Below, one piece after another: positions 1 through 31,035 of a stretch of DNA of 31,035 nucleotides. Below the pieces are notes generated by a model, which saw only the letters and a list, made by a program, of their open reading frames with translations, did not search any database and had not been told where the DNA came from. Location: IMG/VR virus record IMGVR_UViG_3300025418_000771, positions 1 through 31,035 of that record. One strand, 5' to 3'. The number at the start of each line of letters is the position of its first letter. The first letter of the stretch is position 1. Origin of the DNA: a virus. Made by a program: the position numbers and the translations under genes.

Positions 1-841
1 CCATGAACTTTCCGACAGTAGGTGTTTCATTATACACCGCACTGTTGTTCGCAAGAGCGCGGTGGGGAGCGGTTTGCCACCACTGTCCGGCTTTAGCATG
101 TCTGATCCTTTCATCATCTAAGTCTGATAATGATATCATAGCTGAGCGACGAACGCCGCCGACTACAACCACCTCACCAATTTTGCACATCAAGTCGTGG
201 CACTCTAAACTATGCAGCTTGCGACCTTGTGCGCCTTTAAACAAATTAACTGTAAACTGAAATAAGTCTACTAGTGGTTGCGGCCCGGAAGCTCTTCCTC
301 CAAATGTTTTGAGTCGTGCTCCGGCTGGGCGGACGGACTCAACATTCCACTTAGGGATTTCTCCGGAGTAGAGGTGAGCGATGAGTAGACGTAATGCTTT
401 TGCCCACCCTTCTTTTGAGTCGTGTACTGTGATAACGTGTTCTGATTCGTAAAGTTTCTCCGGCACTTCCGGCAGATGGGATATATGTTTGGACTCCACC
501 GAAAAACCGACACCAGTTCCACATAACAGGATAAACATTGCCTCGTCGAACGATTTAACATCGTCCACAGGAAGATAGCTACAATTATAAACGCAAGTAT
601 TGTCACGGTCTGCACTCTTTCCAGCCGTCATCATGGCGCGCATGGACGGCATTAGTTCTAGGTTATGGATTGCATCAAAAATTTCAGTCTTTAATTCTGT
701 CTTATTTTGTATTGCTGGGGTACGACTAAAAATATATTCTACGTATCGATTAACTGTCTCTGCCCAAGTTTCTCTTCGTTGTTTATCATCTACAAATCGG
801 GCATAGCGGCTGGCGGCGATATATTCTTGATACTGATCCAT
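1..841 (-). CDS. Class II (adenosylcobalamin-dependent) ribonucleotide reductase, N-terminal 280 residues
   Basis: Reduces ribonucleotides to deoxyribonucleotides for phage DNA synthesis. The frame is open from the ATG at 841 to the left edge, so the C-terminal part lies outside. Visible family signatures are YNCSYLP (Cys87, likely the first redox cysteine), the LLCGTGVGFSVE segment (residues 105-116), GGRASGP (181-187), and the CHDLMCKIGEVVVVGGVRRSAMISLSD region (214-240), close to monomeric class II reductases of the RTPR type. This class needs B12 but not oxygen or a small subunit. The gene follows a strong terminator (879-908), so it either has its own weak promoter or depends on read-through. 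I chose the start because it is the first ATG after the terminator. Assignment to class II rather than class I rests on these motifs. Confidence 0.88.
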   Translation of the reverse strand, partial: MDQYQEYIAASRYARFVDDKQRRETWAETVNRYVEYIFSRTPAIQNKTELKTEIFDAIHNLELMPSMRAMMTAGKSADRDNTCVYNCSYLPVDDVKSFDEAMFILLCGTGVGFSVESKHISHLPEVPEKLYESEHVITVHDSKEGWAKALRLLIAHLYSGEIPKWNVESVRPAGARLKTFGGRASGPQPLVDLFQFTVNLFKGAQGRKLHSLECHDLMCKIGEVVVVGGVRRSAMISLSDLDDERIRHAKAGQWWQTAPHRALANNSAVYNETPTVGKFM

Positions 842-878
842 TTATAATTTTTCTCTAAGGTTGTGGTTAATTAAAGGG

Positions 879-908
879 CAAAAAGGGCGGCCAGTTTCTA
901 GCCGCCCT
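879..908 (-). terminator. Rho-independent terminator
   Basis: On the minus strand an 8-bp GC-rich stem (AGGGCGGC / GCCGCCCT, 884-891 with 901-908) closes a 9-nt loop and runs straight into TTTTT. It lies just after the DUF2815 gene and before the reductase gene. It is the clearest intrinsic terminator in the window. Confidence 0.9.
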
Positions 909-929
909 CGCCCACTACGTGGGTACTAC

Positions 930-1448
930 TTAAATTGCAAAGTCTGCTGCTGCTGATGTCGCGCCACCGAGTGGCTCACCATCTTCCAATTTTTGAACGT
1001 TGTTCAAACCGCATGCAATGCCTTTTGAGCCTTGCGCGTTATATGGATAAAATGTGATTGATGCACGGCCATAGCAACCACTGTAAAACTCACTAGGATC
1101 GATGATTGGGTTCAAATCCATATCAACAACGCCTGGCTTTTGTGCTGAGTTGGCATTGATGAAATAGCAGCCAGCGTATGCTGGATCATCTTTCTCTTCG
1201 TCACCGTCGCGTAAGCCACCTTTTAAACCCTTAGGGACAGAACCGCCAAAGTAAGCCGCAGCGGCCTGCTTGGTCTCTTCAAATGCCTTGTTGATCTTAG
1301 CAATTGTTTCTTTGTCTGACTTGGGGATAATTAGGGATACGGAATACTTAGGTGTACCACCCTCGACGGATGCCTTGGGTTGAAACACGTTGGCGTAAGA
1401 AAAGCGAACCTTACCGGTAACGATTTTTACTTTAGTGGTTTGAGTCAT
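930..1448 (-). CDS. DUF2815 family protein, probable single-stranded DNA-binding protein
   Basis: 172 residues. The opening region with VRFSYANVFQPK, then YSVSLIIPKSD, and later the SITFYPYNAQGSKGIACGLNNVQKL segment, match the DUF2815 family. Members are encoded beside phage replication and recombination genes and are thought to act as OB-fold ssDNA-binding proteins. The C-terminus is not strongly acidic, ending AAADFAI. The start at 1448 is preceded by AAGGTATATC. It is the only gene between promoter core 1513-1529 and the terminator at 879-908, so it is probably an abundantly expressed single-gene transcript with a leader of about 65 nt. This fits a stoichiometric ssDNA-binding role (inference). 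Confidence 0.82.
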   Translation of the reverse strand: MTQTTKVKIVTGKVRFSYANVFQPKASVEGGTPKYSVSLIIPKSDKETIAKINKAFEETKQAAAAYFGGSVPKGLKGGLRDGDEEKDDPAYAGCYFINANSAQKPGVVDMDLNPIIDPSEFYSGCYGRASITFYPYNAQGSKGIACGLNNVQKLEDGEPLGGATSAAADFAI

Positions 1449-1512
1449 GATATACCTTATTAAACGTTAGAACTGGACTTCAATAGGGGCCAGCTCGTCT
1501 ACCCTTTACTAT

Positions 1513-1529
1513 CTATATTAATGCAAAAT
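1513..1529 (-). promoter_or_regulatory. Phage promoter core, copy 1
   Basis: Minus strand reads ATTTTGCATTAATATAG, the consensus of a family repeated across the window. The last G (1513) is the presumed start point. It lies 65 nt before the DUF2815 start. The palindrome at 1544-1558 ends 17 nt before its TTGCATT, the same spacing as in the copy before the primase. Confidence 0.75.
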
Positions 1530-1681
1530 TACTCAGATATATTTTTCACCATGTGAAATAATTTCTTGCGGTAATAGTCTGAAAGCGTCTGCTCCACTTT
1601 ATCTCGCATCTCGGCTAATTGCTTTTGTAGCTCTTTCTGTTCTTTTTCCTTGGTATTGCTAAGCGTCGTAAAGGATTCCAT
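1529..1681 (-). CDS. Small protein, 50 residues, unknown function
   Basis: Opens MESFTTLSNT and ends VKNISE. It is charged and likely helical (KEKEQKELQKQLAEMRDKVE), which suggests a short coiled coil. The ATG at 1681 has GGAG five bases upstream and overlaps the end of the preceding gene by 23 nt. Its TAA stop touches promoter copy 1. The good ribosome site and tight packing support it as real. No family recognised. Confidence 0.55.
   Translation of the reverse strand: MESFTTLSNTKEKEQKELQKQLAEMRDKVEQTLSDYYRKKLFHMVKNISE
1544..1558. promoter_or_regulatory. Palindromic operator-like site TTTCAC-N3-GTGAAA
   Basis: Perfect 6+6 inverted repeat around 3 nt. The same site is found at 15244-15260, and with one change at 21971-21985. 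Two of the three copies sit at an identical distance from a promoter core. It overlaps the end of a 50-residue ORF, so part of it is also coding. A binding site for a phage or host regulator is inferred. Confidence 0.5.
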
Positions 1682-1916
1682 GTTTCTCCAATGCTTTTTT
1701 CATTGCCAGGGCCCGGATAAAGTCTGTCATGTACTCAGGTTCTTCCAGGATCTCTGGCTCTATTGCTACCAATTCAACAATCTCGTTGATTGAGTCACGA
1801 AGTTGACCTTTTTGTTCAAACAAGCATTTGCCTGCTATCCCATCAAAGTCTTTTGTAAACATATCAATCAGTAAATCAGGCACTTCAAAATTTGAACCAA
1901 AACAATCTACCTGCAT
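1659..1916 (-). CDS. Hypothetical protein, 85 residues
   Basis: Acidic protein opening MQVDCFGSNF, with a run rich in Glu (EIVELVAIEPEILEEPEY). The start at 1916 has AGAAAGG upstream. It follows a small membrane protein by 17 nt and overlaps the next ORF by 23 nt, so it belongs to the DUF2800 transcript. No motif or family recognised. Confidence 0.6.
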   Translation of the reverse strand: MQVDCFGSNFEVPDLLIDMFTKDFDGIAGKCLFEQKGQLRDSINEIVELVAIEPEILEEPEYMTDFIRALAMKKALEKHGILYDA

Positions 1917-1933
1917 AGGTGCCTTTCTTATTG

Positions 1934-2077
1934 TTATTTTGCCACCATTACAAGGCCCACGTTACCCATGGCGTATCCTAGGAACATGATACCAGTACCA
2001 ATACCGCCCTTTCTAAATTGATCTAATGCCACAATAAAATAAACTATACCCATTCCTGCAATTAACCAGGTGCTCAT
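1934..2077 (-). CDS. Small predicted membrane protein, 47 residues
   Basis: Opens MSTWLIAGMGIVYFIVALDQ and continues with a second hydrophobic stretch (IMFLGYAMGNVGLVMV), joined by FRKGGIGTG. This gives two likely membrane segments linked by a basic turn. The ATG overlaps the TGA of the DUF2800 gene (ATGA), so translation is probably coupled. Function unknown. Confidence 0.7.
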   Translation of the reverse strand: MSTWLIAGMGIVYFIVALDQFRKGGIGTGIMFLGYAMGNVGLVMVAK

Positions 2078-3207
2078 GAAAAATCCTCCTTAGCACTCTC
2101 TTTATCGCGGACCAATTTGGGTTGTCCTTCAGGGCGCTGTACTAATTCTCCCAGCCATGCTGTAATTTGCCCTTTAGGTCCTAGCTTTTCTAATTGGGCT
2201 AGTGATTTGAGCTTTGGAGGCTCCCAAATAATTTCTGGGGCCATACCCTTCTCTACCAAAACGGTGGCCGCCAGGGCCTGATCTGCGATCTTACGGTGGG
2301 TTACTGAGGTAGAGAGTTTGTATCCGGGTGGCACCACATTTTCTTCTACTGCTCGGTTGAGTGCAAACTCTTCTACATCATTGACCCAGGTCCTTAGGGT
2401 TTGGGCTTTGTGGAGGACTTCGCTGATTTCGTCTTCGCTGAGGAGCGGGGGGTCTTTGAACTCTTGACGGGCGAGCTCTGTGTTGTAGTCGCTGCGGGCG
2501 CGGCATTGCGCTTTGGCTTTGCAGAACTGGCACCAGGATCCCGGGAGGAACTCACCTGCGCCGCTCCACGCTTTCTTGGCTTTTGGTTTGACGAAATAGT
2601 TTGCCCAGTCGACGAGCTTGGTGATGGACGTCCCATCGCTGCTAATAGAGTCGAGTCTTGGCTGGTGGATGGTGTAACTGACTTCTTTGATGTCAGGCCA
2701 CTCTTCTTTGAATTTACTCCATGCACCGAGCGCGTAGAGTCTGAGCTGGGTGTTGTCGATTGCGGAAACGGCCACGCCCTTGCCGAATTTAAGGTCGATG
2801 ACTCGAATGGTGTGTTTAGAAAGAATAACCACATCGGCCGTACCAAAGCCGTCAGGAACCCAGTCACTAAAGTCGACACGCTGTTCAAAAAGAGGCGTGT
2901 CCCCCTCACCAATTTGAGAACGAACGTACAATACATAATTGTCCACGTTAGCTTCAAAATCGTCATTGTAGTAGGGGGTTGCTTTAATGATCTCGTATTC
3001 TTTTTCATATTCTTCAATTCCTATTTGTCCGTAGTAATGACGTAATTTAGCTTCTGCTAATGAGTGGGCCATTGTTCCTTCTTGACTAAAATCGAAAGAA
3101 CCAGGGGGGCGTTTTTGGTCTGGGAGAGTTGCCTCTAATCTAGCGCTGGGGGTGCAGGATAGCCATCGTTTGGATCCTGATGCGCTTAGGAGTGCATGTG
3201 CAGTCAT
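2074..3207 (-). CDS. DUF2800 family protein, PD-(D/E)XK nuclease with Cas4-like cysteine cluster
   Basis: 377 residues. The N-terminal MTAHALLSASGSKRWLSC is the signature of DUF2800. The nuclease core shows GTADVV (Asp125) and VIDLKFGKG (Asp138, Lys140), the D...(D/E)-x-K pattern. A cysteine cluster near Cys226, Cys229 and Cys235, with Cys18 at the N-terminus, resembles the iron-sulphur site of Cas4/AddB-type nucleases. DUF2800 and DUF2815 genes are classic neighbours in phage recombination/replication modules, as here. It is expressed from promoter copy 2 (3234-3250) with a four-codon ORF in the leader. A role in DNA end processing or recombination is inferred from the family. Confidence 0.85.
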   Translation of the reverse strand: MTAHALLSASGSKRWLSCTPSARLEATLPDQKRPPGSFDFSQEGTMAHSLAEAKLRHYYGQIGIEEYEKEYEIIKATPYYNDDFEANVDNYVLYVRSQIGEGDTPLFEQRVDFSDWVPDGFGTADVVILSKHTIRVIDLKFGKGVAVSAIDNTQLRLYALGAWSKFKEEWPDIKEVSYTIHQPRLDSISSDGTSITKLVDWANYFVKPKAKKAWSGAGEFLPGSWCQFCKAKAQCRARSDYNTELARQEFKDPPLLSEDEISEVLHKAQTLRTWVNDVEEFALNRAVEENVVPPGYKLSTSVTHRKIADQALAATVLVEKGMAPEIIWEPPKLKSLAQLEKLGPKGQITAWLGELVQRPEGQPKLVRDKESAKEDFS

Positions 3208-3216
3208 CTTATTCTC

Positions 3217-3231
3217 TTATTCAATTGTCAT
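3217..3231 (-). other. Leaderless four-codon minicistron (MTIE-stop)
   Basis: ATG-ACA-ATT-GAA-TAA begins three bases after the presumed start of promoter copy 2, exactly where four other copies place a true start codon. It ends 9 nt before the DUF2800 ATG. It may tune ribosome loading on DUF2800 or be a relic. Confidence 0.35.
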
Positions 3232-3233
3232 AT

Positions 3234-3250
3234 TTATATTAATGCAAAAT
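3234..3250 (-). promoter_or_regulatory. Phage promoter core, copy 2
   Basis: Minus strand reads ATTTTGCATTAATATAA, one base from consensus at the last position. It faces the DUF2800 gene, whose start is 27 nt further on. Confidence 0.75.
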
Positions 3251-3259
3251 CCGAAGAAT

Positions 3260-3652
3260 TTACTGCGAATATTTTTTTAAATATTCTTGGGCGGATTGCA
3301 TAATTTGTATGGATTCTTTAAAGTGCCCTATTCCCGCGTTACAGTGTGTGCATAACAAGGAACGCACCTTGCCAGTGGTGTGGTTATGGTCCACACAAGG
3401 ATTTTTATGGGGTACAAAAGGCAGCTTGCAGATATCGCAGGCATTATTTTGTTGAATTATCTTTTTATTAAATTCTTCTAAGGTTATACCATAATTTCTA
3501 GTACGTGCCTTATTTAATTTTTCAATCCGATTTTCTTTGTAATACTTTGCCTGACAGGCTTTGCAATATGTTGAAAATCCACCTTTGCGTGTTTTATCGG
3601 GATAAAACTCTAAGAATGATTTTTGTGTCTTGCACCTAAAGCACGTCTTCAT
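3260..3652 (-). CDS. Endonuclease VII-like HNH nuclease, 130 residues
   Basis: Two zinc-binding parts: an N-terminal CxxC pair (Cys4, Cys7, Cys30, Cys33), then the treble-clef nuclease with CDIC (72-75), VDHNHTTGKVRSLL (87-100, catalytic D-H-N-H) and CTHCNAGIGHF (101-111). This is the recombination endonuclease VII fold (T4 gp49 type), which resolves branched DNA before packaging. Many phage copies are instead free-standing homing nucleases, and sequence alone does not separate the two. I chose the ATG at 3652 over an upstream TTG because GAGGGAAG lies at ribosome-site distance. It sits directly after the small terminase gene, separated by a folded spacer. Confidence 0.8.
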   Translation of the reverse strand: MKTCFRCKTQKSFLEFYPDKTRKGGFSTYCKACQAKYYKENRIEKLNKARTRNYGITLEEFNKKIIQQNNACDICKLPFVPHKNPCVDHNHTTGKVRSLLCTHCNAGIGHFKESIQIMQSAQEYLKKYSQ

Positions 3653-3673
3653 TGATACTTCCCTCAAGTAAAT

Positions 3674-3723
3674 TGGTGGACTAGCCAGTTAGGGAACTGG
3701 CAGGGGAGCTACCCGATTCGTCC
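3674..3723 (-). other. Compact tRNA-like three-way-junction RNA element
   Basis: Read on the minus strand, GGAC (5') pairs with GTCC near the 3' end. Inside are a GGGT/CCC hairpin and a perfect 7-bp hairpin (GCCAGTT / AACTGGC), and the element ends GTCC-ACCA. It looks like a tRNA with D and anticodon arms but no T arm. It lies between the small terminase and endonuclease VII-like genes. It could be a decayed tRNA, a processing site, or simple translational control. Function is not established. Confidence 0.35.
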
Positions 3724-3733
3724 GTTGATGGTA

Positions 3734-4129
3734 CTACTCTTTTAGTGAGTTGATTAACTCTTGAATTTCTTTGTTGAAATCGATAGTGACTTCTTGTTTT
3801 ACTGTTGCTTTGACTTCACGATTGTCTTTGTAATCCTCGGGGTACTGGCCCCGTAATGCGATCTCAGCGACACGTGAATTAAATCCGCGGTTATCAATAT
3901 TTGCCAGCATCATATTTTCCCAGTAAGCCTGGCCATATGTTGTGGCAAGGTCCATGGTTTCCGCAAAAACTGGATCATCTTGTTTCCATTTAGCGGCCGT
4001 AGCTTTACTGATACCAACAGCGGCATACATAGCTTTTTGAGACGCACCTTGCTTACCAAGATCTAAAATAATCTCGGCCATCTCTTTGGTAAATGTCTTT
4101 TTATTTGCTGGTGATTTTTTGGTTGCCAT
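3734..4129 (-). CDS. Terminase small subunit (putative)
   Basis: 131 residues. A basic N-terminus is followed by a helix-turn-helix (ILDLGKQGASQKAMYAAVGISKATAAKWKQ, about 22-51), then a segment with DLATTYGQAYWENMMLANID and QYPEDYKDNREVKATVKQEV, and an acidic C-terminal tail (EIQELINSLKE). This arrangement of DNA-binding HTH, helical oligomerisation region and short tail matches small terminases that recognise phage DNA and load the large subunit. It is unusual that it lies on the opposite strand and about 20 kb from the large subunit (24015-25457). It overlaps the stop of the upstream DUF6321-like gene (ATGG junction). Confidence 0.7.
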   Translation of the reverse strand: MATKKSPANKKTFTKEMAEIILDLGKQGASQKAMYAAVGISKATAAKWKQDDPVFAETMDLATTYGQAYWENMMLANIDNRGFNSRVAEIALRGQYPEDYKDNREVKATVKQEVTIDFNKEIQELINSLKE

Positions 4130-4560
4130 TAGCAGTTCCAGTTTTTTAATGATGCCTTAGCTCTTGTGGCTGGCCCTTTTGCTTTCTTTACAACACCTTC
4201 CATGCGAGCGCAGAACGATGCCTTACGGCCCTTGTCTGATTCTGTCTTTGGGTGGGGTGCTGGTGCTTTTAGGTTGCTATTATTCTTGCGGTTGTATTCT
4301 GCACGACCCTTGGCTGTCATACCTGCACCCTTTTCGGTAGGGTTGTATGTCTTTCCTGAGCCAGTGGTTTTGTGGGCGATTGGCTTGTCGTGTTTTACTG
4401 AGCCGCCGGTTGCCTTCTTGGCAGTTTTAGCAGACTCAACAAATGCTTGTTTGGTTGGGGCACCGGCTGTGCCAGGTTTACGCATGCGTTCGCCTGAGCC
4501 ATTTTTGATGCGCTCTTGTTTAGCGTGGATGTTTGCATATAGGCCGGGTTTGGTTGCCAT
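4129..4560 (-). CDS. DUF6321-like basic phage protein, 143 residues
   Basis: Strongly basic, low-complexity protein with Lys/Gly/Ala-rich segments, opening MATKPGLYANIHAKQERI and closing SFCARMEGVV...LKNWNC. The blocks GERMRKPGTAGAPT, MTAKGRAEYNRKNNSNLKAP and SFCARM are shared by DUF6321-type proteins of many large aquatic phages. Function is unknown; a DNA-binding or virion-core role is a guess from charge. AAGGAATATT precedes the ATG. It lies just after tRNA-Thr and just before the small terminase gene. Confidence 0.7.
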   Translation of the reverse strand: MATKPGLYANIHAKQERIKNGSGERMRKPGTAGAPTKQAFVESAKTAKKATGGSVKHDKPIAHKTTGSGKTYNPTEKGAGMTAKGRAEYNRKNNSNLKAPAPHPKTESDKGRKASFCARMEGVVKKAKGPATRAKASLKNWNC

Positions 4561-4577
4561 AATATTCCTTATTGAGT

Positions 4578-4651
4578 TGGTGCCCCTTGATAGAATCGAA
4601 CTAACAATTCAAGATTACAAATCTAGCGTTATACCATTTAACTAAAGGGGC
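4578..4651 (-). tRNA. tRNA-Thr (anticodon UGU), CCA encoded
   Basis: A full cloverleaf folds on the minus strand. Acceptor stem is GCCCCTT/AAGGGGC (7 bp) with discriminator A and encoded CCA; D stem GTTA/TAAC; anticodon stem CTAGA/TCTTG with one T-T mismatch and loop TTTGTAA giving anticodon TGT; variable loop AATT; T stem GTTAG/CTATC with one T-T mismatch and loop TTCGATT. G1-C72, C2-G71 and the G35-U36 of the anticodon fit threonine identity. It is embedded in the leftward operon. Confidence 0.9.
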
Positions 4652-4660
4652 TGGTAACGC

Positions 4661-4918
4661 TTAGAATATTACCGTGGTGCCAGTCAATCGTTTTGCTACT
4701 TTAACGACTTCATTATGGCTGGTATCGCTGACAAACTTGTTAATTTCAACGGCCTTGTCAATGATTTCTTCCATGGTAGGAAACTTAGGCGCTAATTCGG
4801 ATACTTCTTTTGATGTCTTGTTAAGCAAGTCCCATGCAGCCAGGTTGGCCTCATGCTGTTTAACTAAAAGATCCTTAGCGGTGTTGAAAATGGAAAAACG
4901 TAATTCAAATGGATTCAT
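4661..4918 (-). CDS. Conserved hypothetical phage protein, 85 residues
   Basis: Opens MNPFELRFSIFNTAKDLLVKQHEANLAAW by residue 29, a pattern I recall from T4-like cyanophage hypotheticals but to which I cannot attach a function. Mostly helical. AGGAGAATTAT precedes the ATG at 4918. It is the first gene after promoter copy 3 and its ~155-nt structured leader. Confidence 0.7.
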   Translation of the reverse strand: MNPFELRFSIFNTAKDLLVKQHEANLAAWDLLNKTSKEVSELAPKFPTMEEIIDKAVEINKFVSDTSHNEVVKVAKRLTGTTVIF

Positions 4919-5073
4919 ATAATTCTCCTGTGTGTATGATGTGTAAGTGATCGTCTTTCCGATCTGCCAGGGGTCAAGTCACCTCCCCGTACTTGTGGCG
5001 TCCGAGCGTCCCCGGACAAATGCGGGGTGGCGTTTTAAGTCACCCGCGAGGAGCGCTTCACAGCGAGTCCTAT
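4919..5073 (-). promoter_or_regulatory. Structured 5' leader with possible pseudoknot
   Basis: A transcript from promoter copy 3 would carry about 155 nt before the next ATG. On the minus strand I see stems GCGGGTG/CACCCCGC, GTCCG/CGGAC and GATCG/CGATC. There is also CAAGT...ACTTG, whose loop contains GGGG able to pair with a downstream CCCC (H-type pseudoknot). The element GGTGACTT occurs twice. It matches no riboswitch class I know. Confidence 0.4.
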
Positions 5074-5090
5074 CTATATTAATGCAAAAT
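5074..5090 (-). promoter_or_regulatory. Phage promoter core, copy 3
   Basis: Exact ATTTTGCATTAATATAG on the minus strand. A TAGGGCG element lies 15 nt upstream of TTGCATT, the same spacing as in copies 7 and 8 on the other strand. It drives the 85-residue protein, tRNA-Thr, DUF6321-like, small terminase and endonuclease VII-like genes. Confidence 0.78.
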
Positions 5091-5106
5091 GCCTACCGAA
5101 AGCGCC

Positions 5107-5331
5107 CTAATCCGGAATAATGATTGTTCTTTTGGGCTTTGATGGCACCGGGGTATCCATAGCCTTGCGCAGATGAGGCAAAACGTCATTGAGCATCATC
5201 TTGGCCATTGCTGCGGCCTTTTCTTGATGCTCAATTTCCTGCTCTGCCGTTGTGCGTTTAGCTTTACGCTCTACCTCCGCAATGATGTCATTGCTGACAC
5301 CGGCGCGTTTAAGCAGTTGCTTGAGGTTCAT
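5107..5331 (-). CDS. Hypothetical helical protein, 74 residues
   Basis: Opens MNLKQLLKRAGVSNDIIAEV, followed by a charged helix (ERKAKRTTAEQEIEHQEKAA) and a Pro/Lys-rich tail. I chose the ATG at 5331 over the one at 5355 because GGAGACTCC lies in the ribosome-site position, and this shortens the overlap with the upstream gene to 23 nt. It is the last gene of the ACP operon before promoter copy 3. Function unknown. Confidence 0.6.
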   Translation of the reverse strand: MNLKQLLKRAGVSNDIIAEVERKAKRTTAEQEIEHQEKAAAMAKMMLNDVLPHLRKAMDTPVPSKPKRTIIIPD

Positions 5332-5557
5332 TAGCTGGAGTCTCCGTTGCAGCATTAGCGTTTAACGCATCAATCTGTGGCCCGCATTGTGATTGAATTG
5401 CGGCAATAATGTTTGCCAACAAAACAGTGGGGGTTTGGAATGGTTGGTTTAGTGCATTCAAAATGCCATTGATATCACCTACTGAAAACTTCAATGTCAT
5501 AATTTTGTCTGCTAATGGATCTACTTCTTTTGCTGGTACATCTACTGTGTCAGTCAT
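5309..5557 (-). CDS. Conserved hypothetical phage protein, 82 residues
   Basis: A central block (LKFSVGDINGILNALNQPFQTPTVLLANIIAAIQSQCGPQI) is flanked by low-complexity acidic and Ala/Thr-rich tails. The block resembles small proteins common in aquatic phages, of unknown function. It overlaps the upstream gene by 8 nt and the downstream one by 23 nt, so coupled translation is likely. Confidence 0.65.
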   Translation of the reverse strand: MTDTVDVPAKEVDPLADKIMTLKFSVGDINGILNALNQPFQTPTVLLANIIAAIQSQCGPQIDALNANAATETPANEPQATA

Positions 5558-5852
5558 TTTTACTTCCTTTCTTCTTTGGTTTAATTGTTACATCTGAATC
5601 AGGTACTGCGTACTTACTTGTGAATCCACCATTCTTGATCATCATCTCAAATCCATCCCACAGTCTTTGAATTTTTAAATCATTGACATACTCAATGCCT
5701 TGCAGGCGGTTTGCCAGTTCATCCTCATCAAAGCCTTTAATTGGGCGATCTAAGTGTTGTCGAATCAATTCAGCGATAGCCTCATTGGTCTCCCACAATT
5801 TAATGATGTCTTGCTCTAAATCAAAACGATCGTATTCGCTGAAAAATTTCAT
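5550..5852 (-). CDS. Conserved hypothetical phage protein, 100 residues
   Basis: Opens MKFFSEYDRFDLEQDIIKLWETNEAI. The 'DRFDLEQDI...W' pattern recalls a T4-like cyanophage hypothetical. The C-terminus is basic (IKPKKKGSKND). It overlaps the upstream gene by 4 nt and the downstream gene by 8 nt. Role unknown. Confidence 0.65.
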   Translation of the reverse strand: MKFFSEYDRFDLEQDIIKLWETNEAIAELIRQHLDRPIKGFDEDELANRLQGIEYVNDLKIQRLWDGFEMMIKNGGFTSKYAVPDSDVTIKPKKKGSKND

Positions 5853-6085
5853 TTCTTCATCTCTTTCTTTGCTTTCTTTACTGCATTGTCAAAGTCATAA
5901 GTAAAGTAACGTCCGACTTCTTCCAGGGCCGGGATCAATTTTTCCCACATAGCAATATCGTCTTCATGATAAGAGCCTGGTGTTTTCTTGGCACGTTTTA
6001 CATCTTCTGTGCACCAAATATAACTTTGAATAATTGCCTTGCTTACTATTTGATCTGCAAATTCGTCATCAATTTCTACAATCAT
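5849..6085 (-). CDS. Hypothetical protein, 78 residues
   Basis: Opens MIVEIDDEFADQIVSKAIIQ and ends in a lysine-rich helix (AVKKAKKEMKK). I chose the ATG at 6085 over a GTG nine bases upstream because GAGGAG lies eight bases before it and it forms an ATGA overlap with the DUF3310 stop. No function recognised. Confidence 0.65.
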   Translation of the reverse strand: MIVEIDDEFADQIVSKAIIQSYIWCTEDVKRAKKTPGSYHEDDIAMWEKLIPALEEVGRYFTYDFDNAVKKAKKEMKK

Positions 6086-6306
6086 TTCCCACACTCCTCT
6101 TCATGATTTGTTCGCTTTTTTAATTCTCGGTCAATGTACCATGCTGCTTTCTTTAAATCTTCTACTGCGTCATTCTTTAAATCAGCTCGCCAAATATATT
6201 TAATGGCGTTACCAAGATTAAAACCCATATGCTCTGTAATCTGAATACAATCAATTCCTGACGGATGACTAGTGTAGTGTTTAGGTCGGTTTACTGGATC
6301 GTGCAT
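6082..6306 (-). CDS. DUF3310 family protein, 74 residues
   Basis: Carries the full DUF3310 signature: PVNRPKHYTSHPSGIDCIQITEHMGF, then GNAIKYIWRADLKNDAVEDLKKAAWYIDREL. The family is common in phages; a nucleotide-kinase label has been used for it in annotation, but no activity is established that I can cite. It overlaps the upstream gene by 26 nt and the downstream one by 4 nt. Confidence 0.85.
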   Translation of the reverse strand: MHDPVNRPKHYTSHPSGIDCIQITEHMGFNLGNAIKYIWRADLKNDAVEDLKKAAWYIDRELKKRTNHEEECGK

Positions 6307-6475
6307 CTCTCATCTCCTTAAGGTGTTTTTCCATAATCTGTAACTCTTCCATGCTGTCACACACCCAGATTCCCAGTAAATCTTTAAAGCGGCTAGTGTC
6401 GATATCCTCCACACCAGTAAGCGTCTCCATAACATAGTAGCCTTTAATTTTGTGCTCGACAATAAAATGACTCAT
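6281..6475 (-). CDS. Hypothetical protein, 64 residues
   Basis: Opens MSHFIVEHKIKGYYVMETLT. The ATG at 6475 overlaps the TGA of the sigma region-4-like gene (ATGA), which decides against a longer frame. It includes GIWVCDSMEELQIMEKHLKEM. Function unknown. Confidence 0.65.
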   Translation of the reverse strand: MSHFIVEHKIKGYYVMETLTGVEDIDTSRFKDLLGIWVCDSMEELQIMEKHLKEMRDARSSKPT

Positions 6476-6774
6476 AGCTTTAATTCTTTCTTGATAAACT
6501 CGACGCCGCGTGAAAAATGATAACGCCAATACTTTTCGGTAACACAGATATCTGTATAGTTTAATCCGTCTAAGAATGCCTCCAAGATAAACTGCTGTTT
6601 GGGTGGCAGACGTTCAGAAATTAATCTACGGATATCTGCAATATCTTCGGCGTCCCAAGGCAGCCATCCCTCTATCAGGGTTGGAAAATTTAGATCGTTA
6701 CTGTCATCCTTTTCAATTGGATCGAGATCTTCGTCAGATAGTCTTGGCGCTACGGCTTTTATTTTTTTTATCAT
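6472..6774 (-). CDS. Sigma-70 region 4-like helix-turn-helix protein, 100 residues
   Basis: Residues 55-98 (LPPKQQFILEAFLDGLNYTDICVTEKYWRYHFSRGVEFIKKEL) follow the layout of sigma region 4 (LPxxQ..VL...L.GLSY.EIA...GVS...V......A...L), including the recognition-helix position. The N-terminal half is acidic with no sigma region 2. It could recognise a -35 element or touch the RNA polymerase flap like T4 gp33, which is inference. It overlaps the ketoacyl synthase stop by ATGA. The other sigma gene in the window (18097-18678) lacks region 4, so the two could be parts of one split factor. Confidence 0.55.
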   Translation of the reverse strand: MIKKIKAVAPRLSDEDLDPIEKDDSNDLNFPTLIEGWLPWDAEDIADIRRLISERLPPKQQFILEAFLDGLNYTDICVTEKYWRYHFSRGVEFIKKELKL

Positions 6775-7874
6775 ACCTGTGTGTCAAAAATTGCTGCTGA
6801 ATAAATATTTCCCATACCTGCTGCTAAACTTAAAATTCTATGCTGCCCCGTCATCTCTAATGGATAGGACAGATACTGATGATCCCGCCTTGTACGATTG
6901 GCAATTGCTGGTACTAGACCCTTCTTCATACTGTCTAGTAACAAACAAGTCTCTAGCAAACCGGATGCGCCCATCGTGTGACCAATACTTGGTTTGAACG
7001 ATGTTGCTACAAAGTTGTGATCAAAGACTGTCTTTAATGCGTTACGCTCTGATACATTGTTTGAATGTGTGCCGGTGCCATGTGTCTTTACTATATCAAT
7101 ATGTCGCGGACTCATGTTGGCATGTTTTAGCGCGCCGTATGCCGCTTTTATAAAACCCTCACCATCTTCACGTTGACCAATTGCGTTGGTGCTTTTTTCT
7201 GAGGCGTTGTATGAGCTAACTAAACGGGCTGCTGGATTCTTGGCATAACGTGCATTCTCAAAGACTGCCATCACAGCGCCCTGGCCAATATGAAAGCCAT
7301 GGTTTACGCCATCAAAAGCAGACGGTAGCACACCGGCGTCATCCTGTTCTTTAGTCAATACTGCTTTAGATTCACCAAAGAATTTTAATACGGTATTGCT
7401 GACCTGGTCTTCTACTGATACCACCACAACGCGATCAAAGCGATACATGTTAAATAACATCTGCACATCCATCATGACTTTGAGACTTGATGCGCATGCG
7501 CTTGCGTCAGTCAATATCATATCTTCCGCGCCGAACATTCTTGCCAATGTGCCGGCATAGACTTGCGTCAAGGTCAAGTGTGCAAACTTGTAATTGTAGC
7601 TAAGCTGCGTTGGTTTGATGTCTTTATTTAACCCAGCAAACTGTGTATTGCCTGCGGCCAAGATCAGGGCAGTGCGCCCCTCTCTGCTGCGGATATCTTC
7701 TACTAATTCTGGCACCAATAGTTTACTGGCCACCACGTGGGGAGCGTAGGCAAAACCCGATGATGCCTTAGCATAGCTTTCAGGAAACCAATGCACGCGC
7801 TGTGGATACTCTAAGTCATCCAATAGGTGCGTGTCTTGTGTGCAGACGGTTTTATAATCAGTTAGATATATCAC
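6771..7874 (-). CDS. Beta-ketoacyl synthase (thiolase fold, KAS/FabF-like), 367 residues
   Basis: Condenses an acyl chain with a malonyl unit on acyl carrier protein. The catalytic set is complete: nucleophile Cys127 in DASACASS, His265 in KTHGTGT, and Lys294/His299 in KPSIGHT, with the mid-domain AFDGVNHGFHIGQGA block (186-200). FabF enzymes are usually about 410 residues with the cysteine near 163, so the N-terminus is 30-40 residues shorter and lacks the usual RVVITG strand. I chose the GTG at 7874 because GGAGG lies at correct spacing and it gives a 17-nt overlap with the ACP gene; a start at 7931 would run deep into ACP. No transacylase or reductase gene is visible nearby, so it presumably works with host fatty-acid enzymes (inference). 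Confidence 0.88.
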   Translation of the reverse strand: MIYLTDYKTVCTQDTHLLDDLEYPQRVHWFPESYAKASSGFAYAPHVVASKLLVPELVEDIRSREGRTALILAAGNTQFAGLNKDIKPTQLSYNYKFAHLTLTQVYAGTLARMFGAEDMILTDASACASSLKVMMDVQMLFNMYRFDRVVVVSVEDQVSNTVLKFFGESKAVLTKEQDDAGVLPSAFDGVNHGFHIGQGAVMAVFENARYAKNPAARLVSSYNASEKSTNAIGQREDGEGFIKAAYGALKHANMSPRHIDIVKTHGTGTHSNNVSERNALKTVFDHNFVATSFKPSIGHTMGASGLLETCLLLDSMKKGLVPAIANRTRRDHQYLSYPLEMTGQHRILSLAAGMGNIYSAAIFDTQV

Positions 7875-8151
7875 TGAGGGCCGCCTCCACGCTAATAGGT
7901 TCTTTAGTCTTGTGCTGGCACATAAATTCAAACATATCGCGGACCGTTACTGGCTGCATGGTTTTAGCAATTTCTTCTGAGACACCATAGACGTCGCTCA
8001 AATAAATAGACACCATCAGCAGGTCCAGGCTGTCAAGCCCAGTCTCTGCGATTGGTGTATCCAGTGACGTGATGTTCACGCCATTGGAGTTGAGCGGTGT
8101 CGCTAATGCGACAACACCCTTGAGGAGTTCTAGTAGTTCTTTTTCGGTCAT
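7858..8151 (-). CDS. Acyl carrier protein, 97 residues
   Basis: A four-helix carrier that holds an acyl chain on a phosphopantetheine arm. The attachment motif is intact (ETGLDSLDLLM, Ser41), and helix II has the usual acidic pattern after it. The C-terminal ~20 residues (TKEPISVEAALSDISN) extend beyond a typical bacterial ACP. The ATG at 8151 lies three bases after the presumed start of promoter copy 4, with no ribosome site between, so the mRNA appears leaderless. It is the first gene of a long operon with the ketoacyl synthase. Host ACP synthase would be needed to charge it, since none is seen here. Confidence 0.88.
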   Translation of the reverse strand: MTEKELLELLKGVVALATPLNSNGVNITSLDTPIAETGLDSLDLLMVSIYLSDVYGVSEEIAKTMQPVTVRDMFEFMCQHKTKEPISVEAALSDISN

Positions 8152-8153
8152 GT

Positions 8154-8170
8154 CTATATTAATGCAAAAT
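8154..8170 (-). promoter_or_regulatory. Phage promoter core, copy 4 (inside helicase 3' end)
   Basis: Exact ATTTTGCATTAATATAG on the minus strand. It simultaneously encodes the last residues and the TAG stop of the helicase (NFALI-stop). The ACP start codon follows after a three-base gap including the presumed +1. Confidence 0.78.
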
Positions 8171-9497
8171 TTAAAGAGTCTAAAATTGCTTCTTGTAAAT
8201 TTATTTTACCTTCCAGGACCTTGATAACATGCTCATCAATACTATTAGACAACATTAGATGGTGTATAATAACCGGTTTTTCTTGCCCTTGGCGGTAAAT
8301 ACGTGCGTTGGCCTGGATGTAGTTTTCCGAAGACCATGGGAGGTCGAACCACACCGTTTGTGCAGTGTCACCAACGTTGCATTGTAGATTGAGGCCGATT
8401 CCCCCAGACTGGGGATGGGCAAGGAGCATACGAATCTCGCCGCGACGCCACGCCGCAATGTTGTCATCGTCCAGCACCACAGCTTGTGGGAATTGAAGAC
8501 GTAACCGCTGGAGGCTGTGCTTGAAGTGGTAGAACACCAACGTTGGCGAGGAAGACTCTTCCATGATCGACTCAAGGCGTTCCAGTTTAGCGCGGTGTAC
8601 TTCCTGCGTCTCTCCGTCTTCGCCATAAATTGCGCCGCTGGTGAATTGGAGTAACTTGCCCGCCAGTGTCGCCGCTGTCGGAGCTGTGATTTGCCCTTTA
8701 CCGAGGTCAGTGACCATGTCTTTTCTAAATTGATCATACTTGTCCTTTATGCTCTTTTCTAACTCAATCTTGTGGTAGATGTTACTTAGTGTCGGTAGTT
8801 GTAAATAATCTTGGGCTTTTAGTGACACGCAGATGTCCGATATTTTTTCCTGGATCTGCTGCTCGGCGCCTGGTTTTAATTTCCAGTTGTATACCACGTG
8901 GGTATGACGGTTGACCTGGTCCGGTTGCAGATACTTGTCCCTGAAGCGGGTGAGTGATGTCTCTAAACGCTCTCCTAAGTCCAATATACCCACCTGGGAC
9001 CAGAGATCAGCGATCCCCTGAGGGGTAGGTGTACCAGTAAGGATAATACGTCTCTCGAAGCTCTTTAAGTGTTTCTTCAGCGCTTTGAATCGCTTCGTCG
9101 ACGGATCCTTGAACCGGCTGCTTTCGTCGATGATTAGATTCTTGAATTTTTTCATCTCGGGCTGCTCGCATAGCCATGTCAAATTTTCTAGATTGACTAC
9201 GTACATATTCGAAGAACTCTTCAACGCTGTCAAACGATTCGCTGGAGATCCCATTACCTTGGCTATCTTTAAATGTTTTAGGTGTTCCCATTTACTTGCC
9301 TCTTCCATCCATACTGATTCTGCGACACGCTTAGGCGCAACGATAAGTGTCGGGCCATCAAACTGCTCCGCCAGTATCGTCATAGATGTCGTCGTCTTCC
9401 CCAAGCCCGGTGGCAGGAATAGTCCGATGTTGGGGGTGCATTTCGCTTTCCCAATCATCTCGATCTGATACGGGTGGAGTTGATCTCTGCGCAACAT
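8154..9497 (-). CDS. SNF2/DEAD-type superfamily 2 helicase, 447 residues
   Basis: ATP-dependent DNA translocase of the SNF2-like phage type. Visible motifs: Q-like LHPYQIEMI (8-15), Walker A LPPGLGKTT (28-36), motif Ia VAPKRV (53-58), Walker B LIIDESS (121-127), motif III LTGTP (153-157), and motif VI QANARIYRQGQ (395-405). It contains both RecA-like domains and is complete. It probably works in phage replication or recombination. Its first 140 nt overlap, in another frame, the end of the VRR nuclease gene. Confidence 0.9.
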   Translation of the reverse strand: MLRRDQLHPYQIEMIGKAKCTPNIGLFLPPGLGKTTTSMTILAEQFDGPTLIVAPKRVAESVWMEEASKWEHLKHLKIAKVMGSPANRLTALKSSSNMYVVNLENLTWLCEQPEMKKFKNLIIDESSRFKDPSTKRFKALKKHLKSFERRIILTGTPTPQGIADLWSQVGILDLGERLETSLTRFRDKYLQPDQVNRHTHVVYNWKLKPGAEQQIQEKISDICVSLKAQDYLQLPTLSNIYHKIELEKSIKDKYDQFRKDMVTDLGKGQITAPTAATLAGKLLQFTSGAIYGEDGETQEVHRAKLERLESIMEESSSPTLVFYHFKHSLQRLRLQFPQAVVLDDDNIAAWRRGEIRMLLAHPQSGGIGLNLQCNVGDTAQTVWFDLPWSSENYIQANARIYRQGQEKPVIIHHLMLSNSIDEHVIKVLEGKINLQEAILDSLNFALI

Positions 9498-9762
9498 GGT
9501 TTATAAAATCCTCGACTTCTTCTTTAGAATGTAATACGTATACAGGAAAACCTGCCTTGCTTAGCTCGTTAAATACCAGGTTTTGTCTCGGGCTTAATTG
9601 TCCGGTTTGCGTCTTTAACTCGATCAAGTACGTTCTCTGATTTATGAATACTATCCGGTCCGGTACCCCGGTTATCGTGCTCAGCCACTTGTAACTTAGC
9701 CCCCCGTATTTTTTCACCAATTTCGACAAATGCAGCTCGATCTCTTTTTCTAGTACCTTCAC
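9358..9762 (-). CDS. VRR-NUC domain nuclease, 134 residues
   Basis: A small PD-(D/E)XK-type nuclease. Key residues are Glu in VLEKEIEL (near 5-9), GVPDR (32-36), IELK (Glu48, Lys50) and SPRQ (Gln60), the VRR-NUC pattern of stand-alone phage Holliday-junction or flap nucleases. I chose the GTG at 9762 because GGAGGA lies upstream; a frame upstream of it has no family match. Residues 1-64 overlap the metallopeptidase-like gene in another frame, and residues 89-134 (acidic tail, DDDIYDD) overlap the helicase gene. It often occurs next to SNF2 helicases in phages, as here. Confidence 0.82.
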   Translation of the reverse strand: MKVLEKEIELHLSKLVKKYGGLSYKWLSTITGVPDRIVFINQRTYLIELKTQTGQLSPRQNLVFNELSKAGFPVYVLHSKEEVEDFINHVAQRSTPPVSDRDDWESEMHPQHRTIPATGLGEDDDIYDDTGGAV

Positions 9763-10240
9763 GCTTTTCTTCCTCCGTAGCGTAGATTGAAAACACCTGC
9801 TTAAAAATATGTTCGCCCAGGTAGGAACGTGATTCATCACCGATCTTAGAGTCATCCTCACCAATGTATTCGAAGACGTGCGTGACGGTGTGACTTACCT
9901 CATGGTAGATGACCCCCATCCGCTCTAACGCGTCGCATTTTGCCATCTCTTCAAAGTTAAACACGATCGCCAACATGGCACTATGTGTGCCCTCTTGCTG
10001 GATGTAATGCGATTCTGCCAGGCCAAAGTCCAGGGCATTATGGCGGGTCGTGATGCCAAAATTCTTCAATGCCTGCTGAAAGACAGTATCATTAAAGCAG
10101 ACTACGATAGGCACACCAAAGTGGCCGGTGTCTGCGGTGTAATATAGGGCCTTAGTGCCGCGTGTTTTTGCGGTTGATTTGCTCGATAATCGCTTGCTGC
10201 TCTTCTTCCGGCAAATCTTCAATTGGTGTGGCATCTTCAA
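9569..10240 (-). CDS. Putative HExxH metallopeptidase-like protein
   Basis: Contains VIYHEVSHTVTHVFEYIG (from residue 110 when started at 10240), an HEVSH zinc motif (His113, Glu114, His117) with further acidic candidates in ESRSYLGEHIF for a third ligand. The conserved part starts near ALYYTADTGHFGVPIVVCFND. The C-terminal ~65 residues are low-complexity and overlap the VRR nuclease gene by 194 nt. The start is uncertain: ATGs at 10240 or 10234 lie inside the upstream gene, and no good start is seen later. A protease active on phage or host proteins is possible, but the substrate is unknown. Confidence 0.6.
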   Translation of the reverse strand: MKMPHQLKICRKKSSKRLSSKSTAKTRGTKALYYTADTGHFGVPIVVCFNDTVFQQALKNFGITTRHNALDFGLAESHYIQQEGTHSAMLAIVFNFEEMAKCDALERMGVIYHEVSHTVTHVFEYIGEDDSKIGDESRSYLGEHIFKQVFSIYATEEEKREGTRKRDRAAFVEIGEKIRGAKLQVAEHDNRGTGPDSIHKSENVLDRVKDANRTIKPETKPGI

Positions 10241-10367
10241 ATATCTCCCCTGTGGCTACTAACTCTTGAATGCCCCGTACGAGGGCGTCATAATCTTCCT
10301 GGCTAAGGTCAAGTTCATCAGCCCAGCCCTCTTCAAATATTACTTCTTTTGGTTTCTTTTTGGTCAC
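10152..10367 (-). CDS. Acidic hypothetical protein, 71 residues
   Basis: Opens MTKKKPKEVIFEEGWADELD and is rich in Glu and Asp (PIEDLPEEEQQAIIEQ). The opening resembles small proteins seen in other phages, of unknown function. It overlaps the upstream gene by 4 nt and the peptidase-like gene by up to 89 nt. Confidence 0.65.
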   Translation of the reverse strand: MTKKKPKEVIFEEGWADELDLSQEDYDALVRGIQELVATGEIFEDATPIEDLPEEEQQAIIEQINRKNTRH

Positions 10368-10651
10368 TTGGGCTCCTTTGCCTTTTTGATTTTAAGTCCT
10401 TCTCTTAATTCATGGCTATGTAACTTCTTGCCGGGTTTCTTTACTTCACCTGCAGCTTTGGCCACTTTAGCTGCTTTTTCTCTACCAACAAACTCTTTGT
10501 TTGATAACAAAAAGCCACGCTTGTCTGCATTTTTTGGTCGACCGGCTTTCTTTTCAATCTCGGTGTGTGAATATGCCGAGGAGTCTGCAATGACTTTGCC
10601 GGATTTTTCTTTTACCGCTGGTTCTACTACCTTGAGTTTTTTCGTTACCAT
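10364..10651 (-). CDS. Basic hypothetical protein, 95 residues
   Basis: Lysine-rich throughout, with AGRPKNADKRG (an AT-hook-like GRP core) and repeated KAAKVAKAAGEVKK. No domain recognised; DNA binding is a guess from composition. It overlaps the next gene by 4 nt. Confidence 0.6.
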   Translation of the reverse strand: MVTKKLKVVEPAVKEKSGKVIADSSAYSHTEIEKKAGRPKNADKRGFLLSNKEFVGREKAAKVAKAAGEVKKPGKKLHSHELREGLKIKKAKEPK

Positions 10652-10652
10652 T

Positions 10653-10715
10653 TTATTTATTCCAAAAAAGTATTAATATAAGACCGAAGATTGCTACATA
10701 TCCGATAATTTCCAT
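10653..10715 (-). CDS. Single-span membrane microprotein, 20 residues
   Basis: MEIIGYVAIFGLILILFWNK is almost wholly one hydrophobic helix. The ATG overlaps the preceding stop (TAATG) and AGGA lies eight bases upstream. Too short for statistical support, but it fits a series of membrane microproteins in this operon. Confidence 0.4.
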   Translation of the reverse strand: MEIIGYVAIFGLILILFWNK

Positions 10716-10834
10716 TATGCGTTCCTATGGTATGCGTCGTTGGGGTTGGCCAGCATGCTGGCAATTAACTGCTCAATGGTTGGGAACCACTGGATGACTT
10801 TGAGACCGTCTGCTTGGTAGATGGTGAAACTCAT
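10715..10834 (-). CDS. Hypothetical protein, 39 residues
   Basis: Opens MSFTIYQADGLKVIQWFPTI and ends DAYHRNA. It overlaps the upstream stop by ATGA. Its context in a gap-free chain of short genes supports translation. Unknown function. Confidence 0.5.
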   Translation of the reverse strand: MSFTIYQADGLKVIQWFPTIEQLIASMLANPNDAYHRNA

Positions 10835-10995
10835 TGCCAATCCCAGCCCAATAATAGCTTGGCCATTTTCTTATGTAACCAGCATGGTTTATTTTTAACA
10901 TAAACATAAAATGACCCGCCAATAATCCATGCACCTGCTTTGAATGGATCGGGATGAAAAACATATTCAGGCGAAAGTTTTGCATTACTCATCAT
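10831..10995 (-). CDS. Hypothetical protein, 54 residues
   Basis: Opens MMSNAKLSPEYVFHPDPFKA, with a hydrophobic middle (GAWIIGGSFYVYV) and a KKMAKLLLGWDWQ end. AGGAGAATAAA precedes the ATG pair at 10995/10992. The same ribosome-site cassette stands before the next upstream gene's neighbour. Confidence 0.55.
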   Translation of the reverse strand: MMSNAKLSPEYVFHPDPFKAGAWIIGGSFYVYVKNKPCWLHKKMAKLLLGWDWQ

Positions 10996-10996
10996 T

Positions 10997-11128
10997 TTAT
11001 TCTCCTATTCCGTGGGCGCGTTCGATGGCGCGGGCGAACCAATTATACACTTTACATCCGAGCCAGAAGCATGGCGGATAAATAATTGCTACCCAAAATA
11101 ATTCCCAATGTGTAACATAAGCATCCAT
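10997..11128 (-). CDS. Small membrane-associated protein, 43 residues
   Basis: Opens MDAYVTHWELFWVAIIYPPC with one likely membrane segment (about 9-27), then ends FARAIERAHGIGE. That tail is nearly identical to the tail of the neighbouring 56-residue protein, followed by the same AGGAGAATAAAATG junction. Confidence 0.6.
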   Translation of the reverse strand: MDAYVTHWELFWVAIIYPPCFWLGCKVYNWFARAIERAHGIGE

Positions 11129-11129
11129 T

Positions 11130-11300
11130 TTATTCTCCTATTCCATGGGCTTTTTCAATTGCCCTAGCAAAGTCGTGTATTTCATACAGGCGTTTTTCTC
11201 CAAATGGCTCACTAACCTCTTTGTAGATTTTCATAATCTCTTCATCGGTCAACGGGGTACGTTGAGCATCTTGCCGGTCTTGTGTGGTGAAGGTGGTCAT
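11130..11300 (-). CDS. Hypothetical protein with LTDEEI...ARAIEKAHGIGE module, 56 residues
   Basis: Opens MTTFTTQDRQDAQRTPLTDE. The ATG at 11300 overlaps the stop of the upstream 32-residue ORF (ATGA), which I prefer to the in-frame ATG at 11315. The LTDEEI and ARAI..AHGI blocks are common in short proteins of proteobacterial phages; their role is unknown. Confidence 0.62.
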   Translation of the reverse strand: MTTFTTQDRQDAQRTPLTDEEIMKIYKEVSEPFGEKRLYEIHDFARAIEKAHGIGE

Positions 11301-11395
11301 TTTTGTACCATCCATTCAATTTTTAAATTACCGATACGAACCCAACAATATCCACCACCAATATTATAAGTTATAAAACCTTTGAGCTTAATCAT
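11297..11395 (-). CDS. Hypothetical protein, 32 residues
   Basis: Opens MIKLKGFITYNIGGGYCWVR and ends EWMVQK. The ATG overlaps the stop of the upstream gene, with AAAGG from the repeated junction cassette as ribosome site. Unknown function. Confidence 0.45.
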   Translation of the reverse strand: MIKLKGFITYNIGGGYCWVRIGNLKIEWMVQK

Positions 11396-11511
11396 TTCTC
11401 TTGTGCCTTTCTTAAATTAGGGGTTGACTGTGTAGACGGTAGCCAACCAATACCGTTAGCAATCGGATGAGAAGTCCCATCCCCTAGCACTACACTTGCC
11501 TTACTAATCAT
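11392..11511 (-). CDS. Hypothetical protein ending LRKAQEK, 39 residues
   Basis: Opens MISKASVVLGDGTSHPIANG. Its last residues, stop and the next start are encoded by a 23-bp sequence found three times in this stretch. ATGA overlaps on both sides. Confidence 0.45.
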   Translation of the reverse strand: MISKASVVLGDGTSHPIANGIGWLPSTQSTPNLRKAQEK

Positions 11512-11720
11512 TTCTCTTGTGCCTTTCTTAAATCTTCAAGGATTGGTTCTGTGCCTATGTAACCTTTTACTATCTTTGAACATTTTTCAAATGTTTCTTC
11601 TCTAGCCGATATTTGACCGCCCTCAAACGCTCTAGCAAGCAACTTTAAAATTTCAGGGCTGACTGCCATTTGTGTAATGTTTGCATCGAACCAAATAGTG
11701 AATGGTGATTGATAGTTCAT
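11508..11720 (-). CDS. Hypothetical protein ending LRKAQEK, 70 residues
   Basis: Opens MNYQSPFTIWFDANITQMAV, with a helical middle (EILKLLARAFEGGQISAREE). The start overlaps the upstream stop. The ending is shared with both neighbours. Function unknown. Confidence 0.6.
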   Translation of the reverse strand: MNYQSPFTIWFDANITQMAVSPEILKLLARAFEGGQISAREETFEKCSKIVKGYIGTEPILEDLRKAQEK

Positions 11721-12019
11721 TTCTCTTGTGCCTTTCTTAGTATTGCTCTAGCAAACGCAATGTTTTGTTCGCCTGTGTCAGTTTCCATGCCACTCCAAAT
11801 TTCAATTATTTCCTCATCTGTTAGTGTTTTTGCTGTCTGTGTAATAACAGGGTCATAAGCAATGGCACCGCATCTTGCACATACTTTTCCGTCGCCTTTC
11901 AACGCCTGTATTTCAGCTTGTTGCTGGCGTAGCATGGTGGCTACTTTTTGGATTGTGTCGTAATGCTTTTGTTCCATCCCAACATCTTCCAATATTTCAG
12001 CTAGTTCATTTGCGTTCAT
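11717..12019 (-). CDS. Hypothetical protein with CxxC and LTDEEI...ARAILRKAQEK module, 100 residues
   Basis: Opens MNANELAEILEDVGMEQKHY, then a coiled-coil-like helix (TMLRQQQAEIQALK), a single CARCG pair, and the LTDEEIIEIW...FARAILRKAQEK ending. The ATG at 12019 overlaps the upstream stop by ATGA, so I prefer it to the ATG at 12040. Confidence 0.62.
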   Translation of the reverse strand: MNANELAEILEDVGMEQKHYDTIQKVATMLRQQQAEIQALKGDGKVCARCGAIAYDPVITQTAKTLTDEEIIEIWSGMETDTGEQNIAFARAILRKAQEK

Positions 12020-12213
12020 ACTTTTTTCACCTCGGTCCATGCTGCAAAATAGTAGCGCTCGCCATCTGTGCCCTCGCAGGGGGCGTACATACCATCGACA
12101 TGGGTGTAATGGTATGTTATGTTGTCGGCTGGTTGTGGCGCAGCTGGTGGCACCTTGGTCTCTTCGTCGATGATTTTAAAGTTGTCACCGCGTTTTAAGT
12201 CGTATAGTTTCAT
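12016..12213 (-). CDS. Conserved hypothetical phage protein, 65 residues
   Basis: Opens MKLYDLKRGDNFKIIDEETK and ends YFAAWTEVKKV with HVDGMYAPC between, probably a small beta-barrel. Similar short proteins recur in phage accessory regions; function unknown. Confidence 0.65.
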   Translation of the reverse strand: MKLYDLKRGDNFKIIDEETKVPPAAPQPADNITYHYTHVDGMYAPCEGTDGERYYFAAWTEVKKV

Positions 12214-12214
12214 G

Positions 12215-12400
12215 TCAGTCTTCCTGTGTCAAATGTGGGCCATTGCACTTCCATGGTGATACACAGTTTGGGCACAAGTACTCGTATGGGTCCCACTCTT
12301 CTTTCTTGTTGCCAAATATTGTATCCCAGTTTGACTCAAACTGTTCTTTAGGTATTGATAGTGGGCGTCGCTTGTCGCCCTTGCCGCCGTCTCTACTCAT
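12215..12400 (-). CDS. Hypothetical protein, 61 residues
   Basis: Opens MSRDGGKGDKRRPLSIPKEQ, an opening seen in many short phage proteins, and carries CPNC with a later Cys (possible zinc site). It overlaps the upstream gene by 8 nt. Confidence 0.62.
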   Translation of the reverse strand: MSRDGGKGDKRRPLSIPKEQFESNWDTIFGNKKEEWDPYEYLCPNCVSPWKCNGPHLTQED

Positions 12401-12605
12401 CTAATTCTCCTACCATCTTTTTAACTGTATCCCAGTCTGTTTTTTGTTCAAGATTTCCTTTATGATCCCCACACCAAAATCCAGTAAGAATCCTATTGGT
12501 GTCTCGCATACTTTGCCATTCACTTATCCTGTACTTATATAATTTAGTCCAGGGCATGTGGTGTGATTGTAGCCGGATCCACCATACATATATTTTGGTC
12601 TTCAT
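12393..12605 (-). CDS. Hypothetical protein, 70 residues
   Basis: Opens MKTKIYVWWIRLQSHHMPWT; rich in Trp and His. The ATG overlaps the microprotein stop (ATGA). Function unknown. Confidence 0.6.
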   Translation of the reverse strand: MKTKIYVWWIRLQSHHMPWTKLYKYRISEWQSMRDTNRILTGFWCGDHKGNLEQKTDWDTVKKMVGELDE

Positions 12606-12673
12606 GAATTTGCGCCGTGTACAAACATTAATATGAGCACAACAGCGATAAGATAAATTATAAAATATATCAT
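12602..12673 (-). CDS. Single-span membrane microprotein, 23 residues
   Basis: A hydrophobic helix from IIYLIAVVLILMFV with a short polar end HGANS. GGAG lies six bases before the ATG, and the stop overlaps the next ATG. It is similar in style to the 20-residue microprotein at 10653-10715. Confidence 0.45.
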   Translation of the reverse strand: MIYFIIYLIAVVLILMFVHGANS

Positions 12674-12674
12674 G

Positions 12675-12920
12675 TCATCTCCTAAACTGTGGTATGGATT
12701 TGCGTCTACCGTATTGTAAACGAATTTTAAGTGATTGTATACTACCAATTTGTTTGTTGCGCCAACCCTGGTGAGCACGGCGGATCATCTGCATCTTGGT
12801 GCGTTGCTTTTGTAGCAACGTTAGTTGCCTATTACGCAACACCCGACGCTTACCCACTCTACCAAAGATGGTAGTGAAGTGGGTTCGCGGCGCTGTTTTG
12901 CGAAAGTTAAACAGTCTCAA
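12675..12920 (-). CDS. Highly basic hypothetical protein, 81 residues
   Basis: Arg/Lys-rich over its whole length (opens with RLFNFRKTAPRTHF, ends IPQFRR), net charge strongly positive. It begins with TTG at 12920, overlapping the primase-helicase stop (TTGA), with GAGGAAG upstream. Nucleic-acid binding is inferred from charge only. Confidence 0.5.
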   Translation of the reverse strand: MRLFNFRKTAPRTHFTTIFGRVGKRRVLRNRQLTLLQKQRTKMQMIRRAHQGWRNKQIGSIQSLKIRLQYGRRKSIPQFRR

Positions 12921-15211
12921 AATACTTCCTCATCAAATCGTTCAATACCGTCCACGTACTTCTGTGCCTTGTCATTTAAACGAACACCAAGGTAGACGTG
13001 GCTGCGGCTGCCGTTCTGTTTAAAACTGTCCGATGTCACGCAGTGCTCCTGGGCCGCTGCCAGGAACCGGCGCTTGAACGCCAGCTCTGTGCCCGGTGGG
13101 ATACTCTTCTTGAGCGCCCAGTGTTTGTAGCATGCGAAGACGTCGTCCTTGTTTACGCTGGCCTTCAGATCAAACTCCAAAGCATCCTCCATGAATGATC
13201 CGACTGGGTTACCCAGCTCGCTCATCAGCTGCAGATAGTCCTTGCCGCTCTCGGGTTGTATAAAGTATCCACCACGCTCTAGCCTGCGCTTGAGTCCTAC
13301 CATCGCCCAGTTAAAGATCCCTGACAATTCTTTGCTCAGCTTGTTTGCCAGGTCAGTGTCTTCCTTGTTATAGAATGACTTAGTCATCTTCAATACCAAC
13401 ATACGTCCGGTGAGCGCGTTACTGTTCTCGGTCAGCTGGAGCGCCTCGTTAGAATAAATAACAAGACGAGTAGGCAGGTAACCATTCCAAGCCTCTTTGT
13501 TCTTTCGGTTGACTGTAATAGTGTCACCACCAACAATTCGGAGAAGTTGAGAAACCACAGCACTACGATTACGCTCAGGAGCCCTCGCATCAGTAAAGGA
13601 AGCCAAAAGTTTTCCCAGCCAAGGTTGAAGTCCAAAGGTATCACAGAGCTCCTCCAGTTGCGGCGCTACGGTATTGTGCTGGCCAAGTAAGTCCACCAGG
13701 ACCTTGTTGATGGTGCCCTTACCGCTACGACGCGGACCAATGATGTTAAAAAACTTCTGCTGCTTGGTGTCACCGGACAGGATATAACCAAACATCTCCT
13801 GCAGTGTATCGATTGACTCACGGTCCTCACCCCACACCGAGTCTAAGAAGATCTCCCAACGCGGGCACGTGGCCTGCGGATTATACGCGAATGGCAGGCT
13901 GTTCTGTGTAAAGAAACCCAGTGAGTGCGGCAGCAGTATGGAGTCCTCCAAATGGAATATCCCGTTCTGCACGCTGATTAACTTAGATGCCTCCGGCTTA
14001 TTGGCACGGTAACTCTCTAACCAAATCGGCGGCTTTGTGTTGGGGTGATTGGGCAGGTGCACAATCGACTTAATCGCATCAATCGCGGCAGTCACCGCGG
14101 CCGGTGTCGGATTAAATGGTAACAGCGCGCCCTGCTTGCCGGTCTTCTTACACTTGTCCAGGAAGGCATAGACCTTGGAGCGGATGGTCAGCTCCTCAGT
14201 CACCTCGTAGTGCGTCCCGGCGTGCAGATAAAAATCCTCGGCGTAGTGCACAAGACGATGCCCTTCCTCGCTGGTGTAGTGCGTGTCAAGAAAAGTACGG
14301 GCGTGGTTCATTGGTCCTTGGTCGAGAATAATCTCGCCGCGCGCCAAGGCCTCTTCCCGCTTTTTTTGGTTCACCTTGAAGATCAGCGTGCGCAGTGTCG
14401 CGCCCGATCCCCTGAATGTCTTCCACTTGTTCTCGCAGGCGTTGGCGTGGTAGCCCTGGCCATTCTGTGACCATCTGTCCCATGCCTCGCAGGCCTCGAC
14501 GTCCCCACCAAACTGGTGGTGCAATACCATGCCGACGCGCAGCCAGTCATCGTAACCGTAGTCTGTCAGCTCGGCCAGGATCTCTGTCTCGACTCTGTGC
14601 AAGTCGTAGTCTTCTACCGGCGGCGTGTAGTCCGCAAACGCGTCACCCGTCCGGTTGATTGTCCGGGGTGGGACGATGCTGGTCAGGTCCTGCTCATCAG
14701 TAGGGATCAGACCGCTCAGGTGGTGCCCAGTGACCGTAAAAAACCTCGAGCTAGGGTAGACCTCCAGCCCGATGGAATGATCGACGTGTGAGGCCGCTAT
14801 GTTGGAGCGGGTGAATATCTTCACGCCGGTGCCACTGGGGCTAATCTCCATATAGCCATCAATCTGAGTCGCAATATGCTGCAGTGCAGCATTATTGAAC
14901 GCGCCTGATGTGGCATCGTAGCAGTCGTCCAGGTCGACACCGATCAGATTATCCTCGTCACTAAATACGAACCCTACGCCGTCAAATCGGCCTGGGTTAT
15001 TCTGATACGCATCCTGGACGGTCAGGAAGTCTGTCCAGGTCTTCGGATTAGTTGAGGAGGCAGGTTGTCCAGTCCCCTGGAGCGGCATCTTGGACCATCT
15101 CTTGTTACCCTCGTCGCCCACCTCAACAAGGCGCCATAGAACCCAACGGGGGGTTTTCTTTAGCTCCATGGGTATTGCGTCAAATTGTACTGGTAAGCAG
15201 TCTGGTTTCAT
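12917..15211 (-). CDS. D5-type primase-helicase, 764 residues
   Basis: Replication initiator combining primer synthesis and SF3 helicase activity. The N-terminal primase-polymerase-like domain has PRWVLWR (21-27), GVGFVFS (78-84) and the catalytic GVDLDDC (91-97), then SPSGTGVKIF. A PriCT-like helical domain follows (about 205-270), then a D5_N region, then the SF3 ATPase with Walker A IIGPRRSGKGT (490-500), downstream FTDARAP and LVIYSNE. I chose the ATG at 15211 because it lies three bases after promoter copy 5; an in-frame extension to 15304 would run through the promoter and has no similarity to primases. Complete, with no frameshift. Confidence 0.88.
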   Translation of the reverse strand: MKPDCLPVQFDAIPMELKKTPRWVLWRLVEVGDEGNKRWSKMPLQGTGQPASSTNPKTWTDFLTVQDAYQNNPGRFDGVGFVFSDEDNLIGVDLDDCYDATSGAFNNAALQHIATQIDGYMEISPSGTGVKIFTRSNIAASHVDHSIGLEVYPSSRFFTVTGHHLSGLIPTDEQDLTSIVPPRTINRTGDAFADYTPPVEDYDLHRVETEILAELTDYGYDDWLRVGMVLHHQFGGDVEACEAWDRWSQNGQGYHANACENKWKTFRGSGATLRTLIFKVNQKKREEALARGEIILDQGPMNHARTFLDTHYTSEEGHRLVHYAEDFYLHAGTHYEVTEELTIRSKVYAFLDKCKKTGKQGALLPFNPTPAAVTAAIDAIKSIVHLPNHPNTKPPIWLESYRANKPEASKLISVQNGIFHLEDSILLPHSLGFFTQNSLPFAYNPQATCPRWEIFLDSVWGEDRESIDTLQEMFGYILSGDTKQQKFFNIIGPRRSGKGTINKVLVDLLGQHNTVAPQLEELCDTFGLQPWLGKLLASFTDARAPERNRSAVVSQLLRIVGGDTITVNRKNKEAWNGYLPTRLVIYSNEALQLTENSNALTGRMLVLKMTKSFYNKEDTDLANKLSKELSGIFNWAMVGLKRRLERGGYFIQPESGKDYLQLMSELGNPVGSFMEDALEFDLKASVNKDDVFACYKHWALKKSIPPGTELAFKRRFLAAAQEHCVTSDSFKQNGSRSHVYLGVRLNDKAQKYVDGIERFDEEVF

Positions 15212-15213
15212 AT

Positions 15214-15230
15214 GTATATTAATGCAAAAA
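15214..15230 (-). promoter_or_regulatory. Phage promoter core, copy 5
   Basis: Minus strand reads TTTTTGCATTAATATAC (two differences from consensus, at the ends). The primase-helicase ATG follows after three bases. The palindrome at 15244-15260 ends at the same distance upstream as in copy 1. Confidence 0.75.
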
Positions 15231-15243
15231 GTTGGTTTGTCAT

Positions 15244-15260
15244 ATTTCACATTGTGAAAT
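15244..15260. promoter_or_regulatory. Palindromic operator-like site ATTTCAC-N3-GTGAAAT
   Basis: Perfect 7+7 inverted repeat with 3-nt centre, 17 nt from TTGCATT of promoter copy 5. Second copy of the site at 1544-1558. Confidence 0.5.
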
Positions 15261-15469
15261 CGGGACACAGAAGACAGGGTACGTTTCAAATTGCTGCACT
15301 GCATCCTGTCCCGGGTGTTGCCAATAAAATCAATAACTTAAGCCTCTTCGGGACACAGAAGACATAGAAGACAGGGTATATCTCTATTTTTCTCTAACTT
15401 TTAAAAAAATAAAATAAATATCCTGGATAAACTCAAAACAAGGGTGTCTTCTGTGTCTTCTGTGTCCCG
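15261..15469. repeat. Inverted-repeat/iteron element, copy 1 (candidate origin or control site)
   Basis: Fills most of the 353-nt gap before the primase gene. The main arms are 15349-15376 and 15442-15469 (25 matching positions with one G-T type change), built of tandem GACAYAGAA units. They enclose about 65-70 nt of AT-rich DNA that includes TATCCTGGATA. An extra unit, CGGGACACAGAAGACAGGG, starts at 15261. A close relative lies at 22508-22709. The rest of the gap (15470-15564) shows no gene. Confidence 0.8.
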
Positions 15470-15564
15470 GCCTAGTAGGTCAGCCGCATTTCTCTACTAC
15501 ATGTAGTAGGTAGAGTCCTATATGCACAAAAAGATATAAAGAACACAATAGTAATAACCATTTA

Positions 15565-16182
15565 CTATAACGATCCACTGATTACCCCTTCTGCCTTCTT
15601 AACAAACCGGTCGATGTTGATATTATCCCTGCACTCAAATAGGTGGTAGGTCGTGTCGGCATAGTTCGTGCCAATACCGTATGACATAGGCCTACCTGGC
15701 AGGTTCCATTTTGGAACCTCAAAGTCCTTGACCGGCAAAAACTCGACCGGCATCTTGCGGTAGTTCCAGCTGTCGGTCAGCATCTGAGCCACGTCCCCAT
15801 CATAGGTCGCCTTGCACGATGGCTTACCCACACCACGCCACACCCTGCGGTTGACGCATAGGAATGACGGGGCTGCGAATAACCTGGAGGGATCAAGGTG
15901 GTTGGAGGCCTGCTCGTTACCGATTAGGATACCCCTGGCAGCCTTCTCGATGCAGTGGTGCACCTTGTCCTTGTCCAGGGGAATGCAGTCAATGTCAAAG
16001 AAGACCAGGACGTCCAGGTCATCATGACGGTTAATTACCCAGTCCATCCACTCACCGTGATCCAGTCCATGGATCTTGTGCTGGGCTGCCGGGATCCCAA
16101 AGTGGTCCATTACCTTCTTTTGATAGTAGGCCACTCTCGGATCTAGGTTGTCCCAGTAGAGTGAGAATAGTGCTGCGTTCAT
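15565..16182 (-). CDS. Putative GT-A glycosyltransferase, 205 residues
   Basis: Opens MNAALFSLYWDNLDPRVAYY. A FFDIDCIPL segment (61-69) provides the DxD metal/nucleotide-sugar motif (Asp63, Asp65) after a run of hydrophobic strand. Later NRRVWRGVG and NYADTTYHLFECR resemble glycosyltransferase acceptor regions only loosely. The ATG at 16182 overlaps the upstream stop. Last gene of the glycosyltransferase cluster. Target (phage DNA, virion or host surface) unknown. Confidence 0.6.
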   Translation of the reverse strand: MNAALFSLYWDNLDPRVAYYQKKVMDHFGIPAAQHKIHGLDHGEWMDWVINRHDDLDVLVFFDIDCIPLDKDKVHHCIEKAARGILIGNEQASNHLDPSRLFAAPSFLCVNRRVWRGVGKPSCKATYDGDVAQMLTDSWNYRKMPVEFLPVKDFEVPKWNLPGRPMSYGIGTNYADTTYHLFECRDNINIDRFVKKAEGVISGSL

Positions 16183-16370
16183 TGCGGTACCTCGTAGCCA
16201 AGTTGTTTTACCATCTTGACTGCCCACTCGCGGAAAAATTTACGGTGCTCTGCGTCCTGGGGATCATTCTCGTCCCACACCACGTCCACGATATGGCTGC
16301 CGTGTACGTCGTAGTATTCAATCTTGATTAGATCGCCGTTCTCAAGTATTTCGTGTCCGATTGCTATCAT
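16179..16370 (-). CDS. Hypothetical protein, 63 residues
   Basis: Opens MIAIGHEILENGDLIKIEYY and ends QLGYEVPQ. Acidic middle (VVWDENDPQDAE). Sandwiched between two glycosyltransferase genes with 4-nt overlaps on both sides, so probably co-translated. No fold recognised. Confidence 0.6.
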   Translation of the reverse strand: MIAIGHEILENGDLIKIEYYDVHGSHIVDVVWDENDPQDAEHRKFFREWAVKMVKQLGYEVPQ

Positions 16371-17119
16371 TGTCTGTCGCTCCTTGTTAGTCCACCACTA
16401 AAAATATAAGTACCGGTGTGGGTTAGTTTGGCCCACGGTGCTGCATAGATTTTAAAACCATTCTCACGTGCCAGGTCACAGAAGTGGTAGTCCTCAGATA
16501 GGTAGCGGTTATCAGCTGGTGAGATAGATGTGTCGAAGATGTTAGCGATCAGTGTACCTACGTACTGGGGATTGACCATGGTAAACATGTCATTGGAATA
16601 CTTCGGCGCCACCTCTGTTAACTTTTGGATTACCTTACGCTCGATAAGCATAAAGCCTGTGCCACCCTTCTCAATCTCGATGGGTTGATCAATACGTCCA
16701 GTGACGTCCTTCTTACCGATGGTGTTGACCACGAATGATCCAGTGTACTCATGCAGCTTATCTGCCGGCACACCACGTCCCACAGCGGCGTGTACCTCAT
16801 GCCAGTTGATTTCTTTCTTGGGGTAGATACCACAGATGACGTCCACTTTGGCGCGTACCATCTGCACGATATCGTACGGCTGCCAGCTGATGTCAGCATC
16901 AATAAACATCAGGTGCGTGCAGTCAGATTTTAAGAAGTCATGCGCCAGTCTGTTGCGTGCACGTGTGATGAGAGACTCGTTGAGCATCATGGAGAATGAC
17001 ATCTCAATACCATTTTGACCCAGCACCGATGGTGTGGATGTCAGGTTGATCGCGTACGTGCCGGTGCACATGCCACCGTACATTGGTGTCGCTATGAAGA
17101 TTTTCGGTTTTTGGTCCAT
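16367..17119 (-). CDS. Glycosyltransferase family 2-like protein, 250 residues
   Basis: Opens MDQKPKIFIATPMYGGMCTG. The block NESLITRARNRLAHDFLKSDCTHLMFIDADISW contains the DxD motif (Asp74, Asp76) and is typical of phage GT-A enzymes. GGTGFMLIERKV and YLSEDYHFCDLA follow, the latter supplying the ED catalytic-base region. The gene overlaps the upstream glycosyltransferase by 28 nt. Acceptor unknown. Confidence 0.78.
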   Translation of the reverse strand: MDQKPKIFIATPMYGGMCTGTYAINLTSTPSVLGQNGIEMSFSMMLNESLITRARNRLAHDFLKSDCTHLMFIDADISWQPYDIVQMVRAKVDVICGIYPKKEINWHEVHAAVGRGVPADKLHEYTGSFVVNTIGKKDVTGRIDQPIEIEKGGTGFMLIERKVIQKLTEVAPKYSNDMFTMVNPQYVGTLIANIFDTSISPADNRYLSEDYHFCDLARENGFKIYAAPWAKLTHTGTYIFSGGLTRSDRQ

Positions 17120-17787
17120 GGATAATTTCCTTTGTAGTGTTGTAAAGTTGCGTCGTTGCCCTGGCGGTGCATTGCCTCATGATGCGGACGCACTCGATAG
17201 TTAATCGTGTGCTCACCGTTGCAGTCAAACTCCGGTAATAATTTTTCCATGTCACCATAAAACAATCGGTCCATGAAGAATGAGTCACCAAAAAATTTAT
17301 ATGAGTGACGCATTAGATACTTACGCTTAAAGCAATAACAATTGGTGTCGACAAAATGATGGTTGGGCGCGAAGACCGATGGCCACTTACCCAGGCTCTC
17401 ACAGTTGTCGGCGATAACAAACTCACCTTGCTGATTTACGATATTGCGAAGACTATACGCCCACTGCAGGTCACGCTCCTGTATAAAGTTCACCAGTCGC
17501 TCAACGTGCTCAGGCTCAAACCAATTGTCCTCGTCCAGGAATAGGATATAGTCTGCATCCGTGAGCATTGGGAATGCTGCATAGATACGGTGACCGTTGT
17601 ACCCATCATGGCCAGTGTTCTCGGGCAATAATATGGTCTTGCCGTTCGCATATACTTTAAACTCATTGTCAACGCGCCCATCACAAACAATCAAATGCTC
17701 TGTAGGAATGGTTTGATTCTTCACGCTGTCAATGGCCTGCTGCACGTGCTTGGTACCAATTGTCGGTGTGATTACTTGGATTCTCAT
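17092..17787 (-). CDS. Glycosyltransferase family 2 protein, 231 residues
   Basis: Opens MRIQVITPTIGTKHVQQAID, the usual GT2 start, followed by ADYILFLDEDNWFEPEHV with the DxD motif (Asp85, Asp87) and a late HHEAMHRQGN region. I chose the ATG at 17787 because GGAG lies just upstream; the longer open frame to 18054 has no protein similarity. First glycosyltransferase of the cluster. Confidence 0.8.
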   Translation of the reverse strand: MRIQVITPTIGTKHVQQAIDSVKNQTIPTEHLIVCDGRVDNEFKVYANGKTILLPENTGHDGYNGHRIYAAFPMLTDADYILFLDEDNWFEPEHVERLVNFIQERDLQWAYSLRNIVNQQGEFVIADNCESLGKWPSVFAPNHHFVDTNCYCFKRKYLMRHSYKFFGDSFFMDRLFYGDMEKLLPEFDCNGEHTINYRVRPHHEAMHRQGNDATLQHYKGNYPWTKNRKSS

Positions 17788-17788
17788 A

Positions 17789-18100
17789 TCACTCCTTCGA
17801 GTATGCCGGTGCCACGTCCCAGTTGTCTGCCTTACCATAATCACCACGCGATGAGCGCATGCGTTCCTGGTCCCTGAATGCCGGCTCAATCTTCCACCAG
17901 GATGCAGATGCCTCCTTGTACTCAATCCAGTCATCATTCTCGATATAGAATGGATGGTTAAACCCAGCCACCTCGATGCACTCGAGCACGTCCGCTTGCC
18001 GGATCCACTTCTTGGCACGCTTGGGCCCCAGTCCCATCTTATCCCTTGCAACAATAAAGCGGTTGTACGCTTTTTGCTGCTCGTCTGTTAGTTGTATCAC
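17789..18100 (-). CDS. Hypothetical protein, 103 residues
   Basis: Opens MIQLTDEQQKAYNRFIVARD. Tryptophan-rich second half (DDWIEYKEASASWWKIEPAF). It overlaps the sigma-factor stop by 4 nt and ends just before the GT2 gene. Function unknown. Confidence 0.62.
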   Translation of the reverse strand: MIQLTDEQQKAYNRFIVARDKMGLGPKRAKKWIRQADVLECIEVAGFNHPFYIENDDWIEYKEASASWWKIEPAFRDQERMRSSRGDYGKADNWDVAPAYSKE

Positions 18101-18678
18101 TCTTCATTCTCCTCGTTAAACTTCTCATTCTCTAGTGCGTCCAAACTGATGGGCTCACGGGTTAGGTAACTCTCTAACTGGTGCACGCGTCCGGTTGATA
18201 CGTTTAACACCTTGGCCAGCTCCGATGTTGTCGGTGCACGTCCCAGGATCTGCGACAAGGCCTGCTCTTCGTATCGCATCTTCTTGATGGCCTCCATGAT
18301 GTTGACTGGCAGTCGGATCACGTTTTCTGTGTTGTTCAGTTCGCGCAATACAAAGCGCCGGATGAATGCACACGCATAAGATGAGAACCGTACGCCCTTG
18401 GTTGGTTTCCAACGACGTGCTGCGAGCAATAAGGCCTCGTTGCCCATCTGAATCAAATCGTCCATTGGTGTCTTACCATGGTGCCAGGCTGTCATCTTGC
18501 TAGATACCATGTAGGGTACCAGTCGCAGATTATGCCTAACTAACTCGTCGTAGGCATCCTCGTCACCCTTGGCGATACGATGACCCAGTTCGTGCTCGTA
18601 GGCCAGTGGTAGTGTAGATATATCCATGGCCATGAGCTCCTGGAGATAGTCTGTCTTAATATCATTATGTTCGTTCAA
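18097..18678 (-). CDS. Sigma-70 family factor with regions 2 and 3 but no region 4, 193 residues
   Basis: Directs RNA polymerase to promoters. Region 1.2/2.1 is LGHRIAKGDEDAYDELVRHNLRLVPYM (31-57); region 2.2 is DLIQMGNEALLLAARRW (74-90), the polymerase-clamp contact; regions 2.3-2.4 are GVRFSSYACAFIRRFVLREL...VIRLP (95-124), which melts and reads the -10; region 3 is LGRAPTTSELAKVLNVSTGRVHQLESYL (145-172). The chain ends PISLDALENEKFNEENEE, where region 4 would normally follow. Housekeeping sigmas are far longer. A separate region-4-like protein is at 6472-6774. It probably serves the phage promoter family (inference). A weaker promoter copy lies at 18712-18728, 34 nt before the start. Confidence 0.85.
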   Translation of the reverse strand: MNEHNDIKTDYLQELMAMDISTLPLAYEHELGHRIAKGDEDAYDELVRHNLRLVPYMVSSKMTAWHHGKTPMDDLIQMGNEALLLAARRWKPTKGVRFSSYACAFIRRFVLRELNNTENVIRLPVNIMEAIKKMRYEEQALSQILGRAPTTSELAKVLNVSTGRVHQLESYLTREPISLDALENEKFNEENEE

Positions 18679-18854
18679 AATGGTGCCTCCGGTAATTGTG
18701 CAGCCGCTATACTATATAAATGCAAATTCGGCTCTTTTGGCAGTGCCTCTAAGCGCGTCCCTGGTGTGAGGTATGGGGTAGCCTCCACTTTACTAACAAA
18801 CTTCCTGGAGGCCCCTCCAAACTCGTCAATCAGCACGTAACGATATTGACTCAT
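18675..18854 (-). CDS. Hypothetical protein, 59 residues
   Basis: Opens MSQYRYVLIDEFGGASRKFV, then SKVEATPYLTPGTRLEALPK. The ATG at 18854 is chosen because the longer frame to 18971 overlaps the upstream gene heavily. Its coding region contains the promoter-like variant for the sigma gene. Confidence 0.55.
   Translation of the reverse strand: MSQYRYVLIDEFGGASRKFVSKVEATPYLTPGTRLEALPKEPNLHLYSIAAAQLPEAPF
18712..18728 (-). promoter_or_regulatory. Weak variant of the phage promoter core
   Basis: Minus strand reads AATTTGCATTTATATAG, two changes from consensus. It lies 34 nt before the sigma-factor start, inside the preceding gene. If functional it would make sigma expression self-reinforcing. 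Confidence 0.4.
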
Positions 18855-19020
18855 CTTCGATTCTCTGAATGTCACGATAGAGCTGCTCTTCACGCTGCTC
18901 CTCACGCCACTGCTGCCACACCTCGAGCAGGTTTGTGTCTTCGTATGGGGTTGCCAAGATCTCGTCCACAAAGTCCTGCTGCTCTTGGTTTAATCTTACA
19001 ATCTGTCTAAGTCCGTGCAT
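18826..19020 (-). CDS. Acidic hypothetical protein, 64 residues
   Basis: Opens MHGLRQIVRLNQEQQDFVDE, then a Glu/Arg-rich helix (VWQQWREEQREEQLYRDI). Overlaps both neighbours by 25-30 nt. Function unknown. Confidence 0.55.
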   Translation of the reverse strand: MHGLRQIVRLNQEQQDFVDEILATPYEDTNLLEVWQQWREEQREEQLYRDIQRIEDESISLRAD

Positions 19021-19241
19021 TCTGTTTCCTCCTGGTTAAGTGTTAAGTACTGCTCGATTGATAATTTAGACTGGTAATAATCATTTAATGCCGTGTCACA
19101 CTTGTTCATAAAACTTTGCACCACCTCTTCATCGTCACCCAGGTCATTCTCCAGGATGGCGACTGCTAGATTAAGCAGTCGCATTAGTTTATCAGTGCGG
19201 CAGCACGCATCATAAAAGTCTGATTCAAAATCGTGTTCCAT
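18996..19241 (-). CDS. Acidic hypothetical protein, 81 residues
   Basis: Opens MEHDFESDFYDACCRTDKLM; helical and acidic (ILENDLGDDEEVVQSF). Its ATG overlaps the last base of the upstream stop. Function unknown. Confidence 0.6.
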   Translation of the reverse strand: MEHDFESDFYDACCRTDKLMRLLNLAVAILENDLGDDEEVVQSFMNKCDTALNDYYQSKLSIEQYLTLNQEETECTDLDRL

Positions 19242-19504
19242 TATGCCTCCAATGATTTAACGATAACTGCTTTAACGTGTTGAATCTGTGTGACCTGGGC
19301 GACAAAGTCCGCGTCTGCTAATTTACGTACCAATGGTGCGCTGATGTTCTCGCGGTCATACTCTTGCACCTCTGCAACAAACTGCTCACCCTGGTACTCA
19401 CCGATGCCACGCGCGATGAGCTCTGTTTTTAACTTGGCCTTGATGGCCTCGAGCTCTTTGATCTGCTTGTCTAGTGCACCGTACTGGTCAATGATATTGT
19501 TCAT
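19241..19504 (-). CDS. Coiled-coil early protein, 87 residues
   Basis: Opens MNNIIDQYGALDKQIKELEA, a clear heptad-type helix up to about residue 32, then a small beta region (EQFVAEVQEYDRENISAPLV) and a C-terminal helix. The layout resembles phage early proteins of the Gp157/host-nuclease-inhibitor kind, but similarity is too weak for a name. GGAGG precedes the ATG. It is the first gene after promoter P1, with a leader of about 15 nt. Confidence 0.62.
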   Translation of the reverse strand: MNNIIDQYGALDKQIKELEAIKAKLKTELIARGIGEYQGEQFVAEVQEYDRENISAPLVRKLADADFVAQVTQIQHVKAVIVKSLEA

Positions 19505-19525
19505 AAATCCTCCGTTGAAAATTGT

Positions 19526-19553
19526 ATTATACTGATTACCAGGTATCTGTCAA
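19526..19553 (-). promoter_or_regulatory. Early sigma-70 promoter P1
   Basis: TTGACA (19548-19553), 16-bp spacer, TATAAT (19526-19531), both perfect, preceded by AAATAATTG. Arms GGTATC/GATACC flank the -35 region. Drives the 87-residue protein and genes below it. Confidence 0.9.
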
Positions 19554-19556
19554 CAA

Positions 19557-19865
19557 TTATTTGATACCGGCCATACTGTTGGCCCACACTGCGCCGCTGC
19601 GCTGCTTTACAAACTCCCAGGATCCCTTCGTACCATCTTCTACCTGGAGGCGTGACGGGATGGTGTTGCCGTAGTAATCACGTGCTGCCTTGAGTCCAAG
19701 CAGGCATTTGCCGGCGTTGATGGCCTCCATCATAGCGCGGCCATAAGAGCCCTGGAAGGACCACGCGCCGCTGTTGATCGCGCGCTGGATGGATTCAAAA
19801 TACTCGGCCTCGCTGATGTCCTGGTCAAATTCAATGTTGTTGATGTCGCTGATTGTTAGTGTCAT
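19557..19865 (-). CDS. Hypothetical early protein, 102 residues
   Basis: Opens MTLTISDINNIEFDQDISEA. The middle contains GSYGRAMMEAINAGKCLLGL and RDYYGNTIPSR. The ATG at 19865 is supported by GAGGAAC upstream. It ends directly before promoter P1. No family recognised. Confidence 0.62.
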   Translation of the reverse strand: MTLTISDINNIEFDQDISEAEYFESIQRAINSGAWSFQGSYGRAMMEAINAGKCLLGLKAARDYYGNTIPSRLQVEDGTKGSWEFVKQRSGAVWANSMAGIK

Positions 19866-19934
19866 TTTATTGTTCCTCGTATAGTTTGATGCGTGATTGT
19901 TCAGGGTTATTGTACCACAAGTCCAGGGCATCTA

Positions 19935-20321
19935 TCATTTAGCTGCCTCGATCTCGTCAATGATCCAGGTCAGTGGTTTGCGAGTGCGCAGATACTCCTG
20001 GGCCTCTTCCTCACGACGACGCTGCTCTGCTGCGTACTCTGCGCGTGCTGCTGCGAAGGCCTCGTCACGACGTGTGATAAAGAATTTTTCTACATCACCG
20101 CTGGCCTGGGCGCGTACCAGGAGCTCGATGGCCTGCTCTTGTGTCAGTCCGGTGTCGTGGCTCATCTCGACTGAGAATGAGTCCTGGAATGATTTTACTA
20201 CCATGTAACCACCACCAAACAGGCTGCTGCGTTTTACCTGGTACGCGAATAGGCGTGTGGCCTCAGGGAACCAGGCCTTGGCCAATGCTGCGTCGTCTTC
20301 TTTGCTGTAGTTTAATGTCAT
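19935..20321 (-). CDS. Hypothetical early protein, 128 residues
   Basis: Opens MTLNYSKEDDAALAKAWFPE. The C-terminal third is an Ala/Glu/Arg-rich helix (DEAFAAARAEYAAEQRRREE). Its 5' leader from promoter P2 is nearly identical to that of the gene at 20946-21254. AGGAATTACTACC precedes the ATG. Function unknown. Confidence 0.62.
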   Translation of the reverse strand: MTLNYSKEDDAALAKAWFPEATRLFAYQVKRSSLFGGGYMVVKSFQDSFSVEMSHDTGLTQEQAIELLVRAQASGDVEKFFITRRDEAFAAARAEYAAEQRRREEEAQEYLRTRKPLTWIIDEIEAAK

Positions 20322-20359
20322 GGTAGTAATTCCTTTGTTGTGTTGATGTGTCTATTATA
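20322..20359 (-). repeat. Leader repeat shared by P2 and P3 transcripts
   Basis: From the -10 box to the ATG this 38-bp stretch matches 21255-21292 at all but two or three positions (ATTACTACC versus ATTATCACC). It points to duplication of a promoter-leader cassette. Confidence 0.8.
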
Positions 20360-20382
20360 ATGACGTCCTGGCAGGATGTCAA
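20354..20382 (-). promoter_or_regulatory. Early sigma-70 promoter P2
   Basis: TTGACA (20377-20382), 17-bp spacer, TATAAT (20354-20359): an ideal consensus promoter. The spacer contains the palindrome TCCTGCCAGGA, which could be an operator. Confidence 0.92.
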
Positions 20383-20390
20383 CAATTATT

Positions 20391-20654
20391 TTAATAAACC
20401 CCAATCTCACCAGGGTTAATCCATTCTGCATGCAGGTCATACTTGGCCAGGATCTCAGTGATCTTGGGATTGATACCGAAGTCCCAATCCGGTATATTGC
20501 GGCCATCATAGTAGTCGGCCCACAACGTGTCCCGGTCATAGTCACCGTAGATACCCTCGGCGCTTATCTGAAAATTCTCGATGTCGCTGCGCTCATATAC
20601 CGGGCAGCCGATTTTCTTGAGCGCGTTGAATGCTAGTCTGTGGTTACGTGTCAT
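20391..20654 (-). CDS. Hypothetical early protein, 87 residues
   Basis: Opens MTRNHRLAFNALKKIGCPVY and is rich in Asp/Tyr (GDYDRDTLWADYYDGRNI). Acidic, negatively charged early proteins sometimes mimic DNA, but nothing specific supports that here. It ends next to promoter P2. The start touches the upstream stop. Confidence 0.58.
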   Translation of the reverse strand: MTRNHRLAFNALKKIGCPVYERSDIENFQISAEGIYGDYDRDTLWADYYDGRNIPDWDFGINPKITEILAKYDLHAEWINPGEIGVY

Positions 20655-20932
20655 TATACTGTCTCCTTTTGGCGTTTATTCTCATCATACATAATCTCCA
20701 TCGCAACGGTGCGAAGGATGTCTACTGCGATCTCTCTGCGCATCTGCTCCTCTAAATTGGTCGCGCTGTAACCACCGCTCCAGTTTGATGAATTACCTTG
20801 AATTACATTTTGCAAATATGCAACTTTGCGTCCAAACGTATTGCAATTCTTTACCTCATCAAATTGGCGCAAATACTCTTCTTTCCAAAATGTTTTCTCT
20901 AGCTCGCGTATTGCGAATTTAATATCTGCCAT
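20654..20932 (-). CDS. Hypothetical early protein, 92 residues
   Basis: Opens MADIKFAIRELEKTFWKEEY. Helical. The ATG at 20932 has GAGGAG upstream, so I reject the longer frame to 21004. Unknown function. Confidence 0.6.
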   Translation of the reverse strand: MADIKFAIRELEKTFWKEEYLRQFDEVKNCNTFGRKVAYLQNVIQGNSSNWSGGYSATNLEEQMRREIAVDILRTVAMEIMYDENKRQKETV

Positions 20933-20945
20933 TGTTCTGCTCCTC

Positions 20946-21254
20946 TTAAACAAACTGAAAGTATTCGATGTTGAATGGGCCCCAGGCATCTGCCTTGTCA
21001 CCAATCAATTCACCGGTGTCGGTGCTGTGATTATAAACCGCGATGCAGTCCTGGTCGAGTGCTGTGGCCAATACCAGGAGTGAACCGGTAACGCGCAGGA
21101 AGTCGATGATCACGGTAGGCTCATCACTGTCGTATGATACGCGGATGTTGGTCACGTCTGCCACTGCGCCCAGGGCAGCCTTGATGGTCTGATCAACGCT
21201 GTTGACGCCCTTGGTGAATGGATTGTTAAGGCCGATGTTGATTGTGTATGACAT
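20946..21254 (-). CDS. Hypothetical early protein, 102 residues
   Basis: Opens MSYTINIGLNNPFTKGVNSV, with alternating strands and helices (VADVTNIRVSYDSDEPTVIIDFLRV). First gene after promoter P3. Function unknown. Confidence 0.6.
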   Translation of the reverse strand: MSYTINIGLNNPFTKGVNSVDQTIKAALGAVADVTNIRVSYDSDEPTVIIDFLRVTGSLLVLATALDQDCIAVYNHSTDTGELIGDKADAWGPFNIEYFQFV

Positions 21255-21286
21255 GGTGATAATTCCTTTGTTGTGTTGATGTGTCT

Positions 21287-21314
21287 ATTATACTGATATT
21301 TGGTCGGGTGTCAA
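21287..21314 (-). promoter_or_regulatory. Early sigma-70 promoter P3 embedded in an inverted repeat
   Basis: TTGACA (21309-21314), 16-bp spacer, TATAAT (21287-21292). A perfect 12-bp inverted repeat (ATTTGGTCGGGT at 21298-21309 and ACCCGACCAAAT at 21328-21339) spans the -35 box. It could be an operator or, as RNA, a hairpin ending upstream transcription. Confidence 0.9.
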
Positions 21315-21349
21315 CAACTATTTTAATACCCGACCAAATTGTGTGGTTA

Positions 21350-21571
21350 TTACAATATGCCGTAGATTGGCGTTACCTCACCGACGCGCAGGTCTAGGCC
21401 TGTACGCTCACGCTCTACCTGGGCAAACTGCTCTGCCTCTTCCTTGGTCTTGAACGTGCGCTCCCGGAACCCGTGCTCGCGTTTGAGGGCCATTCTACCC
21501 TTATTGCCCAGGTGCTCGTATGCTTTCCAGCTGAGCGCCACGTCGTATTGTACTTTGCCTGTTGTGATCAT
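21350..21571 (-). CDS. Hypothetical early protein, 73 residues
   Basis: Opens MITTGKVQYDVALSWKAYEH, with a basic centre (GRMALKREHGFRERTFKTK) and TKEEAEQFAQVERER. Looks like a small alpha/beta protein. Second gene of the P4 transcript. Function unknown. Confidence 0.6.
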   Translation of the reverse strand: MITTGKVQYDVALSWKAYEHLGNKGRMALKREHGFRERTFKTKEEAEQFAQVERERTGLDLRVGEVTPIYGIL

Positions 21572-21584
21572 GTTGTCCTCCTGG

Positions 21585-21791
21585 TTAGTTTGACTGCTGT
21601 GCTGCGACTACTTCGATGGTGTGTGGTTTGTTCTTGCCGGTTTGGCCTGCTGCTTTACGGGCCAGCTCTTCAGTGGTGGCAAACCCTGTGAATACCTGGT
21701 AGATATTGACTGAGCGATAAGCATAGGCCAGTGGCTTACTGGTATTGCGGCTGATGGTTGTGCCATCTGAGAATGTTGCTGTTACTTTCAT
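21585..21791 (-). CDS. Hypothetical early protein, 68 residues
   Basis: Opens MKVTATFSDGTTISRNTSKP; TTEELARKAAGQTGKNK later. AGGAGAACAGC precedes the ATG. First gene after the folded P4 leader, so probably the earliest protein made. The T/S-rich start and the 'TxEEA/L' helix echo the neighbouring 73-residue protein. Confidence 0.6.
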   Translation of the reverse strand: MKVTATFSDGTTISRNTSKPLAYAYRSVNIYQVFTGFATTEELARKAAGQTGKNKPHTIEVVAAQQSN

Positions 21792-21811
21792 GCTGTTCTC
21801 CTGGTGTTAGG

Positions 21812-21919
21812 TGCAGTAAGTAGTTTCTCCATCGCTCCCTGGTAAACCAAGGTCTTATACTGTTTATCGCTGGCCCTTACGGGTGCTTACATCAGCGGAA
21901 CCATCACTACTTACTGCAT
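21812..21919 (-). ncRNA. Highly structured 5' leader / putative small RNA, about 107 nt
   Basis: The predicted P4 start point (21919) is directly followed by a 13-nt arm (TGCAGTAAGTAGT, 21906-21918) that pairs perfectly with 21812-21824. Inside are CGCTG/CAGCG enclosing CCC-GTAA-GGG, and CCTTGG-TTTA-CCAGGG. This is a closed multi-stem RNA beginning at +1. No terminator follows, so it is also the leader of the 68-residue gene. It matches no family I know. Confidence 0.6.
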
Positions 21920-21925
21920 GACTCC

Positions 21926-21954
21926 ACTGTAATGACCTTTTACCAGGGTGTCAA
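21926..21954 (-). promoter_or_regulatory. Early sigma-70 promoter P4
   Basis: TTGACA (21949-21954), 17-bp spacer, TACAGT (21926-21931). The -35 is perfect and the -10 weaker. The upstream-most leftward promoter. A palindrome related to TTTCAC-N3-GTGAAA lies at 21971-21985, 16 nt above the -35. Confidence 0.75.
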
Positions 21955-21970
21955 GTACTATTTGCAACTA

Positions 21971-21985
21971 TCTCACATGGTGAAA
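21971..21985. promoter_or_regulatory. Third copy of the palindromic operator-like site (one mismatch)
   Basis: Reads TCTCAC-ATG-GTGAAA. It sits above early promoter P4, so a regulator binding all three sites could link early and later transcription. Confidence 0.4.
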
Positions 21986-22440
21986 TGTGGGAGATTGTGG
22001 GGCGCGGTGGGATGACGTGCTGCCTGGTGTGGTGTCCACCCCACCCCTCAGGTCCTCGCGTGCGCATCACGCCACCACGCTGGCATACAGGGCCACCATG
22101 GCACGCAGCCACGCTGCCTGGTACCCACCCCTCACCACGATGCCTGCGCGGCTCTACGGCCCGCTGGTGAGCTGGCTAAGTTAGTGCGCACTAACATAGC
22201 TGAGCGGCCCAGCTTGGGCGCGTGGCCTAAGTGTGTAAGTGCTCACTATCGCTGCGAGCTACGCTTGGGGCGCGTGGCCAATGTGCTTATGTGGCTGGGC
22301 TGGCAGGGTAAGTAAGTACTCACTCACCCTCCTTGCCAGGTGGGGCCTTGTCAATTAGGGTATACCCCTATTTGGGTCCCGTGCACCAAGTTGGGGCAGG
22401 GGGCCCCACAGACCGCAAGCTGCTACAATTTCAAAATTTT
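21986..22440. other. GC-rich non-coding control region between divergent gene blocks
   Basis: No credible gene. Contains a perfect 16-bp palindrome GTTAGTGCGCACTAAC (22180-22195), two ~30-bp direct repeats starting GCTTGGG (22212-22241, 22263-22293), and a long imperfect palindrome centred on AGTACT (22300-22339). Base composition differs clearly from the surrounding genes and is followed by very AT-rich DNA (22427-22463). Confidence 0.65.
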
Positions 22441-22478
22441 TTTGTAATTTTTTTTGTAAAATACTAGGGTTTACCCTA
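22356..22478. promoter_or_regulatory. Two TAGGGT-W-TACCC palindromes
   Basis: TAGGGTATACCC followed by CTA (from 22356) and TAGGGTTTACCCTA (22465-22478) are near-identical palindromes about 110 nt apart, with the AT-rich T-tracts between. They may be paired operator or initiator sites. Confidence 0.4.
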
Positions 22479-22507
22479 ATGCTACATAAAAATGTTGCAC
22501 TGCATCC

Positions 22508-22709
22508 TGTCTTCTGTGTCCCGAAAACAGCATTTTAATTGATAATCATTCTTATCTGCAGACCAACAATCAAGGACTTAGGCATTTTCGGGACATAGAA
22601 GACATAGAAGACACCCTTTATTCTATTTTATTAAAAATATTTTAAAAAAATAATTTATTATCCTGGATAAAGTTAAAACAAGGGTGTCTTCTATGTCTTC
22701 TGTGTCCCG
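22508..22709. repeat. Inverted-repeat/iteron element, copy 2 (candidate origin or control site)
   Basis: Arms 22589-22616 and 22682-22709 pair over 28 positions with one G-T type difference, built of GACAYAGAA units. They enclose 65 nt that are almost all A/T except TTATCCTGGATAA. An extra unit, CTGTCTTCTGTGTCCCG, starts at 22508 but is inverted compared with the extra unit of copy 1. Also shared with copy 1 is TGCACTGCATCCTGTC. Confidence 0.82.
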
Positions 22710-22759
22710 AAGGGACAGAGTCGAACCATATTTTTTAAACGTGGCAGTAATCGATGGCG

Positions 22760-22776
22760 TTTTTGCATTAATATAG
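22760..22776 (+). promoter_or_regulatory. Phage promoter core, copy 6
   Basis: TTTTTGCATTAATATAG on the plus strand, first rightward copy. The ATG of the 109-residue gene follows after GGT counted from +1. Likely promoter for the terminase region. Confidence 0.78.
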
Positions 22777-22778
22777 GT

Positions 22779-23108
22779 ATGAGCAGGTACGTATATCAAA
22801 TACAGGGGGCATTGGAAGATGCCAGTGGTAGACTTAGAGGTCTACGGGTCTTGGTATGTGATTTGTATAATTTTGAATCGGTGGATGTTCCAATCGAAAT
22901 CTTAGACAGAGAAACAGCACGCTACCTGCAATTTAGGATGAATGTGACAGAATCGGCGCCCAACATCGCCAAGCTGCCATACTCCGTTCAAAACAACATA
23001 CGAGTGCCGTTAGGGCGCTGGCTGGACCGTTGGGTCCTCACTAATTTTCATGGCGATAGCATCAAATCAACGAATACTAACCCTGGACCTATGGAAACTG
23101 GCCTCTGA
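22779..23108 (+). CDS. Hypothetical protein, 109 residues
   Basis: Opens MSRYVYQIQGALEDASGRLR. First rightward gene; its start codon is placed as a leaderless start from promoter copy 6. It has LRGLRVLVCDLYNFESVDVPIEIL and a basic-aromatic LGRWLDRWVLTNF. It overlaps the Hint-domain gene by 59 nt in another frame. No family recognised. Confidence 0.65.
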   Translation: MSRYVYQIQGALEDASGRLRGLRVLVCDLYNFESVDVPIEILDRETARYLQFRMNVTESAPNIAKLPYSVQNNIRVPLGRWLDRWVLTNFHGDSIKSTNTNPGPMETGL

Positions 23109-24021
23109 GATTAGGCCAGGCGATTACCTGTTTAACAACGATGGTCAACTGGTACAGGTAAAAAGCATTCACCCCTACGTATCCAACGAATGCTATGAGG
23201 TGGAGTTTGATGACCACGTCACGATTTGTGGCGATAAACACCTGGCATTCATGCTGGAAAACCCCAAGTACCGCAAAAGATTGCGAGAATACAAAGGAGT
23301 ACATAAATTTCGGCGCCCACTACGGCGCTATAGCGTCTTGGATATTGTGGAGTCTGGCGAAAACTTATCAATGCCGACTACCAAGCCGTTGCAGTTCCCA
23401 CACCAAGATCTACCCATACCACCATTCTTGTTAGGATTTTGGTTCCTGGGTAAGAGAGCCAACAAGACGATGGTACCATCGCCAGGTTGGTCAGAATTTA
23501 TACACCAAAAATTTAAAGACGCGGGGTACAAGATTACAACCCACCGGCTTAGGATGAACAACGAGCGTGAGTTTAAGTGCCACCCCAGTATCGAATCTCA
23601 GCTGGCGCCGTTTATTCCTAAAAAAATTCCGGCCAGATATCTTTACGCATCGGTTGAGCAAAGAATTGAGCTGCTGTCTGGATTAGTCTACGCAAGACGC
23701 GGACACTACAATGTTAAGAATGACGAGTTTGTTTTTACGTCAAAGAACCGAGAGCTTATGAATCAGATTCGTTTTTTGGCCGAATCACTCGGCAGCAAAA
23801 CGTTTACGATTCAGAAAAAAGACACGGGTTCATTCGTGATGAACTTTAAAACTTACATTAAATTAATTGATACGCAGGTATCTAAACCACTAAAGATTCA
23901 TTACGGTAGGCGGTACATACCAGAGATTAGACAAGTTAAACCCCAATCGTGTGTGCACATCGAGACAGATGGCGCAAATAACACATTCTTGGTAGGCGAA
24001 GGATTTATTTCAGCATGCTGA
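23050..24021 (+). CDS. Orphan Hint-domain protein with degenerate LAGLIDADG endonuclease, 323 residues
   Basis: An intein-like Hint fold with homing endonuclease that is no longer inside a host protein. Block A/B-like segments are ILTLDLWKLASEIRPGDYLF (10-28) and CGDKHLAF (60-67). The endonuclease helices are FLLGFWFLGK (126-135) and LLSGLVYARRG (208-218), where acidic residues expected after each glycine helix are Lys and Arg, so cleavage activity is doubtful. The C-terminal block is VHIETDGANNTFLVGEGFISAC, with no final His-Asn. The catalytic first Cys is also absent, so splicing is not expected. It overlaps the large terminase start by 7 nt. Confidence 0.78.
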   Translation: MAIASNQRILTLDLWKLASEIRPGDYLFNNDGQLVQVKSIHPYVSNECYEVEFDDHVTICGDKHLAFMLENPKYRKRLREYKGVHKFRRPLRRYSVLDIVESGENLSMPTTKPLQFPHQDLPIPPFLLGFWFLGKRANKTMVPSPGWSEFIHQKFKDAGYKITTHRLRMNNEREFKCHPSIESQLAPFIPKKIPARYLYASVEQRIELLSGLVYARRGHYNVKNDEFVFTSKNRELMNQIRFLAESLGSKTFTIQKKDTGSFVMNFKTYIKLIDTQVSKPLKIHYGRRYIPEIRQVKPQSCVHIETDGANNTFLVGEGFISAC

Positions 24022-25457
24022 CACCATCACAAGAACTTAAGCTAGAGAAGTTCGCAAAAGCACATAGCCACTGGCCTAAGCCAGAACTAGACGCGGCCAT
24101 CTGGCGCATCCGTTGGCAACTCCAGGCACTACCTCATCAAAAAGAACCAGAAGATGGAGAATATGACACCTTCCTTATGCTTGCGGGCCGGGGATCTGGC
24201 AAGACGCACACTGCTAGTCATTGGATTGGTATTCGGGCTTGGGTCTACGGCGGAACCCGCTGGCTTGTCACAGCTCCTACGAGCAATGACATCCGAGCCA
24301 CCTGTTTCGAAGGAGACTCCGGACTCCTCAACATCATCCCCGAATCTCTCATCAAAGACTACAACAAGTCCCTCTTCGAGATCACCCTTACCAACGGCTC
24401 CCTCATCCAAGGCATCCCAGCCTCAGAGCCAGAACGTTACCGTGGTAAACAGTTCCACGGGGCATGGTTCGACGAGCTCTGCGCATTCGAGTACCTCGAC
24501 GACGCCTACGACGGCGTGCAGTTCACGCTGCGTCTTAGAGATCCACGGATCCCCCGCGTCCAACAAATCATCACCACGACCCCCAAGCCAAAAGAATTGA
24601 TTGTCGATTTGGCCGAAGGTAAAATCGGCGGCGATGTATACATGGTTAATGCCTCGTCTTATGACAACCGGCAGAACTTATCGGAAACATTTTTTAAACA
24701 GCTTGAGACTTACGATGGCACTGACATTGGACGTCAGGAGATCTATGGAGAAATCTTAGATCCCGAGCAAGCGGGTATTATCAAACGTAAACAGTTCAAA
24801 CTCTGGCCGGCCAATAAGCCAACGCCAACCCTGGAATACGTCATCGCATCATATGACCCAGCTACCAGCGAAAAGACCATGAACGACCCCACGGCCTGCA
24901 CAGTGTGGGGCGTGTTTGAACAACAAGACGCTGGCACATCGGTCATCTTACTGGACGCATGGGATGAGCACTTAGCATACCCACAACTGCGCCGAAAGAT
25001 TATTGACGATTTTAAAGAAGTAGTCTATGGTGCGGATAACGATTTTGCTAAGGGCAAGAAGGCAGACCTTATTCTGATGGAAGATAAATCTGCTGGTATC
25101 TCACTGATCCAAGAACTCCAAGGCTCTGGTGTACCGGTGCGTGGATACAACCCTGGCAGGGCGGACAAAGTACAGCGATTAAATATCGTCGCGCCCCTGG
25201 TTGCTAAAGGTAAGGTGTTTATCCCAGAAGATCCAAAAATTAAGGGCGAGTTTGCCGACTGGGCAAAACGATTCTTGCGCCAGGTCTGCTCATTCCCAGA
25301 AGCGGGTGGGCATGATGACTATGTTGACTCACTATCACAAGCACTAAGGGTATTACGAGACTCTGGTTGGTTGCAGTTAGATTATCTACCAGCACGCAAT
25401 TATGACTATGCTGATGATGACTATTCACGCAAGTTTGTCAACCCATACGCGCAATAG
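24015..25457 (+). CDS. Terminase large subunit, 480 residues
   Basis: Packages DNA with an ATPase motor and cuts it with a nuclease. Walker A is GRGSGKT (58-64), Walker B AWFDEL (150-155, Asp153, Glu154), coupling motif ITTTP (186-190). RNase H-like nuclease has SYDPAT (Asp281), LMEDKSAG (Glu356/Asp357) and GGHDDYVDSL (Asp434/435/438). Full-length, with no intein despite the Hint-domain gene next to it. The small subunit is on the other strand at 3734-4129. Confidence 0.95.
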   Translation: MLTPSQELKLEKFAKAHSHWPKPELDAAIWRIRWQLQALPHQKEPEDGEYDTFLMLAGRGSGKTHTASHWIGIRAWVYGGTRWLVTAPTSNDIRATCFEGDSGLLNIIPESLIKDYNKSLFEITLTNGSLIQGIPASEPERYRGKQFHGAWFDELCAFEYLDDAYDGVQFTLRLRDPRIPRVQQIITTTPKPKELIVDLAEGKIGGDVYMVNASSYDNRQNLSETFFKQLETYDGTDIGRQEIYGEILDPEQAGIIKRKQFKLWPANKPTPTLEYVIASYDPATSEKTMNDPTACTVWGVFEQQDAGTSVILLDAWDEHLAYPQLRRKIIDDFKEVVYGADNDFAKGKKADLILMEDKSAGISLIQELQGSGVPVRGYNPGRADKVQRLNIVAPLVAKGKVFIPEDPKIKGEFADWAKRFLRQVCSFPEAGGHDDYVDSLSQALRVLRDSGWLQLDYLPARNYDYADDDYSRKFVNPYAQ

Positions 25458-25473
25458 GGCGGATTGCCCGTTA

Positions 25474-25490
25474 TTATTGCATTAATATTA
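25474..25490 (+). promoter_or_regulatory. Phage promoter core, copy 7
   Basis: Contains TTGCATTAATAT exactly; outer positions differ from consensus. TAGGGCG lies 15 nt upstream of TTGCATT. The portal start follows 46 nt later, so this copy is not leaderless. Confidence 0.65.
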
Positions 25491-25535
25491 ATAGGACAGC
25501 CAAGCTGTCACCAAATTCTTAAGTTAAAATAATCT

Positions 25536-28391
25536 ATGGCCCAAAACCCACAATTACCAATCCAAGCTGGTAGTAATCTCCCCGGATTAGACCGGGAAGA
25601 GGACATCCATGAGGCGCAAGACCAAGAAATGGAAATGGACGCCTATGAAGATGCGTTGGGTTTAGACCCAGATGAAGTAGAGCAAGAAGTCATTGAACTT
25701 GATGATGGCTCCGTTGTGGTAAATTTTACACCAAAAGAAAGCCCACAACAAAACCCAGAATTTTATGCTAACCTGGCAGAAGTCTTTGATGAAGATGTTT
25801 TGCAGATGTTGGCAGTTGAGTACCTGGACTACATCGACGTTGATCGTGAGTCTAGAGAACAACGAGACAAGCAGTACGAAGAAGGATTACGCCGTACCGG
25901 TTTAGGTAAGGACGCGCCTGGAGGAGCCACGTTCGACGGAGCTTCCAAAGTCGTTCACCCAGTTATGGCTGAGGCCTGCGTAGATTTCGCTGCGTCTTCA
26001 TCCAAAGAATTATTGCCACCCGATGGAATTGTTAAGTCAAACATCAAGGGCACTGCAGATCGCGTCAAAGAAGAGATTGCTGAACGTAAAGTAAACTTTA
26101 TGAACTGGCAGCTCACAGAACAAGTACCAGAGTTCCGTGACGAGATGGAGCAGTTACTTACCCAGTTACCGCTTGGTGGTTCTCAGTTCCTTAAATGGCG
26201 CTATGACGCAGAACAGCGTCGCCCAACATGCGAATGGGTGCCAATCGATAATATCTTGTTACCTTGGGCCTCTACCAATTTCTACACAGCAGGACGCGTA
26301 ACTGAAGTACAAGACATCACAGAAGATGTGTTCTTACAACGTGTTGAAGCTGGAATCTATCGTGATATCGATAGTGAATATTCTTCTGATGCACCATTAA
26401 ACGATCAGACCCAATCTGAAAAAGCAAACAATAAGATCGAAGGCAAGGATATGCCTTCTAAAAATATTGATGGCTTGCGTCGTATCTACGAAATTACTTG
26501 TTTTATTCGCCTAGATGATGATCCAGAAACTGATGGTAAACGTGCACCATACATTCTCACAATTGATGAGACAACAAGCAAAGTATTAGCACTCTACCGC
26601 AACTGGGAAGCTGGCGATGACAAACTTAAAAAGATGGACTGGTATGTCGAGTTCAAATTTATTCCCTGGCGTGGAGCTTACGCTATTGGATTGCCTCATC
26701 TTATTGGTGGCCTTTCTGCTGCTCTTACCGGGGCTCTGCGCGCTTTACTTGATGCTGCTCACATCAACAACAGCCAGACAATGCTTAAACTCAAGGGTGG
26801 ACGCATTGGAGGACAGTCTGACCGAATAGAGCCAACTCAAGTTATTGAGATTGAGGGAGCCCCTGGCGTTGATGACGTTCGCAAGATTGCGATGCCAATG
26901 CCATTTAACCAGCCATCTTCTGTGCTGTTTAATCTGCTTGGTTGGTTGACTGATGCCGCTAAAGGTGTTGTTACTACAGCCGAAGAAAAGATTGGCGAAG
27001 CAAACAACAACATGCCTGTCGGCACGGCGCAAGCGCTGATCGAACAAGGCGCCAAAGTATTCTCTAGCATTCACGCCCGTCTGCACCGTAGCCAGGCTAA
27101 ATCTTTAATGATCGTCTCACGTATCAATCATTGGTACTTAGATGAGATGGACAACCAGTCTGGCGAAGAGATTAAAGTTCGTGACTTTGCGTATAACTCT
27201 GATGTACGCCCAGTGTCTGATCCTAATATTTTCTCTGAGACACAACGTTTAGCACAAAACCAGGCACTGTTGCAGATGGCGTCATCCGCGCCCCCTGGCA
27301 TGTTTGATATGCGTTCTGTTTATCGCCGCGTACTTGCGCAGTTAAAAGTTCCAGCAATTGAAGAGATCCTGCCAAACCCAATGGGCGCGCATGAATCTAA
27401 CCCAGCACTAGAAAACGTTTCAATGACCATGGGTCGTCCTGCAGCAGCATACCCAGATCAAGACCACATTGCTCACATCAAGGTTCACTTAGAATACGCA
27501 GAAAATCCAGCCTATGGTGGCAACCCTGTCATTGGTCCTGTATTTGCTCCTCATGCACTTGAGCACATCAAGCAACACTTGACACTGCATTATTTACAAT
27601 CGATGCGCGCTTATGTGGCCCAGGCTTCTGGCGGCCACGATGTACTTGAATTGCACACAGAAAAACCATTGGATATCGAGGCACAACAAGCGTTGGCCCT
27701 GGCATCGCAGATGGTTGATGAAGATGCTAAGATGAACTTGTCTGGTTATGTACAACAAATCCAGGCCTTGGCAATGAAAGTACAACAAGCACAACAAGCT
27801 CAGATGCAGCAAGTTGCTATGAATGATCCTACTTCTGCTGCAATTATCAAAACATCGATGGCTGAGACAGAACGTAAGACACAAGAGTTCCAAGTTAAGA
27901 TTCAATCTGACTTACAACAAGCACAACAAAGCTACCAACTCAAGGTTGCAGAACTGCAGCAGAAAGTGGCCGAGTTGCAAGCTAAGTATTCAACCCAGAC
28001 CAATATCGACAACCAGCGTAATGCTACCGATATCGCGATGGCAAATATTAATAATGCAGCAAAAGAACGTGTCGCAGCCATTACGGCCGGTGCACAAATG
28101 GATCAGCAGCAGGCTCAGCTTGACCACGAACAGAACATGTCTGCCATGGAGGCTATTAAAGCATCCGATCAGGACATCCGTCAACATGGTCTAGCAGTAC
28201 AGCAGCAGAATTTCCAATCACAGGCAGATCAAGTAGCACAGCAGGCAAAAGCACAACAACAAGCCGCATTAGCTCAACAGCAACATGAGCAACAATTGCA
28301 GCAACAAGCATTCCAGGCGCAAAACCAAGCATTACAGTCACAAGCCCCGGAACAACAAGCAGCACCACAACCACCCACTGAGGAACAATAA
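25536..28391 (+). CDS. Portal protein with long glutamine-rich C-terminal tail, 951 residues
   Basis: Forms the head-to-tail connector and DNA entry ring. Signatures from portals of podovirus-like phages include RRTGLGKDAPGGATFDGASKV (105-125), TQLPLGGSQFLKWRYD and the WVPIDNILLPWASTNFYTAGRVTEV block. The last ~220 residues (from about 728) are a repetitive Gln/Ala helix with many QQAQQ and AELQ heptads, ending APQPPTEEQ. Typical P22-type portals are about 700 residues with a helical barrel at the C-terminus, and this tail would make a long barrel or disordered brush. The next gene starts at the stop codon (TAATG). Confidence 0.88.
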   Translation: MAQNPQLPIQAGSNLPGLDREEDIHEAQDQEMEMDAYEDALGLDPDEVEQEVIELDDGSVVVNFTPKESPQQNPEFYANLAEVFDEDVLQMLAVEYLDYIDVDRESREQRDKQYEEGLRRTGLGKDAPGGATFDGASKVVHPVMAEACVDFAASSSKELLPPDGIVKSNIKGTADRVKEEIAERKVNFMNWQLTEQVPEFRDEMEQLLTQLPLGGSQFLKWRYDAEQRRPTCEWVPIDNILLPWASTNFYTAGRVTEVQDITEDVFLQRVEAGIYRDIDSEYSSDAPLNDQTQSEKANNKIEGKDMPSKNIDGLRRIYEITCFIRLDDDPETDGKRAPYILTIDETTSKVLALYRNWEAGDDKLKKMDWYVEFKFIPWRGAYAIGLPHLIGGLSAALTGALRALLDAAHINNSQTMLKLKGGRIGGQSDRIEPTQVIEIEGAPGVDDVRKIAMPMPFNQPSSVLFNLLGWLTDAAKGVVTTAEEKIGEANNNMPVGTAQALIEQGAKVFSSIHARLHRSQAKSLMIVSRINHWYLDEMDNQSGEEIKVRDFAYNSDVRPVSDPNIFSETQRLAQNQALLQMASSAPPGMFDMRSVYRRVLAQLKVPAIEEILPNPMGAHESNPALENVSMTMGRPAAAYPDQDHIAHIKVHLEYAENPAYGGNPVIGPVFAPHALEHIKQHLTLHYLQSMRAYVAQASGGHDVLELHTEKPLDIEAQQALALASQMVDEDAKMNLSGYVQQIQALAMKVQQAQQAQMQQVAMNDPTSAAIIKTSMAETERKTQEFQVKIQSDLQQAQQSYQLKVAELQQKVAELQAKYSTQTNIDNQRNATDIAMANINNAAKERVAAITAGAQMDQQQAQLDHEQNMSAMEAIKASDQDIRQHGLAVQQQNFQSQADQVAQQAKAQQQAALAQQQHEQQLQQQAFQAQNQALQSQAPEQQAAPQPPTEEQ

Positions 28392-28609
28392 TGGCAAAAG
28401 ATGAATTAGGTTTTCGTCAAACCTACAAGCAAATGGGCAAACAAAGCTCCGGCGGCGGCCCAGAAGACAAAAATTTAGACGCTGGTAATTCTGGCTCACA
28501 CCGCGACAACAACTGGAAGATTGGCGCAGCGCAAGCTAAGATGGCTAAATCTTCTAAAGTTGGTCCAGATAAGAATCTGAACGAAATCGGCGGCGGAAAT
28601 TTCTACTAA
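28391..28609 (+). CDS. Hypothetical protein, 72 residues
   Basis: Opens MAKDELGFRQTYKQMGKQSS and is rich in Gly/Asn/Lys, so probably disordered. Start overlaps the portal stop. Located where head-associated small proteins often lie. Unknown. Confidence 0.62.
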   Translation: MAKDELGFRQTYKQMGKQSSGGGPEDKNLDAGNSGSHRDNNWKIGAAQAKMAKSSKVGPDKNLNEIGGGNFY

Positions 28610-28619
28610 AAAAAATTCT

Positions 28620-29111
28620 GTGAAAAGAATCAATCCTAAAACAGGTAAATTTTTTAAACGTGGCGATTTACGTGGTGATGGGTTTGCGTTCCACCATTAT
28701 CGATACGATCGCCCTTTAAAAGATGGATACTTAACAGAGGCTTGGTATAGCCCTGCAGCTTTTTCCCAGCAAAACTTAGGAATGGCAAAATGCAGGGAAA
28801 GAAACAGAGACAAAGCTCGTAAAGAAACAAGAAAATGGCAAATAGCTAATCCAAGTAAAGTTTGTGCTTATACAAGAAATAGGCGCGCAACAAAAATTAA
28901 CAGAACGCCAACTTGGCTTACAAAAGAACACCATCTTCAAATAGAGGGTTTTTATTTACTTGCAAAAGAAATGGAAAAGCAATTTGGGAAAAAATATGAA
29001 GTTGACCACATTGTTCCACTTAAAGGCAAAACTGTGTCGGGATTGCATGTACCTTGGAATTTACAGATATTAACTAAATCTGAAAATTGTTCAAAAAACA
29101 ATAGTTTTTAG
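28620..29111 (+). CDS. HNH endonuclease, 163 residues
   Basis: The C-terminal nuclease is YEVDHIVPLKGKTVSGLHVPWNLQIL...NCSKNN (126-161): Asp129-His130, His143, Asn147 and the closing Asn. The N-terminal half is basic. It starts at GTG 28620 without an obvious ribosome site and sits between structural genes, typical of a free-standing homing nuclease inserted in a late operon. Contrast with packaging-linked HNH proteins, which usually adjoin the terminase. Confidence 0.78.
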   Translation: MKRINPKTGKFFKRGDLRGDGFAFHHYRYDRPLKDGYLTEAWYSPAAFSQQNLGMAKCRERNRDKARKETRKWQIANPSKVCAYTRNRRATKINRTPTWLTKEHHLQIEGFYLLAKEMEKQFGKKYEVDHIVPLKGKTVSGLHVPWNLQILTKSENCSKNNSF

Positions 29112-29127
29112 GGCGGATTTTTCGCTC

Positions 29128-29144
29128 CAATTGCATTAATATGA
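29128..29144 (+). promoter_or_regulatory. Phage promoter core, copy 8
   Basis: Contains TTGCATTAATAT, then GAGT-ATG. Aligned with copy 6, the ATG at 29147 is at the leaderless position. TAGGGCG lies 15 nt upstream of TTGCATT. Confidence 0.65.
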
Positions 29145-29146
29145 GT

Positions 29147-29338
29147 ATGAAAGATATTTTAAGCGAGATTCTGCATAGAATCAAGACCGCACAATCTGAA
29201 ATGACGGAGGCAATAGCTTCCGGCATTAATGTACATAGCTTTGATGGATATCAAAGACTTGTAGGTAAGCGAGAGGGTTTATCCGATGCCCTCGCGATTA
29301 TTGATCAAATTTTATCGGAGGACGATGAAGACCTGTAG
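29147..29338 (+). CDS. Hypothetical protein, 63 residues
   Basis: Opens MKDILSEILHRIKTAQSEMT; helical with an acidic end (SEDDEDL). Two ATGs exist (29141, 29147). I choose the second because it lines up with the start codons in promoter copies 2, 4, 5 and 6, while the first would sit inside the promoter core. Function unknown. Confidence 0.62.
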   Translation: MKDILSEILHRIKTAQSEMTEAIASGINVHSFDGYQRLVGKREGLSDALAIIDQILSEDDEDL

Positions 29339-29359
29339 AGGTCATAGGAGCACTGCATA

Positions 29360-29797
29360 GTGTTTGATGTTAATCAAAAAGACGAACCAGATTTACGTAC
29401 GGAGTTAGAGTGTTTTCCCGAAGTAGACCCTGGTGTTGATGTGGCTGGAGATCGAGTATTGGTACAATTACGCCGAGAAAAGACAACCAGCAAAGGTGGA
29501 ATCATCCTTGTGGATGAAACCAAACAAACCCTACGTTTTAACGAGACTGTAGCTAAAGTACGCCAGATTGGCCCCCTAGCATATAAGTCACCGGACACAT
29601 TAGAGCCTTGGATTGAAGGCCCTTGGTGTAAAGAAGGTGATTTGGTTAGAACCATCAAGTACGGCGGTGACCGTTTTGTTATTAATCCTGATGATGGTGG
29701 CGCCCCAGTGGTGTTTATTACGCTTCAGGCACGTGAAATCATCTCTCGTATTCGCAGTTTTGAGTATGCGCAGAAGATGAAGTCGTTTGTAGATTAA
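29360..29797 (+). CDS. GroES-like co-chaperonin, 145 residues
   Basis: Chaperonin-lid protein. The central block GDRVLVQLRREKTTSKGGIILVD (30-52), then ETVAKVRQIGP and KEGDLVRTIKYGG, follow GroES strand by strand. The mobile loop that touches GroEL (RREKTTSKGGIIL) is present, and its end has IIL as in host GroES. It is longer than bacterial GroES (about 97) with extra N- and C-terminal segments. T4 gp31 and related phage co-chaperonins replace GroES for capsid folding. GTG start with AGGAG nine bases upstream. Placed just before the scaffold and capsid genes. Confidence 0.85.
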   Translation: MFDVNQKDEPDLRTELECFPEVDPGVDVAGDRVLVQLRREKTTSKGGIILVDETKQTLRFNETVAKVRQIGPLAYKSPDTLEPWIEGPWCKEGDLVRTIKYGGDRFVINPDDGGAPVVFITLQAREIISRIRSFEYAQKMKSFVD

Positions 29798-29812
29798 TTT
29801 TGAAAGAAAATT

Positions 29813-30811
29813 ATGGCAGAAAATGAAAAAGATATACCCGTTAAAGAGCAAGACGACGGAAGTGCACTGGTCGCATACGAATTAGAACCAGATCTTCTTG
29901 CTGATGCTGAAGAAGACGGCAAAAAGAAGAAAAAGAAGGAAAAAGACGTTGAAGATTCATCCGATAACGACGATGAAGATCACGGCGATGAGCAAGACGA
30001 TGAAAATGATGGCGAAACGGAAGACGAGCGAGAGCAAATCCGTGAAGCCCGCAGAGAAGAGCGCAGACTTAAGAAAGAATTAAAAAAGCAGCGCGATTTA
30101 ACAGCACAAAATAAGATTAAAGCGCTTGAACGGCATAACGAAGAGTTAGCAAGACGCTTAGCTGCGGTCGAAAGTACCGCAACATCGTACCAATTTGCAC
30201 AAATCGACAAGGCCATCGAAGATGAAGCCACTCGAGTCGAGTATGCGAAGATGAAGATGTTGCAGGCAGCCCAAAGCGGAGATGCAGCCGGTCAGGTAGA
30301 TTTTTTAGAGCAATTAACAGAGGCTAAACAGCGTCTGCAACAGGCTCAGCATTACAAGAAACAACAACTCGAGTCAGCTAAGGCACCTAAGCAGAATGTG
30401 CCTAACGAAATCAGTACAGAAGTTCAACAAAACGCCACAAAATGGCTAAAAAAGAACTCCTGGTATGATCCACAGGCTCGAGACACAGATAGTAGAATTG
30501 CAAAGGTAATTGACCAAGAACTTGCTACAGACGGATGGGATCCGGCGGATCCAGAGTACTGGGAAGAGTTAGATAATCGGTTATCAGCACGTCTGCCTCA
30601 TCGATACACATCGAAAGGAGGCTCAACGAAGAAGCATAGTGGTCCAACAGCCTCTAGCCGAGTTGAAAGTAGCAGCGCCAAACCTGGCACAATCAGATTA
30701 AGCCCTGAGCGTGTACAGGCTATTAGAGACGCTGGTGCGTGGGACGATGTTGAGAAACGAAACAAAATGATCCGTGCTTATGCACAGTATGATCGTAACA
30801 ATAAAGGTTAA
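29813..30811 (+). CDS. Probable capsid scaffolding protein, 332 residues
   Basis: Layout typical of scaffolds: an acidic, low-complexity N-terminal third with alternating Lys and Asp/Glu runs (about 40-75), a long charged coiled coil (about 78-200, EEELARRLAAVES-like heptads), and a compact C-terminal part (WYDPQARDTDSRIAKV, GAWDDVEKRNKMIRAYAQYD). No enzymatic motif. Position between the co-chaperonin and the next structural gene fits an internal assembly protein lost on maturation (inference). Confidence 0.72.
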   Translation: MAENEKDIPVKEQDDGSALVAYELEPDLLADAEEDGKKKKKKEKDVEDSSDNDDEDHGDEQDDENDGETEDEREQIREARREERRLKKELKKQRDLTAQNKIKALERHNEELARRLAAVESTATSYQFAQIDKAIEDEATRVEYAKMKMLQAAQSGDAAGQVDFLEQLTEAKQRLQQAQHYKKQQLESAKAPKQNVPNEISTEVQQNATKWLKKNSWYDPQARDTDSRIAKVIDQELATDGWDPADPEYWEELDNRLSARLPHRYTSKGGSTKKHSGPTASSRVESSSAKPGTIRLSPERVQAIRDAGAWDDVEKRNKMIRAYAQYDRNNKG

Positions 30812-30816
30812 TTATC

Positions 30817-31035
30817 ATGGCAAATACAAGAATTAAACGTGACTTAGATGATCGCTTAGCTGATCGAGCACAAGAAGTAATGGAACGCGCAAATAACGCG
30901 AATCCAGAAGACATTGCACGTCGTGAACGCCTTGATGCGTTTAGAGACAAGTGGGCAAATAGTGCGTTGCCCGAGATTCCGGCGGGCACAATCCCCGGAA
31001 TGCACTTGTGTTGGTTGTCAACAACCAATACTTAC
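30817..31035 (+). CDS. Structural-region protein, N-terminal 73 residues (truncated by window)
   Basis: Opens MANTRIKRDLDDRLADRAQE; a charged helix leads to PEIPAGTIPGMHLCWLSTTN at the right edge. It directly follows the scaffold, where a head-completion or capsid-associated gene is expected. The frame is open to the end. I do not recognise a named family with certainty. Confidence 0.7.
   Translation, partial: MANTRIKRDLDDRLADRAQEVMERANNANPEDIARRERLDAFRDKWANSALPEIPAGTIPGMHLCWLSTTNTY

Follow-up and report, generated by a model that had tools for sequence, protein, structure and literature searches.

The phage-specific promoters in a 31,035-base viral fragment (IMG/VR record IMGVR_UViG_3300025418_000771, positions 1-31,035; hereafter the window) and in its relatives fall into two classes. 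Both share a core, TTGCATTANTATANNTA(G/T)GA; promoters of class I, upstream of replication genes, have this core alone, and those of class II, upstream of structural and packaging genes, also carry GGGCG at a fixed distance upstream. The two classes, the fixed spacing, the division of genes between the classes, a sigma chain with region 4 missing, a region-4 fold predicted for a separate protein and covariation of one core base with sigma region 2.3 can all be read from the sequences. We think it probable that the sigma factor itself is split, with the first part reading middle promoters and a later region-4 part adding recognition of GGGCG at late promoters.

The window contains genes for SSB, exonuclease, helicase, primase, terminase and portal, and its left end carries part of a ribonucleotide reductase; in relatives, a DNA polymerase of family A follows. 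A portal query brought up 80 related viral contigs; searching with just the extended motif recovered more than 100 stretches among the matches listed. We take the group to be a freshwater one, judging by sample numbers, and one match in a beta-proteobacterial MAG contig is a mere hint at the host. The system seems to be confined to the closer group of phages, since the named relatives Manatee Spring phage MW202545, Caulobacter phage RW and Roseobacter phage CRP-901 (the last searched up to its final 3 kb), with portal identities of ∼38-52%, lack both the motif and the sigma pair. Several other features of the window were observed. An intein-like free-standing ORF (23050-24021, plus strand; Hint-like by eye, no Pfam match) lies directly before the large terminase, a position it also has in 8 relatives. 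The early gene block is bordered on both sides by a 142-nt repeat (15328-15469 and 22568-22709) that contains TGTCTTCTGTGTCCCG inverted repeats and is possibly an origin or terminator. The word TAATCATTTCTCTTGTGCCTTTCTTA, also found in relatives, occurs three times (11389-11742), where small genes next to one another end.

A sequence-only reading of the window had described eight strong copies of a promoter motif and a weaker ninth. The eight are all present at their described positions and strands, contain TTGCATTAATAT exactly, and are far above chance; the window has 9 matches to TTGCATTAATAT with at most one mismatch (0.27 expected) and 7 matches to the 17-mer with at most three (0.13 expected). 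The conserved unit is longer than that motif, TTGCATTANTATANNTA(G/T)GA; RTA(G/T)GA downstream of the core is conserved in relatives. The ninth copy reads TTGCATTTATAT without the downstream RTAKGA block, and no motif is conserved ahead of the sigma gene: of eight non-redundant upstream regions, the window's included, only the window's own has a comparable core (1/8). Because the block is missing and conservation is lacking, its membership of the family is unsupported.

A motif search in relatives, as the sequence-only reading had advised, shows the core to be kept at the same genes in many related phages, with one base varying by lineage (TTGCATTA-A/G/T-TA); orthologous sites read TTGCATTAATA in some phages and TTGCATTAGTA or TTGCATTATTA in others. 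In one clade (L271, L379, L384 and L386) the core is altered to TTGTATTATTA, with the distance to GGGCG unchanged. On seven long contigs a same-strand ORF start follows within 300 nt at 49 of 54 sites (20% by chance), and only 7 of the 54 lie inside ORFs of at least 100 aa (75% by chance). The copies thus do point into following genes with a non-random orientation, and a phage-specific family that differs from the host-type TTGACA-TATAAT early promoters is well supported. A GTGTAAGCGGCTATAG repeat in contig G004 was tried as a promoter variant and rejected, the array being inside a 1033-aa ORF. The related 68-kb contig G001 (L203-L206) has 56 copies of CCGCTGTAACCA, possibly within its 3008-aa ORF.

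Table 1. Promoters, associated genes and candidate sigma components in the window.
Feature	Coordinates	Strand	Remarks
Class I core, no GGGCG	1513-1529	-	Upstream of SSB (930-1448)
Class I core	3234-3250	-	Upstream of exonuclease (2074-3207)
Class II promoter	5074-5107	-	Core 5074-5090; GGGCG 5103-5107
Genes behind 5074 promoter	4661-4918, 4129-4560, 3734-4129		Last is small-terminase-like (weak match)
Class I core	8154-8170	-	Start codon of 7858-8151 at proposed +1
Genes behind 8154 promoter	7858-8151, 6771-7931, 6472-6774		ACP-like, ketosynthase-like, sigma-region-4-like
Class I core	15214-15230	-	Directly before primase; likely start codon 15211 at proposed +1
Weak, non-conserved match	18712-18728	-	Upstream of sigma gene; membership unsupported
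Intermediate promoter	22743-22776	+	Core 22760-22776; GGCAG (3/5) at 22743-22747
Gene behind intermediate promoter	22779	+	Start codon at proposed +1
Class II promoter of portal gene	25457-25490	+	GGGCG 25457-25461; core 25474-25490
Class II promoter	29111-29144	+	GGGCG 29111-29115; core 29128-29144
Gene behind 29128 core	29147	+	Start codon at proposed +1; then GroES-like gene 29360-29797
Phage sigma factor	18097-18678	-	Covers sigma70 regions 1.2-3, lacks region 4; candidate reader of -10 core
Free-standing sigma-region-4-like protein	6472-6774	-	Proposed reader of GGGCG
Host-type promoter	19526-19553	-	TTGACA-16-TATAAT, 12/12; early block
Host-type promoter	20354-20382	-	TTGACA-17-TATAAT, 12/12
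Host-type promoter	21287-21314	-	TTGACA-16-TATAAT, 12/12

The stretch around the core was scanned at 156 non-redundant sites, and GGGCG lies exactly 20 nt upstream of TTGC in 86 of its 88 occurrences. The earlier view that the copies lack a normal -35/-10 pair therefore holds for those without GGGCG but not for the late-gene subset, in which the element stands at this fixed -20 position (in the window, the cores at 5074, 25474 and 29128). With downstream genes clustered, and bearing in mind that sites related by descent are not independent counts, GGGCG is present at 58 of 60 promoters of structural and packaging genes and absent from all 36 promoters of SSB, exonuclease, primase, DNA polymerase and the region-4-like gene. 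By cluster, it was found at 17/17 portal, 14/14 capsid-like and 11/13 promoters of the gene before GroES, as well as at other structural genes, and at none of the exonuclease (0/11), primase (0/7), region-4-like (0/7), SSB (0/6) or DNA polymerase (0/5) promoters. Repeating the count with the genes as anchors gave the same division, with GGGCG at the portal gene (18/18) and gene 4661 (33/33), and none at SSB (0/20), exonuclease (0/30), primase (0/11) or the region-4-like gene (0/14). Loci fetched later by way of the region-4-like protein, with contexts already seen removed, had the element at 15 of 15 late promoters, all of one gene family, and lacked it at 25 of 25 replication promoters.

There are exceptions. 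Gene 22779 has an intermediate element, and three lysozyme promoters are without GGGCG; lysis is usually late, and these three are a point against the two-class late reading. The 5074 site is the lone class II promoter on the replication arm of the window, and a late role fits it, albeit on a weak match, because its run of genes ends in one that is small-terminase-like.

The phage sigma factor is 193 aa long and matches primary sigma factors over regions 1.2-3 only (SigA, E 1e-30; Pfam scores above cut-off, 34 bits for Sigma70_r2 and 30 bits for Sigma70_r3). Region 4 is absent from the chain, and all of its relatives (189-193 aa) end after REPVSLD and an acidic tail. RpoD residues W433 and W434 are replaced in the window's sigma by A104 and F105, which fits a -10 sequence other than TATAAT. 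The variable core base is the same in both promoter classes of one genome in 96% of cases, compared to 37% when permuted, and one reader therefore serves both. Across all alignment columns of 34 non-redundant sigmas, drawn from about four clades, the best predictor of this base is position 100, which aligns with RpoD T429; positions 94 and 96 are also in the top four, and all three lie in region 2.3. With so few lineages, this covariation supports a tie between the sigma factor and the -10 core but falls short of proof, and the earlier nomination of this protein as the reader of the motif is well supported by it. The sigma gene itself lies behind host-type promoters.

The second component is a 100-aa protein for which a helical domain is confidently predicted; 470 stretches in the viral collection encode relatives. 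When this domain was aligned structurally, sigma region 4 structures filled nearly all of the best 26 rows, with Z up to 7.2. The VIA-align Z scores of 5-7 are middling and the Foldseek E-values are ∼1, Pfam matches are below cut-off, and a PDB sequence search with the profile returned irrelevant matches only; the profile does align with E. coli region 4 and not with region 2, albeit with weak sequence support. The consistency of the structural list nonetheless points to a predicted sigma region 4 fold. The protein is conserved throughout the group, its gene sits with the class I genes, and no other region-4-like protein was found. The core is present at 71 of 72 newly fetched loci with this gene, but only 14 of 32 non-redundant cases have a recognisable core within 200 nt upstream of it; in the window, two other genes stand between it and the 8154 promoter. 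We note that the ketoacyl-synthase and acyl-carrier-like genes (6771-8151, minus strand) are inserted between that promoter and the region-4-like gene, and that none of the 17 contigs compared has relatives of them. The sequence-only reading recognised the promoter family and the phage sigma, but neither the division into two classes nor the free-standing region-4-like protein.

If the A of TA(G/T)GA is taken as +1, GGGCG falls at -36 to -32 and the core over an extended -10 region, with the exact -10 register uncertain by one or two bases. At 23 sites, including gene 22779, the window's primase and several region-4-like genes, the predicted start codon is exactly at this A, and the gene before GroES likewise starts there. 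Transcription had earlier been placed at the final G of the motif, which is probably off by 3 nt; as several start codons begin 3 nt after this G, transcription should start at the A or just upstream, and a start downstream of the A is disfavoured because it would cut off these start codons. We infer a start at the A, three bases after that G. Leaderless mRNAs are thus predicted where the start codon is at the proposed +1.

A cascade can be proposed in which the motif is a -10 region with an extended upstream part, read by the host core RNA polymerase with the phage sigma. Host sigma70 would act at ordinary host-type promoters to express the early genes, including that for the phage sigma. The phage sigma alone would then use the class I promoters, with only TTGCATTANTATANNTA(G/T)GA, giving SSB, exonuclease, primase, DNA polymerase and the region-4-like protein. 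This last protein would take the place of region 4, completing the sigma and reading GGGCG at about -36, and the completed sigma would act at the class II promoters of the portal, capsid, tail and packaging genes. That each protein binds its element in this way, and in this order, we infer from the sequence features above. Sigma factors usually hold -10 and -35 recognition in one chain. Chances are about even that here the sigma is built in two instalments, so that its assembly is itself the temporal switch, and that at several promoters the start site coincides with the start codon, which would make the mRNAs leaderless.

The main alternative, which we consider unlikely albeit worth weighing, is that the phage sigma reads every -10 while GGGCG is recognised by a different activator, of phage or host origin, or by a host region 4, and the 6472-6774 product has another function, such as inhibiting host sigma. 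Its precedent is gp79 of phiEco32, the small product of a middle gene, which inhibits sigma70 and also stimulates that phage's sigma (PMC8948821), and it gains from the region-4 assignment being based on a predicted fold with middling scores. The exact spacing between GGGCG and core is, however, like that of a sigma -35 element, and the only region-4-like protein found is conserved group-wide and encoded among the class I genes, both of which favour the split sigma over an activator.

Two further explanations are far less probable. In one, the repeats would be terminators or processing signals, with GGGCG as a hairpin arm before a T-run, a very improbable reading to which hairpins preceding some sites, such as GGGCGTAAATCGCCCTTTTT, lend some appeal. 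A possible 3' arm exists in 40 of 86 cases, but in the other 46 GGGCG is still exactly at -20, and a terminator hairpin fails to explain an element when about half of its sites have no complementary arm; moreover, the core has the same orientation as the gene that follows and covaries with the sigma factor, and GGGCG is missing before replication genes. Least probable by a little is a T7-like single-subunit RNA polymerase encoded by the phage, an option left open by the sequence-only reading. TATAG followed by a conserved start region, ∼23 bp in all, does resemble the promoters of such enzymes, but this alternative went unsupported: PF00940 matched nothing in 31 related records, which by itself decides little since the control genomes gave no match either, none of the large proteins left unassigned in a 63.7-kb record that has terminal repeats matched, the core covaries with the sigma, and GGGCG at a fixed -36, outside such promoters, has a sigma-like geometry relative to the likely start. 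A T7-like or mitochondrial-type promoter, entertained for the TATAG and the 23-bp length, was accordingly dropped on the fixed GGGCG and the sigma covariation, and a sigma54-type promoter, suggested by TTGCA, was dropped on inspection as there is no conserved GG at -24.

The split sigma has partial parallels elsewhere. In SigO-RsoA, as proposed here, two separate proteins supply the sigma2 and sigma4 functions, although this is a bacterial stress system that needs both subunits at its promoters, whereas here the first part seems to have one-element promoters of its own. T4 gp55/gp33 similarly pairs a phage sigma lacking region 4 with a small co-activator, and host core polymerase transcribes the late genes; gp33, however, has no structural relation to region 4 and on its own does not bind DNA, and the late promoters of T4 lack a -35 element and make use of the sliding clamp (PMC7892883), in contrast to the predicted region-4 fold and the GGGCG 20 nt upstream of the core found here. 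Phage 7-11 gp47 has a region 4 and reads two-element promoters (PMC8948821). The phiEco32-like single-element promoter tAATGTAtA is not matched by TTGCATTANTATANNTA(G/T)GA; unlike with phiEco32 gp36 or 7-11 gp47, one- and two-element promoters coexist here for one sigma, divided by gene class, and the sequences differ. In SPO1, gp34 and gp33 jointly drive bipartite late promoters, as proposed here for two phage proteins, but these read CGTTAGA-N17-19-GATATT and the middle genes use a distinct sigma, gp28 (PMC3601020, PMC9429907). As described, each of these systems shares part of the plan, and none joins a free-standing region-4 fold to one- and two-element promoters that a single sigma serves and that sort by gene class. 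A literature search that reached few subscription papers found no phage sigma divided between a region 2-3 protein and a region 4 that stands alone.

If the split sigma is real, it would be a natural experiment on what region 4 contributes to initiation, in a widespread phage group, and would offer the laboratory an orthogonal sigma in two parts, together with the promoters that match it. It would also supply a simple rule, that GGGCG 20 nt upstream of TTGCATTANTA marks a late gene, by which the genes of uncultured phages would be sorted into classes of expression from sequence alone.

Follow-up and report, generated by a model that had tools for sequence, protein, structure and literature searches.

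N-myristoylation of animal-virus proteins is carried out by a host enzyme with acyl-CoA as the donor. LuxI-type enzymes have the GNAT fold, use acyl-ACP (acyl carrier protein) and make acyl-homoserine lactones. HlyC and CdiC (class IV CDI) are also GNAT-type; they take the acyl group from acyl-ACP and attach it to lysines of a protein encoded beside them, and the modified residue co-varies with the enzyme (PMC8510554). Both use the ACP of the host. ACPs have been reported in phages as auxiliary metabolic genes (vB_EliS-R6L, R22Y and R16F), and a fabG-acpP-fabF set in a Roseobacter prophage (PMC5463345, PMC11705849, PMC10152775, PMC8224337).

The locus described here resembles these phage and prophage examples, some of which include fabF, in carrying a phage-borne ACP, but its ACP gene overlaps that of a ketoacyl synthase (KS) and the pair is tied to a GNAT-fold virion gene, an arrangement not described in those papers. 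It shares with HlyC and CdiC a GNAT-type gene adjoining the proposed substrate, a proposed acyl-ACP donor and a co-varying residue. It differs in that the phage module brings its own ACP and KS and in that the proposed acceptor is an N-terminus; no sequence match between HlyC or CdiC and the phage GNAT-fold protein was found here. The likeness to N-myristoylation is that a viral protein in contact with a membrane would carry a lipid at its N-terminus, whereas the donor would be the phage's own ACP. Our preferred reading, to which we give a probability of about 0.4, is that ACP and KS supply the donor in a phage protein-acylation module in which the GNAT-fold protein would acylate the N-terminus of the neighbouring virion protein.

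The window, that is, the whole stretch of DNA analysed (31,035 nt), is a 31-kb fragment from an IMG/VR virus record and ends short of the GNAT region. Its main features are listed below, context A being the arrangement to which the window belongs.

6472–6774, minus strand: gene directly 3′ of the KS gene in context A; 100 aa, without a family match; a conserved neighbour in 71 loci
6771–7874, minus strand: ketoacyl synthase, FabF-like, 367 aa from GTG 7874, with Cys127, His265, Lys294 and His299 (numbered from the GTG)
7858–8151, minus strand: ACP, 97 aa, with the phosphopantetheine site Ser41 (GLDSLD) and a conserved C-terminal tail with Pro85
7884–7888, minus strand: Shine-Dalgarno-like GGAGG preceding the KS start, within the overlapping ACP gene (read directly from the sequence)
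8154–9497, minus strand: SNF2-type helicase, directly upstream of ACP; conserved beside the pair in context A
8156–8169, minus strand: the promoter-like repeat TTTTGCATTAATAT (14 nt), one copy, which overlaps the 3′ end of the helicase gene and lies 4 nt ahead of the ACP ATG
1515–1528, 3236–3249, 5076–5089, 8156–8169 and 15216–15229, minus strand, and 22761–22774, plus strand: exact copies of TTTTGCATTAATAT, ahead of several genes

The KS is likely to start at GTG 7874, giving a protein of 367 aa. This codon lies 9 nt behind the GGAGG, inside the ACP gene, and the KS start overlaps the ACP stop. A start at TTG 7931 was considered and rejected in favour of the GTG behind GGAGG (7888–7884). The 14-mer is likely to be what the initial annotation called an exact promoter copy when it placed the pair at the head of an operon. 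The repeat is genuine (six exact copies in the window and nine at up to two mismatches, against 0.46 expected), and its promoter role is putative. Since the copy ahead of ACP overlaps the last codons of the helicase gene and stops 4 nt short of the ACP start codon, the pair lies inside a helicase-led gene run and is not clearly an operon head. A sigma-70-like factor encoded in the window (18097–18678, minus strand) might read the 14-mer. Elsewhere, three ORFs at 15565–18054 (minus strand) resemble small glycosyltransferases by eye, one of them matching phrog_1574 (function unknown), and a small ORF together with a Hint/intein-like ORF (Hint by eye) occupies 22779–24021 (plus strand) directly ahead of the terminase gene; the latter two ORFs are also present in the relatives G001 and G005.

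The ACP was annotated from the outset as intact, and this was borne out: Ser41 is invariant in 75/75 relatives, DSxD is present in 74 of the 75, and a profile built from 27 ACP relatives aligns in register with dozens of ACPs of known structure in the PDB (best E 7.5e-5). The Pfam PP-binding family is matched by 20 of the 27 members, the window ACP alone scoring 19.2 bits, just below the cut-off of 20.8. The tail described as an extension does exist, as a trait conserved across the family: Pro85 is invariant in the 27 sampled ACPs and present in 73/75. Genes for AcpS, the holo-ACP synthase, occur in five related context A loci, some ten genes away from the pair, and none was found within the window fragment. 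All AcpS-type genes scanned, in three loci, pass an NCBIfam PPTase cut-off (TIGR00516 in L107 and L073; TIGR00556 in L107, L073 and L051). The presence of an AcpS-type transferase in five related loci suggests, from gene content, that the phage ACP is used in its holo form.

The KS matches the N and C domains of the Pfam ketoacyl-synt family, and its AlphaFold model adopts the FabF fold over its full length (pLDDT 93, Z 41, 350 residues aligned). Its score against the fabF model TIGR03150 (9.5e-33, 113.5 bits) does not reach the curated equivalog cut-off of 493.75 bits, and it is thus FabF-like and not FabF. It shares with FabF/KAS II the fold and the catalytic Cys-His-His and Lys; it is about 45 residues shorter and about 20% identical, and the FabF gate motif GFGGTN is replaced by an invariant AGMGN. 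The full Cys-His-His site noted initially was confirmed: the catalytic Cys, both His and the Lys are unchanged in 87/87 non-redundant KSs, even though pairwise identity falls to 44%. The KS presumably catalyses condensation. The possibility that it is an inactive paralogue, which the initial annotation had raised as grounds for rejection, was rejected on these residues together with a dN/dS of about 0.04. This value was obtained for both ACP and KS against the closest relative (L006) and is approximate, dS being high; both genes are intact and under purifying selection. The ACP and KS genes overlap near-constantly across loci, which supports the earlier suggestion that the two proteins are adapted to each other.

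The pair had been regarded as rare cargo, which is wrong. A pattern scan of IMG/VR confirmed 540 KS relatives, of which the best 80 were used, and further scans brought the number of related KS loci examined to 160. The overlapping pair was found across these 160 loci, which belong to one phage lineage of uncultured, mostly freshwater bacterial viruses. Among annotated phages, a close KS relative occurs only in MW202545.1 (Manatee Spring). When 84,980 genomes of bacteria and archaea were scanned twice, with short patterns which distant cellular KS kin can escape, there was one close match, on a Balneolaceae MAG contig. With this single cellular match the KS looks like a separate phage family rather than recent host DNA. 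Recent acquisition from a host was rejected, as these scans gave no close cellular relative apart from this contig, which itself has the phage KS-GNAT arrangement. The contig in question (L207, JAGYJQ010000016.1), binned as Balneolaceae, shows this arrangement followed by a gene starting MSAVV, and is the sole hint of a host or prophage.

The loci fall into two contexts. In context A (79 loci, including the window) the pair lies behind the helicase gene, in an early operon; in context B (81 loci) it sits between a gp10-like virion protein gene and a run of large virion-operon genes. The portal, terminase and other virion genes are common to genomes of both contexts, and the KS tree requires at least four switches between them. 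Caulobacter phages (e.g. KcrB), Roseobacter phage CRP-901 and Pelagibacter phage HTVC027P have the virion module and are without ACP and KS. KcrB shares the same virion module, the best matches of module-family members being 83% for the capsid and 57–59% for portal and terminase, but lacks the ACP, KS and GNAT genes. The two genes flanking the ACP-KS-GNAT module in context B abut in KcrB and the equivalent virion protein starts MMGDEILVV, so that this phage represents a natural empty site.

The place of the pair in an early gene run in context A is not obviously suited to a late role in the virion and counts against our preferred reading. It is in line with metabolic cargo, in which ACP and KS would boost or redirect host fatty-acid synthesis and so alter membrane lipids. 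The FabF fold and catalytic residues of the KS are also in keeping with this, and phage ACPs and prophage fabG-acpP-fabF sets have been read in this way (PMC8224337, PMC11705849). We nevertheless regard it as unlikely, as it leaves unexplained the location of the pair among virion genes in the 81 context B loci, its co-occurrence with a GNAT-fold protein and the N-terminal signature described below.

The initial annotation saw no partner enzymes nearby, which holds for the 31-kb fragment only: relatives carry a GNAT-fold partner, outside the window. The gene that follows KS in context B codes for a protein of about 150 aa with a predicted GNAT fold (AlphaFold pLDDT 88), and all 50 VIA matches listed for the model are GNAT-type acyltransferases (best Z 11.7). 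The fold is visible only from the predicted structure, as a PDB sequence search and Pfam gave no useful match; 28 members of the family were without a Pfam match. No homology to gp34 of Roseobacter phage CRP-901 was detected. With regard to the catalytic His/Asp pair of toxin-activating acyltransferases (HlyC/CdiC), Asp94 is conserved, but a His occupies position 77 in only 22/28 members. In context A genomes the GNAT gene remains in the virion operon, separate from ACP-KS (G005, G009). Neither the window nor G001, the long relative closest to it, extends as far as this region, so the partner of the window virus itself is presumed from its relatives. The KS is present on 66/70 contigs with the GNAT gene, the remaining four being fragments. 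Conversely, among records that extend this far, those with a KS have the gene in 12/12 cases and KS-negative relatives of 45 kb or more in 0/18 (Fisher p ~1e-8, ignoring phylogeny). As the genomes compared are related, such counts cannot be treated as independent, and the majority of the contigs are incomplete.

On some contigs whose virion gene is near that of G001, a more divergent GNAT-like protein replaces the strong orthologue, so that the window's clade may have either kind. On L312, L333, L339, L356 and L361, in which no KS was detected, such a protein fills this slot of the virion operon, and the protein encoded after it starts with MS or MG, without the AVV motif found elsewhere.

In our preferred reading the GNAT-fold protein would be an enzyme. 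The CoA-binding loop Q/R-x-x-G-x-G/A is absent, NADTAxNF standing in its place, and this could reflect a loss of catalysis. The protein might then be a non-catalytic virion assembly factor, whose link with ACP-KS would be due to joint inheritance of a gene block: a fold by itself gives no function, and the divergent proteins in the same slot on contigs without a KS found fit such a role and speak against an acylation module. We consider this less likely than metabolic cargo; the strong orthologue goes together with the KS in the 12/12 and 0/18 comparison, even where ACP-KS sits in another operon.

The gene directly 3′ of the GNAT gene encodes a large virion-operon protein which, by gene position, is likely to be internal or ejected; in MW202545 an SLT-domain protein is encoded further downstream. 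Its N-terminus carries a characteristic signature. The start M[GSAT][AG][VI][VIA], roughly M-(S/G/A)-A-V-V, is found in 47/60 of these proteins against 3/2096 other conserved genes, one of the three being a homologue. Residue 2 is small and permits Met removal in 55/55, and the N-terminal segment is predicted by hydrophobic moment to form a strongly amphipathic helix (median z 4.8). The signature is absent from the same-position protein of KS-negative KcrB-like relatives (0/18), and Val makes up 5% of the first 60 residues in these relatives versus 23% with the module. In a further set, collected by means of another gene, an M-G-(A/G)-V start comes directly after the strong GNAT gene at 9/10 loci; L326 is a strong GNAT locus without the motif. 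These counts refer to the gene directly after GNAT, whereas a tally of whichever gene precedes the next conserved one of the virion operon gives only 8/21, which understates the link because an extra gene is present there in some loci. Where the GNAT-like protein is divergent, residue 2 of the next gene product is S or G but AVV is missing, so the signature tracks the strong GNAT orthologue and not any GNAT-like protein. We infer from these sequence patterns that the N-terminus may be the acyl acceptor.

The same genes could instead acylate a lysine, or another virion or host protein, by analogy with HlyC and CdiC, which modify lysines from acyl-ACP (PMC8510554). This appears improbable, since the protein after GNAT has no conserved Lys among its first 40 residues, while the first five are strongly conserved. 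Least probable is that the GNAT-fold protein releases a diffusible acyl product for signalling or interference in the manner of LuxI, for although Foldseek matches its model to, among others, TofI (3p2h), which is of LuxI type, many ordinary GNATs outrank this enzyme and the virion-operon place beside a protein with a co-varying N-terminus is not accounted for.

The initial annotation had offered four roles for the pair: redirecting host fatty-acid synthesis, remodelling the membrane, making a small acyl product or acylating a phage protein. Comparative evidence favours the last because the pair, which is intact and co-inherited, co-occurs with the GNAT-fold protein and with the adjoining N-terminal signature. 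In the acylation module that we propose, the AcpS of the host, or that of the phage in some relatives, would load phosphopantetheine onto Ser41 of the phage ACP. The KS Cys would then take up an acyl chain and condense it with malonyl carried on the phage ACP, yielding a dedicated (3-oxo)acyl-ACP which may or may not be reduced by host enzymes. The GNAT-fold protein would draw the acyl group from the phage ACP, and not from CoA, and move it to the Met-processed N-terminus (Ser, Gly or Ala) of the large protein encoded directly after it. Because this N-terminus is a predicted amphipathic helix, an attached lipid would ease the passage of the protein into the host membrane as the DNA is ejected. 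This chain is weakest at the catalytic activity predicted for the GNAT-fold protein and at the nature of the acyl group; the ACP as donor and the role in ejection are likewise presumed. More tentatively, the lineage as a whole may run its own fatty-acylation, with ACP, KS, a GNAT-type acyltransferase and sometimes AcpS, the lipid on the N-terminus of the virion protein serving to anchor this protein in the host membrane when the genome is delivered.

In the open-access literature searched there is no report of a phage virion protein acylated by a phage-encoded system, nor of an ACP-KS-GNAT module. Whether or not the proposed mechanism is right, a lineage-wide ACP-KS pair linked to a protein of GNAT fold from the virion operon had not been described there. 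If it is right, this would be the first such case found of a bacteriophage producing its own lipid donor to acylate a virion protein, and the entry of such proteins into the host membrane during DNA ejection would become testable. It would also explain the puzzling ACP and ketosynthase genes of phages and provide an orthogonal ACP-KS-acyltransferase set for protein lipidation.
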